A DNA stretch of 64,000 nucleotides, taken from contig NC_020504.1 in assembly GCF_000349325.1 (NCBI RefSeq), forward strand, positions 6,730,053 to 6,794,052, read 5' to 3'. Of the stretch, positions 1 to 64,000 are shown piece after piece. Numbering within the stretch: the stretch's first letter is position 1; each line of letters begins with the position of its first letter. Position numbers and translations under genes: made by a program. Source of the stretch: Streptomyces davaonensis JCM 4913. GTDB lineage: Bacteria; Actinomycetota; Actinomycetes; Streptomycetales; Streptomycetaceae. Under the pieces are notes generated by a model. The model had not been told where the DNA came from, did not search any database, and was given only the letters and a program-made list of their open reading frames with translations.

Positions 1-635
1 GCATTCCGGCCGAGGCGCTCGGTGACGCCCTCCTCGTGCCCTTTCTGAACGGTGTTGAGCATCCCGCTGTCCTGCGGGCGCATCATCGGGACGATCGTGT
101 CGCTCCTGCCGTCATCCGGGTCGAGTCCACCCGGGTCGGTCCCGGTGTCATCGAGCACGGCAGTCCCTTCGCCGAGATCGATCTGACGGCGGACAGCGTC
201 CCTCGTGAGCGGGTGGAGGGGCTTGGTGAGGTCCTCGGGGCCGCTGGGCCTGTCACTCGGGTGCTTGACGGGGAGAGTGGTGTGCTGTGGGCGAAGATGT
301 CCTTCCTCGCGCCGTTCGCGTTGCTCACCACCCGGTATGGGCTGCCGCTCGGTGAGGTGCGGACCCAGTATCGGGACGAGCTTGTCGCGCTCGTCGAGGA
401 GGTCGCCGCTGTCAGTCAGGCGTGTGGTGGGCCCGGGGATCCTGGGCAGGCCCTTGGGCGGTACGACGCCTTTCCGGCCGCGACCAAATCCTCCATGCAG
501 CGGGACGCGGAGGCCGGGCGGCCCGTCGAGCTCGATGCCATCGGTGGGGCGCTGCTGCGGGCGGCGGAGCGGCATGGCGTCAAGGTGCCGGTGGCCGCTC
601 GGCTCGTGGAGGAGCTGAAGGCCGCGGGGCACTGA
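1..635 (+). CDS. Ketopantoate reductase family protein, C-terminal part (cut by window edge)
   Basis: This reading frame is already open at base 3 and continues upstream of the window, so only the last 210 or so residues are visible. What remains is a helical domain with a Lys-Ser-Ser-Met stretch (TKSSMQRD), as in the C-terminal substrate-binding domain of the ApbA/PanE family. Family members use NADPH to reduce 2-dehydropantoate to pantoate for coenzyme A, but many actinobacterial paralogues act on other substrates. The Rossmann domain that would confirm cofactor binding is outside the window. The next gene is convergent. Confidence 0.75.
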   Translation, partial: IPAEALGDALLVPFLNGVEHPAVLRAHHRDDRVAPAVIRVESTRVGPGVIEHGSPFAEIDLTADSVPRERVEGLGEVLGAAGPVTRVLDGESGVLWAKMSFLAPFALLTTRYGLPLGEVRTQYRDELVALVEEVAAVSQACGGPGDPGQALGRYDAFPAATKSSMQRDAEAGRPVELDAIGGALLRAAERHGVKVPVAARLVEELKAAGH

Positions 636-650
636 CGTACGCGTAGGGCC

Positions 651-1013
651 TCAGCAGATCTTGCCGGGGCCCTTTGCCGTGGCTCTGAGCAGGTCCTGTA
701 CCAGGTCGTAGTCGACGGTGGCCGGGTTGCGGAAGCGTAGGCATCCCTTGCCCATGTCCTGGTCGGCCAGGCGGTCGGTGAAGGCTTCCCGGATGTCGCT
801 TCGCATCAGGTAGAAGGAGATGTACTGCTTCTGGGACGCGAAGGCGATCTCCGGCTCGCCGTCCCGGGTGTAGGCGGGCATGCCGTACGCCATCACCTCG
901 GTGTGGGTGGGGAGTTCGGTGCGGCACAGGGTGCGCAGGCGGGTCAGGGGGGCTCTGCGGTCCTCCGGCAGTTCGGCCAGGTAGGCGTCCACGTTCTTCG
1001 CTTCGCTGCGCAT
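651..1013 (-). CDS. DUF1801 (YdhG-like) domain protein
   Basis: A 120-residue protein matching the small DUF1801/YdhG fold: an N-terminal helix (VDAYLAELPEDRRAPL), a central MAYGMPAY segment and a KQYISFYLM strand. The family has a frataxin-like fold and no settled biochemical role; some members are annotated as iron chaperones. It is the third gene of a leftward trio and starts 1 bp after the GNAT stop codon, so it is almost certainly co-transcribed and coupled with it. The ATG at 1011-1013 is the natural start. Confidence 0.8.
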   Translation of the reverse strand: MRSEAKNVDAYLAELPEDRRAPLTRLRTLCRTELPTHTEVMAYGMPAYTRDGEPEIAFASQKQYISFYLMRSDIREAFTDRLADQDMGKGCLRFRNPATVDYDLVQDLLRATAKGPGKIC

Positions 1014-1014
1014 G

Positions 1015-1539
1015 TCAGATTCCGAAGGCCTTGGCGTAGTGGATGGTGCCGGCGGGCAGGGGGTCGGCGTTCAGGGAGAGGGCCATCAGGGCCTCGTCCG
1101 GGACCTCGAAGGGGACGCCGATGCCGTGTGCGGAGGCTTGGGTGAAGCCGAAGCGCGGGTAGTAGTCGGGGTGGCCGAGGACCGTGACGAAGCGTTCGCC
1201 CTGGTCCGCCGCGGCGGCCAGGGCCGCCCGGATCGCCGTGCCGCCCGCGCCGGTGCGCTGGTGGTCGGGGTGTACGGCGACGGGGGCGAGGCACAGGGCC
1301 GGTACGTCGTCGATGTGGCAGCGGGTCAGCAGGGCGTAGCCGATCGGTTCGTCGGTGGTGTCCGTCGTGATGTACGAGAGGCCGTCGACCCACGCCGCGT
1401 CGGTCCGTAGCGCGTCCACCAGGTCCGCCTCCAGCGGTGTCTCGAACGCGGCCAGGACGATCTCTCGGACGGCGTCGATGTCGGCGGTCGTCTCGGGGCG
1501 TGCGGTCCAGTGCGGAGTCGGTGGATTCATGGGATTCAT
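1015..1539 (-). CDS. GNAT family N-acetyltransferase
   Basis: A 174-residue acetyltransferase. The acetyl-CoA-binding region is visible as LAPVAVHPDHQRTGAGG (the R/Q-x-x-G-x-G/A loop), followed by VTVLGHPDYYPRFGF, typical of the YhbS-like GNAT subgroup. The substrate cannot be read from sequence. I chose the ATG at 1539 because it overlaps the stop codon of the upstream hydrolase as ATGA, an arrangement that implies translational coupling; an ATG three codons later is also possible. The frame stays open far upstream, but that extension is a shadow of the hydrolase gene. Confidence 0.85.
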   Translation of the reverse strand: MNPMNPPTPHWTARPETTADIDAVREIVLAAFETPLEADLVDALRTDAAWVDGLSYITTDTTDEPIGYALLTRCHIDDVPALCLAPVAVHPDHQRTGAGGTAIRAALAAAADQGERFVTVLGHPDYYPRFGFTQASAHGIGVPFEVPDEALMALSLNADPLPAGTIHYAKAFGI

Positions 1540-2429
1540 GGGTTCATTCTGGGCGGTGCGACCGCATTCGCGGACGCGACCAGCCACTCCAGCGCGCTCC
1601 CGCCCGCGTCGAGCACCGAGATGTGCCCGTCCTCCGGCCTCGGCCACAGCTGCGCCGTCGGGCACTGGCGCGCGAGCCACCGGCTGTGCGAGCTGGGGAC
1701 TACGCGGTCCAGGTCGCCGTGTACGAGGAGGAGCGGTGCCTTGATGCGGGCGGGGGCGAAGCCCCACGGGGCCACGTACGCCAGGTCGTCGTCGATCAGG
1801 GCGCCCGGTCCTGCCTCCACCGCGGGGCCCACGACCTCCCCGAACCAGGACCACTCCGCGGAGAGCGCGGCGTGGTCGGCCGGAGTGAACATCTCCGGGT
1901 CGTACTCGGCGGTCGCCTCGTGGGCCTCCTTCGCCGTACGGCCCTCGGCGGCCGCCCGCAGCGACGCCACACCGGAGTGCGACATGCCCGTGAACCAGTC
2001 CAGCCCTTCGGCGTCGAACGGGGCGAGGCCCGCCACCGAGGCCACGGTCAGGACGCGGTCGGGCAGGAGGGCGCCGCAGGCCAGGGCGTGCGGGCCGCCG
2101 CCGGAGTGGCCCAGTACCGCGAATCGGTCGATGCCGAGGGTGTCGGCGATGGCGGCCACGTCGGCAGCGGCGGAGGCGATGTCCCGGCCGGGGTGCGGGG
2201 TGGAACCGCCGTAGCCCGGGCGGTCGTACGACACCCAGCGGATACCGAGGCGGGCGGCGGCCGGGAAGAGGGGCCTCGGAGGGGTGCCGATGTTCGGCGT
2301 GCCGTGGTGCCAGAGGACGACCAGGTCGGTCTCGGAGCCTCCGGAGTCGTAGATGTGCAGCGTTCGGCCGTCGCTCAGCTTCAGGTCGGTCTCCTTCACC
2401 CCCGCGAACCTACTGGCGGCCACTGACAT
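1536..2429 (-). CDS. Alpha/beta hydrolase
   Basis: A 297-residue alpha/beta-hydrolase-fold enzyme. The nucleophile elbow is GHSGGG, the oxyanion segment is HHGTPN, the acid lies in LLVHGDLDRVVP and the catalytic His in PEDGHIS near the C-terminus. The spacing is that of proline-iminopeptidase or esterase-like members, and no signal peptide is seen, so it should be cytoplasmic. Substrate unknown. I used the ATG at 2427-2429 (MSVAASRF); 15 upstream codons are open but lack hydrolase-like sequence. It heads a three-gene leftward operon with the GNAT and DUF1801 genes. Confidence 0.85.
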   Translation of the reverse strand: MSVAASRFAGVKETDLKLSDGRTLHIYDSGGSETDLVVLWHHGTPNIGTPPRPLFPAAARLGIRWVSYDRPGYGGSTPHPGRDIASAAADVAAIADTLGIDRFAVLGHSGGGPHALACGALLPDRVLTVASVAGLAPFDAEGLDWFTGMSHSGVASLRAAAEGRTAKEAHEATAEYDPEMFTPADHAALSAEWSWFGEVVGPAVEAGPGALIDDDLAYVAPWGFAPARIKAPLLLVHGDLDRVVPSSHSRWLARQCPTAQLWPRPEDGHISVLDAGGSALEWLVASANAVAPPRMNP

Positions 2430-2500
2430 CACGCACCCGTTCGAATGAACCCCGCGAAGCAACTCGCCACCCAAAATCGAACAGGCGTACCATTGCGGCC

Positions 2501-2842
2501 GTGGCTACGACCTATGACTTTCCGAGTGACCTCCTCGCCGGTCAGGAGGAGCTGCATCAGGTCAGGGCCGAGCTGTCGGCCCTGCTCAAGCGGTTGCCCT
2601 GGTCGGTGGAGCCGCTGGACGGATTCAGCGACGACCACGGCTGGCGGAAGATCGAGCGGCCCGCTTCTCCCGGCTGGACCGCCGATGAGCAGGCAGCCGT
2701 GGAGAAGCTCCGGCAGCGGGAGCACGAGCTCGCCGTGTTCGTCAGTACCCACCGCTTCTGGGCCGAGGTCGCCATAGCGGATCGTGTCGATGCTCGGATG
2801 AAGGCCAAGCACCACCACGAGACGTCAGGTGAGGACGACTAG
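2501..2842 (+). CDS. Conserved actinobacterial protein of unknown function
   Basis: A 113-residue, charged, mostly helical soluble protein that starts with GTG (MATTYDFPSDLL). It has no membrane segment or catalytic motif I recognise. A helix-rich first half (QEELHQVRAELSALLKRL) is followed by a Trp-containing loop and a second helix (DEQAAVEKLRQREHELAVFV), and it ends in a His/Asp-rich tail. It is divergent from the hydrolase operon and overlaps the end of the convergent helR-like gene by 18 bp. Proteins of this type are common beside helicase genes in Streptomyces, but I can give no function. Confidence 0.7.
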   Translation: MATTYDFPSDLLAGQEELHQVRAELSALLKRLPWSVEPLDGFSDDHGWRKIERPASPGWTADEQAAVEKLRQREHELAVFVSTHRFWAEVAIADRVDARMKAKHHHETSGEDD

Positions 2843-4981
2843 GCGCTGCGTCGCCCTCGTCATCGCCACATAGCGGTCCACCGCTCCTGCCACCCCCTCG
2901 CCGAAACGCTCCGGGTTCACGACGATCACCAGGTCGAACTCCAGGCCCTTCGACAGCTCCGGAGTCAGCGAGCGCACCCTGGCGGTCTCCTGGAACGTCG
3001 GGTCGCCGATCACGCAGGCGATCCCGTCTTCGTTCGCGGCGAGCCAGCGCTCGATGATCGAGTCGCGGTCCGCGAGCGGGCCGTGCGTGACCGGGATGCC
3101 CGAACTGCGGATCGAGGTCGGCACGTTGGCGTCCGGAAGCGCCGCCCGGATCGCCGGCTCGGCCTCCGTCATGACCTCCTCCGGCGTTCGGTAGTTGACG
3201 CTGAGGGAGGCGACCTCGATGCGGTTCAGGCCGATCCGTTCGAGCCGCTCCCGCCAGGACTCGGTGAAGCCGTGCCGGGCCTGGGCCCGGTCGCCGACGA
3301 TCGTGAAGCTCCGGGACGGGCAGCGCAGCAGCAGCATCTGCCACTCCGCGTCGGTCAGTTCCTGCGCCTCGTCCACGACGACGTGCGCGAACGGCCCGGC
3401 GAGCAGGTCGGGGTCGGCGGTGGGCAGTTCGGACTCGTCGATCAGATTGCGCTGGAAGTCCGCCCGCCGCAGCTGGGTCATCAGCCCCTCCCCGTCGTGG
3501 TCGGCGGCGATGAGGTTCTCCACCACCTGTGCCATACGGTCGCGTTGGGCGTCCAGCGCCGCCCGCTGCCGGCGCTTGCGGCGGGCCGCCGCCGGGTCGC
3601 CGAGCCGCTGCCGGGCCGCGTCCAGCAGCGGCAGGTCGGACACCGTCCAGGCCTGCGGCGTCGCCTTGCGTTGCAGCAGGCGGACCTCGCCGGCGGAGAG
3701 CCAGGGCGCGCAGAGGCGAAGGTAGGCGGGGACCGACCAGAGGTCGCCCACGAGGTCGGTCGCCTCGATCAGCGGCCAGGCGCGGTCGAGTGCCTCGGTC
3801 AGTTCCTCGTCCCGCAGGAGGAGTCGGCGGAACGGCTCGGGCGGGACCTCCTCCTCGTGCTTGTCCAGCAGGATGGCGACCAGTTCCTCGCGGATCAGCT
3901 CGCGGGCCTCGTTGTGCGGGGTGCTCGGGCCGGGGGCCTGGAACGCCTCGGCCCAGTCGCGGGCGGTGACCCGGACGTCGGCCCAGGGGGTGGTGACCGT
4001 CATCGGCTCGGTGGGCGGGTCCTCGTAGAAGCGGACGGCCTTCTCGATCGCCCGCACCAGGTCCGCGGACGACTTCAGCCGGGCCACGTCCGGGTCCTGC
4101 TCCTCCGGCGCCTCGGCCCCTTCGGCGACCAGGTCACGCAGGGTGCAGGTCTGTACGCCCTCCTCGCCCAGGCTGGGCAGGACATCGGAGACGTACGACA
4201 GATACGGCTGGTGCGGGCCGACGAAGAGCAGTCCGCCGCGCCGGTGGCCGAGTCGGGGGTCGGAGTAGAGGAGGTAGGCGGAGCGGTGCAGGGCGACGAC
4301 GGTCTTGCCGGTGCCGGGGCCGCCGTCGACGACGAGGGCGCCGCGCGATCCGGCGCGGACGATGGCGTCCTGGTCGGACTGGATCGTGGCCAGCACATCG
4401 CGCATCCGGTCCGAGCGGTTGGTGCCGAGGCTCGCGATGAAGGCGGACTGGTCGTCGAGGGCGGCGTGCCCCTCGCGTCCGTCGGCGCTGAAGACCTCGT
4501 CCCAGTAGTCGCTGATCCGGCCGTCCTTCCAGCGGTACCGGCGGCGGCTGGTCAGGCCCATGGGGCTGGCGTGGGTCGCGGCGAAGAAGGGCTCTGCGGC
4601 CGGGGACCGCCAGTCGAGCAGCAGCCGGTGGCCCTCGCTGTCGGTGAGGCCGAACCGGCCGATGAACACCGGCTCCCCGTCGGCGCCGACGATGTGGCCG
4701 AGGACCAGGTCGAGTCCGAAGCGGCGCAGGGCGCGCAGGCGGGAGGTCAGGCGGTGGACCTCGGCGTCCCGGTCCATGGCCGCGCGGCCCGCGCCTCCCG
4801 GTGCCCTGAGTTCGGCGGCCAGGCGCTCGGACAGTTCGGTGATGTTCTGCTCCAGGCTCTCCGCGATGGCCGCGAAGTGCCGTTCGTCGGCGGCGATCAG
4901 TGCGGGGTCGGCCTTCGCGGCGAGTCGCTCGGGAAGGTCGAACGCGCTTCGAACCAGGGGGGCACTCACTTCAGGAATCAC
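2825..4981 (-). CDS. helR: HelR-like RNA polymerase-associated helicase-like ATPase
   Basis: A 718-residue UvrD/Rep-like (SF1) protein of the HelD/HelR class. It has an N-terminal coiled-coil arm (about residues 20-100), Walker A GGPGTGKT near residue 219, Walker B VVVDEAQEL near 532, a GDRAQ motif, and the C-terminal YVAMTRAT motif typical of SF1 proteins. HelR proteins bind RNA polymerase, displace rifamycins and give rifampicin tolerance in Streptomyces (established for S. venezuelae HelR). The match to the rifamycin-responsive class is strengthened by the RAE palindrome 47 bp upstream of the GTG start at 4979-4981. A general HelD recycling role cannot be excluded. Confidence 0.88.
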   Translation of the reverse strand: MIPEVSAPLVRSAFDLPERLAAKADPALIAADERHFAAIAESLEQNITELSERLAAELRAPGGAGRAAMDRDAEVHRLTSRLRALRRFGLDLVLGHIVGADGEPVFIGRFGLTDSEGHRLLLDWRSPAAEPFFAATHASPMGLTSRRRYRWKDGRISDYWDEVFSADGREGHAALDDQSAFIASLGTNRSDRMRDVLATIQSDQDAIVRAGSRGALVVDGGPGTGKTVVALHRSAYLLYSDPRLGHRRGGLLFVGPHQPYLSYVSDVLPSLGEEGVQTCTLRDLVAEGAEAPEEQDPDVARLKSSADLVRAIEKAVRFYEDPPTEPMTVTTPWADVRVTARDWAEAFQAPGPSTPHNEARELIREELVAILLDKHEEEVPPEPFRRLLLRDEELTEALDRAWPLIEATDLVGDLWSVPAYLRLCAPWLSAGEVRLLQRKATPQAWTVSDLPLLDAARQRLGDPAAARRKRRQRAALDAQRDRMAQVVENLIAADHDGEGLMTQLRRADFQRNLIDESELPTADPDLLAGPFAHVVVDEAQELTDAEWQMLLLRCPSRSFTIVGDRAQARHGFTESWRERLERIGLNRIEVASLSVNYRTPEEVMTEAEPAIRAALPDANVPTSIRSSGIPVTHGPLADRDSIIERWLAANEDGIACVIGDPTFQETARVRSLTPELSKGLEFDLVIVVNPERFGEGVAGAVDRYVAMTRATQRLVVLT

Positions 4982-5027
4982 TCATTTCCGCAGCTACTGG
5001 CGTTGGATGAGCGATTCTGCGGCACCA

Positions 5028-5052
5028 GGGGGGCCTTGCCGCAAGGCCCCCC
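5028..5052 (-). promoter_or_regulatory. Rifamycin-associated element (RAE) upstream of helR
   Basis: A perfect inverted repeat with 12-bp arms, GGGGGGCCTTGC and GCAAGGCCCCCC, around one central base. Its core CCTTGCGGCAAGG (minus strand) agrees with the RAE palindrome described upstream of rifamycin-inactivating and helR genes in actinomycetes. It lies 47 bp before the helR start codon, and a TATA-like stretch (TTATAG) is just upstream on the minus strand. The consensus was recalled, not searched. Confidence 0.8.
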
Positions 5053-5072
5053 ATGCGCTATAAGTTAACAGT

Positions 5073-5097
5073 GGCAAGGGAAGCGAACTCCCTTGCC
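5073..5097 (-). terminator. Hairpin terminator after the dedA-like gene
   Basis: Nine-bp arms GGCAAGGGA and TCCCTTGCC enclose a 7-nt loop. It lies 28 bp beyond the dedA-like stop codon and before the helR promoter region. Reading leftward there is no U-tract; a T-rich run (TTTGTTGTTT) follows only on the plus strand, so it may stop transcription in either direction. Confidence 0.6.
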
Positions 5098-5125
5098 TTT
5101 GTTGTTTCTGCCCGCAGATGTGCCC

Positions 5126-5728
5126 TCAGGCAGGCTGCCCCCGCCGCACCAGATACGTCGCCCCCGCGCCCGCCGCCGCCAGCGCCCCGAGGGACACCCC
5201 GGTCGCCAGCCAGCTCGCGCCCATCCACTGCGCACCGAAGTAGCCGAGCGCGACGCTGTAGGTGGCCCAGGACAGTCCGGCCAGCGCGGACCAGGGCAGG
5301 AAGTCGCGGGCCCGGCGGTGCGCGGCACCGGCGCAGAAGGAGACGACCGAGCGGCCGGCCGGGGCGAAGCGGGCGAGGACGACCAGGGCGCCGCCGCCGC
5401 GTGCGAGAGCCGCGCCGAGACGTTCCTGCGCGATGGTCAGGCGCCGGGAACGGGCGATGGCGCGGGTCACCCGGTCACCGCCGTGCCAGGCGAGGCGGTA
5501 GGCCACCAGATCGCCGAGCACGGACGCGGTGGCGGCACAGAGCGTGAGCGACAGGATGTCCGGAACCTCGGCGGCCGTACCCGCCGCCGCCGCGGTGGCG
5601 GCCATGATCACCAGCACGCCGCTGGGCAGGACCGGCACGAACACATCCAGCAGGACCGACAGGGCTACGGCCCCGTAGATCCATGGACTTGCGGCCAGTG
5701 ATCCAACACTTTCGAAACTCTCCAGCAC
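5126..5728 (-). CDS. DedA family membrane protein
   Basis: A 200-residue integral membrane protein with about five hydrophobic segments. It carries the DedA (SNARE-associated, PF09335) signature: the re-entrant region PVLPSGVLVIMAAT, GDLVAYRLAWHGGD, and the FAPAGRSVVSFCAGAAHR loop with conserved Arg. DedA proteins act in envelope lipid and proton-motive-force homeostasis, and some move undecaprenyl phosphate or phosphatidylethanolamine across the membrane. I chose the GTG at 5726-5728, preceded by GGGGAG, over the first in-frame start at 5791 because the extra 21 residues are polar and unlike the family. Monocistronic. Confidence 0.8.
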   Translation of the reverse strand: MLESFESVGSLAASPWIYGAVALSVLLDVFVPVLPSGVLVIMAATAAAAGTAAEVPDILSLTLCAATASVLGDLVAYRLAWHGGDRVTRAIARSRRLTIAQERLGAALARGGGALVVLARFAPAGRSVVSFCAGAAHRRARDFLPWSALAGLSWATYSVALGYFGAQWMGASWLATGVSLGALAAAGAGATYLVRRGQPA

Positions 5729-5922
5729 CCCGACTCCCCGTTTCCCCCGTGGTTGTACAGCGTACGCGGCGGGGAGTGACGGGTGGTTCACAGGGGGCTC
5801 GTGTGTTCAACACGTGATGTTCACCCGGCTGCCGGTCCCGGGGGGCGGGGGCGGTGGGTGTCCCGTAGCACGGAGAGGGGGTCCGGAAACGAGCAACGCA
5901 ATCCAGCAACGTAAGGAAGATC

Positions 5923-6456
5923 ATGGTGGCAGGCATATGTGCGGGCGCCGTCGCGGCGGCCGTGCTCGCCGTCGGCGGCGGTGACGGCGCCGGTGGCTTC
6001 GAGATGCGGACGGATGCGCGGTTCGCGCCGCCCGGCGCGTTCGTCCCCTCGGCGGCGCTGACGTACGACATGGAACTGGTCCCGGCGGCCTCGTGGATCG
6101 AGGTCGAGCAGCGGACGACGGCCGGCGGCGCGACGAGTGTGCGGCTGCGGGTCAAGGGGCTCAAGCCCGGACACGCGTACGGCGTCCATGTGCACCGCAA
6201 GCCCTGCGGCGCCGATCCGCTCGCGGCGGGCGGGCACTACCAGCACGTGGTCTCCACGGAGGCGCACCACGTCAACGCCGAGAACGAGGTGTGGCTGGAC
6301 TTCACCGCCGACGAGCGCGGCGCGGGCGAGACGAGCGCCCGGCACTCGTGGGGCTTCCGACAGGGCGAGGCGTCCTCGGTCGTCCTGCATGAGGAACCGG
6401 GCAGCAAGGGCGGTCGGGTGGGCTGCTTCACGGTGCCCTTCGGCTGGGTCCCCTGA
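5923..6456 (+). CDS. Cu/Zn superoxide dismutase-like secreted protein
   Basis: A 177-residue protein with a hydrophobic N-terminus (about residues 4-20) that should export it or anchor it to the membrane. The body follows the Cu/Zn SOD fold: HVHRKPC at 89-95 supplies two His of the copper site and the disulfide Cys; further His occur at 105, 108, 115 and 116, then EVWLDFTADE, and a late Cys (GCFTVPF) can close the disulfide. Zn-site spacing differs from classical SodC, so activity is likely but not certain. The ATG at 5923 follows GGAAG. A 16-bp tandem duplication spans its last codons and stop. Confidence 0.78.
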   Translation: MVAGICAGAVAAAVLAVGGGDGAGGFEMRTDARFAPPGAFVPSAALTYDMELVPAASWIEVEQRTTAGGATSVRLRVKGLKPGHAYGVHVHRKPCGADPLAAGGHYQHVVSTEAHHVNAENEVWLDFTADERGAGETSARHSWGFRQGEASSVVLHEEPGSKGGRVGCFTVPFGWVP

Positions 6457-6479
6457 GAGCTGGGTCCCCTGAGATGCGA

Positions 6480-6516
6480 CGACGGCGCCCACCCCGGCAA
6501 AGGGTGGGCGCCGTCG
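6480..6516. terminator. Bidirectional terminator between SOD-like and doxX-like genes
   Basis: A perfect 15-bp inverted repeat (CGACGGCGCCCACCC / GGGTGGGCGCCGTCG) with a 7-nt loop lies between two convergent stop codons. It should end both transcripts. Confidence 0.85.
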
Positions 6517-6522
6517 GCCGGT

Positions 6523-6960
6523 TCAGACCGCGACCGGCGACTGCTCCCGCGTCTGCTCGTCCCGCGCCGGGGAGCGCTTGGCGAACAGGCGGTCCAGGCC
6601 GAAGGCGCCGGAGCCGGTGAAGATCAGCAGGAACATGGCCCAGCAGTACATCGCGGCGCCCTCACCGCTGTTCTGGATGGGCCAAAGGGCCTCCGGCTGG
6701 TGGACCTTGAAGTACGCGTACGCCATCGCGCCCGAGGAGACGAAGGCGGCGGCGCGGGTGGCGAGGCCGAGCAGGACCAGGCTCCCGCCGACCAACTCGA
6801 TGACGGCGGCGTACCAGTTGGGCCAGGCGCCGGTCTCGACGCTCTGGCCGCCGAGCACACCGAAGAGGGAGGAGGCGCCGTGGCAGGTGAAGAGCAGTCC
6901 GACGACTATGCGGAACAGGCCGAGAGCGTACGGCTGGGCGCTGTTGAGGCGTCCGGTCAT
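6523..6960 (-). CDS. DoxX family membrane protein
   Basis: A 145-residue protein with four hydrophobic segments (around residues 12-30, 55-72, 78-95 and 105-125). It has the DoxX signature: an early Arg in LFRIVVGLLF and the CHGASSLFG motif. DoxX proteins are linked to quinone or thiosulfate oxidation and, in mycobacteria, to a complex with superoxide dismutase that resists oxidative stress; an SOD-like gene is next door, though convergent. The ATG at 6958-6960 has AAGGAG upstream. The promoter is covered by a DmdR/IdeR-type iron box, so expression is probably repressed by iron. Confidence 0.85.
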   Translation of the reverse strand: MTGRLNSAQPYALGLFRIVVGLLFTCHGASSLFGVLGGQSVETGAWPNWYAAVIELVGGSLVLLGLATRAAAFVSSGAMAYAYFKVHQPEALWPIQNSGEGAAMYCWAMFLLIFTGSGAFGLDRLFAKRSPARDEQTREQSPVAV

Positions 6961-7007
6961 GTGGGGGACTCCTTGGGGACGTGGGGACGGGAGTGCCTGT
7001 GAGCCCC

Positions 7008-7026
7008 TTACGTTAGGCACGCCTAA
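7008..7026 (-). promoter_or_regulatory. Iron box (DmdR/IdeR-type operator)
   Basis: TTACGTTAGGCACGCCTAA agrees at 16 of 19 positions with the Streptomyces DmdR consensus TTAGGTTAGGCTCACCTAA, as I recall it, and contains an 8-bp perfect inverted repeat (CGTTAGGC / GCCTAACG). It covers the -10 hexamer and part of the spacer of the doxX promoter, the position expected for an iron-dependent repressor. Confidence 0.78.
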
Positions 7027-7038
7027 CGGTGCTTGCAA
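7010..7038 (-). promoter_or_regulatory. Promoter of the doxX-like gene
   Basis: On the minus strand, TTGCAA (7033-7038) and TAACGT (7010-7015) are spaced 17 bp apart, a good match to a vegetative HrdB-type promoter. The -10 hexamer lies about 50 bp upstream of the doxX start codon and overlaps the iron box. Confidence 0.65.
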
Positions 7039-7047
7039 GTTCAACAT

Positions 7048-8937
7048 TCAGCCGAAGGGTCGGGCAGTGGTACGCAGAACGGCCCTCGCCACCGCGTCCG
7101 CGTCCGAAAGTGTGACCGAATCCACGCCCGGCCTGGCCCCGGCCGCGGTCACCCAGTGCACTCCTTCGGTCGGCACCCCGAACGCGAACCGCCGGCTGTG
7201 CCCCTGCCCCTGACGGTCGATCAGGTGGTACGGCCGCCCGGCCACGTCCAGTCCACCGGTCTCGTAGCCGTCGACCGTGTGCGGACGGCACTGGCCGGAC
7301 TCCAGCAGTCGGGTGAGGAGTTCGTCGGCGGTGCGGCGCAGGTCGGGTTCGGGGAGGCGGGCCTCGACCAGCGTGGTGACACGGACGGTTGAGCCCGGTA
7401 CGACGGGGGAGTGCGCGATCCAGGCGCCGTCCTCCTCGCGCACGTCGAGCCGGGGTCCGAGCACCTCCACCACGCCCGCCTCGATCAGGGCCGTCAACTC
7501 CTCGACGCGGCGCCGGGGCGGGCCGATGGAGAGGAAGGCGTTGAGCGGGGTGTACCAGCGGTCCAGGTGGTCGCGGCGGGAGGCGCTGGCCAGCCCGCCG
7601 TGGTCCACGATCTGCCGCAGTTCGTTGCGCAGATCGCGCAGCACGTCCAGGGCCGCCTTGAGCGGGCCCGCCACATTGCCGAGGGCGGCCTGCTCGGCGT
7701 CCGCCCGCAAGTACGCCAGCAGCCAGCCGCGCCAGTCCCCGGGCCCGTCGAACTCCCGCCCCGCGTACGGCCGGGAGATCCGCTCCCAGGACCAGCGCTC
7801 GGCCTCCGGTATCCCGAACTCGTCCAGTACGGCGGCCTCTTGGGGGCTGCCGTGCGGGGTGGCCGGAAAGCGGTCGGCGAAGTCGGTCGCGGCGCCGGTC
7901 AGGGCGGCGTAGTAGACCGTCTCCACCTCCTTCGCCACCAGCGGCCATATCTCCGTCAGGAAGTCCGGCGCCTCGCCGGAGTCGGCCCGCTTGCGGAAGG
8001 TGGCGATCACCTCGGGGGTGAGCAGCAGCGGGCGATGGCGGCCGTAGGGGCCCTTCGCGTTGTCGCCGCGCGCCTGGTACGGCAGGCCGCGGCGTGAACC
8101 GGCGTACAGGCGTGGCTCGTTGCCTGACGGGAGATAGCGCAGCCCTTCCCCGGTGTCGAGGAAACGGCCGCCGCGGCCGGTGGTCAACAGGGCGATGTGG
8201 TCGAAGAAGTTGAGGCCGAGTCCGCGCAACAGCACCGGTTCGCCGGGGAGTACGCCCGACCAGTCGACGTCGGCCGGGTTGGCGGGCGGGACATGGCGCA
8301 GGCCGTGCCGTTCGGCGTACCCGGTGTGGTGGCGCTGCTCGGTGTCGGGGGCCGTGGGGAGGTGGCCCTGGGTGAGGACGACGGCGGAGAGGCCGGTCAG
8401 GGTGCGGCCGTTGTCGAGGGTGAGGGTCTGGCGGCCGTCCGAGGTGTCGTCGAGGCGGGTCGCGCGGGCCGCGTGGGTCTCGACGCGCACCGAGGGCGGT
8501 GCCTCACGGACCGTGCGGGCGAACACCCACTCCAGGTAGCGGCCGTAGTGAGCGCGGGTCGGGTACTCGTCCGGGCCGAGCGCGCCGTCCGCCCACTCGT
8601 ACAGGCTCGGGCCCGGGCGCAGGGGGCCCGAGCAGTCGACGCTGTCGTCGGTGAACAGGGTGACCTGGCAGGCGACGGTGTTCATCAGCAGCTCGGACGG
8701 CTGGGTGGTGCGCCAGACGCGTCCGGGGCCCGGTGGGGCCGGGTCGACCACGTGGACGGTCAACCGGGCGCCGGGTGCGAGGAGTTCGCGGGCGGAGGCG
8801 CACAGGCGCTCAAGGACGCTGGTGCCGCGCGGGCCGGCGCCGACCACGGCGACGGAGGGGGAGAGGGGGGTGGAGGCGAGTGCGGGGGCCGTGCTCGGTG
8901 CAGACAAAGGGGGTGACTCCCGGGCGGTGGGGCGCAT
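7048..8937 (-). CDS. FAD/NAD(P)-binding protein (NAD_binding_9 family)
   Basis: A roughly 629-residue flavoprotein. The N-terminal Rossmann motif is VAVVGAGPRG with an acidic end to the second strand (VHVVDP), followed by NTVACQVTLF and a second dinucleotide region (GLGLNFFDH). This is the large family of putative amino-acid N-hydroxylase-like or HpyO/FAD-dependent proteins with no assigned substrate. The start is uncertain: I used the ATG at 8935-8937, which lacks a strong ribosome-binding site; an in-frame TTG lies at 9001-9003. It is upstream of doxX in the same direction, but the iron box suggests doxX has its own promoter. Confidence 0.78.
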   Translation of the reverse strand: MRPTARESPPLSAPSTAPALASTPLSPSVAVVGAGPRGTSVLERLCASARELLAPGARLTVHVVDPAPPGPGRVWRTTQPSELLMNTVACQVTLFTDDSVDCSGPLRPGPSLYEWADGALGPDEYPTRAHYGRYLEWVFARTVREAPPSVRVETHAARATRLDDTSDGRQTLTLDNGRTLTGLSAVVLTQGHLPTAPDTEQRHHTGYAERHGLRHVPPANPADVDWSGVLPGEPVLLRGLGLNFFDHIALLTTGRGGRFLDTGEGLRYLPSGNEPRLYAGSRRGLPYQARGDNAKGPYGRHRPLLLTPEVIATFRKRADSGEAPDFLTEIWPLVAKEVETVYYAALTGAATDFADRFPATPHGSPQEAAVLDEFGIPEAERWSWERISRPYAGREFDGPGDWRGWLLAYLRADAEQAALGNVAGPLKAALDVLRDLRNELRQIVDHGGLASASRRDHLDRWYTPLNAFLSIGPPRRRVEELTALIEAGVVEVLGPRLDVREEDGAWIAHSPVVPGSTVRVTTLVEARLPEPDLRRTADELLTRLLESGQCRPHTVDGYETGGLDVAGRPYHLIDRQGQGHSRRFAFGVPTEGVHWVTAAGARPGVDSVTLSDADAVARAVLRTTARPFG

Positions 8938-9040
8938 GGGTGGAAGCGGAAGGTCCGCCTCATCATGCCGTCCGGAGGGGGGTACTCCGAGCCCCGGCCG
9001 CAAGGACTGTGGGATGCGTCACTAGCGCCAACTGCCCGAT

Positions 9041-10681
9041 CTACGAGCTGAGTTCGGACTCCACGACCGTCCGCAGCCGCGCCCCGCCGCCCTTCTCCGG
9101 CCGGGCCTGCTCCAGCCGCAGCGTGGCCGAACGCCCCCGCAGCACCAGCGTCATCAGCTGGTTGCCGAACCAGGGCCCGCCCGTGCGCCGCCAGTCGACG
9201 CCCGGCCGGGGCACCCCGCCGTGCCCCGCGATCCGCCGTCCCAGGGCCCGCGCGGCGGCGCTCCAGCCGAACCGGAAGCCGAGCCGGATGTACCGCGGGA
9301 TGGAGTTGTGGACGGGGGAGCAGGTCAGCTGGACGACCCGGGCGTCGGGCCCCCCGCCCCCGGGCCAGGTCGGCTCGGCCACGTACGCGTGATGCACGTC
9401 CCCCGACAGCACGCACACCGTCGCCGGCGCCCCGGGCCCCGAGCCCGCCTCGCGCAGCGCTTCCGCCAGTTCCTCGAAGGAGGCCGGGAAGGCGGCCCAG
9501 TGCTCCAGGTCGGCCGCGCGTCTGAGCCGCTCCCCGAACCGGGCCCAGCGCTCGCCCCGTTCACCCCGGCACAGCGCCGCGTCCCACGCCTCGGCGTCAT
9601 GCACCAGATGCGGGAGCAGCCAGGGCAGCGAGGTGCCGATGAGGAGATGGTCGTAGTCCCCGCGACCGTCCGCCATCTGTGCCCGGAGCCACTCGGCCTC
9701 CCCGGGGTGGATCATCGCGCGGCTGTCCTCGTCCAGGACCCGGGCCGCGCGGGTGTCGATCATGAGCAGGCGCACCCGGCCGAAGTCGCGCCGGTAACTC
9801 CAGCGCACCGAGGCGGGGTCGGCGTCGGCCTTGCACGCGAAGGAGCGCAACTCGTCGGTGCCGTCGGGGGTTTCGCGCACCGCGGCATAGAGCGGGTCGG
9901 CGGCCAGCTCGGCCGGGGTGAGGTTGCCCAGGTGCTGGTGGACCCAGTACGACATCAGTCCGCTCAGCAGGCGCTCGCGCCACCACGGGGTGGCGCGCAT
10001 GTCGGCGAGCCAGGCGGCGGAGGTGTTCCAGTCGTCTATGACGTCGTGGTCGTCGAAGATCATGCAGCTGGGCACGGTGGAGAGCAGCCAGCGGACCTCG
10101 GGGTCGAGCCAGGACTCGTAGTAGAGGCGGGTGTACTCCTCGTAGTCCGCGACCTCGCTGCCCGGGGGCTCGCTCAGATCGCGGCGGGCGGCGAGCCAGC
10201 GGCGGGTGTCCTCGGAGACCTCGTCGGCGTACACCTGATCGCCGAGCAGCAGCAGGACGTCCGGGCGCTCGCCCGCAGGGTCGGCCGCGATCCGGGCGGC
10301 GAGGGTGTCCAGGGCGTCCGGCCCGACGGGGTCGTGCCCGCCGTCCGGCGGCGCGGCCCAGCGGCAGGAGCCGAAGGCGACCCGGACGGTGTCCTCCGGG
10401 ACCGGGGTGCGGATCACCGAGGGCGGGAAGGGGGAGTCGGGCAGCGGCCAGACCTGGGCGCCGTCGAGGAGGACCTCGTACGACTGGGTCGTGCCCGGTG
10501 TGAGACCGCTCACCTCGACGAGCGCGTAGTGGTGCCCGGCGATCTGGAAGGTCCGGGACTCACCCCGCGCGCCCTCGCTGCCGCGCACCTCGGCGGCGCA
10601 CGGACGGCTCGTCTCGACCCAGACGGTCGCCGACGAGCCGTCGGCGTACCTCAGCAGCGGTCCCAGCCGCAGTTCGGCCAC
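9041..10681 (-). CDS. PhoD-like alkaline phosphatase/phosphodiesterase
   Basis: A 546-residue metallophosphatase of the PhoD family. An N-terminal fibronectin-like domain (about 1-90) is followed by the metal-binding core: GSCRWA, GDQVYADE, the FDDHDVIDDW motif, DTRAAR and LSGDVHHAYVAE. PhoD enzymes hydrolyse phosphodiesters and monoesters using Fe(III)/Ca ions. Unlike classical secreted PhoD there is no twin-arginine signal peptide at the annotated start (MAELRLGPLL), so this copy is probably cytoplasmic. No PHO box was searched for. It appears monocistronic. Confidence 0.87.
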   Translation of the reverse strand: MAELRLGPLLRYADGSSATVWVETSRPCAAEVRGSEGARGESRTFQIAGHHYALVEVSGLTPGTTQSYEVLLDGAQVWPLPDSPFPPSVIRTPVPEDTVRVAFGSCRWAAPPDGGHDPVGPDALDTLAARIAADPAGERPDVLLLLGDQVYADEVSEDTRRWLAARRDLSEPPGSEVADYEEYTRLYYESWLDPEVRWLLSTVPSCMIFDDHDVIDDWNTSAAWLADMRATPWWRERLLSGLMSYWVHQHLGNLTPAELAADPLYAAVRETPDGTDELRSFACKADADPASVRWSYRRDFGRVRLLMIDTRAARVLDEDSRAMIHPGEAEWLRAQMADGRGDYDHLLIGTSLPWLLPHLVHDAEAWDAALCRGERGERWARFGERLRRAADLEHWAAFPASFEELAEALREAGSGPGAPATVCVLSGDVHHAYVAEPTWPGGGGPDARVVQLTCSPVHNSIPRYIRLGFRFGWSAAARALGRRIAGHGGVPRPGVDWRRTGGPWFGNQLMTLVLRGRSATLRLEQARPEKGGGARLRTVVESELSS

Positions 10682-10765
10682 GAGCGATCCCCTCTCCGTC
10701 GCCCCGTACGGTACGGAACGACGGAGGTCACTGGGTAGGTTCCGGGACCTACGGGATCACTGAGT

Positions 10766-11410
10766 TCAGCAGGCGTTCAGGTAGCTGGTGAGCGCGCTCT
10801 TCTCGGCGGTGTCCACGGACAGGCCGTAGTAGTACTTCACCTGCACCCAGGCGCGCACGTAGGTGCAGCGGTAGGTGGTGCGGGACGGCATCCAGGTGGC
10901 CGGGTCCTGGTCGCCCTTGGCCTGGTTGACGTTGTCGGTGACCGCGAGGAGCTGCGGGCGGGTCAGGTCGTTGGCGAAGGACTGGCGCTTGGAGCTGGTC
11001 CAGTTGTCGGCGCCGGAGTCCCAGGCCTCGGCGAGCGGCACGAGGTGGTCGATGTCGACGTCGGAGGCGGCGTACCAGGTGGCGCCGTCGTAGGGGGAGT
11101 ACCAGCTGCCGCTGGTGGAGGCGCAGGCGGAGTCGGTGACGACGTTCGAGCCGTCGCGCTTGAGGACCGTCTCACGCGTGTTGCAGGTGCCGGAGATGGT
11201 GATCCAGTGGTTGAACAGGTCGCGGCTGTAGCCGGTGCGGTCCTCGGTCGCCACGGTGAGCGAGGCGAGGTAGGTGCGGGCGGTGGAGGCGCTGACCGGG
11301 GTGGGGAGGGCGGCGGAGGCGCTCGGGCCGTTGAAGAGGCTGACGGAGGCTATGAGGCCGGTGAAGGCGGCGACCATGCTCAGGCGTCGACGCGCGTAGA
11401 ACTTGGACAT
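10766..11410 (-). CDS. Secreted HNH endonuclease family protein
   Basis: A 214-residue exported protein. The signal peptide has a basic start (MSKFYARRRL), a hydrophobic core and an Ala-x-Ala cleavage site near residue 33 (SASA before ALPTP). The mature part belongs to the secreted HNH family common in Streptomyces: DVDIDHLVPLAEAWDSGA carries the catalytic DH, with a later NQAKGDQDP and a C-terminal YRCTYVRAW. Four Cys are available for disulfides. The ATG at 11408-11410 has GGGAG six bases upstream and is preferred over the ATG at 11422. Confidence 0.85.
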   Translation of the reverse strand: MSKFYARRRLSMVAAFTGLIASVSLFNGPSASAALPTPVSASTARTYLASLTVATEDRTGYSRDLFNHWITISGTCNTRETVLKRDGSNVVTDSACASTSGSWYSPYDGATWYAASDVDIDHLVPLAEAWDSGADNWTSSKRQSFANDLTRPQLLAVTDNVNQAKGDQDPATWMPSRTTYRCTYVRAWVQVKYYYGLSVDTAEKSALTSYLNAC

Positions 11411-11501
11411 GCGAACTCCCATGGGGTGTGGGGGCGTTGGGCGTGCACGAGCAGGGGAATGCTCGCCACGCCGCGTTGCGGGGAGGTGTGCGTTGCGTGA
11501 G

Positions 11502-11530
11502 AAGTTAATGACGCGACCATGACATGACAA
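11502..11530 (-). promoter_or_regulatory. Promoter of the HNH nuclease gene
   Basis: On the minus strand, TTGTCA (11525-11530) and TAACTT (11502-11507) are 17 bp apart, fitting a vegetative promoter that reads leftward into the nuclease gene with a leader of about 90 bases. Confidence 0.6.
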
Positions 11531-11560
11531 GGTTTACGGCGAAACGATCGCGTACGATGG

Positions 11561-11721
11561 TCGGAGCAGAAGGGGAGTAGCTCTTCGCCGGACCGTCGAC
11601 ATACTGCTCAGCTCGTCTGAGCCGGCGCCCGGAGGCGGACCTCGATCAGGGGTCCCGCCAGCGAGACCTTCGGCAACGCAGTGCATTGACCGTGTGCTGC
11701 CGTGCCGAGGTGTCTCTTTTT
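11561..11721 (+). ncRNA. Manganese riboswitch (yybP-ykoY family)
   Basis: The leader of the GDT1-type gene contains the class signature GGGGAGTAGC at 11572-11581, with the 3' closing strand GACCTTC at 11665-11671. The 5' strand GAAGGGG (11569-11575) can pair with this to form the P1 helix. yybP-ykoY RNAs sense Mn2+ and control Mn exporters, which fits the gene below. A weak -10 (TACGAT, 11553-11558) just upstream suggests that transcription begins near 11565. The rest of the 364-bp gap between the HNH and exporter starts holds only the two promoters and this leader. Confidence 0.85.
11663..11721 (+). terminator. Riboswitch expression platform: intrinsic terminator
   Basis: GAGACCTTCGGCA (11663-11675) can pair with TGCCGAGGTGTCTC (11703-11716), and five T residues follow. 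The left arm reuses the 3' strand of the aptamer P1 helix, so P1 formation and termination exclude each other. Metal binding should therefore open expression. Confidence 0.75.
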
Positions 11722-11774
11722 CCGGAAGAGCTACTGCACTCTCGGTGGGGCGGCCCCCGACCGATTGAGGAACC

Positions 11775-12356
11775 TTGATCAGCTTCAGTGTGATGGCGCT
11801 CGTGTTCGGCGTCGTCTTTCTCGCGGAACTGCCCGACAAGACCGCGCTCGCGGGGCTCGTCCTCGGCACCCGCTACCGGGCGTCCTACGTCTTCGCCGGT
11901 GTCGCCGCCGCGTTCGCGCTGCATGTCACGCTCGCCGTGGCGGCGGGCAGTGTGCTGACGCTGCTGCCGCAGCAACTGGTGCACGCGCTCACGGGTGTGC
12001 TCTTCCTCGGCGGCGCCGCGATGCTGCTGCTGAAGAAGGACGAGGGCGAGGAGGAGATCCGCAAGCCGGAGAACCAGTCCTTCTGGAAGGTGTCCGGGGC
12101 GGGGTTCATGCTGATCCTCGTCGCGGAGTTCGGGGATCTCACGCAGATCATGACCGCGAACCTCGCCGCGCGCTACGACGATCCGCTGTCCGTCGGACTC
12201 GGTGCGGTGCTGGCGCTGTGGGCCGTGGCCGGGCTGGGGATCGTGGGCGGCAAGGCGCTGATGAAGCGGGTGCCGCTGAAGCTGATCACGCAGGTGGCGG
12301 CGTTGCTGATGCTGGCGCTCGGGGTGTGGAGCCTCTGGGAGGCGATCACCGGCTGA
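11775..12356 (+). CDS. TMEM165/GDT1 (UPF0016) family manganese exporter
   Basis: A 193-residue membrane protein with six predicted helices in two repeats. Each repeat carries the family motif E-x-G-D-(K/R)-(S/T): ELPDKT at 18-23, with Pro replacing Gly, and EFGDLT at 118-123. Family members are cation/proton exchangers; bacterial ones such as MneA export Mn2+. Control by the manganese riboswitch supports that role. The start is a TTG at 11775 preceded by GAGGAAC; no in-frame ATG exists before residue 7. A Lys/Glu-rich cytoplasmic loop separates the two halves. Confidence 0.88.
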   Translation: MISFSVMALVFGVVFLAELPDKTALAGLVLGTRYRASYVFAGVAAAFALHVTLAVAAGSVLTLLPQQLVHALTGVLFLGGAAMLLLKKDEGEEEIRKPENQSFWKVSGAGFMLILVAEFGDLTQIMTANLAARYDDPLSVGLGAVLALWAVAGLGIVGGKALMKRVPLKLITQVAALLMLALGVWSLWEAITG

Positions 12357-12529
12357 GCCGGGGCCGAGCTGAACGGTCGGTGAACGATTCCCGGGGGAGT
12401 GGCGGGATCATGGAACGGTTTTGTACCGTAGAGGAACAAAGTGGCTCCCGCTCGTTTTCCCTGACCGGCGGGCGGGACCACCTTGGTCTTCCGATCCATG
12501 TTTCGCCGCCCTGTGCTTTGGAGCTGCCG

Positions 12530-13192
12530 ATGACGGCCACGACCGTGCTCACCTGCCGCGCCCTCCTGCTGGACATGGACGGCACCCTCGTCAACTCGGA
12601 CGCCGTCGTCGAGCGGATCTGGCGCCGCTGGGCCGACCGGCACGGTCTGGACGGGGACGAGGTCATGAAGGTCGTCCACGGGCGGCAGGGGTACGCCACG
12701 ATGGCGCTGCTGCTGCCCGGGCGGCCCATGGCGCAGAACCACGCCGAGAACGCGTGGATGCTGGCCGAGGAGACGGCGGACATGGACGGCGTGGTGGCGG
12801 TCCCCGGCGCGGGGGAGTTCCTGTCCTCGCTGGTCACGGGATCCGTCCCGCACGCGTTGGTGACCTCGGCGGACGTGGCGCTGTCCACGGCGCGGATGGC
12901 CGCGGCGGGTCTTGGCCTGCCCGACGTCCGGGTGACGGCGGAGTCCGTCGGCGCGAGCAAGCCGGACCCGGAGGGCTTCCTGAAGGGCGCGGCGGAGCTC
13001 GGGGTGGACCCCGCGGACTGCGTCGTGTTCGAGGACTCCGGGGCCGGCATCCAGGCCGGGCGGGCCGCTGGGATGCGGGTCGTGGGGGTCGGGCCGCGGG
13101 CCGGGTTCCACGGGCCGGATGTGGCGGTGCGGGACCTCACGCAGATCCGTGTCGAGCCCTTCGACGGCGGGGTCCGCCTGCACGTGGGCTGA
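12530..13192 (+). CDS. HAD-superfamily phosphatase
   Basis: A 220-residue haloacid-dehalogenase-type hydrolase. Motif I is LLDMDGTLVNS with catalytic Asp15 and Asp17, motif II is VTSAD, motif III is the Lys of SKPDPEGF, and motif IV is FEDSGAGI. The helical cap between motifs I and II matches sugar-phosphate or beta-phosphoglucomutase-like phosphatases. Substrate unassigned. The ATG at 12530 has GGAG eight bases upstream; the frame is open to 11702, but that stretch overlaps the exporter gene in another frame. Confidence 0.87.
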   Translation: MTATTVLTCRALLLDMDGTLVNSDAVVERIWRRWADRHGLDGDEVMKVVHGRQGYATMALLLPGRPMAQNHAENAWMLAEETADMDGVVAVPGAGEFLSSLVTGSVPHALVTSADVALSTARMAAAGLGLPDVRVTAESVGASKPDPEGFLKGAAELGVDPADCVVFEDSGAGIQAGRAAGMRVVGVGPRAGFHGPDVAVRDLTQIRVEPFDGGVRLHVG

Positions 13193-13198
13193 CCCGGA

Positions 13199-16822
<3,624 letters not shown>

Positions 16823-16826
<4 letters not shown>

Positions 16827-17230
16827 GTGTCCGAGGATTCCTCACGCCAACGTCGTACGACGTCCTCGACGTCATAGGGCTTCTTTCCGAGCGGAGGACC
16901 CGGCGGTGGTTTGAGCATCATGTCGAGGATCTTGGCGTTGACCTCGGTGATGATCTTCCGGACCTGGTGTTCCGTGGGGGCCTTCAGGGCCGCTTCCAGG
17001 GCGTCCTCGGCCTCTTTGCGCAGGGCGAGGGTGGGAGGGAGGGCGACGAGGCCCTCGCGGGTCATCTTCTGCTTGATCCACCACAGTTCGTCGTACGTGG
17101 TGTCCGTGCCCGGCGGCAACGGCCGGCCCGCGCCGGGGAGATGGGCGAACTCGCCGCGGCGCTCCGCGTCACGGATCTGCTTGTCCACCCAGGACTCGAA
17201 CGGGACGCCCGGTGGCTTTCGCTCGGTCAT
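16823..17230 (-). CDS. DUF1992 (DnaJ-homologue C28-like) protein
   Basis: A 135-residue protein with the DUF1992 signature: WVDKQIRDAERRGEFAHLPGAGRPLP, then WIKQKMTREGLVALPPTLALRKE. The family is found alone in bacteria and as the conserved part of DNAJC28 in eukaryotes. Molecular function is unknown. It is the first gene of a two-gene leftward operon with the GNAT gene. The start ATG at 17228-17230 is the only sensible one. Confidence 0.88.
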
Positions 17231-17310
17231 GACTCCATTGTGCCGGACAGGGTCGGGCCGGGCGATTTAGTATGCGGCCGCTGTAGTAAGGACACATCAG
17301 GAGGACGCAC

Positions 17311-17703
17311 GTGCTCGAACTCACCATGGCCGCCGTCACCGCGGCGGAGGAGGGTGCCACGGCCGGCATGCTCATGGCCGACGCGCCCAGCGAGCCGGGC
17401 GCCGTGCTCCGAGTGGGCCGGGACAAGTCGATGTGCCGGCTGGTCACGCCCGACGACTGGCTGTTCGTCTCCCGGGTCCACCTGGAGTTCCTGTGCGGCC
17501 CGGACGGCGTCTGGCAGGTGACCTGGCTGCGCGGCTCCCAGCCCGACCCGTCCTCCGAGGTCAAACTCACGATCGGCGAGTACGCCCAGCCCCTCGCCTA
17601 CGGCGGCACCTTCCGGCTCCCGCGCGGCGGCAGCGGTGAGATCGTCGTCCACGACCGCACCGCCCCGCGCAGCGTCAACGTCGGCTTCTATCACGAGGCC
17701 TGA
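17311..17703 (+). CDS. FHA-like domain protein
   Basis: A 130-residue protein. The core LRVGRDKSMCRLVTPDDWLFVSRVHLEF carries the forkhead-associated pattern G-R, then S-R-x-H, the phosphothreonine-binding residues. The remainder is beta-rich. As a free-standing FHA protein it probably docks to a Ser/Thr-phosphorylated partner. GTG start with AGGAGG upstream; a TAGTAT stretch about 45 bp upstream could be its -10. It converges with the methyltransferase gene, 15 bp apart. Confidence 0.8.
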   Translation: MLELTMAAVTAAEEGATAGMLMADAPSEPGAVLRVGRDKSMCRLVTPDDWLFVSRVHLEFLCGPDGVWQVTWLRGSQPDPSSEVKLTIGEYAQPLAYGGTFRLPRGGSGEIVVHDRTAPRSVNVGFYHEA

Positions 17704-17718
17704 GGCAGCCCCCGGGCT

Positions 17719-18390
17719 CTACGCCAGCACCCTCGCCAGTGCGAAACCGTCGTAGCCCTTGGCGCCCACCGTCTGGATGGCGGTGCCGCTCAGGCGTGGG
17801 TGGCTGCCGATCATTTCGATGGCGGACCGGGTGCCCTGGACGTCCGGCGCCGTGCTGTCGGCGTCGGCGATCCGGCCCTCGCGGACCACGTTGTCGATGA
17901 TGATCAGGCTGCCCGCGCTGGTGAGCTTCAGCGCCCACTCCAGGTAGTGCGGGTTGTTCGCCTTGTCCGCGTCGATGAAGACCAGGTCGAAGGGGGCCGG
18001 GTTCTCGTCGGCCAGCTGGGGCAGGGACTCCAGGGCCGGGCCGACGCGGACCTCGACCAGCTTGTCCAGGCCCGCGCGGGCGATGTTGCGGGTGGCCACC
18101 TCGGCGTGCTTCGGGTCGTACTCGAGGGAGATCAGCCGCCCGTCCGCGGGCAGGGCGCGGGCCAGCCGGATCGTGCTGTAGCCGCCGAGGGTGCCGATCT
18201 CCAGGATGTGACGGGCGCCCTGGATCTCGGCCAGGAGCTGGAGGAGCTTGCCCTGCGGGGCGGTCACGGCGATCGACGGGAGGTCCGCGGCGTCGCTGTC
18301 GCGCAGGGCGGCCTCGAGCGCCTCGTCGTCCGGTGAGAGGTGAGCGGTGAAGTAGTCGTCGACGGCGTCCCAGAGCTGCGACTCGCTCAT
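17719..18390 (-). CDS. Class I SAM-dependent O-methyltransferase (family 3)
   Basis: A 223-residue catechol-O-methyltransferase-like enzyme. SAM-binding motif I is ILEIGTLGGYST (around 62-73), and the acidic end of strand 2 is SLEYDP. The metal-binding motif is FIDADKANNPHYLEW, with Asp and Asn ligands typical of cation-dependent OMTs acting on vicinal diols. A second metal-ligand region follows at IIIDNVVREGR. The acceptor is unknown. An imperfect inverted repeat (TAGTTAG-N5-CTAAGTA) lies 20-40 bp upstream of the start and may be an operator. Confidence 0.87.
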   Translation of the reverse strand: MSESQLWDAVDDYFTAHLSPDDEALEAALRDSDAADLPSIAVTAPQGKLLQLLAEIQGARHILEIGTLGGYSTIRLARALPADGRLISLEYDPKHAEVATRNIARAGLDKLVEVRVGPALESLPQLADENPAPFDLVFIDADKANNPHYLEWALKLTSAGSLIIIDNVVREGRIADADSTAPDVQGTRSAIEMIGSHPRLSGTAIQTVGAKGYDGFALARVLA

Positions 18391-18437
18391 GCAGTTGTGC
18401 CTTTCATATGGCTAGTTAGAACGGCTAAGTAGCGCCG

Positions 18438-19535
18438 CTAAGGAATATAGTCGCCCGCCGGTCGTCGTGAGCGGCGTACGAGAAACACCGACACGGCCGC
18501 GGCGGCCACGAGCAGGGAACCGCCCACCGCCAGCAGCCAGGCCGGGATACCCGCCACCGTCATCAGGCGGTCCTCGTAGATCACCTGCTGGAAGGGGTCG
18601 TCCGTCGGCGCCGCGCGCAGCAGGTGGTCGGCGGAGATCGACTCCGGGCGCGGGAACTCCTGGCCGATGGCCGTCAGGTACGGCGTCCCGGCAGCCAGCT
18701 CGGCCAGCGGGCCGGAGCGCGCGTTCACCCGTCCGGCGTAAGTCACCTGAGGGCGTTCGCCGCCGATCCGGGACGCCGGTTCCATCCGGTGCCCGGCGAG
18801 GACGTACAGGCCCAGGGACTGCGGGGTCCGCGCCAGCCGGGACAGGCGCATCGGGTAGACCGGCTCGGTGGCCGCGAAGCTCAGGTGCAGGGGGTCCAGG
18901 TCGCCGCCGAGCGGGGCGCCGGTGGATTTCGGGGCCAGGCGTACGGCCACGTACTCCCAGCGGCGCTCCACGTACGGTTCGAGGGCGCTCTCCAGGCGGG
19001 GCGGGAGGTCGAAGCCGTTGGCGTCCAGCCAGCCGTCCAGGGCGCCGGGGTCGGTGGCCGTCAGGCGGGCCACGTCGAACGGGCCGAGTTGCTGCCGTCC
19101 CACCACCCCGACCGGCTCTCCCGCCTCCGGCGCCGCCCCGGCCCCGTCGCCCTCGTCTCCGTCCAGCGGCCAGTCCTCGTCCTGGGGCCAGAAGTGGTCG
19201 CGGTACCGGGTCACCGGGGCGGTGACGGAGTGCAGCGCGTCGAACAGGGTCGGGTCACCGAGTCGTACGATCGCCCTGCTGGGCACCGGCATGATCCAGG
19301 CGGCCCGCTCGGCGTCGCCCTCCACCGTCAGCCGCATCACGATCTGCTCCTGCCGCCCGTCCCACCGGACCAGCGACTCCTCCCGGTCCACGGCGACCTG
19401 TGCCCCCTCGTCGGGGATCATCGCCCCGCAGCCGCACGCGTAGGCCGGCGCGATCAGTGTGCCGATCTGGGTCGCCAACAGGGCCAGGGCGACCGCCGCG
19501 ACACGTGCGCGTGCCCGAACACGCAGGAATCCCAC
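18438..19535 (-). CDS. DUF2330 exported, membrane-anchored protein
   Basis: A 365-residue protein of the DUF2330 family. A signal peptide (about 1-33) ends before ACGCGAMIPDEGAQVAVDREESLVRWDG, the signature start of this family, where the Cys pair may form a disulfide. A large extracytoplasmic domain follows, then one membrane helix near the C-terminus (LLAVGGSLLVAAAAVSVFLV) and a basic tail (RRSRRP). Function is unknown. The divergent 293-bp gap upstream (19536-19828) contains a short direct repeat (GGGTTCGTA twice) but no promoter I would defend. Confidence 0.85.
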   Translation of the reverse strand: MGFLRVRARARVAAVALALLATQIGTLIAPAYACGCGAMIPDEGAQVAVDREESLVRWDGRQEQIVMRLTVEGDAERAAWIMPVPSRAIVRLGDPTLFDALHSVTAPVTRYRDHFWPQDEDWPLDGDEGDGAGAAPEAGEPVGVVGRQQLGPFDVARLTATDPGALDGWLDANGFDLPPRLESALEPYVERRWEYVAVRLAPKSTGAPLGGDLDPLHLSFAATEPVYPMRLSRLARTPQSLGLYVLAGHRMEPASRIGGERPQVTYAGRVNARSGPLAELAAGTPYLTAIGQEFPRPESISADHLLRAAPTDDPFQQVIYEDRLMTVAGIPAWLLAVGGSLLVAAAAVSVFLVRRSRRPAGDYIP

Positions 19536-19828
19536 CTCGAAAATCCTTTCACCGTGCTGCCTTGCTCCGGGGCTTCGGACGGTACGAGCAGGTGCAACGG
19601 TTCCGTGGGCGAGCGATCGGATCGTGATCGAGATCCGGGCCCGCGCAGGCGCACGAATCGGGCCCGGACTATCGTCATCCGGACAAAAGGCGAGCGGACG
19701 TCAGGTGAATCCGGGGTTGCCTGCGTCTCTACCGGGGGTGGTGCGAGCCTCATAGGGTTCGTACGGGTTCGTATCGGGATCTCTCGCGCAAGTCGCGCGG
19801 GACCGACGGGGCGGGAGGCCGACGAGGC

Positions 19829-21871
19829 GTGGCGAATGCGGAGCACAGCGGGCGAGCGGCGGACGCGTTCGGAGCGACGGCCGTCGGCGGCCCGGCCAGG
19901 GCACGCCTGAGAGCCGCCCGCATCGGGCTGTGGCTGATCGCCGCGGTCCTCGCCGTACGACAGGTGACCGTCGTCCTCAGCACGCCCCGCGGTGAGCGGC
20001 TGACGGACCTGGAGACCTGGGTCGGCACCGACGGCGTCCTCCATGTGAACGGCTCTCTCTACGACTCCACGCGCTTCACCGGGACTCCTTTCGGGGGACT
20101 TGTCCTCAAGCCCCTGACGAAGTCCGCCGAGCAGGCGCTCGGCTGGGGCTGGACCTTCGGCACCCTGCTCCTGGTGGTCGCCCTCGGCCTGGTCGCCGCC
20201 CGCGCCCTGCCGCAGCCGGTGAGCCGCCGCGCCTCCCTGCTCGCCGCCCCCGTCGCGGTCAGCCTGCTGATGCTGTCGCTGCCGGTCCGCAACAGCTTCT
20301 GGCTCGGCCAGACCAGCATCATCCCGGTCCTGCTGGTACTGCTCGGATGTTTCGCCGTGCGCGGCCAGCGGGCCTGCGGGCTGCTCATCGGCGTCGCGGC
20401 GGCGCTCCAGCCGACGCTGCTGCTGTTCGCCCCGCTGCTGTGGTTCACCGGCCGCAAACAGGCGGCCGCGGCCACCGGCGCCACCTTCGCCGGTGCCACC
20501 GCGCTGGCCTGGGCGGCGATGCCGCACGACTCGTACACCTACTGGGTGCACCACATGGCGGGCGCCGGGCTCGGCGGGCGCGCGGACGACCTGGCCAACC
20601 AGTCGCTGCACGGCGCGCTGCTGAGACTGGGCCTGGACGGGCCCCTGGAGATCGCGCTCTTCCTCGTGCTCGCCGCCGCCGTCGCCGCCCTCGGCATCCA
20701 CCGGGCCGTGCGCTACGCCCGCGACGGACAGCTCCTGCTCGCCGTCGCCATCACCGGCTGCGCGGCGATCGTCGCCTCGCCCACCGCCTGGCAGCACCAG
20801 CTGCTGTGGGTGCTGCTCGCGGTCGTCGGCCGCGTCGGCAAGAAGGCCGCCGACCGGTACCTGTGGCCGGTCGCGGTCGTCCTGGTGATGACCCTCCCGG
20901 CGAAGATGATGCTGCCGAACATGTCGGCGCTGTACCCGCTGCGGGACAACGTGGTGCTGCTGGCCGCGCTCGCCGCCGCCACCTTCGTGCCGTTCCTGTC
21001 GCGCACCTCGCCCTACTACCAGGCGCCGATCCCGACCCGGTACGCCGATCCCGTCCCCACCCGCTTCAAGCACGTCCCGCTGGTGCCGTTCCTGCGCCGG
21101 GTGCTGGCCCGCCCGAACCTGCTGCTGGAACTGCTGCTGATCCGGGTCACCTACGCCGCCTACGCCAAGGTCCGGCTGGCCGCGACCGGCGGTTCCAACT
21201 CGGCGGGCCGGGAGCGGGCCGAGGCGCACGGGCAGCAGATCCTCGACATCGAACGCTTCCTGCACATCGACATCGAGCACGCCCTCAACCACGCCGTGGT
21301 GAAGGTCGGGTTCCTGCGGGACTTCTTCGATTTCTACTACACGTCCTTCCACTTCGTGGTCCCGCTGACCGTCCTCGGCCTGCTGTACTGGCGCCGCCCG
21401 GTCGACTACCGCTGGGCCCGCTCCGCGCTCGGCTTCGCCACCCTGCTCGCCCTGCTGGGCTTCTGGCTCTACCCGCTGGCCCCGCCGCGTCTGATGCAGG
21501 GCCTCGGGATCATCGACACCGTGCACGGCGTCCAGGACTTCTCCAAGCCGGACTACGGCACGCTCACCGCGCTCACCAACCAGTACGCGGCGATGCCCTC
21601 GCTGCACTTCGGCTGGTCCCTCTGGTGCGGGCTGGTCATCGCGATCGTGGCGCCGAAGGTGTGGATGAAGGCCCTCGGCCTGCTCCACCCGTTCTTCACG
21701 CTCACCGCGATCGTCGTCACCGGCAACCACTGGATCCTGGACGCGGTCGGCGGCGCGGCCGTCGTCGGCGCCGGCTTCGGGCTGACGTACCTGCTCCAGG
21801 GCCCGCGCGCCCGGCTGGTCACCCGGACCGCCGTCAGCACCGAGCCGCTGAAGGACCGTACTCCGAGCTGA
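19829..21871 (+). CDS. GT87-type glycosyltransferase / PAP2 phosphatase fusion
   Basis: A 680-residue polytopic membrane protein with two parts. Residues 30 to about 400 match the GT87 mannosyltransferase-like (GT-C) family, with the NQSLHGALLR motif and several helices; such enzymes use polyprenyl-phosphate sugars. From about 430 on is a PAP2/inositolphosphotransferase-type domain, with RFLHIDIE, the MPSLHFGWSLW motif and the GNHWILDAVGG motif holding the catalytic His. The fusion suggests coupled sugar transfer and lipid-phosphate turnover in the envelope. GTG start at 19829. Its 3' end overlaps the convergent gene by 38 bp. Confidence 0.85.
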   Translation: MANAEHSGRAADAFGATAVGGPARARLRAARIGLWLIAAVLAVRQVTVVLSTPRGERLTDLETWVGTDGVLHVNGSLYDSTRFTGTPFGGLVLKPLTKSAEQALGWGWTFGTLLLVVALGLVAARALPQPVSRRASLLAAPVAVSLLMLSLPVRNSFWLGQTSIIPVLLVLLGCFAVRGQRACGLLIGVAAALQPTLLLFAPLLWFTGRKQAAAATGATFAGATALAWAAMPHDSYTYWVHHMAGAGLGGRADDLANQSLHGALLRLGLDGPLEIALFLVLAAAVAALGIHRAVRYARDGQLLLAVAITGCAAIVASPTAWQHQLLWVLLAVVGRVGKKAADRYLWPVAVVLVMTLPAKMMLPNMSALYPLRDNVVLLAALAAATFVPFLSRTSPYYQAPIPTRYADPVPTRFKHVPLVPFLRRVLARPNLLLELLLIRVTYAAYAKVRLAATGGSNSAGRERAEAHGQQILDIERFLHIDIEHALNHAVVKVGFLRDFFDFYYTSFHFVVPLTVLGLLYWRRPVDYRWARSALGFATLLALLGFWLYPLAPPRLMQGLGIIDTVHGVQDFSKPDYGTLTALTNQYAAMPSLHFGWSLWCGLVIAIVAPKVWMKALGLLHPFFTLTAIVVTGNHWILDAVGGAAVVGAGFGLTYLLQGPRARLVTRTAVSTEPLKDRTPS

Positions 21872-23441
21872 TCCGGTACTCGCCGGGCGCGTCCACCGTA
21901 AGCCGGGTGAACTCGCCCTGCCGGGACAGGCAGCCGCCCTCCGCGCGCAGCCACCGCGAGTACGCCACCCGCACGGTCACCGAGCCCGCGCGCGGGAGGC
22001 GGACGACGAGGTCGGCGCCGGAGCCGCCCACGACGGTCGCGGGCGCCGACACCAGCGGTACGGCGTCCCGCACCCGGAAGATCCGCCAGTGCGCGTCCTG
22101 CCACACCGGCTCCAGCCAGTCCGGCCGCTCCTCGCTGATCAGCCGCGCCTCCGCCTCGGCGTACCCGTCGGGCTTGCCGAGCGGCAGGACCACCAGGCCG
22201 ACCGCCCAACGGTCCAGCCACGCCCGGTAGTTGGCGGCGCTGAAGGAGCCGTCGTAGAACAGTCGGGCGCGTTCCATGTCGAGCTGGCGGTTCCAGCCGC
22301 GGGCCATGTTGATGTGCGGGGCGAGGGCGACGGCCTCGCGATGGTTGCGGGCCGGGACCACCTCCACCCGGGTGCGGTCGGCGCCGAGGCCGTCCAGGGC
22401 GCGTATGACGCCGTCCGTCTCGGCGGCCCAGGCGGGCACGACGGTGGAGACCTTCAGATCGTCGGCGGTCTTCTTGCCGACCCAGGCGACGGAGAAGACG
22501 AGTGCGGCGACGAGGAGATTCCGCCGGAGTTTCGCCAGCCCAGGCACGCTGAGCAGGGCCGCCAGCAGGACGGCGGGGGCGAACAGCTCCGCGAAGCGCT
22601 CGACGTTCGTACCGACGGGCGAGGCGATCAGATACGTCAGCACCGTCCCGGCCGCGTACACCGCCCCGCTCCACCGGGCGACCCGCCAGGTGCGCGGTGC
22701 CAGCGCGGTGACGGCGAGCCCGAGGACGACGGGCGGCCAGATGCGGGAGGCGGGCATCAACTGCTCGCCGGTGAACGGGAAGAGGAACGTGGTCGCCCCG
22801 ACCACGACGGCCGGGGGCAGGAGCAGGGCGAGCGCCCGCCCCCAGTCCCGTACGACCAGCAGGGCCGCGCCCACGACCACCAGGAACAGGCCCGCGACCG
22901 GGCTCGCCATGGTCGCCAGCGCCGCGTACGCCACCGCCAGGGCGATCCGGCGCTCGCGAGTGAGCAGCACACAGGCGGCCAGGCCGAAGGCGACACCGAG
23001 CGCGAAGGTGGTCCGGCCCGAGGCCACGTTGCACCACAGCGCGAGGGACGCCAGCAGCGCCGGGCCGAGGGGTCTTCGGACCCCGGAGCGGATGAGGAGG
23101 ACGGCCGCCAGCCAGGACGCGGCGAGCCCCGCGACCACGGTGACCGTGCGCACGCCGAGGCCGGCCATCAGATACGGGGATATCAGGCTGTAGTTGGCGG
23201 TGTGCATGCCGCCGTACCAGAACAGGTTGTAGGCCGAGCCGCCGTGCCGGGACGCGAAGCCCGCCCAGGCCTCCTGGGCCGCGAGATCGCCGCCGCCGGT
23301 GGCGAGGAGGAACCACCACAGTGCGTACAGGGGGAGCAGGGGCAGGGTGGCGAGCAGGGGGATGCGGAAGGGGCTGTTCCGTGCGGTGGCCGTGCGGATT
23401 CCGGGGCTGGCGGTGGTCGGCTCGGCGGGCAGGAGCATCAC
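21834..23441 (-). CDS. Polytopic membrane protein, GT-C-like
   Basis: A 535-residue protein with roughly ten hydrophobic helices in the first 340 residues and a soluble extracytoplasmic C-terminal domain with conserved Trp and Cys. Features include YNLFWYGGMHTANYSLISPYL near residues 70-90 and LASPVGTNVERFAELFAP. It resembles membrane proteins often mis-annotated as MFS transporters, but the re-entrant-looking N-terminal loop is more like a GT-C glycosyltransferase; I infer rather than recognise this. It lies tail to tail with the GT87-PAP2 gene, with which it may share a lipid-linked sugar pathway. Start GTG 23441 or ATG 23438. Confidence 0.7.
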   Translation of the reverse strand: MMLLPAEPTTASPGIRTATARNSPFRIPLLATLPLLPLYALWWFLLATGGGDLAAQEAWAGFASRHGGSAYNLFWYGGMHTANYSLISPYLMAGLGVRTVTVVAGLAASWLAAVLLIRSGVRRPLGPALLASLALWCNVASGRTTFALGVAFGLAACVLLTRERRIALAVAYAALATMASPVAGLFLVVVGAALLVVRDWGRALALLLPPAVVVGATTFLFPFTGEQLMPASRIWPPVVLGLAVTALAPRTWRVARWSGAVYAAGTVLTYLIASPVGTNVERFAELFAPAVLLAALLSVPGLAKLRRNLLVAALVFSVAWVGKKTADDLKVSTVVPAWAAETDGVIRALDGLGADRTRVEVVPARNHREAVALAPHINMARGWNRQLDMERARLFYDGSFSAANYRAWLDRWAVGLVVLPLGKPDGYAEAEARLISEERPDWLEPVWQDAHWRIFRVRDAVPLVSAPATVVGGSGADLVVRLPRAGSVTVRVAYSRWLRAEGGCLSRQGEFTRLTVDAPGEYRISSEYGPSAARC

Positions 23442-23550
23442 GATCGAAGACGCCGTACCGCGCGGATACGTTCATCTGCGCTCATCCGCGTTCATCGGGG
23501 GAGGCAGGGGCCAGGGCGGGGGATGAGGTGCTCCTGCCTCCCCCGGGTCC

Positions 23551-24786
23551 TCAGTCCAGGCTGACCTGGAGGTGTTTCACGCCGTTGATCCAGGCGGAGC
23601 GCAGCCGGTCCGGGTCGCCGGTCAGGCGCAGGTCCGGCATGGCGTCCGCGATGGCGTTGAAGATGAGGTCGATCTCCAGTACGGCCAGGGACTTGCCGAG
23701 GCAGTAGTGCGGGCCCCCGCCGCCGAAGCCGAGGTGCGGGTTGGGGTCGCGGGTGATGTCGAAGGTGTCCGGGTTCTCGAAGACCTCGGGGTCGTGGTTG
23801 GCGGCGGCGTAGAAGACCCCGACCCGGTCGCCCTTCTTGATGACCTTGCCGCCCAGTTCGGTGTCCTGAGTGGCCGTGCGCTGGAAGGAGTTGACCGGCG
23901 TAGCCCAGCGGACGATCTCCTCGGCAGCCGTCTCGCACCGCTCCCTCTTGTACCGCTCCCACTGGTCGGGGTGGGTGAGGAAGGCGTGCATGCCGTGGGT
24001 GATGGCGTTACGGGTGGTCTCGTTGCCCGCGACGGCCAGCATCAGCACGAAGAAGCCGAACTCGTCGGAGCCCAGGTTCCCTTCGTCCTCGGCCGACACG
24101 AGTGTGGTGACGATGTCCTGCGCCGGGCACTGCTTGCGGTCGGCGGCCATGTTCATCGCGTAGGCGATGAGCTCGGTGGCCGATTCCGCTCCCACCTCCT
24201 CGGTGATCGCGTACTCCGGATCGTCGTAGGAGATCATCTTGTTGGACCAGTCGAAGATCTTTGCCCGGTCGTCCTGCGGGATGCCGATCAGCTCGGCGAT
24301 GGCCTGGAGGGGCAGTTCGCAGGCGACCTGGGTGACGAAGTCGAAGGGCCCGGGGTGGGCGCGGGCCTCGATGACGATCGACTGGGCCCGGTCGCGGAGC
24401 CGCTGCTCCAACGCCCGTATGGCGCGCGGGGTGAAGACGCGCTGCACGATCTGGCGGACGCGGGTGTGCTCGGGCGGGTCCATGTTCAGGAGGATCAGCC
24501 GCTGGGCGTCTATGGCATCCCGCTCGATGTGCTCGTTGAAGCGGATGATCGCGGTGTTGACCCAGGAGGAGAACAGCTCCGGGTGCGTGGAGACGTACTT
24601 GACGTCCGCGTGCCGGGTGACGGCCCAGTACCCCTCGTCCTGGAACCCGGCGATGTTGCCCGGCTGCGGGATCCAGCGCACCGGTTCGGCCCGGCGCAGT
24701 TCGGCGTACTCCGGGAAGGGGACGCGGTGTCGGAGGAGGTCGGGGTCGGTGAAGTCGAACCCTTCGGGAAGCGCTGGACAGGGCAT
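23551..24786 (-). CDS. Cytochrome P450, steroid/CYP125-CYP142-like
   Basis: A 411-residue P450. The I-helix oxygen-activation motif is AGNETTRN near residue 252, the K-helix ExxR is EEIVRW, and the heme-binding loop is FGGGGPHYCLGKSLA with the thiolate Cys362. The N-terminal region (DPEYAI, MDPPEHTRVRQIV) and loop are like CYP125/CYP142 enzymes, which oxidise the terminal side-chain carbon of cholesterol-type sterols. A steroid-type thiolase lies 0.9 kb away and supports this reading. The ATG at 24784-24786 has GGAG upstream; an ATG nine codons earlier lacks one. Confidence 0.85.
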   Translation of the reverse strand: MPCPALPEGFDFTDPDLLRHRVPFPEYAELRRAEPVRWIPQPGNIAGFQDEGYWAVTRHADVKYVSTHPELFSSWVNTAIIRFNEHIERDAIDAQRLILLNMDPPEHTRVRQIVQRVFTPRAIRALEQRLRDRAQSIVIEARAHPGPFDFVTQVACELPLQAIAELIGIPQDDRAKIFDWSNKMISYDDPEYAITEEVGAESATELIAYAMNMAADRKQCPAQDIVTTLVSAEDEGNLGSDEFGFFVLMLAVAGNETTRNAITHGMHAFLTHPDQWERYKRERCETAAEEIVRWATPVNSFQRTATQDTELGGKVIKKGDRVGVFYAAANHDPEVFENPDTFDITRDPNPHLGFGGGGPHYCLGKSLAVLEIDLIFNAIADAMPDLRLTGDPDRLRSAWINGVKHLQVSLD

Positions 24787-24885
24787 GGCGGCTCCAGCAA
24801 TCTGACGGACCATCAGTTATGGCGCAAAGTAACGGCGGGTTCCGAAGACTGCAAGAGGGTTCGCCGCAGTGATTACGGTGGGCGA

Positions 24886-25530
24886 ATGTCTGTTCAACAC
24901 GACGACGAAGCCGAACGGGTCGCCGTCGCCTGGCGGAAGGTGACCGACTGGCTCGCCGAGCACGCTCCCGTCTCGCACGCCTCGCTCCTTCCGCCCGCGC
25001 CGGAAGCGCAGATCGTCTCGGCCGACTCCTGGCTGAGGGAGCGGCTCGGATTCGGGCTGCCCACGGAACTCGCCGCGCTGTGGCGGCTGTGCGGCGGCGT
25101 GGAGCACCAGTACATCGAGGCCAACGAGGAGGAGGGTGAGGTCGGTTCGGGGGCGTTCCTGCCGGGCGGCATCCTGCTCGGCCCGGTGGACGCGCTCGGT
25201 CCGCGGCTGCCCGAGACCGGCCGCGCCGATGTGTGGGGCGCCGCGGTGGTGCCGTGGCTGACCGGCGACGAGTCGGGCCCCGAGTCCGGGCACTACGTGG
25301 GGGAGGGCGGCGTCGGCCGCTGGTCGCTGCCGGACGATCTGGCCTTCGGCAGACCTGCCTATCCATCAATCGCCGCCTATCTGGAGGCCGTTCACCGCAC
25401 GCTCACCGAAGGGCCGGCCGATGCCATGGGCCCGGATGTGCCCGGCCTGGTGTGGGGCTGCCTGATCTGGGACGACCCCGAGGCGCCCATGCTCGACGAC
25501 GCGCTGGAGGACTGGCATCCCGTCCACTGA
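24886..25530 (+). CDS. SMI1/KNR4 family protein
   Basis: A 214-residue acidic soluble protein of the SMI1/KNR4 (SUKH) superfamily. It shows the early W-L region (VTDWLAEHAP), LGFGLPTELAALWRLCGG, and the later GPVDALG and AYLEAVHRTL segments. SUKH proteins often act as immunity proteins against contact-dependent toxins, but single genes without a toxin, as here, are common in Streptomyces. It is divergent from the P450 and is followed by the promoter region of the thiolase gene. Confidence 0.82.
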   Translation: MSVQHDDEAERVAVAWRKVTDWLAEHAPVSHASLLPPAPEAQIVSADSWLRERLGFGLPTELAALWRLCGGVEHQYIEANEEEGEVGSGAFLPGGILLGPVDALGPRLPETGRADVWGAAVVPWLTGDESGPESGHYVGEGGVGRWSLPDDLAFGRPAYPSIAAYLEAVHRTLTEGPADAMGPDVPGLVWGCLIWDDPEAPMLDDALEDWHPVH

Positions 25531-26993
<1,463 letters not shown>

Positions 26994-27013
<20 letters not shown>

Positions 27014-27821
27014 AGCGGTCCTCCATCACGCGCCGGATCAGCTCCGCCGAGTCTTTGAGGGAGAGCGCGGCGGCTTGAAGATGATCGTAACGGAGCGAGC
27101 AGTCTTTGATGGTGGCTGGGTTCGCGGTTGGATGCCCGCTGCCGTAACCCTCCGTGTAGACGATGGTTGGATCGCTGGGAAAGCGATAGATGTTGAACGA
27201 GCCTGTCAGACCGGCATGCGCCCCTGCCGCGAACGGCAACACCTGGACGTTGATCTGAGGATTGTTCTCGAAGGACAGCAGGTGGGAGAGTTGCTCCCGC
27301 ATGACCTCCCGGCTGCCGACCTCCTGGTGCAGCGCGGCCTCGCTGAGGATCACCCAGAGGACAGGTGGCTCCTCCTTCTCGAAGATGCGCTGACGGGCCA
27401 GCCGAACCGCCGTGCGGTCGTCGAGGTTGGTCTCGTCGAGGACGCCGAGAACTGCGCGGACGTAGCCCTTGGTCTGGAGGAGGCCGTGGACCATGTGGGT
27501 CTGGAAGGTGCAGATCTCCGTCGCCCTGGCCTCCAGCTCGGCGACTTGCTGGAACCAGGCCGGAAGTTGACTCCGCATCACGAGGGTGATCAGTCGGGAC
27601 AGTAACCCGCCGGTGTTGAGTGCCGCGTCCGCGCGTTGGCTGAACTCCACTGTCGGGAGCTTGCGTGCGGTTTCGATCTGGCCCACGAGGGAGCCGGTGT
27701 AGTTGAGGATGTCCCCCAGCTGGCGCTGAGTGAGCCCGGCGGCCTCGCGGTACCGGCGGAGTTCGAAGCCGTAGTAGTCGAGAGCCGAGGCCCCGGGGTC
27801 CAGAACGTTGATGTTTGTCAC
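26994..27821 (-). CDS. Scr1-type helix-turn-helix transcriptional regulator
   Basis: A 275-residue regulator. An XRE helix-turn-helix occupies about residues 18-72 (LRRYREAAGLTQRQLGDIL, SLVGQIETARKLPTVEF), followed by the DUF5753/Scr1 domain (GLLQTKGYVRAVL, FENNPQINVQVLPF, YTEGYGSGH). Such proteins form many small regulator/DUF397 pairs in Streptomyces that influence development or antibiotic production. I used the GTG at 27819-27821 with GGGGG upstream; the frame runs on to 29102, but that part is low-complexity shadow. Confidence 0.88.
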
Positions 27822-27936
27822 GAATTGCCCCCACACCTGAGCGTGTTGTGTTCGAGCCGTAGCCCAGGGTAGTTCCGCGAGGTCAGCCTCGTACCGTGAA
27901 CGAATTCTTTCCCCCGCACTCGCCACGCCCCACACG

Positions 27937-28317
27937 GTGCAGTACTCCCTGCACTTGACCGTCGGCGAGCACTCCGCGCGGCATATCCGCCGGATCGTCC
28001 GGTCCCTGCTTGCCGATTGGGAGCTGTCGGAACTGTACGACGCCGTAGCGCTGGGCGTGACCGAGTTGGTCGCGAACGTCGTACGCCATGTCCCCGACCG
28101 GCGCTGCCGGGTGCTGGTGCTGCGGCAGGAGGACGGGGTTCGGGTGGAGGTGGCGGACGGGTGTGCCGAAGTGCCTTGCATGGAGGGCAGGTTGCCGACG
28201 GACGCGGAGGGGGGCCGGGGGCTGGTGCTGCTCAGTGAGGTGGCGGACAAGTGGGGGGTCGACCGGCGGGGTGGGGGTGGCGGTGGGAAGACGGTGTGGT
28301 TCGAGTGCCTGAGATGA
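27937..28317 (+). CDS. ATP-binding protein, anti-sigma-factor-kinase-like (HATPase_c)
   Basis: A 126-residue single-domain GHKL ATPase like RsbW/SpoIIAB. The N box is ALGVTELVANVVRHV with the Mg-binding Asn, the G1 box is VEVADG, and the G2 box is EGGRGLVLL. Such free-standing domains bind and phosphorylate anti-anti-sigma factors or act with neighbouring regulators. It is divergent from the Scr1/DUF397 pair, a common three-gene arrangement in Streptomyces. GTG start. The 3' end overlaps the convergent Fic gene by 86 bp. Confidence 0.83.
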   Translation: MQYSLHLTVGEHSARHIRRIVRSLLADWELSELYDAVALGVTELVANVVRHVPDRRCRVLVLRQEDGVRVEVADGCAEVPCMEGRLPTDAEGGRGLVLLSEVADKWGVDRRGGGGGGKTVWFECLR

Positions 28318-28921
28318 GGAGGGCGAGGAGGTCGGCGAGGGCGAGGGCGCCTTCGGGGTCGTCGGCACGGCGCTGAATGCGTCGTACGGGGCCGACTTGG
28401 TCGAGGGTGACGCCCGCGCGGGCCAGGAGGAAGGTCAGGGTGAGGAAGGCGGAGCGGGCGTTGCCGTCGGTGAAGGGGTGGAAGAAGCAGACGTCGAGGT
28501 AGGCGCGGGCGGCTCGGGCGTTGAGGGGGAGGGGGTCTGCTTCGGCGTCTCGGAGGCAGGCGTCGAGGCGGGCGGGGAGGCCGGGGGAGATGCCGTAGCG
28601 CTCGCGGCCGGCCTTGGCGTAGGCGGGGTGGGCGCGGAAGGACGGGGCCTCGGGGGTGTTGAGGACCAGGCGCTGCCAGGAGCTGAGGAGTTGGAAGGTG
28701 AGGGGCGTGCCGGCGGCGGCGTCCTCGCGGGTGCGGGTGAGGGCGGCGAGGAGGTGGGCGGCGCGGTGGGGGTCGCGGGCGTGGTCGTGGGTGCGGATGT
28801 CGTGGGCGGCGCCGTCGCGGAGGGGGCGTGGGGTGGGGAGGGCGACGGGGCGGGCCTGGTGCCAGGGGATCTGGGACCGGAGGGTGAGCCAGGTGCGGAG
28901 GTGATCCGGGGCGGCGGTCAT
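28232..28921 (-). CDS. Fic domain protein with variant active site
   Basis: A 229-residue Fic/DOC protein. The active-site loop is HPFTDGNARSAFL (about 148-160): the catalytic His and Asn are present, but the canonical G-N-G-R has Ala in place of the second Gly. Fic enzymes usually transfer AMP to a target hydroxyl. The last 25 residues are a Pro/His-rich tail reading through the end of the opposite ATPase gene; this tail is atypical and may be dispensable. No antitoxin-like (S/T)xxxE(G/N) motif is obvious in this protein or beside it. Confidence 0.8.
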   Translation of the reverse strand: MTAAPDHLRTWLTLRSQIPWHQARPVALPTPRPLRDGAAHDIRTHDHARDPHRAAHLLAALTRTREDAAAGTPLTFQLLSSWQRLVLNTPEAPSFRAHPAYAKAGRERYGISPGLPARLDACLRDAEADPLPLNARAARAYLDVCFFHPFTDGNARSAFLTLTFLLARAGVTLDQVGPVRRIQRRADDPEGALALADLLALLISGTRTTPSSHRHPHPAGRPPTCPPPH

Positions 28922-29010
28922 CGGTGAGGGATGGGTGATTGGCAGTTCGGGGCGAGGTTGGGGATGGAAGGTGCTGGTCGTGGGTTTCTGGGGTGGCCCA
29001 GAACTGCCAG

Positions 29011-29823
29011 TCACCGTCCGAAGGCCCGTCGTTCGTCCTCGTAGAAGTGGAGGCGGGCGGAGGTGTATCGGTGAGCGCCGGGGTCGGCCGGAGGCTCGGC
29101 ATCCGGCTCGATGGAGGCGGCGAGGTGCTCGGCGACGTCGGTGACGAGGGTGTTCTCCGGTGCGGTCCAGCTCTCGAAGCGGCCGCCGATGGCGTCCTCG
29201 ACGAGGGTGAGGGCGGTGGCGGGGTCGACGTCCCAGCGAGTGAGGAACCAGGTCAGGACCTGCCGGCAGTGCGCGTACCAGGCGTCCCCGGAGCCGGTGC
29301 GGTCCAGGGAGTGCAGGATCAGCTGGTGGGTGGCGCGCTCCCAGGCGTCGAGGCGGTCCTCGGCGGAGAGTTGGGAGAGCGGGTACCGGTCGAAGAACCG
29401 CCCGAGGAACTCCAGCCAGTCCCGCCATTCGCGGAGCGCGGCGGTGACGCGGTCGAGGGTTTCGTCGGGGGTGGTGATGGAGTGCAGGGCGCAGCACCAG
29501 GAGCCGACGGGCCCGCCCCCGAGATCTCCCTCGTCATGCGACCAACGCCAGCCGCTGGCCCATGTCCCGTACGTGTCGACGAGCGCCCGCGTCATGTCGT
29601 CGACCCATTCCCACCCCACGGTATGGGACCAGTCACAGACCTTCCGGAACTCCGCGTACGCCTCGTCCCGGTCCTTCAGCAACCTCCACTCCGGCCGCAC
29701 AGGCGCCCGCCCGGGGGGCTCCAGCCCCCTTACGACGTCGAGCACCTCGTCACTGTCGAAGGGATGCGTCGCGGGGTCCACCTCGGTCCAGGTGAGGTGG
29801 TAGGGGAGCAGTCGCAGGTTCAC
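29011..29823 (-). CDS. Conserved Streptomyces protein of unknown function
   Basis: A 270-residue soluble, Trp-rich protein. Recognisable stretches are WSHTVGWEWVDDMTRALVDTYG near the N-terminal third and AWYAHCRQVLTWFLTRWDVDP in the second half. No catalytic motif or membrane segment is apparent, and I do not know its function. It is the last ordinary gene before the biosynthetic cluster; a strong terminator separates them. A 16-bp inverted repeat (14 matches) flanks the end of this gene at 28937-29012. Confidence 0.72.
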   Translation of the reverse strand: MNLRLLPYHLTWTEVDPATHPFDSDEVLDVVRGLEPPGRAPVRPEWRLLKDRDEAYAEFRKVCDWSHTVGWEWVDDMTRALVDTYGTWASGWRWSHDEGDLGGGPVGSWCCALHSITTPDETLDRVTAALREWRDWLEFLGRFFDRYPLSQLSAEDRLDAWERATHQLILHSLDRTGSGDAWYAHCRQVLTWFLTRWDVDPATALTLVEDAIGGRFESWTAPENTLVTDVAEHLAASIEPDAEPPADPGAHRYTSARLHFYEDERRAFGR

Positions 29824-29874
29824 CGGACGGATGTTCCATGACGGAGGGCTGCGAACTCAACCGCTTTCCCGGGT

Positions 29875-29904
29875 AACCGCACCCGTGCGGACACGGGTGC
29901 GGTT
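29875..29904 (-). terminator. Terminator of the leftward biosynthetic operon
   Basis: Perfect 13-bp arms AACCGCACCCGTG / CACGGGTGCGGTT around a 4-nt loop, 15 bp past the amidinotransferase stop codon. It marks the likely left edge of the NRPS cluster. Confidence 0.85.
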
Positions 29905-29918
29905 CGGGGGGAGTTGGC

Positions 29919-31055
29919 TCAGGGCAGCGGTGTGTACTGGAGGTTGGGGAAGTAGTCCTCCCTCGTGCCCTCGCGGTGGACGTCCCAGGTGGCGCAGTGG
30001 AGGGAGCCGCCGTACTCGAAGACGTGGCGGAAGGGGATGGGGTAGACCTCGAAGTCGAGCTTGGCGAGGAGGTCCTGGAGGGGCTTTTCCTGTTCCTCGC
30101 AGATGACCTTCGTGGGGGAGATGCTGAGGACGTTCATCGAGAGCCACTTGGAGGACTGGCAGTACGCCGGCATCTCGTTGTTGCTCAGGACCGGCTCCGG
30201 TGCGTCGACCAGTTCCCAGTCGTTCGACAGGAACATCTTCTCCTCGCCCTCCCGCAGCGGGCGGTCCGGGTTGGTGAGGATCAGGCCGGGGCGCAGCGGT
30301 ACGAAGGTGCAGTCGATGTGGGAGGGGAAGAAGTCCAGCGGGAAGTGCACCGTGTGGACGCGGAAGCCGCGGGGCTCCAGGTGCCGCTTCAGCCAGTGGA
30401 TGCCCGCCCGGTTGGTGGTCATCGACTCCTGGACCAGGATGTCCCGGCCGAGGCGGCTCATGTCGGCGGCGTCGAAGATCACTTCGTCCTGGTTGATGCA
30501 GAACTCGAAGTCGTGCATCCGCTCGTGCCGCTTCTCCAGCGGCCACTCCCAGAACTCCTCGCGGTACATGCCGTCCGCCATCGACGGCTTGGGCGCGGTC
30601 GTCCACTCCACGCGCGAGTCCTTGTTCCAGTACTCGTACACCAGCTTGCGGTAGGGCTGGTACTCGAAGTACCGCGCCCGCCGCGACATGGTCGCCTCGA
30701 TGATCTCGTTGCCCATCGTGATCATCACGTCGCGCGGGCAGACCGCGCAGTACTGGTTCTCGACCTCGAAGTCGGGGGTGCGCACCGGAGCGGAGAAGTC
30801 GTGCGGCTCGGGGCGCCGCACGGTGACCCCGTGGGACTCCAGGAGGTCGGCCAGGCCTTGGAGTTCCTCATTGGCCAGGTCGATGGCTTCCTTGGACTTC
30901 GGGCCGGTCGGGAACGCCTCGTCGGAAGCGCGGACGGCGGGCTTGCTGCCCGGCTCGGTCGGCTCGAAGTTGGCGTTGTCGGCGGAGCCGACCACCATCT
31001 CCCGGAGGGGGTCCCACTCGTTCCAGGAATTGACGATCACGGAGTTCTGCTGCAT
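29919..31055 (-). CDS. Arginine:X amidinotransferase
   Basis: A 378-residue amidinotransferase of the AGAT/StrB1 family. The catalytic Cys354 lies in GGSLHCATWD, 24 residues from the end as in the family; upstream are FEFCINQDEVIFDAADMSR and the HxxWLKRHL region with the His of the triad, and SHIDCTFVPLRPG. These enzymes move an amidino group from arginine to an amine, making a guanidino product plus ornithine. As the last gene of the NRPS operon it probably makes a guanidino building block, or tailors an amine of the peptide. Acceptor not predictable. Confidence 0.88.
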   Translation of the reverse strand: MQQNSVIVNSWNEWDPLREMVVGSADNANFEPTEPGSKPAVRASDEAFPTGPKSKEAIDLANEELQGLADLLESHGVTVRRPEPHDFSAPVRTPDFEVENQYCAVCPRDVMITMGNEIIEATMSRRARYFEYQPYRKLVYEYWNKDSRVEWTTAPKPSMADGMYREEFWEWPLEKRHERMHDFEFCINQDEVIFDAADMSRLGRDILVQESMTTNRAGIHWLKRHLEPRGFRVHTVHFPLDFFPSHIDCTFVPLRPGLILTNPDRPLREGEEKMFLSNDWELVDAPEPVLSNNEMPAYCQSSKWLSMNVLSISPTKVICEEQEKPLQDLLAKLDFEVYPIPFRHVFEYGGSLHCATWDVHREGTREDYFPNLQYTPLP

Positions 31056-31096
31056 GGCTACGACCACCTGTCTGGTGCGATGGATCGGTTGGGGGG

Positions 31097-31306
31097 TCAG
31101 GCCGCGTCCGCGTCGGCGAGGCTCGCGGGGCGCATGTCGGTCCAGTTCTTCTCGATGTGGTCGAGGCAGCTCTGCCGGTCGGCGTCGGCCACCACGACCT
31201 CCCAGCCCGGCGGTACCTGGGCGAAGGCGGGCCACAGGCAGTGCTGGCGTTCCGCGTTGACGAGCACGTGGAAGGTGCCGTTCTCGTTGTCGAAGGGGTT
31301 GGTCAT
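31097..31306 (-). CDS. mbtH: MbtH-like protein
   Basis: A 69-residue MbtH homologue with the conserved Trp residues and the closing signature [14 protein letters not shown]. MbtH proteins bind adenylation domains and are required for folding or activity of many of them. Its ATG overlaps the stop of NRPS-A (ATGA at 31303-31306), so the two are translated together. It is the only MbtH gene in the window and may serve all three synthetases. Confidence 0.95.
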
Positions 31307-34300
31307 GGCTGGGTTCCCTCTTCTGTCGCCGTGATCTCTGTTGCCGTGATCTCTGTTGCCGTGATCTCTGCTGCTGTGATCGCTTCTGCCAGGGCGCGCG
31401 CGGTACGGCGCTCGAAGACGGTCGCCACATCGACGCTCCGGCCGAACTCCGCCTCGATACGGCCCGCCAGGCGCAGCGCCGTGAGCGAGTCGCAGCCGAG
31501 GGTGAAGATGTCGGTGTCCGCCGCGACGGACCCCCGGCCCAGGACCTCCGCGATCAGGTCGCACAGCCGTCGCTCCGGTGCGTCGGCCAGGAACCGTTCG
31601 GTCCGGTCGGACAGAGCCTCGGGCAGCTCGGTCAGCAGGTCCCGCAGGTACGCCGCCGTCCGCGCCCCCGTCTCCGGGTCCAACAGGTCGGCACGGTGGC
31701 CGAGTTCGAGGGACAGGCGCGTGCCGGGGGCAACCATCAGCTTCAGCGGGTAGTGGTAGGCGTCGTGTCCGGCGAAGTCCACCAGGCTCAGGCCGTCGTC
31801 GGGGCTCGCCATGGCCTCGGCGGTCGGGAAGTTCTCGAACACCACACAGGTGTCGAACAACGTGCCGAGGCCCGCGGATCGCTGAATGTCCGTCAGCGGC
31901 TGGTGGTGGTACGGGAGAAGGTCGGCCTGTTCCTCCTGGAGCCGGGCGATCAGCTCGGCCAGCGGCTCCGTCGGGGACAGCCGGACCCGTACGGGCACGG
32001 TGTTGATGAACACGCCCACCGTCTCGGCGACGTCCGGCAGATCGACGGCCCGGCCCGAGACCGTCGCTCCGAAGACCAGGTCCCGGCGGCCGGTCGTACG
32101 GTGGAGGCACAGGGCCCAGGCCACCTGGACGAGGGTGTTCAGGGTGACGCCCTGGTGCCGCGCCGCCTCGACCAGCTTCGTGGTCTCCTGCTCGGTCAGC
32201 TCGACCGTGATGCGTTCGGGCAGGGTGCGGATGCGTGCGGTGTCCTGGTCGGGGCAGACCAGCGTGGGCTCCCGCAGGCCGGTCAGCGCACCTCGCCAGG
32301 CGGCGCGCGCCTCGTCCCGGTCCTGACCGGCCAGCCAGCGCAGGTAGTCGGGATAGTGGCCGGGGGTCGGCAGAACGGAGTCGTCGTTGCCGGTGTCGTA
32401 GAGCGCCAGCAGGTCGCGCAGCATCAGCGACGTGGTCCAGCCGTCCACGATCAAGTGGTGCATGGTCAGCACCACCTTGTGGCGCTCCGGCTCCAGGGCC
32501 ACCACGGTGCAGCGCATCAACGGCGGTCGGCTCACCTCGAAGCGGTGGCGCCGGTCGGCGTCGAGCAGTTCTTCCAGGCGTGCGTTCTGCTCCGGTGCGT
32601 CGAGGCCGGCCAGGTCGTGGGTGTGCCAAGGCATCCGGACCTGTTCCGGGATCACCTGGACCGGCTCTCCCGACGACCGCTGGAGGAAGGCCGCGCGGAG
32701 CATCGGGTGCCGCCGCAGCAGGGCGTCGCAGGCACCCCGGAGACGCTGGACGTCCAGCGGGCCCCGCGTCTCCAGGGCGATCTGCACGGTGTAGACGTCA
32801 GGGCCCCGCCTGTCGTAACGGGCGTGGAAGTACAGCCCTTCCTGCACCGGAGTCAGGGGGAGGAGCGAGGCCACGGGCATCTGCACCTGGGCGGCGAGCC
32901 GGGCCTCTTCCCGGTCGTCGGGGCGCTGCCTCGGGGAGGACTGCCCCGGCGTCCCCGTCCCGTGGGCCACCAGTGCGCGCAGGGCCTCGAACCAGAGACC
33001 GGCCAGCTCCTCCATGTCCTGGTGGGACAGCAGACGGCGCGCCCACAGCCAGTGGGCAACCAGCCGCGGGCCGGTCGAGCCGCCGTCGACCACCGCGTTC
33101 AGCTCGACGACGTGCGACATCGGCATGCGCGGATCCGCGCCGCTCGGCAGGATGTCCGACTCGGGCGCCACCGCCCAGTCCGCGTCGCCCGAACCCTCGT
33201 TGCGGCCGAGGTAGTTGAAGCAGAGCTGCGGCTCAGCGGCCGACGAGAGCTGCACCGCCGTACCGGGGTTGAGGTGGCGCAGCAGGCCGTACCCGATACC
33301 GCGCCGGGGGATTTGCCGCACCGCGTCCGCGACCCCGCGCACCGCCTCGCCGAGCCGCTCGGCGCCGGGATCGACGCCCGGCGTCCAGTCGCCGATGCCC
33401 GCGTCGATCCGGACCGGGTACAACGAGGTGAGCCAGCCGACGGTGCCCGACAGGTCGACGTCCGCACCGACCGGTTCGCGGCCGTGTCCCTCCACGTCGA
33501 CCAGCACGCCGGTACGGCCGCCCGACTCGGCGCGCCGCCAGGTGGCGACGGCCAGGGCGAGGGCGGTGAACAGCACCTCGTGGGTCGTGGCGCCGTAGGC
33601 GGCCGGCACCGTGGTGAGCAGGGGCTCGGTCAGGTCCTCGGGGAAGGTGAGGCGCAGCTCGTCGGCGGTTGCGTGGATGTCGTGGGACGGGGAGAGGCGG
33701 CCCTCGGTGAGGTCGATGCCCTTCGCGTCCAGAACCTGGCGCCAGAAGGGGAGTTCGTCCAGGGTGGCGGGCGCGGTCGCGGCGGTGTGCAGCTCCCCGG
33801 CCCAGTCCCGCAGGGACACCGGGACCGGGTCCAGGCTCGGGGCCGTGGTGGCTGCGGCTTCCTGCCAAGCGGTGTACAGGTCGGTCAGAAGGATGTGCCA
33901 GGAGACCGCGTCCACCGCCAAGTGGTGGACGGTGACGAGCAGTCGGCCCGGGCGGTCCTCGCCGCGGTCGAACCAGGTGACGCGCAGCATCGTGCCCTCG
34001 CGCGGGGCCAGCGCGTCGGCGTCCTGCCGGGCGCACTCGGCGATCCGCAGCCGGGCCTTGTCGTCGGACAGACCGGCGAGGGGGACCCGGCGGAGGTGGT
34101 CGTGCGCGGCACCGGACGGGGTGACGACGAGAGACCCGTCTTTCTCAAGGCGTGCGCGCAGCGACTGGTGCCGGTCCATGACGGCCCCTACGGCCCTGGT
34201 CAGTCGCTCGGTGCCGAGGCCGGCCGGTACCCGGATGAGGGTCGACTGGTGGAAGGCGTCGATCGTGCCGCCGTACTCGCGCAGCCGGTGCATGATCGGT

Positions 34301-37300
34301 GTGGCGGGGATGACGGCGGAGTCCTGGGCGGCGGGCTCGGTCTTCTTCTCGGGGGCCGGTTGGCTGTTCTGGCGTAGGAAGGTGTCGAGTGCCTCGGGTG
34401 TGCGGTGTGCGAAGACCTGCTTTGGTGTGAGGCGTACGCCTGCTTCGCGTGCTCGGGCGACGAATTGGATGACGGTGATGGAGTCGCCGCCCAGGGTGAA
34501 GAAGTCGTCCTTCACGCCTACGGTGTCGCGGCCCAGTACTTGCCCGAACAGCCCGGCCAGCGTTTCCGCCACCCCTGGGGTCTCGGGCTCCGGCTTCTTC
34601 GCCGGGGCCGCTTGGCTGTTCTGGCGTAGGAAGGTGTCGAGTGCCTCGGGTGTGCGGTGTGCGAAGACCTGTTTCGGTGTGAGGCGTACGCCTGCTTCGC
34701 GTGCTCGGGCGACGAATTGGATGACGGTGATGGAGTCGCCGCCCAGGGTGAAGAAGTCGTCTCCCACGCCCACCGCGTCGCGGCCCAGTACCTGCCCGAA
34801 CAGCCCGGCCAGCGTCTCCACCACCCCCGGGGCGGTGGCCGTCTGCTCCGCCGAGGCCGCTGCCGCGGTCGCCGCGGCTTCCGGCGAGGGCAGGGCGTCC
34901 CGGTCGACCTTGCCGTTGGGGGTGAGGGGGAGGTCCGGCAGCGGTATGTACGCCGACGGGGCCATGTAGGCGGGGAGTTGAGGTGCGATCCGGTCGGCGA
35001 GGGAGGTCAGTTCGGGCTCGCGGCCGGGTTCCGCGACGACGTAGGCGACGAGGCGGGGCGCCCCGAGCCGGTCCTCGCGTACCGCCACGGCGGTCCGGGC
35101 GACGGCCGGGTCGGTGCCGACGACGGCCTCGACCTCGCCCAGCTCGATCCGGTAGCCGCGGACCTTGACCTGGTCGTCGGTGCGTCCCAGGTAGACCATC
35201 ACGCCGTCGGAGCGCCACTTCGCCAGGTCGCCGGTGCGGTACATCCGGGCCCCGGGTGCGCCGAACGGATCGGCGACGAAGCGTGCCGCGGTGAGGCCTC
35301 GGCGTCCGAGGTAGCCGCGGGCGAGGTTGTCACCGCCGATGTACAGCTCGCCGGGGACGCCCGCGGGCACCGGGCGCAGGCAGCGGTCGAGGACGTAGAG
35401 CCGGGCGCCGGGGACGGGGTGGCCGATCGGCACCGCGCCCCGGGGCAGGGGGTCCGAGGGTTCGAGCCGGTACTCCATGCAGCCGACGGTCGCCTCGGTG
35501 GGGCCGTACTCGTTCACCACCGTCACGTCCGGGTGTCGGGCGCGCCAGGCGGCCAGCGCCTCGCCGGTCAACTGCTCGCCGCCCAGGACGAGTTCGCCGG
35601 TGGGTGAGTACCACCTGTCAGCTGTCGTGAGCACGGGCAGGTGGCTGGGCGTGGCCTTGACGAAGGCCGGCGGGCGGTCCGTGGCCCCGGCCGGGGCGTC
35701 GAAGTCCTCCAGGTCCACGACGCGGACGAGTCCGCCCGCGGTCAGCGGGCCGAAGATGCCGGTGACCGTGAGGTCGAACGACGGCGGCGAGTGCACCAGT
35801 GCCTGCTCGGCGAGCCCGGGATAGGCGGCGCGCGCGAAGGCGAGGTAGTGGTCGACCGTACGGTGCTCCACCGCGACGCCCTTGGGCCGGCCGGTCGAGC
35901 CGGAGGTGTGGATGACGTAGGCGAGATCTGCGGGGCGGACGGGGGCGCCGCGCTCGGTGTCGGTGGGTGACTGCCCTGGCAGCGCTGCGAGTTCGGCCGT
36001 AATGGCCGGGTCGCTGACCGGGATCACCAAGGGGTGTCCGGCGAATGCCGGGAGGCTTGCGTCGGCGCATACGACGGCGGACGGCGCGGCGTCGTCGAGC
36101 AGGAACGCGATGCGCTGCGCGGGGTATCCGGGGTCGACCGGCAGATAGCCCGCGCCCGTCTTGAGGACGCCCAGCAGGGACACGATCAGGTCCGTGGAGC
36201 GGGGCAGGGCCACCGCCACCAGGTCGCCCGGCCGTACCCCCCGCTTCAGCAGCAGCCGGGCCAGCCGGTTGGCGGCCTCGTCCAGGGCTCGGTAGTCGAG
36301 GGTGCGGTCCGGGTCGGCGACGGCCGGTGCGTCGGGCGTACGGCGTACCTGCTCCTCGAACCGCTCCACCAGGGTCCGGGCAGGCGACTCGACCTGATGG
36401 CCGCGTCCCCACTCGCCCAGCAGCCGGTCGTGCTCCTCGCCGGTCAGCAGGGGGAGTTGTGCGACGGGGGTCGCGGGGGTGCGGGTGAAGGAGTCGAGCA
36501 GCAACAGCAGCCGGGAGCGGACGAGTTCCATGCGGTCGTCGTCGAACACGTCTGTGCGGTAGCTGAGCTGGAGGCCCAGGCGGGGGCCGGGTTCGGCGAC
36601 GACGCTGAGGGGGTAGTGCGTGGCGCCGGTGACCTCCTGCTGACCGGCCGCGTCGCCCGAGTCCGTCAGCGGGGCGATCCGCAGGCCGGGCACGCCGTCC
36701 TGGATGTCGTTCCAGTCGAGGGGTGCGTTGCCGAAGCCGGTGGAGGTGTCGAAGAGGGTGTCGAGACCGGACAGTCGCCGCACCTCGGTCAGGCCGAGGA
36801 ACTGGTGGTCGGCCAGCGCGAGTTGCTCCTCCTGGAGCCGGGCGAACAGTGCGGCGAGGGACTCCGCGGGGTCGATCCTGACCCGGACCGGGACGGCGTT
36901 CATGAGCAGGCCCACGACCGAGTCGGCGCCCGGCAGCTTGGGCGGACGGCCGTGCACGGTCTGGCCGAACACCACGTCGTCCCGTCCGGTCAGCACGGAC
37001 AGCAGCAGCGCCCAGACGCCCTGGACCACGGTGTTGAGGGTGAGCCCGTGCTCGCGGGCGGTCGCCGACAAGGCCGCGGTGGCGGACTCGGAGAGCGTGA
37101 CGTGCGTCAGGCCGGGCATCGCGCCGGTGTCCGCCGCGGGCGCGCCGGGAGCGACCAGCGTCGGTTCCACGAGGCCGTCGAGGGCGGTGCGCCAGGCCTG
37201 TTCGGCGGCCGGGCGGTCCTGGCGGGCCAGCCAGTGCAGGAAGCTCGCGAAGGGTGTGGCGGGCGGGAGGTCCTGGGCGGTGCCGGTGATCTCGTGGTGG

Positions 37301-37800
37301 TACAGCGTGAACAGGTCCGTGAGGACGAGCGGCAACGACCAGCCGTCCAGCAGGATGTGGTGGTACGTCAGGACGAACGCGTGCTGGTCCTCGGCCAGGC
37401 GGACCAGCGCGAACCGCATCAGCGGCGGGTCCGCCATGTCGAAGCGCCGGACCCGCTCCTCCTCCAGGAAGGACCGCAGCTTCTCGCGCTGGACCTGCTC
37501 GGGGTCGGCGGAGAGATCGAGTTCCGTCCACGGGGTGCGCACCGTGCGCTTGATCAGCTGCACGGCCTGCCCCTCGGCGCGCTGCCGGAAGCCCGCCCGC
37601 AGCACGGCGTGCCGCGCGAGAACGGCCGTACAGGCCGCGCGCAGCGCGTCGGCCGAGACCTCGCCGACCAGTTCGAGCGGTGCCTGGATGGTGTAGACGT
37701 CCACCGCCTCGGAGTCGTACAGCGCGTGGAAGAGCATGCCCTCCTGAAGCGGCGTGAGAGGCAGCACGGACTCGATGGGCGACGGTGTCACTTCGTTCAC
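31303..37800 (-). CDS. Non-ribosomal peptide synthetase, C-A-PCP-PCP-E-C-PCP (NRPS-A)
   Basis: A 2165-residue synthetase that starts with GTG. In order: condensation domain (HHILLDGWS near 148), adenylation domain ([10 protein letters not shown] near 625; FDLTVTG near 672; [11 protein letters not shown] near 762), two nearly identical carrier domains (LGGDSI near 1018 and 1102), epimerisation domain (HHLAVDAVS near 1291), a second condensation domain (HHLIVDGWT near 1780) and a last carrier (LGCDSL near 2100). A hand-read specificity code of D-L-T-K-V-G-E-V-G matches asparagine. It should add D-Asn. The final C-PCP has no adenylation domain and there is no thioesterase domain. The tail contains ITATE repeats. 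Confidence 0.93.
31331..31390 (-). repeat. 15-bp tandem repeat coding an ITATE linker
   Basis: Four 15-bp units based on GTGATCTCTGTTGCC (plus strand); the first two are identical and the next two diverge. In the NRPS-A frame they encode successive ITATE-type pentapeptides at the extreme C-terminus, after the last carrier domain. Confidence 0.85.
34361..34564 (-). repeat. Carrier-domain direct repeat, copy 2 (in NRPS-A)
   Basis: This is one of two copies set 252 bp apart that encode the tandem carrier domains. Over the first 150 or so bases the copies differ at only two positions; the rest drifts more. The stretch uses more A/T-ending codons than the flanking adenylation and epimerisation domains. 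It encodes the second carrier, next to the epimerisation domain. Confidence 0.88.
34613..34816 (-). repeat. Carrier-domain direct repeat, copy 1 (in NRPS-A)
   Basis: Partner of the copy at 34361-34564, encoding the first carrier after the adenylation domain. The near identity points to a recent in-frame duplication of 84 codons. Confidence 0.88.
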
Positions 37801-37900
37801 GGTCAGGTTTCCCCGGGGACGGTCGGCGCGCGCGGCAGCGAGCGGCGGGACGGTGGGACGGGAGGGCTACCGGTCGGGAGCGGTTACCGGTGGGGGGCGG

Positions 37901-38863
37901 TCACGCGCTCGGCGCGACCGGCTCCGGCAGGTCGGCGCGGGTGATCAGGTCCGACATGGAGACCAGGATGCGGCGGTCGCCGGTGAACGCCTCGCGGCCG
38001 TGCGACCAGCGCATGTTGTCGATGACCAGCAGATCGTTCAGCGCCCAGTCGAAGCGCTGCGCACGGCGTCCGAACGCGGAGCGGACCGCGGCGACCATGT
38101 CGTCCGGGATCGGCTCCCCGTCGCCGAAGAGCACGTCGTTGGGCAGCCCGTCCGCCCCGAACAGGGCCACCAGGTCGGTACGCAGGCTGCCCGGCAGGGA
38201 CGACTGGTGGAACAGCAGCAGGTGGTTGAACCAGATCTGCTGCCCGGTGCGCGGGTGCGCCACGAGCGCGGGTGCCCGGCGGACCGTACGCAGTCCGTCG
38301 TCCTCGACCCACGTCCACTCCAGACCGCCCGCCGCGCAGAACCGGTCCACCTCCTCGCGGCTGTCGGTCTGGAAGGCCTCGCGCCAGTCGAGGCCGACGC
38401 CGCTGCCGTAGTTGCGCACATAGCGCAGCCCCCGGCTCTCCACGGCCCGGACCACCTCGGCCGGGATGTCCGACAGCACCCGCGCCACGTCCGCGATCGG
38501 GGTGGCTCCGCCGGTCAGGGGCGGGGTGGCGCAGAAGAAGCCCACCCGGCCCGGCCACGCGCCCGCGTACGACGACTCGCAGTGCTGGGGGATCGCCTCG
38601 CGGGCCGGGTACTCGGTGGAGGTGAAGACCCCGTCGCCGACCTCGCTGCGCGGCGTGGACCGCTCGGTGTAGTCCAGGGGTGCGAACCCCAGCCCGTCCA
38701 GGGCCCGCCGGAAGGTGTCGGCACCGTCGGCGGCCGCATCCCGGACCAGGACGGCGCCGGTGCGCGCGAGTTCCTCGTCGACGGTCTTGGCGTGCCGGTG
38801 CGTGAAGGACCCCAGGTCCTCGCCGTCCGCCTCGATCACGGTGATGCCGGTCAGATCGTTCAA
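37901..38863 (-). CDS. TauD/SyrP-like Fe(II)/2-oxoglutarate oxygenase
   Basis: A 320-residue non-heme iron oxygenase. Iron ligands are His94 and Glu96 (HCESSYAG) and His288 (SHGREAF); an Arg in GDRRILV should bind 2-oxoglutarate. The GRVGFFCATPPLTGGATP segment is typical of SyrP-like members, which hydroxylate the beta carbon of an amino acid on a carrier protein. It sits directly before NRPS-A, so the carrier-bound Asn is the obvious candidate substrate (inference). The start appears to be TTG at 38861-38863; a GTG eight codons later is possible. Confidence 0.82.
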   Translation of the reverse strand: MNDLTGITVIEADGEDLGSFTHRHAKTVDEELARTGAVLVRDAAADGADTFRRALDGLGFAPLDYTERSTPRSEVGDGVFTSTEYPAREAIPQHCESSYAGAWPGRVGFFCATPPLTGGATPIADVARVLSDIPAEVVRAVESRGLRYVRNYGSGVGLDWREAFQTDSREEVDRFCAAGGLEWTWVEDDGLRTVRRAPALVAHPRTGQQIWFNHLLLFHQSSLPGSLRTDLVALFGADGLPNDVLFGDGEPIPDDMVAAVRSAFGRRAQRFDWALNDLLVIDNMRWSHGREAFTGDRRILVSMSDLITRADLPEPVAPSA

Positions 38864-38928
38864 CCTTCACAACTCCCAGGTGTGGGCGCCCGGTCGAGGG
38901 GCTCCGCGGTCCGTGGCACCGGCGGCCG

Positions 38929-39717
38929 TCAGCGCAGCGCCGCCGTGATGACGTCGAGCACGGCCGGGGCGCCGGTGAAGAGATAGTCATGGCCGCCCGG
39001 CAGCTGCCGGAGGCTGTGTCCGGCCGGGGCGCAGGCACGCCAGTGGGCCAGCTGGTCCGCGCTCACCAGCGGGTCGTCGCTGCCGCCGAGGATGTGCACG
39101 GGGCAGTCGACCGGCACCGGTCCGTCCGTCAGATACCGCTCCGTCAGGGCGAGGTCCCGGCGGACGGTGCGCAGGGCGTAGCTCAAGTAGGCGGGGTACG
39201 CCCGCAGTTCCGGCGGGAACCCGCCGAACCCCGCCAGCCAGCGCAGCAGACCCTCGTCGTCCCGGTCGGCGATGCGGGCCGGCACCGGGATGTGCGGTGC
39301 CCGGGACGCGGAGACGAACAGGGCCCGCGGCGAGGGCAGTCCGCGCTCGCCGGCCCGCACGGTGATCCGGTGGGCGAGCAGCGCGCCGAAGCTGTGGCCG
39401 AAGACCGCGTACGGGGTCCGGAGTTCGGCCGCGACGCCGTCGAGCACGGCGTCGGCCAGGGCTTCGAGGGTGTCCGGCAGCGGTTCCGCGCTGCGCACTC
39501 CACGACCGGGCAGTTCCACCGTCGCGAGTTCGACGTCGGACGGCGGGGCCAGCCGCCACGGGGCGAACGAGCCCGCGCTGCCGCCCGCTTGTGGCAGGCA
39601 GATCAGGCGCAGGCGGGCGCTGGGCGGGGTCACCCGGCCGACGATCCAGGGACTGTCCTGGCCGCGCGTCGAGGTCTGCGCGGAGGAATGGGGTCGTGCG
39701 GCGGCATCGGTTCGCAT
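38929..39717 (-). CDS. Type II thioesterase (first copy)
   Basis: A 262-residue external thioesterase with the GHSFG nucleophile elbow (Ser109), LPQAGGSAGSF oxyanion region, GSDDPLV acid and PGGHDYLF His. Type II enzymes free stalled carriers from wrong acyl groups; some release products. It leads the leftward operon with the TauD-like gene, NRPS-A, mbtH and the amidinotransferase. The ATG at 39715-39717 has GGGAGG upstream. A copy of the cluster direct-repeat motif lies 95 bp upstream. Confidence 0.9.
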   Translation of the reverse strand: MRTDAAARPHSSAQTSTRGQDSPWIVGRVTPPSARLRLICLPQAGGSAGSFAPWRLAPPSDVELATVELPGRGVRSAEPLPDTLEALADAVLDGVAAELRTPYAVFGHSFGALLAHRITVRAGERGLPSPRALFVSASRAPHIPVPARIADRDDEGLLRWLAGFGGFPPELRAYPAYLSYALRTVRRDLALTERYLTDGPVPVDCPVHILGGSDDPLVSADQLAHWRACAPAGHSLRQLPGGHDYLFTGAPAVLDVITAALR

Positions 39718-39812
39718 TCCGCCCCTCCCCTCTCGGTTCTTCGTTCGGATTCGTTCGCCAACGGGCACGCCCGGCCGGCGCCGCCCAGCGTGGCCGCACA
39801 CCGCACCGCGGA

Positions 39813-39832
39813 CCAGGCATGGCGACCGGCAA
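39813..39832 (-). promoter_or_regulatory. Cluster direct-repeat motif, thioesterase operon
   Basis: On the minus strand the sequence is TTGCC, 8 bases, TGCCTGG. It is one of seven such motifs in the cluster and points toward the leftward thioesterase-NRPS-A operon. It lies 16 bp from the motif of the divergent diiron gene. Confidence 0.65.
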
Positions 39833-39848
39833 TCGTGCTGCCGCCCAG

Positions 39849-39867
39849 TTGCCCGGCGTATGCCTGG
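39849..39867 (+). promoter_or_regulatory. Cluster direct-repeat motif, diiron oxygenase gene
   Basis: TTGCCCGGCGTATGCCTGG, 79 bp upstream of the start codon. TTGCC and TGCC repeat with an 11-12 bp period, about one helical turn. Confidence 0.65.
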
Positions 39868-39946
39868 AGCGCGGCGGGAGAACACGGCGAGGATCGGCCC
39901 CGACCTTCCCGCCCTGTGCCCGTTGCCCGAGGAGATCGCAGTTCCG

Positions 39947-40966
39947 ATGACCGCCGTTCCCGACGAGGCAGCCGACCCGACCTTCTTCACACTGGACGCC
40001 GCGAAGGCGGACCTGATGCAGGTGGAATCACTCACCACCGCCTGCCTGAACTGGGACTACGGCAAGCGTGACAGCCGGGTGTGGAGCCTGTACGAGAAGA
40101 ACAAGGCGTCGCAGTGGAACGCCACGACCGACATCGACTGGGACCACGACGTCCGCTTCGGTGCGGAGCTGACGGAGGAGAACGGCGCGCGGCTGGCCGG
40201 CTTCGTCGTCGGCGAGGGCAGTCCGGTGCCGCGCGAGCTGCTCACCCAGTTCCGCTGGGAGTACCAGGCGTGGATGTGCAGCCAGTTCCTGCACGGTGAG
40301 CAGGGCGCGCTGGTGACCACGGCCCGGCTGGTGGAGACCGTGCCCGACATGGACGCCAAGACCTACGCCGCTTCCCAGGTGGCCGACGAGGCCCGGCACG
40401 TCGAGGCGTTCGCGAAGTACATGGACGAGAAGCTGGGCACCGTCTACCCGGTCAACCCCGGCCTCGGCACCCTGCTGCACGACGTGCTGTCGGAGTCGCG
40501 GTGGGACATCGTCTACCTCGGCATGCAGGTGGTGATGGAGGGCCTTGCGATCACCGGGCTGCGGCTGGCGAGCAGCGGCTTCGGCGACCCGCTGATCCGG
40601 CAGATCACCAAGATGGTCGCGGCCGACGAGGCCCGGCACATCGCCTTCGGTGTCACCATGCTGACCGGCATGTACCAGGACGCGATGTCGGCCGAGCTGA
40701 AGGAGCGCGAGGACTTCCTGATGGAGTCCATCCGGCTGATGTCGACCCGGTTCATGCTCCGCGAGGTCTGGGAGCGCATGGAGCTGGACGTGGACAAGGG
40801 CCTGCGCTTCGCCCGCACCAACCCGATGATGGCCACCTACCGGCAGCTGCTCTTCCAGCAGGTCGTGCACGTACTGCGGCAACTGGGCCTGCTGACCGAG
40901 CGGGTGAAGGAGCTGCTGCTCGCCGAGAACCTGGTGCGCCCCGAGACCATGGTGTCGACCCGCTGA
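39947..40966 (+). CDS. Ferritin-like diiron oxygenase
   Basis: A 339-residue helical protein with a complete set of diiron ligands: Glu in FLHGEQGAL, a DEARH motif (ADEARHVEAF), Glu in VVMEGLAI and a second DEARH (ADEARHIAFG). That is two ExxH plus two Glu, as in carboxylate-bridged desaturases, N-oxygenases and hydroxylases. Substrate is not evident; with a fatty acyl-AMP ligase next door, oxidation or desaturation of the lipid is a fair guess, while N- or beta-hydroxylation of an amino acid is an alternative. The ATG at 39947 follows GAGGAG at a rather long spacing. Monocistronic with its own terminator. Confidence 0.82.
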   Translation: MTAVPDEAADPTFFTLDAAKADLMQVESLTTACLNWDYGKRDSRVWSLYEKNKASQWNATTDIDWDHDVRFGAELTEENGARLAGFVVGEGSPVPRELLTQFRWEYQAWMCSQFLHGEQGALVTTARLVETVPDMDAKTYAASQVADEARHVEAFAKYMDEKLGTVYPVNPGLGTLLHDVLSESRWDIVYLGMQVVMEGLAITGLRLASSGFGDPLIRQITKMVAADEARHIAFGVTMLTGMYQDAMSAELKEREDFLMESIRLMSTRFMLREVWERMELDVDKGLRFARTNPMMATYRQLLFQQVVHVLRQLGLLTERVKELLLAENLVRPETMVSTR

Positions 40967-41001
40967 ACACCGGCGGCCCGCTGAACCCCCGAGGCACAGA
41001 A

Positions 41002-41032
41002 ACGGCCCGGCGTCCCAGAGACGCCGGGCCGT
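41002..41032. terminator. Bidirectional terminator between diiron oxygenase and acyl-AMP ligase genes
   Basis: Perfect 13-bp arms ACGGCCCGGCGTC / GACGCCGGGCCGT with a 5-nt loop between two convergent stop codons. Confidence 0.9.
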
Positions 41033-41045
41033 TGCCGTACGGCCT

Positions 41046-42677
41046 TCAGTCCGCCGTGAGCGGACGCGGCTCCGCGGGGAACGAGCCCGCGCACATCTCC
41101 TGCCACAGGACACGGCGCCGCGGCTTTCCGCTGGAGGTGACCGCGATGCCGCCGCGGGGGACCTCGATGGAGAGCAGCTCGGCGTCCCCGAGCCACTCGG
41201 CGAGGACCTCGTGGGCGATGCCCCGCCACTCCGGCCGGCCCCCGGCGAACAGGGCCACGCCGGTCGGCGTGCCGTCGCGGACGCCGAGCAGGACGGCGAC
41301 CCGGCGCTCGGGGATGCCCCGCTGGTGCAGCAGGGTCTCCAGGCTCTCGGCGAAGACCATCTTGCCGCTCACCTTCAGACCGTCACCCAGCCTGCCGATC
41401 ACGAACAGCTGCCCCTCGCGCAGGAATCCGGCGTCACCGGTGTGCAGCCCGCTCTCCCCGATGCTCGTCCCGGAGGCGGAGCCCGCGTCACCGACGTACC
41501 CGCTCGTCAGGGACACCCCCTTGACGATGATCTCGCCGACCTGACCGTCCGGCAGCGCCTCGCCGTCCTCATCCACGACCGTCACCGTCCGGCCCGCCAG
41601 CGGACGGCCGCAGCCGACCACCTCGGTGCCCGCCAGGGACGCCGCGTGCCCGGCGTCCGGCCGGCCCGTGGTCCAGCCCTCCCCGGGCGGCAGCCCGGTC
41701 ACCGCGAGGGTGGCCTCCGCGCTGCCGTACGCCGGGACCAGCGCGCCGCGGTCGAGGCCGTGCGGCCCGAGCAGCGCGTGGAAGTCGTCCAGCACCCGCG
41801 GGTCGACGCGCTCCGCGCCGATGATGACGGCCCGCATCGCGTCGAAGCTGAGCCCGTCGAGATCGGCGGGCCGCACCCGGCGAAGGATGTACGACAGGCC
41901 GAAGTTGGGCATGGCCGTCATCACGATGCGCCGGTCGCTGAGGCAGCGCAGGTAGTTCAGCGGCGAGCGGATGAAATCGTCGGGCTGGAACATGAACCCG
42001 TCGAAGCCGGTGACGACGACGTTCAGCAGGAAGCCGACGAGCCCCATGTCGTGGTGGACGGGCAGCCAGCTCGCCGCCGGGTACTCCGGTGCGCAGCCGA
42101 GCCAGGCGCCCATCCCGGAGATGTTGGTGGCCAGGGCCTCGTTGGAGATCCGCACTCCGCGGGAGAAGCCGCTCGACCCCGAGGTGAACTGGATCAGCGC
42201 GGTCTCGGGGAGCGGCAGCGGCGCGGCGAGCGGCTCGGCCCCGGCGACGAGTTCGTCGAAGACGACCGGTTCACCGAGGCCCGCGTCGGCGGAGATCTTG
42301 CGGATCCGCTCCAGCGACTCGTCGTCGCAGACGACGGCCCGGGGGCGGACGGTGGCCAGCAGGTGGGCGGCGTGCGTGGCGTACTCGTCGGCCCGCTGGA
42401 AGGCGAAGGGCGGGGCGATGGAGCAGGGGGTCGCGCCGGCCGCGAGCGCGCCGAAGAACCCGGCGACGAAACCCGGGCTGGAGCGCTGCACCAGGGCCAC
42501 CGCGTCCCCCGGCCCAACACCGTGCGCGCGCAGGGCGCTCGCCGTCCTGAGCACCAGGGAGCGCAGATCGCCGTAGGACCAGAAGTCCCAGTCGCCGTCG
42601 CGGTTCGCGTAGTACAGGCCACGCTCGGCGGACGCCTCGTCCAGCCAGTCGAGCAGGCCCCGGTCCGGGATTGCCAA
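41046..42677 (-). CDS. Fatty acyl-AMP ligase (FAAL-like)
   Basis: A 543-residue ANL-superfamily enzyme. ATP-binding is at FTSGSSGFSRGV, the SWLPVHHDMGLVG motif and PAYGSAEATLAV are characteristic of FAALs, and the C-terminal domain follows IGRLGDGLKVSGKMVFAE. FAALs make acyl-adenylates and pass the fatty acid to a carrier protein rather than to CoA. It should load the stand-alone ACP encoded at 56.9 kb to start the lipopeptide. The start is a TTG at 42675-42677 preceded by GAGGAC. It is transcribed alone and has its own copy of the cluster motif. Confidence 0.88.
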   Translation of the reverse strand: MAIPDRGLLDWLDEASAERGLYYANRDGDWDFWSYGDLRSLVLRTASALRAHGVGPGDAVALVQRSSPGFVAGFFGALAAGATPCSIAPPFAFQRADEYATHAAHLLATVRPRAVVCDDESLERIRKISADAGLGEPVVFDELVAGAEPLAAPLPLPETALIQFTSGSSGFSRGVRISNEALATNISGMGAWLGCAPEYPAASWLPVHHDMGLVGFLLNVVVTGFDGFMFQPDDFIRSPLNYLRCLSDRRIVMTAMPNFGLSYILRRVRPADLDGLSFDAMRAVIIGAERVDPRVLDDFHALLGPHGLDRGALVPAYGSAEATLAVTGLPPGEGWTTGRPDAGHAASLAGTEVVGCGRPLAGRTVTVVDEDGEALPDGQVGEIIVKGVSLTSGYVGDAGSASGTSIGESGLHTGDAGFLREGQLFVIGRLGDGLKVSGKMVFAESLETLLHQRGIPERRVAVLLGVRDGTPTGVALFAGGRPEWRGIAHEVLAEWLGDAELLSIEVPRGGIAVTSSGKPRRRVLWQEMCAGSFPAEPRPLTAD

Positions 42678-42716
42678 CGTCCTCGTCCTCTCGGGGAGTT
42701 CATGGGAAGCGGGTAA

Positions 42717-42802
42717 GGCCTGTCCGGCGGATCAGACCGACGTCGCGCGGGGCCGGTGAGGGGGCCCGTCACGTGCGGTCGGCCCGATCCGCCGGACAGG
42801 CC
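42717..42802. repeat. 86-bp inverted-repeat element, MITE-like
   Basis: Perfect 17-bp terminal inverted repeats GGCCTGTCCGGCGGATC / GATCCGCCGGACAGGCC enclose 52 bp. It lies in the 369-bp divergent region between the acyl-AMP ligase and NRPS-B, before the two cluster motifs. It has no coding capacity and no clear target-site duplication. The rest of that region holds the two motifs and no other feature I can defend. Confidence 0.75.
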
Positions 42803-42837
42803 CTGGTGGTCAGCATCGGTCCGGTGCGCGGGGTGCG

Positions 42838-42856
42838 CCAGGCAGGGCGCCGGTAA
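42838..42856 (-). promoter_or_regulatory. Cluster direct-repeat motif, acyl-AMP ligase gene
   Basis: On the minus strand: TTACCGGCGCCCTGCCTGG, one mismatch (A for G) in the first half-site, 160 bp upstream of the start codon. Confidence 0.6.
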
Positions 42857-42894
42857 CTCCGGCGGTCAGGCGGCAGCTCGACCAGCAACAGCGA

Positions 42895-42913
42895 TTGCCG
42901 GTCGGTTGCCTGG
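42895..42913 (+). promoter_or_regulatory. Cluster direct-repeat motif, NRPS-B operon
   Basis: TTGCCGGTCGGTTGCCTGG, 133 bp upstream of the NRPS-B start codon and 38 bp from the divergent ligase motif. Confidence 0.65.
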
Positions 42914-43046
42914 TCCCGGGAGCCGCCACAGATGCAGCATCGACCGGGTTCACGCGCCCGATCCGCCGTACGAGCTCACCCGTCCGCAGCGCCGAGCCGG
43001 ACCGGGCGTCGAGCCGTCGCAGTGCACGAGAGCGGTTACGACCTTG

Positions 43047-46000
43047 ATGACTTCACCCGACGCCGACAGCGACCTGCTTCCGCTCACCGCCGCCCAGCGG
43101 GGGGTGTTCCACGCGCAGCGGCTTCAGCCCGGCAACGCGGCCTACAACGCGGTCGCCGTCATGGAGGTCCGCGGACCGTTCGACGGGGCCCTGCTGCGGT
43201 ACGCGATCCGCCGGGCCGAGGCGGAGAGCGGCACCTGGGACGTCGAGCTCGTGGAGCGGCCGGACGGCCTGTACCAGCGGCCGCTCCCGCCGGGCTGCTC
43301 GACCTGGCGGGAGCTGGACCTCAGCGGTGAGAGCGACCCGGTCGCCGCCGCCTGGGAGTTGATCGACCGGGACCGCAGCACCGCGATCGACCTGTTGAAG
43401 GACCCCCTGTGCGGGCATCTGCTGATGCACGTGGGCCCCGATCGTCACCTGTGGTACCAGCGCAGCCACCACGTCCTGTCCGACGCCTACGGCTCCATGC
43501 TGCACTCGCGGCGGATCGCCGAGCACTACGAGGCGCTGACCACGGGCGCGGAGCCGGCCGGTGAACCGCTGGGCGGGATACGGGAGTTGCTGGCGGAGGA
43601 GGCCGACTACCGCGCCTCGGACGACTACACCGCGGACCGGGAGTACTGGAACCGCACCTTCGCCGACCGGCCCGACGTCGCCTCGCCCGCGCCGGGCGTG
43701 CCGACCGCCGCCGCGGAACGGGCGCTCTCCACCACGACCCACCTGACGCAGGGCGAACTCCGGGCCCTGCACACCGCGGGCCGCGAGGCGCGCGCTCCGT
43801 GGACGGTGGTGATGATGACCGCGGTCGCCGCCTATCTGCACGGGGTGACCGGGGTCGAGGACCTGACCGTCGGAGTCCCGGTCACCGCACGGTTCGGCGC
43901 CTCCCGGAACGTGCCCGGCATGCTGTCCAACACCCTCCCGCTGCGGCTGTCCGTCAGCCCCGCCGCGGGCCGCAGGGACCTGGTCCGGCAGACCGCGGCG
44001 CGACTCGGCGAACTCCTCACCCATCAGCGCTACCCCTACGACGAACTCCGCCGCGATCTACGGCTGTTGGGCACGAACGAGCAGGTCTTCGGCGTCCTGG
44101 TCAACATCATGCCGACCGGTTCCGAGACGGCGTTCACCGGGCGCGAGGCGGAGCTGACCGCCCTGTCCGGGGGACCGGTCATCGACCTCAACATCACCTG
44201 CCACCCCGACCCGGACGGCAAGGGCGCCCGCGTCGAGTTCGAGGCCAACCCCGACCGCTACAGCGCCGCCGAACTCGCCGCTCACCAGGCCCGGTTCACC
44301 GACTTCCTGCCCCGGTTCCTGGCCGCGGCGCCGGATCTGCCGCTGGCCCGGGTGGACGTCCTCACCGCGGACGAACGCCCGCAGGCACTCGACGCCGGAC
44401 GGCGGGCGGGACAGGTGGAGCGAGTCGCGCCACGGACCTTTCCGCAGCTGTTCGAGGAGCAGGTCCGGAACACCCCGCACGCCTGCGCGGTGCTCTCCCC
44501 GACCGGACGGCTCGACTACGCCGAACTCAACGCGCGCGCCAACCAGTTGGCCCGCGCGCTGGTGGAGCGGGGCGCCGGGCCCGAGACACTGGTGGCCGTC
44601 GCGTTGCCGCGCGGCACCGCCCAACTGACGGCCGTCGTCGCCGTACTGAAGTCGGGAGCCGCCTATCTGCCGGTGGACCTCGACTACCCGCGGGCCCGGA
44701 TCACCGACATGCTCACCGACACCCGCCCCCTGCTGGTGCTGACCATGCGCGACACCGACGACCCGACGCCGGCCCCGGGAGTCGAGCGACTCCACGTGGA
44801 CGACGCCGCGGTCGTGGACGGCCGCCCCGACACCGACCTGCACGACCACGACCGCCGCGAGCCGCTGCACCCCGGCCACCCCGCCTACGTCATCTACACC
44901 TCCGGCTCGACCGGCCGCCCCAAGGGCGTCGTCGTCACCCACACCGGCCTCGCCGCCCTCCTCCGGCATCAGCGGGACCTGCTGCGCCTGACCCCGGACA
45001 GCCGGGTGCTCCAGTTCGCGTCGCCGAGTTTCGACGCCTCGGTGTGGGAGCTGTGCGTGGCGCTGCTCACCGGGGCCGCCGCGGTGGTCGCGCCCGCGGA
45101 ACGGCTGACGCCGGGCCCGCCGCTGGCCGCCCTGGTGGCCGAACTCGGCGTCGACTGCCTGCTGTTGGCCCCCTCGGCGCTGACGGCCGTACCGCCGGAC
45201 GGTCTGCCGCCGGGCATCAACCTGGTGGTGGGCGCCGAGGCATGCGCCCCGGAACTGGTCGAGCGCTGGTCCCCGGGCCGCCACATGGTCAACGCCTACG
45301 GCCCCACCGAGTCGACGGTCATCGCCACCCAGAGCGCCGCTCTGTCCGGCCGCACCGTACCGCCCATGGGGTATGCGACCCCCGGCACCCGGATCAGGCT
45401 GCTGGACGCGGCGCTGCGGCCGGTGCCGCCCGGGGTGGCGGGCGAGGTCTACCTGAGCGGCGACGGACTCGCCCGCGGTTATCTCGGCCGTCCCGGCACC
45501 ACCGCGGAACGGTTCGTCGCCGACCCCTTCGGCGCACCCGGCGCGCGGATGTACCGCACCGGCGACCTGGCGCGCTGCACGCCCGACGGTGAACTGGTCT
45601 ATCTGGGCCGCGCCGACAGCCAGGTCAAGGTGCGCGGGTTCCGTATCGAGCTGGGCGAGGTCGAGGACGTCCTCACCCGGGCGCCCGGCGTCGCCGGGGC
45701 CGTGGTGACGGTCCGCGAGGACCAGCCGGGGCGCAAGCAGCTGGCCGCGTACGTCGTGCCCGCGCCCGGCGTGTTCGAGCCGGAGCCCGCCGCGCTGCGG
45801 GAGTTCGCCGCCGAGCTGCTGCCGGGCTACATGGTCCCGGCGGCCGTGACCGTGCTCGACGCCTTCCCGCGCACCCCCAGCGGCAAGCTGGACCTCAAGG
45901 CCCTGCCCGCACCGCTCTTCCAGGCCGCGAGCGCCTACCGGGCACCGGAATCGGAGCGGGAGCGCATCCTGCACGCCGTGTTCACCGAGGTCCTCGGCCT

Positions 46001-46259
46001 GGACCGGATCGGCGTCGACGACAGCTTCTTCGACCTCGGCGGCGACTCGGTCGTCGCCATGCAGACGGCAGCCCGTGCTCATGAGGCCGGGCTCGACCTC
46101 ACCGCTCAGGACGTGTTCGTCCACAAGACCGTCGCCCGGCTCGCCGACGTGGCCCGGGACGCCGTACCGCAGACCGCGCCGCGCCGTGCCGAGGAACTCG
46201 TGCGGCTGGACGCGGACGAACTCGACGAGCTCGAAGCCCAGTGGGAGACAACACTGTGA
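43047..46259 (+). CDS. Non-ribosomal peptide synthetase, C-A-PCP (NRPS-B, likely starter module)
   Basis: A 1070-residue, one-module synthetase. The condensation domain (about 8-430) has HHVLSDAYG near 140, a form of HHxxxDG with Ala after the Asp. The adenylation domain has [11 protein letters not shown] near 616 and FDASVWE near 661; the hand-read code is D-A-W-L-V-G-A-V-I, which suggests a bulky hydrophobic residue such as Leu. The carrier Ser is in LGGDSV near 997. An N-terminal condensation domain and a nearby FAAL/ACP set argue that it N-acylates the first residue. The C-terminal acidic segment is probably a docking helix for NRPS-C. ATG at 43047; weak ribosome-binding site. Confidence 0.93.
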
Positions 46260-49200
46260 GACAGACATCCCTGGAAGCCGTGCTGCCGCTCACCCCGCTT
46301 CAGCAGGGCATCCTCTTCCACGCGCTGTACGAGGAGCCGCAGGACAGCGGCGAGCAGGTGGACTTCTACGTCGTCCAGACGCCGCTGGAGCTGGTCGGCC
46401 CGCTCGACAAGGACGTACTGCGCCGCTCCTGCCAGGCTCTGCCGGACCGGCATGCCGCCCTGCGGGCCGGGTTCCTGCGGCGCCGCTCGGGCGAGACCGT
46501 GCAGGCCGTCGCGAAGTCGGTCGAGCCCGCCTGGGAAGAGGCCGACCTGAGCGGCTTCGACGCCGAGGAGCGCCGGGTGCGCCTCGCCCGGCTGCTGGCC
46601 GAGGACCGGGCGCGCCGCTTCGACCTGGCCAAGCCGCCGCTGCTGAGGTTCACGCTGATCCGGCTCGCCCCGGAGCGGCATGTCCTGGTGCTGACCAACC
46701 ATCACATCGTGCTGGACGGCTGGTCCCTGCCGCTGGTCCTCGCCGACCTGTTTCGCCTCTACCGGGACGGCGGGTCCGCCGACGCCCTGGAACCGGCCGT
46801 AGGGTTCGGGGACTACCTCGGCTGGCTCGCGGAGCAGGACCGGGAGGCGGCGGCGCAGGCCTGGCGGTCCGCGCTGGCCGGCCTGGACGGCCCGACGCTG
46901 GTGGCGCGCGGCACGGCCGGACCGCAGGCTCCGGGGCAGCGGCGCGTGATCGCCGAGCTGACCGAGACGGACACCGCCCGCCTCACCACCATGGCCCGCG
47001 CCCACGACCTCACCCTCAACACCGTGGTCCAGGGCGGGTGGGCGCTGCTGCTGACGGTGCTGACCGGGCAGCCGGACGTCGTCTACGGCAACACGGTCGC
47101 CGGGCGCCCGCCTCAACTGCCCGGCGCCGAGCGCATGGTCGGGCTGATGATGAACACGGTGCCCGCGCGGGTCCGGGTCGACCCCGCCGAGCCCATCGCC
47201 CGGCTGCTGGCCCGCGTCCAGGCCGAGCAGGCGGCGCAGGCCCGTCACGACTACCTGGGCCTCGCCGACATCCACCGCGCGGTCGGCGTCCCCGAACTCT
47301 TCGACACCACGGTCGCCTTCGAGAACGTCCCCGTCGACGGCGTCGTGCGCGGCGCCGAGGTCCCCGGGCTCGCGGTCACGCTGATGCGGGACGCCGTGGA
47401 GGACGCCTTCGAGGGCACCCACTACCCGCTGAGCCTGGCCGTCCACCCGGGCGAACGGCTCCGCTTCGAGCTCAACCACCGCGAGGACGCCGTCCCCGCG
47501 GCGCAGGCCACCGACATCCTGCGCAGGCTGTGCGCGGTACTGCGCGACATCGCCGAGCGGCCCGAGGAGCCCGCCGGTCGGCTGCCCGCGCTCACGGACG
47601 CCGAGCGGCACGCGATCGTACAGACCTCCCGCGGCCGTATCTTCGTCCACGCGAGCCGGACCCTGCCCGAGGTGTTCGAGGCGCAGGTGCGGGCGACACC
47701 GGCCGCGGTCGCCGTCGGCGACGGCACCCGGCGGCTGACGTTCGCCCAGCTCAACGCCGAGGCCAACCGGCTCGCCCGGCTGCTCGTCGCCCGCGGCGCC
47801 GGACCTGACAGGCTCGTCGGCGTCGCCCTGCCCAGGACCACCGACGCGGTGGTGGCGATCCTGGCCGTACTGAAGTCGGGCGCCGCCTATCTGCCGGTCG
47901 ACACCGAGCACCCGGCGGAGCGGATCGCCGCCTTGTGCGCTGAGACCGACCCCGTCGTCGTCCTGGCCACCGCCAAGACCGAACTGCCCGACACGGTGCC
48001 GGTCCTGCCGCTCGACGGGACGGACCTGCCCGAGGAGGCGGCGGACCTCACCGACGCGGACCGCACGGCCCCGCTGCTGCCCGCACATCTGGCCTACGTC
48101 ATCCACACCTCCGGCTCCACCGGCCGGCCCAAGGGCGTGGCCGTCGAGCACCGCAACCTGGTCAACATGTTCCACAGCCACCGGGCGAACTTCTTCGACC
48201 CGGAGCGGGAGCGCGCGGGCGGGCGGCCGCTGCGCGCGGCGCTCACCAACTCCCTGGGCTTCGACGCCTCCTGGAGCCAGCTGCTGTGGATGGTCGCGGG
48301 CCATGAACTCGACCTGGTCGACGACACCGTCCGCCGTGACGCCGTGGCCCTCGTCGCGCATGTGGCGGACGCGGAAGTGGACGTCGTGGACACCACACCG
48401 TCCGTCGCCCGCCAGATGCTCGCGGCCGGGCTGTTCGAGACGCCGGGGCGGCGGCCCCGGGTGCTCGCGCTCGGCGGCGAGGAGGCCGGCGAGGACCTGT
48501 GGAGCGAACTGCTGGGCGTGCCCGGCCTGTCGGTGTACAACCTCTACGGCCCCGCCGAGTGCACCGTCGACGCCATGCACTGGCAGGGCGCACCCGGCTC
48601 CCGCCCGGCCATCGGCGTACCCGCCGACAACGCTCGCGTGTACCTCCTCGACGCCTTCCTGCGCCCGGTGCCCGACGGGGCCGTCGGCGAGCTGTACATC
48701 GCCGGATCCGGGGTGGCCCGCGGCTATCTGGACCGGCCGGGCCTGACGGCGGAACGGTTCGTGGCCGATGTGTTCGGCGCACCGGGTGCCCGCATGTACC
48801 GCACCGGTGACCTGGGCCGACGTGGTCCGGACGGGGCCGTGGAGTACATCGGCCGGTCGGACTTCCAGGTCAAGGTGCGCGGTCACCGCATCGAACTCGG
48901 CGAGATCGAGGCGGCGTTGGCGGCCGACCCGGCCGTGGCGCAGGCGGTGGCGGCGGCTCCGGCGGACGACAAGGGCGGGCGGCGCATCGTGGGGTACGTC
49001 CGTCCCGCGCCCGGTGCCCGGATCCGGCCCGAGGAGCTGCGCGAGGCGGTCGCGCGGCGGCTGCCCGCCTACATGGTCCCGGCGCTGGTGATGGTCGTGG
49101 ACACCTTCGCGCTCACCCCCAACGGGAAGGTGGACCGCCGGGCCCTGCCCGACCCGCGGTTCAAGGCAGCCGGTGCCCACCGGGCGCCGGAGACCGAGCG

Positions 49201-52200
49201 GGAGCGGATTCTGCACGCGGTGTTCACCGAGGTGCTCGGTGTGGAGCGGATCGGCGTCGACGACAGCTTCTTCGACCTCGGCGGCGACTCCATCACCGCC
49301 ATGCAGGCCGCCGCGCGCGCCCACCGGGAGGGCCTGGCCGTCGGTGTCCGGGACATCTTCGTCCACCGGACCGTCGCCGGGCTCGCCGAAGCGGCCGAGG
49401 AGGTCGCTGAGCAGCCCTCCGCTTCGGCTCCGGCCACCGGTCCCGTGCTCGAACTGACCGCGGCCGAACAAACCGAACTCGACGCGGCCGGGCTCCGGTT
49501 CACCGACGTGCTGCCGCTCACGCCACTGCAGCAGGGCATGCACTTCCACGCCATGCTGGCCAGCGACGGCGTGGACGTCTACACCGCCCAGGCCCCGCTC
49601 AGACTCCGCGGCGCGCTCTCGGCGGACGTCATGCGCACCGCCCTCGACGCGGTCTGCGCCCGCCACGCGGCACTGCGCGTCTCCTTCGTGACACCCGCCT
49701 CCGGACGCACCGTCCAGCTGGTCCACGAGCGGGTGCGCGTGCCGTGGCGGGAGCTGGACCTCTCGGCCCTGGACGAGGAGGGGCGCCGTCGGCGGCTGGC
49801 CGAGCTGCTGGCCGACGAGCGGGTGCGCCGCTTCGACCTGGCGAAGCCGCCGCTGCTGCGCGCCACCCTGGTCCGGCTCGCGGCAGACGACCATGTGCTG
49901 CTGGTGTCGTACCACCACGGGCTGCTGGACGGCTGGTCGCTGCCGCTGTTCTTCCGCGACCTGTTCGCCGGTTACGCCCGCGGCGGAGCCGCCGCGGGCC
50001 CGCGGCCGGTGCAGTTCACCGACTTCATGCGCTGGCTCGGCGGCCACGACGAGGAGAAGGCGGCGGCCGTCTGGACCGAGGCGCTGGCCGGGGTCGACGA
50101 GCCGACGCTCGTGGCACCGGACGCCGAGGCCGCCACCGCGACCGTGCCCCACCTGGTGACCGACATCCTCGACACCGAACAGAGCGCGGCCCTCACCGCC
50201 GCGGCGCGCGGCGCTGGCCTGACCCTCAGCACCGTGGTGCAGGGCGCCTGGGCGGTGGCCCTCGGCGCCCTCCTGGGCCGCGACGACGTCGTGTTCGGCG
50301 CGACCACCGCCGCGAGGCCGGCCGAACTGCCGGGCGCCGAGGACATCATCGGCCTGCTGATGAACACCGTCCCGGTCCGGGTACGGCTCGATCCCGCCCG
50401 GCCGCTGGACCGGCTGCTCGCCGACCTCCAGCTCCAGCAGGCCGAACTGCGCCCGTACCAGCACCTGGGCCTCACCCGGGTGCAGCGCGCGCTCGGACTC
50501 GGCGAACTCTTCGACACCGTCGTCGACTTCGCGAACACCCCGCTCGACGGGGAGGCCGTACAGCGGCAGGTGCCGGGCCTGCGGATCTCCCTCGACGAGG
50601 AGCCGGTCGCCGGCGCCTCCCACTACCCGCTGAACCTGGTGGTGGTGCCGGGCGAGCGGCTGAGCCTCGAACTCAGCTACCGCGCCGACCTGTTCACCCC
50701 CGAGGCGGGCGCGGCGCTGCTGGCCCGGGTCCGCCGCATCCTGGACGGCTTCGCCGCCGACCCGGCCGTTCCCCTCGGGCGCCTGGACCTGCTCTCGGAG
50801 GAGGAGCGCGGACAGCTCCTCGGGCTGATGGCCGGACCGGCGTACGACGGTGGGCCGGTGACGTTGCCCGAGCTGTTCGCCGAGCAGGTGCGGGCACGGC
50901 CCGATGCCGTCGCCGTGTACGACGGACAGGTCGAGTTGAGTTACGGCGAACTCGACGCGCGCACCAACCGGCTGGCCCGTGCGCTGGTGGCCCGGGGCGT
51001 GGGTCCCGAGGACCTCGTCGCGGTCGCGATCCCGAAGTCGGCCCTGTCGGTCACCGCCGTACTGGCCGTGCTCAAGGCCGGTGCCGCCTATCTGCCGGTG
51101 GACCTGAAGTACCCGCCGGAGCGGCTGCGGTACCTGCTCGACGACGCGCGTCCCACCCTCGTCCTGACCACCGGCGAGGAGCACGGGCTGCCCGAGGGGC
51201 CCGAGCGCCTCCTGAGCCTGGCCGACCTCGAAGAACTCCAGTTCAGCGACGAGCGGTTGACCGACGCCGACCGCACTGTGCCGCTGCGGCCGGAGCACCC
51301 GGCCTATGTCATCCACACCTCCGGGTCCACCGGCCGCCCCAAGGGCGTACTGGTGCCCCACACCGGCATCGCCGCTCTGGTCGCCCAGCAGCGCGCGGGG
51401 CTCGCCCTGCGCCCGGACGAGCGGGTGCTGCTGTTCGCCTCGCCGAGCTTCGACGCCTCGGTGTGGGAGCTGGCGACCGGTCTGCTCACCGGCGCGAGCG
51501 TGGTCACCGCCCCGGGCGACGAACTGCTGCCGGGCCCGGCGCTGGCGGACACGGTGGCCCGGTACGGCGTGACGACGCTGCTGCTGCCGCCGTCCTCGCT
51601 TGCGGTGCTGGCCGAGGGCGCGCTGCCGGACGGGGTCACCCTCGTCGTCGGCGGCGAGGCGTGCCCGCCGGACCTGGTGGAACGCTGGTCGGCCGGGCGC
51701 CGCATGGTCAACGCCTACGGGCCGACCGAGGCCACCGTGATGGGGACGATGAGCCGGCCGCTCGCGGGCCGGACGAGCCCGCCGCTCGGCGACCCGGTCG
51801 CGGGCGCCCGGGTGTACCTGATGGACGGCGCGCTGCGGCCGGTCCCGGTGGGCGCGCGGGGCGAGCTGTATCTCGCGGGCGACGGTCTCGCGCGCGGCTA
51901 TCTGCGCCGGGCCGCCCTGACCGCGGAGCGCTTCGTGGCCGACCCGTTCGGCCCGCCCGGGGCCCGGATGTACCGCACCGGTGACGTGGCCCGGCGCACC
52001 GCGGACGGCACGCTCGAATACCTGGGGCGCGCCGACGATCAGGTCAAGGTGCGCGGGTTCCGGATCGAGCCGGGTGAGATCGAGGCGGTCCTGGCGGCCG
52101 ATCCGGCGGTGGCGCAGGCGGTGGTGGTCGTCCGCGAGGACCGGCCCGGCGTACGGCAGTTGGTGGGTTACGCGGCTCCGGCGGCGGGCGCGGTTCTGGA

Positions 52201-52687
52201 GCCCGCGGCGCTGCGGGGGCGGGTCGCGGCGGCGCTGCCCGACCACATGGTGCCCGCGGCCGTCGTCGTCCTCGACCGGCTGCCCGTCACCGCGAGCGGC
52301 AAGCTCGACCGCGGCGCCCTGCCCGCGCCCGACTTCTCCGGCGTCCGCGACAGCCGGGCACCGCGCACTCCCCGCGAGGAACTGGTGTGCGCGCTGTTCG
52401 CCGAGGCGCTGGAGGTGGAGCGGGTCGGCATCGACGACAGCTTCTTCGACCTCGGCGGCGACTCGATCACCTCGATCCGGCTCGTCACGCTGGCCCACGC
52501 GCAGGGCCTGGACATCTCCCCGCGCGACGTGTTCAGCCACAAGACCGCGGCGGCCCTCGCGGCCGCGGTGAAGGACGTCGCCGAGTCCCCGGACGCGACC
52601 GACGCCGAGGACCCTGACGAGCCGCTGATCACCCTGGACCCGGCCGAACTCGACGCGTTCGCCGCCGACTGGCAGGAACCCGCCTGA
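46256..52687 (+). CDS. Non-ribosomal peptide synthetase, C-A-PCP-C-A-PCP (NRPS-C)
   Basis: A 2143-residue, two-module synthetase. The GTG start overlaps the NRPS-B stop as GTGA (46256-46259). Module 1: condensation HHIVLDGWS near 148, adenylation [10 protein letters not shown] near 616 and FDASWSQ near 668, carrier LGGDSI near 1008. Module 2: HHGLLDGWS near 1219, FDASVWE near 1731, carrier near 2065. Hand-read codes are D-A-S-D-A-G-L-V-D for module 1, where two acidic pocket residues resemble arginine-type codes, and D-A-W-L-V-G-A-V-M for module 2, nearly that of NRPS-B. There is no epimerisation or thioesterase domain. The acidic tail (ELDAFAADW) parallels that of NRPS-B. Confidence 0.94.
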
Positions 52688-52854
52688 CCCTGCCGCATCA
52701 CCGCATTACCGCTGGACCAGCACGGCCGGGACCCTGCTCGGCCGGTCCGGAAGGGCACCACCACGCGGCCCGGCAGCGTGCAAGCGCTGCGCGGGCCGCA
52801 CAGGACCGAACGCCCGACGACCCGCACGGTCACGACCCGGTGGAGGACACCGAC

Positions 52855-53925
52855 ATGACAACAACCAGCCAGCCCGACGTCGACACCTCCCACCGGGAGG
52901 CCCCGGCGGGTCTGGACACCCCGCTCGAATACGTCCTGGACTCCGACGAGGTCGCCGAACTGCGCGCCGTGGCGGCCAAGCTCGCCGACACCGGGGTCTC
53001 GCCCGATCTGCCGGACTTCTACGACCGGGACCACCCGGTGGAGGACCTGCTGCCCGCCGGACTGCGCGCCTTCCTGCTGTCCTACCGCCGCACCGAGCGC
53101 GGCGCCGCCTGCCTGGTGCACGGCTTCCCGGTGGACGACGCCGCACTGGGTCCCACCCCCGGCCACTGGCGCGAGGCCATCCGCAGTGACATCGCCCTTG
53201 AGCAGGAACTGTGGCTGGCGCTGTGCGGGATGGTGCTGGGCGACCCGTTCGGCTGGGTGACCCTCCAGGAGGGCCGCATCATCCAGAACATCCTGCCGGT
53301 CCGCGGTGACGAGCACCGCCAGAGCGGCTACGGGAGCGAGAGCCTGCTGGAGTTCCACACCGAGGACGGCTTCCACCCGGGCCGCTGCGACCATCTGCTG
53401 CTGTTCGGGCTGCGCAACCGGGACCGGGTGCCGACCATCGTGGCGTCCGTGCGCGATGTGCACCTGAGCGAGGAGGACCGGACGGTGCTCGCCGAGGAGC
53501 GCTTCCTCATCCTGCCCGACAGCGAGCACATCCGGCAGCTGGAGACCGACGACCCCGGTCATCCCGCGCTGCCCAGGCTGTACGAGATGGCGGAGCGCCC
53601 GGTGCCCACCGCCGTCCTCTTCGGCGACCGGCTCAACCCGTATCTGCGCATCGACCGGCCCTTCATGCGGGTCGCCTCCGGCGACAGCGAGGCCGCGGGC
53701 GCGCTGGACCGGCTGATGGACGAGCTGTGGCGGGTGCAGCAGGACATCGCGGTGGGCCCCGGCTCGCTGCTCGTGGTGGACAACTACCGCGCCGTGCACG
53801 GCCGGCGCGGCTTCACCCCGCGCTACGACGGCACCGATCGCTGGCTCAAGAAGCTCACCGTCAGCCGGAGCCTGCGCCGCAATCACAGCGGCTACGCCCT
53901 CCAGCACCCCCGCGTCATCGTCTGA
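52855..53925 (+). CDS. VioC/AsnO-family Fe(II)/2-oxoglutarate amino acid beta-hydroxylase
   Basis: A 356-residue clavaminate-synthase-like oxygenase. Iron ligands are His168 and Glu170 (FHTEDGFHP) and His315 (AVHGRRGF), nearly the positions known for VioC, and a C-terminal Arg in DRWLKKLTVSR should bind 2-oxoglutarate. VioC and relatives hydroxylate the beta carbon of free arginine or enduracididine; AsnO acts on free asparagine. Both residues are predicted here, so either could be the substrate. It follows NRPS-C by 167 bp in the same direction. The ATG at 52855 has GGAGGA upstream; a GTG five codons earlier is possible. Confidence 0.87.
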   Translation: MTTTSQPDVDTSHREAPAGLDTPLEYVLDSDEVAELRAVAAKLADTGVSPDLPDFYDRDHPVEDLLPAGLRAFLLSYRRTERGAACLVHGFPVDDAALGPTPGHWREAIRSDIALEQELWLALCGMVLGDPFGWVTLQEGRIIQNILPVRGDEHRQSGYGSESLLEFHTEDGFHPGRCDHLLLFGLRNRDRVPTIVASVRDVHLSEEDRTVLAEERFLILPDSEHIRQLETDDPGHPALPRLYEMAERPVPTAVLFGDRLNPYLRIDRPFMRVASGDSEAAGALDRLMDELWRVQQDIAVGPGSLLVVDNYRAVHGRRGFTPRYDGTDRWLKKLTVSRSLRRNHSGYALQHPRVIV

Positions 53926-53971
53926 GCCCGAGAGCCTGTCGGCACATCCCCAGGAGAGGCAGCAGCACACC

Positions 53972-54757
53972 ATGCGTACCGTCATCGTGTCCGGCGCGTC
54001 GAGCGGCATCGGCCACGCCACGGCCGAGCGATTCGCCCGCTCGGGCGACCACGTCATCAACCTCGACCGTCAACCGCCGCCCGCGAGCACGCCGGACGGC
54101 CCGCGTGAGGGCGGGGGCGCGGTCCACTGGACCGAGCTGGACGTCGCCGACTGGTCGGGCGTCCAGGAGGCCGTCGACCGGGTGCACGCCGAGCGCGGCC
54201 GGATCGACGTCGTCATCGCCAACGCCGGCATCAGCGTCCGGCACGGCATCCTGGAACTCACCGAGGCCGAGGCCCGGCGCACCCTGGACGTCAACCTGAT
54301 GGGCGTCCTGGCCCTGTGGCGGCACGCGGTACCCCACATGCTGCGCCAGGGCGAGGGAGTGCTGCTGGCGACGGCATCCGTCAACGGCTCCCGCGGCTAC
54401 CCGCTGTACGCCGACTACAACGCCAGCAAGGCGGGGGTCGCCTCACTGTGCCAGACGTTCGCCGTCGAGCTGAGCCCGCTGATCCGCACCGCGTGCGTGG
54501 CGCCCGGCGCCGTCCTGACGCCCATGCAGCGCGCCGAGTACACCGACGAGATGCTCGCCGAGGTCAACGAGCGCATCCCGGCCCGCAGGCACGCGCTCCC
54601 CGAGGAGATCGCGGACGCCTTCTACTTCCTGGCCTCCCCGCAGGCGTCGTTCGTCTCGGGCCAGCAGTTCGTGGTCGACGGCGCCGAGACGGCGGGCGCC
54701 ACCACCGCGTTCTTCCCCGGCCCGACCAAGGCACTGGACGCGGGGGAGCGGTCATGA
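53972..54757 (+). CDS. Short-chain dehydrogenase/reductase
   Basis: A 261-residue classical SDR. The cofactor motif is SGASSGIGHATAERF at the N-terminus, NAGIS follows strand 4, and the catalytic Tyr149 and Lys153 are in YNASKAG. The acidic residue after strand 2 (NLDRQ) favours NAD(H). In this operon it may oxidise a hydroxyl made by the upstream oxygenase, or reduce a ketone. Good GGAGAGG upstream of the ATG. Its stop overlaps the P450 start (ATGA at 54754-54757). Confidence 0.9.
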   Translation: MRTVIVSGASSGIGHATAERFARSGDHVINLDRQPPPASTPDGPREGGGAVHWTELDVADWSGVQEAVDRVHAERGRIDVVIANAGISVRHGILELTEAEARRTLDVNLMGVLALWRHAVPHMLRQGEGVLLATASVNGSRGYPLYADYNASKAGVASLCQTFAVELSPLIRTACVAPGAVLTPMQRAEYTDEMLAEVNERIPARRHALPEEIADAFYFLASPQASFVSGQQFVVDGAETAGATTAFFPGPTKALDAGERS

Positions 54758-56013
54758 CCCTGTCCCCCCTGCTCGACGCGGGCCCCGTCGAGGCCCTGGA
54801 CTTCGCCGACCCGCTGCTCCACGCCCACCACGACCTGGGTCCGGTGTGGCGGCGGCTGCGCGCCGAGGCCCCGGTGCACTGGCAGCCCGAGGCCGACGGG
54901 CGCCCCGGCTTCTGGGTGGTCAGCGGGTACGCCGAGGTCGCCGGGGTCCTGGGCGACAGCGAGACGTACACCTCGGAGCGCGGCAACGTGCTCGACACGC
55001 TGCTCGCGGGCGGCGACTCGGCGGCCGGGAAGATGCTCGCGGTCACCGACGGCCGTCCGCACCAGTCGCTGCGCAGCGCCCTGCTCAAACCGTTCTCCCC
55101 GCGCTCCCTGCACGTCGTGGTGGACAGCGTGCGGCGCGGCACCCGCGACCTCGTCGCCCGCGCCGTGGAGCGCGGCGAGGTGGACTTCGCCGCCGACGTC
55201 GCCGCGCACATCCCGCTCGCCGCCATCTGCGACCTGCTGGGCGTCCCGGCCGAGGAGCGCGGGCACATCATCGACCTCACCTCGACCGCGCTGTCCTCGG
55301 CGGACGGCGCCCCCACCGAGGAGGCGACCTGGGCCTCGCGCAACGGCCTGCTGCTGTACTTCTCGGAACTGGCCGAGCAGCGCCGCAAGAAGCCGTACGA
55401 CGACGTGGTCAGCCTGCTGGTGACCCGGGAGATCGACGGCAGGCCGCTGACGCACGAGGAGATCGTCTTCAACTGCTACAGCATCATCATGGGCGGCCAC
55501 GAGACGACCCGATTCGCCATGATCGGCGGTCTGCACGCCCTGATGCACCACCCGGAGCAGTGGCAGGCCCTCAAGTCGGGCCGCGCCGACGTCTCCTCGG
55601 CGGTCGAGGAGGTGCTGCGCTGGACCACTCCGGCCCTGCACAGCGGCCGTACCGCGACCCAGGACGTGCTGCTGGGCGAGCAGTTCGTGGAGGCGGGGGA
55701 CATCGTCACCGTCTGGCCGGCCTCCGCCAACCGTGACGAGTCGGTCTTCGACCGGCCGGACGACTTCGACCTGTCCCGCTCGCCCAACAAGCACCTGTCG
55801 TTCGCGTACGGCCCGCACTTCTGCCTCGGCGCGTTCCTGGCGCGGGCCGAACTGTCCGCCCTGCTGGAGAGCCTGAAGGACCTCGTCGCGGTCGCCGAGC
55901 CGGCCGGCGAGCCGCGCCAGGTGTACTCCAACTTCCTCAGCGGGATGTCAGCCCTGCCCGTCACCCTCACCGGGGAACGCGCCGACGCCGGTCAGCCCCT
56001 CGAAAACGGCTGA
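54754..56013 (+). CDS. Cytochrome P450 (cluster tailoring enzyme)
   Basis: A 419-residue bacterial class I P450: I-helix MGGHETTR near 246 (Gly-His in place of the usual Ala/Gly-Asp/Glu, as in P450s that act on carrier-bound amino acids), ExxR in EEVLRW, and heme loop FAYGPHFCLGAFLAR with Cys357. The GHE form recalls P450s that beta-hydroxylate carrier-bound residues, which would suit an NRPS operon (inference). It is the last gene of the long rightward operon; its final 66 bp overlap the convergent second thioesterase gene. Confidence 0.9.
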   Translation: MTLSPLLDAGPVEALDFADPLLHAHHDLGPVWRRLRAEAPVHWQPEADGRPGFWVVSGYAEVAGVLGDSETYTSERGNVLDTLLAGGDSAAGKMLAVTDGRPHQSLRSALLKPFSPRSLHVVVDSVRRGTRDLVARAVERGEVDFAADVAAHIPLAAICDLLGVPAEERGHIIDLTSTALSSADGAPTEEATWASRNGLLLYFSELAEQRRKKPYDDVVSLLVTREIDGRPLTHEEIVFNCYSIIMGGHETTRFAMIGGLHALMHHPEQWQALKSGRADVSSAVEEVLRWTTPALHSGRTATQDVLLGEQFVEAGDIVTVWPASANRDESVFDRPDDFDLSRSPNKHLSFAYGPHFCLGAFLARAELSALLESLKDLVAVAEPAGEPRQVYSNFLSGMSALPVTLTGERADAGQPLENG

Positions 56014-56742
56014 CATCGTCTGACGGGGGTGCGTCCGCGGGAAGGCGTGCCCCCCAGGCAGGACTTGCATTCGGTACGCGCCCGACGCGTACGCCGCCCA
56101 GGGCTCGACCTGGGCCACGGTGGCCACCTCGTCCTGCTCTCCGGCGAGCGTGAGCAGCGGACAGCTCACCGGGACGGGCTGCGGGATGCGGTGGCTCTCC
56201 GCGAGGGCCAGGTCCGCCCGTACCGCGCGCAGCACTTCGCGCAGGAAGTCCGGGAAGGCGAGCAGTTCGGACGGCAGGCCGTCGCCGCTCCTGAGCCAGT
56301 CGGCCAACTCCTCGTCGGTGGCGCCCGCGACGGCCTCCCGCCCGAGCGGCAGATGCGGCGCACGGGCCGCTGAGCACACCAGAGCGCTCGGCGGGCGCAG
56401 CCCCTCCCGCTCGATCCGCAGCGTCAGCTCGTACGCCAGCGTCCCCCCGAAGCTGTGCCCGAACAGCGCGTACGGCACGGCCAGTTCGGCCCGGATGCCG
56501 TCCAGTACCGCCTCGATGAGCGGACCCCAGGCCGACGGCATCGGTTCCCCCATGCGGGCGCCGCGTCCTGGCAGCTCCACCGCGGCGACTTCCGCCCCGT
56601 CGGGCAGATGGGGGCGCCACGCGCCGAAGGTGGCCGCACTGCCGCCCGCCTGCGGCAGACAGAGCAGCCGCAGCCGGGGCCGCCCGACGGCGAAACGGGC
56701 ACCGATCCAGTCGGCACGGGGGGAGACGCTGTGTGTACTCAT
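55948..56742 (-). CDS. Type II thioesterase (second copy)
   Basis: A 264-residue external thioesterase with Ser97 in GHSFGG, LPQAGGSAATF, AGEQDEVA (acid) and LPGGHAFP (His). It resembles the first copy in length and motifs but is clearly a different sequence. With no fused thioesterase in any synthetase, one of the two may release the product while the other edits carriers. The ATG at 56740-56742 has GGGTGA upstream. It has its own cluster motif 33 bp upstream and overlaps the P450 gene tail to tail. Confidence 0.9.
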   Translation of the reverse strand: MSTHSVSPRADWIGARFAVGRPRLRLLCLPQAGGSAATFGAWRPHLPDGAEVAAVELPGRGARMGEPMPSAWGPLIEAVLDGIRAELAVPYALFGHSFGGTLAYELTLRIEREGLRPPSALVCSAARAPHLPLGREAVAGATDEELADWLRSGDGLPSELLAFPDFLREVLRAVRADLALAESHRIPQPVPVSCPLLTLAGEQDEVATVAQVEPWAAYASGAYRMQVLPGGHAFPRTHPRQTMSAVFEGLTGVGAFPGEGDGQG

Positions 56743-56775
56743 GCCGTTCACCCTCACCCGAGCCCACGGCCACAG

Positions 56776-56794
56776 CCAGGCAGCGAGGCGGCAG
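56776..56794 (-). promoter_or_regulatory. Cluster direct-repeat motif, second thioesterase gene
   Basis: On the minus strand: CTGCCGCCTCGCTGCCTGG, one mismatch (C for T) in the first half-site, 33 bp upstream of the start codon. Confidence 0.6.
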
Positions 56795-56837
56795 TTTCCC
56801 CACAAGGTCCCACGTGGGGCGCGGAGTTGCCGTGCGC

Positions 56838-56857
56838 TTGCCGGGTGCATTGCCTGG
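56838..56857 (+). promoter_or_regulatory. Cluster direct-repeat motif, ACP operon
   Basis: TTGCCGGGTGCATTGCCTGG, 33 bp upstream of the ACP start. A third TTGCC at 56827 lies 11 bp further upstream, so three half-sites follow one another at 11-12 bp spacing. Confidence 0.68.
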
Positions 56858-56890
56858 GACCTGTGATCACGCGGGCCTACGGTCGGGGCC

Positions 56891-57235
56891 ATGACTCACA
56901 CTCCTGCCGCTGTCGAGGCCGACGGCGTGACCCGCGTGGTGTGCGGAATGGTCAAGCTGATCGCGCCGCGCAAGGTCGACCAGGTGGCACCGGACGACCG
57001 TCTGATCGGCGATCTCGGCTTCCACTCCCTCGTGCTCGCGGAACTCGGCTACAACCTCGAGGACCTGTACGGCCTGCGGCCGTTGACCCCTGAGGAGGCC
57101 ATGCAGCTCCAGCGCGTCAGCGACATCGTCGAGTTCGTCGCCGGCGAGGTGGCCGAGGGCCGCGCGCACACGCCCGACGTGGAGGAGCTCGACGCTCTCT
57201 TCGCCCGGTACGGCGCCGAGGCTCCCGCGGCATGA
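56891..57235 (+). CDS. Stand-alone acyl carrier protein
   Basis: A 114-residue carrier protein with the phosphopantetheine Ser46 in DLGFHSL, followed by the helix LVLAELGYNLEDLYGL. It is longer than a primary-metabolism ACP and has an acidic tail after residue 95. It should carry the fatty acid activated by the FAAL-like enzyme and present it to the dehydrogenase encoded next (ATGA overlap at 57232-57235) and then to the NRPS-B condensation domain. Confidence 0.9.
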   Translation: MTHTPAAVEADGVTRVVCGMVKLIAPRKVDQVAPDDRLIGDLGFHSLVLAELGYNLEDLYGLRPLTPEEAMQLQRVSDIVEFVAGEVAEGRAHTPDVEELDALFARYGAEAPAA

Positions 57236-58980
57236 CCGGCGCCTTCGACCGCCCGTCCTACGCCCTGGCGGCGGACCTCGACCGGGCACTCGGCGACCCG
57301 GACGCCGCCGACGGCCCGTTCAGCTACGCGGAGATCGTCGCCCACGAGGAGAACGACGCCCTGCCGCCCGACGCGGTGGAGCTGATCCGGTCCTGGGGGT
57401 TCGCGCAGTACCTCGTGCCGGAGGAGTTCGGCGGCGGGCTGCGCAACCTGGAGCAACTGGCCCTGCTGACGCGGGTGCTGGCCCGGCGCAACCTGACCGT
57501 GTCGGTGATGTTCGGCTCGGCGCTGCTCGGCGTCAACTCGGTGTGGCTGTGGGGTACCGAGGAGCAGCGTGCGCGGGTGGCCCGCGGCATGCTCGACGGC
57601 TCTCTCGCCTGCTTCGCCGTCTCCGAGCCGGACCACGGCAGCGACCTGGGCACCAACGAGACCTCGGCGGCCCGGGACGGCGACACGTTCATCCTGACCG
57701 GTGAGAAATGGCCGGTCGGCAACGCCACCCGCGGCCGCTTCGTCACCGTCTACGCCACCGTCGAGGGCCTGGGCCAGTCCCTGCTGCTGCTCGACAAGGA
57801 GCAGCTGGACGCGGGGAGTTGGGACAACCACCCCTTCGTGAAGACGGTGGGCCTGCGCGGCCACGACCTCAGCGGCATCACCTTCCGCGGCACGCGGGTG
57901 CCCGAGGACGCCCTGCTCGGCCGTCCCGGCGCCGGCCTGACGGGGATCCTCCAGGTACTTCAGATCACCCGCACGGCGATCGGCGCGCTGTCGGTCGGCA
58001 CCATGGACTCGGTCCTGCGGATCGCGCTGCGTCATGCCCAGGAGCGAGTGCTGTACGGGCAGCCGATCCACCATCTCCCGGTCATCCGGCGGCACTTGGT
58101 GGGGGCGTATCTCGACCTGCTGATCGCCGAGTGCACGCTCCAGCCCGTGACCCGTTCCCTCTCCGTCGCCCCCTCCCGGCTCAGCCTGTGGTCCTCCGTG
58201 GTCAAGTACCTGGTGCCGACGCTGGGCGAGGAGGTCGTGCGGGAGGCGGGCCTGGTGCTCGGGGCGCGCAGCTATCTGCGGGAGGGCGTGGCCTCGGGCG
58301 CGTTCCAGAAGCTCCAGCGCGACCATGCGATCGCGAGCATCTTCGAGGGCACGACCCACGTCAACCTGCACGGCATCGCCGCGCAGTTGCCTGCCGTGGC
58401 ACGGGTGGCACAGCGCCCGGCGCCGGGCGGGGAGGACATCCTGCGGCAGCTGTTCGACTGGTCCGAGGAGGCTCCCGTGTGGCGCCCCGCGGGCCGGGCG
58501 CTGCGGCTGACCAACGCCACCGAGGACGAGATCACCCGCGGCTGGGGCGAGGCCGTGACCCGGGCCCGCCAGGTCGCGGAGAGCGAGCTGCCGGCCGCCG
58601 AGGGCGGGGCCCTGGTCACGGTGCTCGACGCGTTCTCGGCCCGCCGGACGGCCTTCTACGCCCGGATCGCGGACGGCGCCCTGGACGCGGCGACGGCCGA
58701 GGCGCAGGACATCGCCGCCGAGCACTGCGTGCACCACGCCGCCGCCTCGTGTCTGTACACCTGGCTGTACTCCTTCGAGCGGGAGCGCGGTTCGGCGGGC
58801 GGCACCGGCTGGCTGGTGCTCGTCCTGGCGCGGCTGCTGCGCAGGCTGGATCCCGCGGATCCGGCGGCCGAACTCGACGAGGGCCTGCTGCCCGCGCTGG
58901 AGAAGCTGATCCTGGCGAGCCTCGACGGCCCGGAGTACTTTTCGCTCCGAACCGTCAAGGCGGCCGCCGGCGCTGCCTGA
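57232..58980 (+). CDS. Acyl-CoA dehydrogenase-family flavoenzyme acting on acyl-ACP
   Basis: A 582-residue acyl-CoA dehydrogenase homologue: FAVSEPDHGSDLGTNETSA in the beta domain binds FAD and substrate, and the C-terminal helical domain contains the IFEGTTHVNLHG segment. It is longer than typical 380-residue members because of a C-terminal extension of about 180 residues with helical character, as in larger actinobacterial members. Coupling to the ACP suggests desaturation of carrier-bound fatty acid, in the manner of LipE-type enzymes in lipopeptide clusters. No SKL-like or membrane signal. Confidence 0.87.
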   Translation: MTGAFDRPSYALAADLDRALGDPDAADGPFSYAEIVAHEENDALPPDAVELIRSWGFAQYLVPEEFGGGLRNLEQLALLTRVLARRNLTVSVMFGSALLGVNSVWLWGTEEQRARVARGMLDGSLACFAVSEPDHGSDLGTNETSAARDGDTFILTGEKWPVGNATRGRFVTVYATVEGLGQSLLLLDKEQLDAGSWDNHPFVKTVGLRGHDLSGITFRGTRVPEDALLGRPGAGLTGILQVLQITRTAIGALSVGTMDSVLRIALRHAQERVLYGQPIHHLPVIRRHLVGAYLDLLIAECTLQPVTRSLSVAPSRLSLWSSVVKYLVPTLGEEVVREAGLVLGARSYLREGVASGAFQKLQRDHAIASIFEGTTHVNLHGIAAQLPAVARVAQRPAPGGEDILRQLFDWSEEAPVWRPAGRALRLTNATEDEITRGWGEAVTRARQVAESELPAAEGGALVTVLDAFSARRTAFYARIADGALDAATAEAQDIAAEHCVHHAAASCLYTWLYSFERERGSAGGTGWLVLVLARLLRRLDPADPAAELDEGLLPALEKLILASLDGPEYFSLRTVKAAAGAA

Positions 58981-58990
58981 GGGCTCCGGA

Positions 58991-60412
58991 TCAGCTGGCG
59001 AAACTCATTTCGCCGCCCAGATCCGCGGGCGTGTGAGCGTCGCGCTCCGCGGACCGGGCGGCCCCGGCGGCGGGGGTGTCGGCCGTGCCGTCGCCGAAAC
59101 GATCCAGCTCGGACACGACATGGCGGACGAGCGCGTGGATGCGGTAGTCGTACTGATGATCCCGGTTGATCTGCACCAGTGAGGCGTCCGCCAGCTCGGC
59201 CAGCAGGTGCACGACCCGCATCGTGTCCAGGTGGCGGCTCGGCCGCATGCCCAGCACGTCGTTGAGCGAGAAGCCGTCCGGCAGGGCGACCAGGTCGCGC
59301 AGCAACTGGCGGTGCGGTGCGGGCAGCAGGTCGTAGCTCCAGCGCACACTGTCCGACAGGGTGCGGTGTGCGCTCAGGCCGCCCGCGTCGACCTGGTCGA
59401 GCAGGTGGAACAGGAACTTCTCGTTGAGCATGGAGTTCAGCGGCAGCGATCTGAGCCGCTGGGCCGCGATCTCGATGGCCAGCGGCACACCGTCCAGGAT
59501 CCGGCACAGCCTGGTGACCAGCGGCAGGTGATGGGCGAGATCGAGCGTGGGCAGGCCGGCCTGCACCCGGCGCAGGAGGAGCTCGACCGCGCTCGGTACG
59601 GCCATCTCGCGGCCCTCCCCGTCGTCGACCCGCAGCGGCTCGACCTCCCAGGTCTCGGCCGGTCCCGCGGTCAGCGCCCGGCGCGAGGTCACCAGCAGAT
59701 GCAGTCCCGGGTGCTCGTCGAGCAACTGCCGTGCGACCCGGGCGGTCTGGTGCGCCACGTGCTCGGCTCCGTCCAGGACGAGCAGCCGCCGGCCGCCGGG
59801 GGCGGGGTCCGCCTCCTCGGTCAGCTCCCGTGTGACGCGCGTCAACTCGGCACGTGCGGCGGCGGCGTCGAGGTGTTCGGGCGGGCAGTCGCGCAGCTCC
59901 GCCACGGCCACGCCGCCGCGGAACAGCGGGCGCAGCCGGGATGCCGCCGCGAGCGCCAGCCGGGTCTTGCCGACCCCGCCGGGGCCGGTGAGAACGACCA
60001 GCCGACTGCGCTGCACGCAGGCCAGGACATGGCGCATGTCGGCCTGGCGGCCCACCAGCGGATCGCCGAGCGACCGTGGACCACGCCACGGCGACAGCGG
60101 CGGCGTACCGCCGCGGTGCGCCGCCGAGGACTGTTCGGGCACCGCCACCCAGCCCGGCCGGTCCCAGGGTGCCGTCTCCGACAGCGGCACGTGCGCCGCT
60201 CCCAGGGCGTTGAGCAGCAGAGAAACGGAAGTGCGGCGCGGGTTGGTGTTGGAGCCCGTCTCCAGATTGCGGATGGTGCGGACACTGACGCCGGATCGTT
60301 CGGAAAGCTCTTCCTGCGTCCAGCCCGAAATTCTTCGCTGGTTCACCAGGAAGTCCCGCAACTGATGAATATCCGCACCGTCGAATGAAATGAACTCATT
60401 CTGGCTGACCAC
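58991..60412 (-). CDS. XRE/NB-ARC-type cluster regulator
   Basis: A 473-residue regulator. An N-terminal XRE helix-turn-helix (about 15-70: WTQEELSERSGVSVRTIRNLE) is joined to an NTPase domain with Walker A GPGGVGKT, Walker B RLLVLDGAEH and the sensor LLVTSRR, then DGVPLAIEIAAQRL and a winged-helix-like end. It lacks the long TPR region of AfsR/SARP or LAL regulators. It is likely pathway-specific. The GTG at 60410-60412 has GGGGA upstream; the frame stays open farther upstream but without a regulator-like sequence. Confidence 0.83.
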   Translation of the reverse strand: MVSQNEFISFDGADIHQLRDFLVNQRRISGWTQEELSERSGVSVRTIRNLETGSNTNPRRTSVSLLLNALGAAHVPLSETAPWDRPGWVAVPEQSSAAHRGGTPPLSPWRGPRSLGDPLVGRQADMRHVLACVQRSRLVVLTGPGGVGKTRLALAAASRLRPLFRGGVAVAELRDCPPEHLDAAAARAELTRVTRELTEEADPAPGGRRLLVLDGAEHVAHQTARVARQLLDEHPGLHLLVTSRRALTAGPAETWEVEPLRVDDGEGREMAVPSAVELLLRRVQAGLPTLDLAHHLPLVTRLCRILDGVPLAIEIAAQRLRSLPLNSMLNEKFLFHLLDQVDAGGLSAHRTLSDSVRWSYDLLPAPHRQLLRDLVALPDGFSLNDVLGMRPSRHLDTMRVVHLLAELADASLVQINRDHQYDYRIHALVRHVVSELDRFGDGTADTPAAGAARSAERDAHTPADLGGEMSFAS

Positions 60413-60719
60413 TGAGATCCCCCATGTATGCAGTGAGTTCAGTGCTGCTCCTGCATATCCCGAATGGCGCGATCGATCCGGCCGGTACCGCTTCACCCAT
60501 GGCCGCACCCCCGTTCGCATGTATTCGGGACCGGAAACAGTCACTCGCACGCGAGGGCAGTCCCTGTTGAGCGGTAAATGTCGACAACAAGACACAGGGG
60601 TTGCCCTTGGCCAGAACCGGACCTTACTCGACGAAGCATTCGAGTGGGAGTTGAGGTCCTGGCAGGAAAGAGTCACATGGTCATTCGGTGTCATCCTCGC
60701 CGTATTCACTGAATTTGGT
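60413..60719. other. 307-bp intergenic region between regulator and PPTase genes
   Basis: It separates two leftward genes and is less GC-rich than its surroundings. It should contain the promoter of the XRE/NB-ARC gene. I see no copy of the TGCCTGG motif here, no clear terminator, and only a 64-codon open frame (60396-60590) that overlaps the regulator start and has no recognisable features. Confidence 0.6.
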
Positions 60720-61403
60720 TCAATGCCCCGTCGTGGCTGCCACGGGGAGTGCGACCACGGCCAGCAAGTGCCCCGAGGACACCGCCCAGCGACCCGTGAA
60801 GTCCGCCGCCGGTATTTCCCGGCGGAGCCGCCCGGAGTCCGGGGCGACACCCCCGAACGTGCCGTCGGCGCGCAGCCGGACCCGGAACTCCCGAACCCCG
60901 AAACGCGCCCCGAGCCACGGGGAAAACGCCTTGTAGGCCGCCTCTTTGGCGCAGAACAGCAACCGGTCGAGGGGCAGCTCGCAGGCACCGGCGAAGTCCT
61001 CCCGCAGCCGACGCGCCTCCGCTTCCGTCACGATGCGCCTCGCGACCACGTCCGGCAGGCTCCGGCAGGGCTCCGCGTCGATGCCGAGCCCCGCGAAGTC
61101 GGCGGCCCGCGCAACGGCGGCGGCCCGGTATCCGGGGCAGTGGGTCATACTCCCGACGATCCCGGCCGGCCAAACCGGCGCGCCGAGGGGTCCGGGCACG
61201 AGCGGCCCGGGGGGCACCCCGAGCGACGCCAGAGCCCGGCGGGCGCAGCCGCGCACCGTGGTGAACTCCGCGCGCCGGTCGTCCAACACCCCATCGACCA
61301 GGGCTCGTTCGGCGGGGAACAGGTCCACCGCGGCATCCGGTCCGTCGTCGCCGAACGCCTCACCGGCATGGACGCCGAGGGGGACCAGGTCAGCAATCAA
61401 GCC
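60720..61403 (-). CDS. 4'-phosphopantetheinyl transferase (EntD/Npt type)
   Basis: A 227-residue PPTase. The family motifs are visible: the early GVHAGEAFGD, SMTHCPGYRAAAVA, the Mg-binding GIDAEP and the FCAKEAAYKAFSPW signature. It converts apo carrier domains to holo form with CoA and probably serves the seven carriers of this cluster (six in the NRPS proteins plus the ACP). I prefer the TTG at 61401-61403 (MIADLVPLG), with GGAG upstream, because it matches where the family begins; a GTG six codons earlier (61421) is possible. Confidence 0.88.
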   Translation of the reverse strand, partial: GLIADLVPLGVHAGEAFGDDGPDAAVDLFPAERALVDGVLDDRRAEFTTVRGCARRALASLGVPPGPLVPGPLGAPVWPAGIVGSMTHCPGYRAAAVARAADFAGLGIDAEPCRSLPDVVARRIVTEAEARRLREDFAGACELPLDRLLFCAKEAAYKAFSPWLGARFGVREFRVRLRADGTFGGVAPDSGRLRREIPAADFTGRWAVSSGHLLAVVALPVAATTGH

Positions 61404-61541
61404 ACAACTCCGGCCACACACGGCTTGTTTCGACAGTGCACATGTGAGCTTCCTGTGATGAACATGACCCTCGTGTGAGGATGGAGTGCGGCAACACCTG
61501 AGGTATGGGACGAGCTACGGGGAACACGGGGGCGTGGCCGA

Positions 61542-62519
61542 ATGCTGGAGAGGTTGGGGCTCGACGACACTGCGGGGGCAGTGTACGAACACCTCATCAC
61601 CGACCATGACCCGGACCAGGACACTGACCACCTGGCCCGGCGTCTGGAACTGACCGAGGACGACGTGCGCACGGCGCTGAAGCGACTGGAGGAACTGAAC
61701 CTGGTCCAACCGACCGGCGACGGCCCGGCCCGGCCGGTGGATCCGCGGCTCGGCCTCAAGGCCCTGCTCTTCCGGCAGATGTCCGGGATCGAGGCGCAGT
61801 TGCTGGCGTTCGAGCAGGACCGGGCCGCCGTGCTGACCCTGGTCGACAAGTACGCCAGGCACGCGGGCCACCGGGGCGCGGCCGAGGGCGTCGGCGGCGA
61901 GTACGTCACCGGGCGCGAGGCCGTGGCCGGCAGGCTGTCGGAGCTGGCCGACGCCGCCGGCACCGAGTGGCTGGCCTTCGCCCCGGGCGGTGCACCGTCC
62001 GTGAGCTGGCTGGAGTCCGTGCAGTCGCTCGTGCGCCAGGTACGCGGGCGCGGCGTCGCCGCCCGTACGGTCTCCACCGACAGCATCCGGGGCGGAACGC
62101 AGTGGGCGGACTTACCGCGCACCGGGGTGCGCACGGTGCCCTCGCTGCCCGTACCGATGCTCATCGTCGACCGGTCCACCGCGTTGCTGCCGACCGAACC
62201 GGCCGCTCCCTGGCGCGGCGTTCTCCAGCTGTCCGCACCAGGCGTACTGGAGGCCCTGATCGCCCTGTTCGAGGGCGTGTGGGCGAGCGCCGTCCCGCTC
62301 GGCGGTGTCGAAGCGCGCCCCGCCGAGGGCGGGTTGAACCCGCGGGAGCGGGAAGTGCTGCGGCTGCTGGCACGCGGCCTCAACGACGACGCCGTCCGCA
62401 GACGGCTCGGCCTCTCCCTGCGCACGGTGCGCAGAATCGTCGCCGACCTGTGCACCCGCCTGGGCGCGGCCAGCCGCTTCGAGGCGGGCTACCTGGCCGC
62501 CAAACGCGGCTGGATCTAG
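61542..62519 (+). CDS. TrmB/LuxR-type transcriptional regulator
   Basis: A 325-residue regulator with a TrmB-like winged helix at the N-terminus (about 1-70: TDHLARRLELTEDDVRTALKRL), a central sensor-like domain (about 95-245) and a LuxR-family helix-turn-helix at the C-terminus (about 265-325: LNPREREVLRLLARGLNDDAVRRRLG). This layout is usual for cluster-situated activators. Codon 191 is TTA. It is divergent from the PPTase gene and lies just upstream of the exporter. It is my first candidate for the protein that binds the TTGCC/TGCCTGG repeats. Confidence 0.88.
   Translation: MLERLGLDDTAGAVYEHLITDHDPDQDTDHLARRLELTEDDVRTALKRLEELNLVQPTGDGPARPVDPRLGLKALLFRQMSGIEAQLLAFEQDRAAVLTLVDKYARHAGHRGAAEGVGGEYVTGREAVAGRLSELADAAGTEWLAFAPGGAPSVSWLESVQSLVRQVRGRGVAARTVSTDSIRGGTQWADLPRTGVRTVPSLPVPMLIVDRSTALLPTEPAAPWRGVLQLSAPGVLEALIALFEGVWASAVPLGGVEARPAEGGLNPREREVLRLLARGLNDDAVRRRLGLSLRTVRRIVADLCTRLGAASRFEAGYLAAKRGWI
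62112..62114 (+). other. TTA codon in the TrmB/LuxR regulator
   Basis: In-frame TTA (codon 191, in WADLPR). TTA codons are rare in Streptomyces and need the developmentally controlled bldA tRNA, so this would delay production of the regulator until late growth. Confidence 0.85.
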
Positions 62520-62566
62520 CCCGGTTGTGCGGGCCCGCGGGGGCAGCGGCAACTTTCTCCCGGGAG

Positions 62567-62585
62567 TTGCCGGTGCACTGCCTGG
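62567..62585 (+). promoter_or_regulatory. Cluster direct-repeat motif, exporter gene
   Basis: TTGCCGGTGCACTGCCTGG, 93 bp upstream of the MFS start codon. It also forms the right arm of a small hairpin (CGGCAACT / AGTTGCCG, 62547-62572) that could end the regulator transcript. Confidence 0.65.
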
Positions 62586-62639
62586 CCGGTGCCACGGCGA
62601 GTCGACCAGCATGCTGGTCGAACGTCCATGGCACCGGCC
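62584..62639. repeat. Nested palindrome upstream of the exporter gene
   Basis: Outer arms GGCCGGTGCCA / TGGCACCGGCC (11 bp), then 7-nt unpaired stretches on each side, then the perfect 20-bp palindrome TCGACCAGCATGCTGGTCGA. It lies between the cluster motif and the MFS start codon and could be an operator for a dimeric repressor or an mRNA hairpin. Confidence 0.75.
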
Positions 62640-62678
62640 TGGACAAATGGCCTGGTGAACGGGGGCGGGCGGAGGGCG

Positions 62679-64000
62679 ATGGCACAGTCACCTCCCGAGG
62701 AGACCGACGGCAGCGGCGAGGCCGAGCGGTCCGAAGAGAGCGCGCAGACCAAGGGCGGCGAGGAGCGAGCGCCGTCGCTCTGGCGCAACCGCGACTATCT
62801 GTCCTGGTGGACCGGCAACGGCCTGTCGACGCTGGGCACCAGCGTCTCGACGCTCGCCTTCCCGCTCCTGATGCTCTACGAGACGGGATCCGCGACGCAG
62901 GCCGGCACCATCACCGTCCTGCACATGCTCGGCAAACTCGGCACCCTCGCGGTGGGCGGGGCACTGGCCGACCGGATCTCCCGCCGCGCCATCCTGTGCG
63001 TCGTCCCCCTGATCGAGGCGCTGGCGATGGGCGCGGTCGCCCTGCTGGTGTACCGGGGTGATCCGGCCGTCCTCGCGCTGGATCTGCTGGCCCTGGTCAG
63101 CGGGCTCGCGGCGGGCCTGAAGATCGGCGTGTCGACGCCGGTGCTGCGCCGGGTCGTGCCCAAGGAGCAGATCGCGAACGCGACGGCGCAGGGCATGGGC
63201 CGCGACATGGTCCTCCAGCTCCTCGGCGCCCCGCTCGGCGGTCTGCTGTACTCCGCGGCCCGCTGGATCCCGTTCCTCTTCGACGCCCTCTCCTTCGTCT
63301 TCGTCACCCTGGGCACCCTGTTCATCCGACGGCCGCTCGGCCCGGACCGGAAGAACGACGAGCAACGGCCCGGCCTGCTCACCGAGATGGGCGACGGCCT
63401 GCGCATGATCAGGCGCAGCGACTATCTGCGCTTCACCATCGCCTGGGGAGCCCTGCTCAACACCGTGGCGCAGGGGTTCACGCTGCTGTTCATCGTGCTC
63501 GTGCAGCACCGCGGCGGCAGTCCCACGGCGGTCGGCGTCGTGACCTCGCTCGCGGTGGCCGGGGGTGTCGTCGGCGCCGTGCTCGGGCCGACGCTGATGC
63601 AACAGCTGGGGGCGCGGCGGGTCCTGCACGCCGCCGCCTGGATCTTCGTGGCGTCGTTCGCCGTCGTGGGCCTGGTCCCCGAGCCCTGGCAGATCGGCCT
63701 GGTCATGATGGTCGGCATGATCAGCATGGTGCCGATGAACGTCGTCACCGAGTCGTACGAGGTCCGGCTGGTGCCGGACGCCTACCTGGGCCGGGTCGCC
63801 GCGACGAGCCGGTTCTGCTTCCAGGGCGTGCAGTGGGTCGGCCCGCTGGCGGCGGGCGTCCTCGCCGACACCCTGGGACCGGAGTCCGCCGCCCTGGTCC
63901 TGGCCGGTGTCATGGCCGTGCTGGCCGTCGTCCTGCACCTCGGCCGACGCAACCTCGCCCTCCTGGACAGCCCCCTGGCCGACGTACAGGAACTCCCCGC
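62679..64000 (+). CDS. MFS exporter (EntS-like), cut by window edge
   Basis: The first 440 residues of a major facilitator superfamily transporter. A hydrophilic N-terminus of about 35 residues leads into LWRNRDYLSWWTGNGLSTLG and the loop motif GGALADRISRRAILC. Around ten hydrophobic helices are visible, of the EntS/tetracycline-pump type (LRRVVPKEQIANATAQ). Its place at the end of the cluster under the shared motif suggests product export or self-resistance. The ATG at 62679 follows GGAGGGCG. The frame is open at the right edge. Confidence 0.88.
   Translation, partial: MAQSPPEETDGSGEAERSEESAQTKGGEERAPSLWRNRDYLSWWTGNGLSTLGTSVSTLAFPLLMLYETGSATQAGTITVLHMLGKLGTLAVGGALADRISRRAILCVVPLIEALAMGAVALLVYRGDPAVLALDLLALVSGLAAGLKIGVSTPVLRRVVPKEQIANATAQGMGRDMVLQLLGAPLGGLLYSAARWIPFLFDALSFVFVTLGTLFIRRPLGPDRKNDEQRPGLLTEMGDGLRMIRRSDYLRFTIAWGALLNTVAQGFTLLFIVLVQHRGGSPTAVGVVTSLAVAGGVVGAVLGPTLMQQLGARRVLHAAAWIFVASFAVVGLVPEPWQIGLVMMVGMISMVPMNVVTESYEVRLVPDAYLGRVAATSRFCFQGVQWVGPLAAGVLADTLGPESAALVLAGVMAVLAVVLHLGRRNLALLDSPLADVQELP

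Follow-up and report, generated by a model that had tools for sequence, protein, structure and literature searches.

What reads the operator-like DNA word that precedes seven genes of a lipopeptide-type cluster at a fixed distance in Streptomyces davaonensis JCM 4913 (NC_020504.1)? We analysed this word, TTGCC-N7/8-TGCCTGG, in a 64-kb window, i.e. the whole stretch of DNA under study, and in related clusters and genomes. The first-pass annotation had taken it for a direct-repeat operator common to these genes, grouping them into one regulon, and had left the binder open between a TrmB/LuxR and an XRE/NB-ARC protein. The conservation, position and specificity of the sites, all read from sequence, support the proposed regulon, and our comparison favours the XRE/NB-ARC protein as the binder and disfavours the TrmB/LuxR protein. 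The motif is likely to be the operator of a cluster-situated XRE/STAND activator, whose gene lies at 58991–60412 (minus strand, 473 aa).

Sites and genes of the cluster

The first two sites form a divergent pair. The minus-strand copy (39813–39832, exact; −10-like hexamer CACGCT at 39792–39787) is the candidate operator of the type II thioesterase gene TE1 (38929–39717, −, start near 39717), with the TauD1 dioxygenase (37901–38863, −) and NRPS1 (31303–37800, −) genes behind it, and the plus-strand copy (39849–39867, exact; GAGGAT at 39889–39894) that of the AurF-like diiron oxygenase gene (39947–40966, +, start near 39947). In the second pair, the minus-strand copy (42838–42856, one mismatch, TTACC; GATGCT at 42817–42812) is the candidate operator of a fatty acyl-AMP ligase gene (FAAL; 41046–42677, −), whose product is an AMP-binding protein in Pfam and falls below the cut-off of the NCBIfam FAAL subfamily models. 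Its partner (42895–42913, +, exact; CAGCAT at 42935–42940) would serve a plus-strand row of NRPS2 (C-A-T; 43047–46259), NRPS3 (two C, two A and two T domains; 46241–52687), TauD2 of the arginine/enduracididine beta-hydroxylase family (52840–53925), an SDR (53972–54757) and a cytochrome P450 (54754–56013, estimated start). The third pair would serve the thioesterase gene TE2 (55948–56742, −) from 56776–56794 (−, one mismatch, CTGCC; GAGGGT at 56755–56750), and the genes of an acyl carrier protein (ACP; 56891–57235, +) and an acyl-CoA dehydrogenase family protein (ACAD; 57232–58980, +) from 56838–56857 (+, exact; TACGGT at 56878–56883). The last copy (62567–62585, +, exact; CAGCAT at 62607–62612) is the candidate operator of an MFS exporter gene (62679–64000, +, start near 62679), which runs past the window end. 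The description first given of these sites thus proved right: each is oriented toward a cluster gene, three divergent pairs are present, the mismatch of two copies is in the first half, and the half-sites, said to be spaced about one helical turn, have a TGCC-to-TGCC period of 11 bp (N7) or 12 bp (N8).

The five exact copies are far more than the shuffle mean of 0.02 in 64 kb, and none of 100 shuffles contained at least five. A relaxed scan of the window (at most two mismatches plus xAxxxT at +20/21) returned exactly the seven sites, and two in the reversed sequence. TGCCTGG by itself occurs at chance frequency (13 found, 11.6 expected), as it would if the sites were a chance likeness of GC-rich promoter words. 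That reading is refuted by the conservation described below, and also goes against the shuffles, the reversed controls and a scan of 392 genomes, so that its probability is negligible.

Individual features of the sites recur in related clusters. The divergent TE1/AurF pair is also present in G057, G199 and G257, and the TTACC variant of the FAAL site in these three and G400. The CTGCC variant of the TE2 site was found in G257, G199, L070, L073 and L080 (L080 and G199 are one and the same record), with TTGCC instead in G115 and L077. Orthologous sites such as these are not independent of one another.

Promoter geometry

A −10-like hexamer, xAxxxT, follows TGCCTGG by 20–21 bp in all seven window sites, for which the chance probability, multiplied by 40 offsets, is about 2e-9. 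In related clusters, 60 of the 61 distinct sites have the hexamer at +20 to +22; the sites and their −10 spacing are conserved. This distance places the site over the −35 region and its centre at about −42, the arrangement of class II activator sites, with the transcription start points inferred from sequence. By eye, no consensus −35 was seen in the site-bearing promoters.

A position over −35 is also the classical position of a repressor, and the XRE/STAND protein might bind there and block polymerase. However, nearly all sites keep one of two tight −10 distances (20 or 21 bp), where a repressor would be expected to tolerate variation, and the promoters lack a visible consensus −35. Such fixed distances favour polymerase contact, and we regard repression as unlikely.

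The geometry also bears on the SARPs (AfsR, ActII-4 type), which resemble the present case as cluster-situated activators with direct repeats of about 11 bp that replace a poor −35; AfsR, in addition, has a STAND-type NTPase (PMC10936776). In that source, the 3′ repeat of SARP sites is 8 bp from the −10, whereas the distance here is 20–21 bp. SARP sites are centred at −29.5, the present sites near −42. The half-site here, TTGCCKGG, and the XRE helix-turn-helix (HTH) are different as well, and a Pfam scan of the 58991–60988 frame gave neither of the SARP domains Trans_reg_C and BTAD.

Distribution of the motif

In the whole genome (9.56 Mb), five of the eight exact matches are inside this window; the backward pattern gave two. 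The other three (L001, L002 and L008) were rejected as regulon members, being inside long open frames and without a hexamer at +20/21. With at most one mismatch and N7 only, no genome-wide enrichment was found: there were 56 matches, and the backward pattern gave 88. The motif by itself is thus no element of the genome at large.

In 29 related-cluster loci (354 kb) there were 25 exact sites and none in the reversed sequence, and 42 distant ACAD loci (716 kb) contained no exact site. Fourteen XRE-homologue regions (468 kb) had 34 sites with at most one first-half mismatch, compared with two in the reversed sequence. Outside the genus, three of four XRE loci found by protein alone have sites with the hexamer at +20 to +22. 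Against the proposed binder, no convincing site was found at the XRE-homologue loci G121, G186 and G064, the last two of which are near contig ends, and G069 had one exact site against seven relaxed matches in its reversed sequence.

Since the loci of the 14-region set and of the set outside the genus were mostly picked by XRE homology, the scan of 392 genomes of the genus is the sole test from the side of the motif. At least two site-plus-(−10) matches were found in ten genomes, and all ten have an XRE/NTPase homologue, which in G298 is split by inserted DNA; with the backward pattern, two genomes also reached at least two matches. At least one match was present in 13 of the 15 genomes with an XRE homologue and in 12 of the 377 without it (Fisher p 8e-16). 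The first-pass annotation had named equal motif density elsewhere as evidence against an operator, but neither the strain's own genome nor the 392 genomes showed it, with intergenic and coding DNA pooled.

These data also bear on whether a regulator encoded elsewhere, such as a SARP or a global factor, uses the sites while the XRE gene merely co-travels. In G101, a divergent site pair precedes an ACP-like gene and a close XRE homologue is absent from the 99% complete genome. In G298, five site matches persist although the XRE gene is interrupted, with about 1.2 kb between its two HTH parts. The 11-bp direct repeats resemble SARP boxes (PMC10936776). On the other side, besides the SARP spacing and the lack of genome-wide enrichment given above, single matches in homologue-free genomes are no commoner than with the backward pattern. 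Moreover, when eight divergent XRE loci were compared by three blastp queries, only the XRE protein (by construction) and NRPS-type frames recurred in all of them. We hold a regulator from elsewhere to be unlikely.

The TrmB/LuxR-type protein

The TrmB/LuxR-type regulator gene (61542–62519, +; Pfam GerE) is in the cluster and adjoins the exporter site, and several of the orthologous clusters also encode an orthologue. LuxR-type activators are often positioned near −42, which suits the centre of the sites. But the sites do not follow this protein. G057 has five site-plus-(−10) matches, yet its best LuxR match genome-wide is 35% identical. The best match of G185 is 39% at most and on a different contig, that of G298 (44%) is about 1.9 Mb away from the cluster, and none was found within the fetched 19–22 kb of L069, L071 and L083. 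The exact motif was absent from 29 LuxR-homologue loci with 1.5-kb flanks, which are too short for a fair test; therefore, 20 larger regions of 20 kb were searched. These contained no exact site (reversed, one) and one site with one mismatch, as did the control. Co-occurrence of the sites with the LuxR/TrmB protein was thus not found, and it is improbable that this protein binds them.

The XRE/STAND protein and a possible mechanism

The motif recurs beside relatives of the XRE/STAND protein in several other clusters, and is therefore probably the on-switch of that protein. The chain has an N-terminal HTH followed by an NTPase part. Pfam HTH_3 scored 35.8 bits (cut-off 23), which places it in the XRE family. 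The NTPase models scored just below their cut-offs (AAA_16, 30.0/32.6 bits; nSTAND_NTPase5, 24/34), and NB-ARC gave 22.4 (cut-off 23.5) for one homologue; Walker A (GPGGVGKT) and Walker B (LLVLD) patterns are present, as in STAND proteins. Only HTH_3, HTH_31, AAA_16, nSTAND_NTPase5 and MerR were found in the 58991–60988 frame, and the Pfam scan showed no sensor domain or C-terminal repeats (TPR, WD40) after the NTPase of the 473-aa chain. The Walker residues G143, G146, G148, K149, L210 and D214 and the HTH residues S43, R45, T46, R48 and N49 are invariant in 36 aligned homologues, hand-picked among the 120 of 272 matches that were listed. The homologues among these 120 bear only generic names.

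MalT and the LAL proteins are STAND activators that bind direct repeats, and they resemble the present protein in joining an HTH to a STAND-type NTPase and in having their sites upstream of the −10. MalT has a C-terminal LuxR-type HTH and a large sensor domain, whereas the present protein has an XRE-type HTH at its N terminus and little sequence beyond the NTPase part. The nearest scored HTH domains are those of the XRE antitoxins HipB and Y4mF, a weak match spanning the HTH only (structure library E 0.02; NCBIfam below the curated cut-off). HipB and Y4mF are small autorepressors that bind inverted repeats, as XRE-family domains usually do, which speaks against the present protein as the reader of direct repeats.

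Two and sometimes three TTGCC[G/T]GG half-sites lie head to tail at 11–12 bp on one helix face in the −35 position, and 20–21 bp separate the end of the second copy from a −10 hexamer of the ordinary sigma type. In the mechanism that we propose, the XRE/STAND protein would bind these half-sites as a head-to-tail dimer or oligomer whose assembly is gated by the NTPase, and would take over the role of a −35 element in recruiting RNA polymerase, so that the biosynthetic units and the exporter may be switched on together. No site was found before the XRE/STAND gene, the LuxR gene or the 4′-phosphopantetheinyl transferase gene (60720–61421, −), and the switch would therefore be set by something upstream of the XRE/STAND protein.

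We lean slightly towards the view that compact, sensor-less XRE-STAND proteins form a class of their own among activators specific to biosynthesis. They would assemble head to tail on direct repeats of TTGCCKGG, with the −10 some 20 bp further on, and replace the −35. Their operator code appears to be common to different NRPS clusters, to different genera and, within the order, to two families or more; one pattern would then find their regulons. No TGCCTGG direct-repeat regulator site in Streptomyces was found in a search of open papers, which is weak evidence that it is not described. A regulator family with generic names among the listed matches would be paired with a searchable DNA code. 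If this is true, silent NRPS clusters would become predictable and testable, and expressing one small regulator should turn on the site-bearing operons, the exporter included. It would also be a clean case of how an XRE-domain NTPase might activate from direct repeats, with a geometry unlike that of SARPs.

Other features of the locus

The rotihibin cluster was considered as the same pathway and rejected; its lipid-loading genes are alike, but its published 14-gene table contains no regulator (PMC8552735). A 16-bp palindrome at the exporter −10 (62604–62619) was rejected as a second operator, as orthologues keep its left half only, judged by eye. The first-pass annotation contained neither the fixed −10 spacing nor a third TTGCC half-site (56827–56831, +). 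This half-site precedes the 56838 site by 11 bp, and most ACP promoters in the related clusters have it too. The ACP transcript, with its ATG at 56891, is probably leaderless, and so, probably, is that of TE2, whose ATG is 7 nt beyond its −10-like hexamer.

Occurrence of the shared site and promoter geometry

Analysis on the motif TTGCC-N7/8-TGCCTGG showed that it is present at all seven positions reported in the first-pass annotation. Five copies are exact and the other two carry a single mismatch in their first half, as had been described. A relaxed scan of the window returned exactly these seven. The number of exact matches expected per 64 kb is 0.02, and none of 100 shuffles reached five. 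Genome-wide, there were eight exact matches, five of them in the window, against two for the backward pattern used as a control. The three exact matches outside the window were set aside: they lie within long open frames, with no hexamer at +20/21.

A −10-like hexamer (xAxxxT) follows TGCCTGG at all seven window sites, 20 bp away in four and 21 bp away in three, for which the chance probability is about 2e-9 (background 0.033 for two adjacent offsets; 40 offsets allowed for). When the window was compared together with 29 related regions, chosen by protein similarity and not by the −10, the hexamer was found at +20 to +22 in 60 out of 61 distinct sites, many of which are orthologous and therefore not independent; other four-base blocks held 0 to 14 hexamers each. 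G400/L081, G199/L080 and G115/L075 are pairwise the same genomic stretch, and their repeated sites were counted once. In a wider set, some of it found with a pattern already containing the hexamer, 85 of 87 sites had it.

The half-site is TTGCCKGG, directly oriented with a period of 11 or 12 bp. Often, a third copy is found 11 bp upstream in acyl carrier protein (ACP) promoters, and a GGCAA in the opposite orientation about 20 bp upstream in exporter promoters. If the hexamer occupies −12 to −7, the site would span about −51 to −33, with its centre near −42. The promoters at 56776 and 56838 have an ATG 7 bases past the hexamer and are probably leaderless.

Inverted repeats also occur at cluster promoters. 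A 25-bp repeat at 42717-42802 (92% complementary, 36-base loop) sits right where the predicted fatty acyl-AMP ligase (FAAL) transcript begins, and could act as a stabilising or attenuating 5′ hairpin. The genome contains its 17-base outer word only two times, each within this hairpin. A 31-bp repeat (81%) at 62581-62642 covers the exporter −10 and predicted transcript start. By eye, only the left half of its central 16-bp palindrome looks kept in related clusters.

Genes behind the sites and their conservation

The genes downstream of the sites, with operon limits taken from gene order, are thioesterase TE1 (then TauD1 and NRPS1), AurF-like, FAAL, NRPS2-NRPS3-TauD2-SDR-P450, TE2, ACP-ACAD (acyl-CoA dehydrogenase family) and the MFS exporter. 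The relaxed window scan found no site before the XRE/STAND, phosphopantetheinyl transferase or LuxR genes. The presence of FAAL, ACP, ACAD and NRPS suggests a lipopeptide product. The AurF-like diiron oxygenase (39947-40966) is under the same operator within a lipopeptide-type cluster. TauD2 (52840-53925) groups with the arginine hydroxylases and scores above the cut-off of the GntD L-enduracididine beta-hydroxylase model (367.8 against 345 bits), a hint that the product contains a hydroxylated residue of arginine type.

Conservation in related clusters, proposed as a check in the first-pass annotation, was borne out by 25 exact sites in 29 loci (L040-L053 and L069-L083, 354 kb), with none in the reversed sequence. 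L069-L083 belong to the 57 loci obtained when genome contigs were scanned for the ACAD protein; the other 42 of these (716 kb) held no exact site. Gene-site pairing is kept across orthologous clusters, often down to the one-mismatch forms TTACC (FAAL) and CTGCC (TE2).

Association with the XRE/STAND protein

Good homologues (E at most 4.7e-50) of the XRE/STAND protein (gene 58991-60412, −) were found in 14 genomes besides that of the window, and in 11 of them the fetched region had a site, exact or with one mismatch. The 14 regions held 34 sites in total versus 2 in reversed sequence. In G143, another of the 14, two sites lie about 19 kb from the XRE gene, one without the hexamer. Across 392 genomes of the genus Streptomyces, site plus −10 gave 59 matches in 25 genomes, and the backward pattern gave 39 in 36 genomes, with two genomes having at least two. 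The ten genomes with two or more matches (44 matches) all possess an XRE homologue. Among the 15 genomes possessing the homologue, 13 had at least one match, compared with 12 of the 377 lacking it (Fisher test, p = 8e-16).

Four XRE loci outside the genus were fetched by protein alone. G069 (42% identity to the window protein) has one exact site with hexamer, its relaxed scan giving 1 match versus 7 in reversed sequence; G070 (33%) has an exact divergent pair with the hexamer on both (3 versus 1); G935 (41%) has two one-mismatch sites with the hexamer at +21/22 and a weaker one without it (3 versus 0); and G064 (45%) has no site (0 versus 1). A fifth locus, G724, is an in-genus orthologous cluster carrying the expected sites.

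The shared sites might instead be bound by the TrmB/LuxR-type protein (gene 61542-62519, +), which was tested in the same ways. However, G057 has five site-plus-(−10) matches although its best genome-wide LuxR match is 35% identical, the best in G185 is 39%, and the stretches retrieved for L069, L071 and L083 contain no LuxR match. Twenty 20-kb LuxR-homologue regions contained no exact site (reversed control, one) and one one-mismatch site, versus one in the control. This protein may nonetheless have an upstream role.

Some observations count against the XRE/STAND protein as the binder. In G101, an ACP-like gene is preceded by a divergent pair near 85241 (L225, G101:C36), yet the genome has no close homologue; this pair may be a remnant, or another binder may be involved. 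G121 and G186 (no site in the fetched region) and G064 have a homologue without a convincing site. In G298, one of the ten multi-match genomes, sites persist beside an interrupted XRE gene whose HTH parts match 1.2 kb apart. The interruption, in region L142, falls within the HTH region and measures about 1.2 kb, so this regulator may no longer function or may have been disrupted recently.

The putative regulator and its proposed mode of action

The XRE/STAND protein has 473 aa, with an XRE helix-turn-helix at the N terminus, Walker A (GPGGVGKT) and Walker B (LLVLD); no sensor repeats were found in it. NTPase profiles score slightly under their cut-offs, so the STAND label rests on the motifs together with these sub-threshold profiles. 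Recognition-helix residues S43, R45, T46, R48 and N49, as well as phosphate-binding residues, are invariant in 36 homologues chosen from the 120 listed, among which public names are generic.

We infer that the XRE/STAND protein binds the sites and activates transcription under NTP control. Such an activator would assemble on the direct repeats and stand in for the −35 element, and the fixed −10 distance and the position support contact with polymerase. This differs from the SARP system in protein domain, half-site and distance to the −10: for SARP, 8 bp separate the 3′ repeat and the −10, and the afs box is centred at −29.5 (PMC10936776). The available text of a Streptomyces regulator survey links XRE genes to hopene/terpene clusters and does not describe the XRE/STAND family (PMC12224297).

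A divergent pair was also seen at 1516 and 1594 of L143 (G001), one site exact and the other with a second-half mismatch; each has the hexamer. The pair separates an NRPS frame from B12-binding/methylaspartate mutase E-chain genes, with an XRE/STAND gene alongside. This is probably another NRPS cluster, with 3-methylaspartate supply and the same type of switch.
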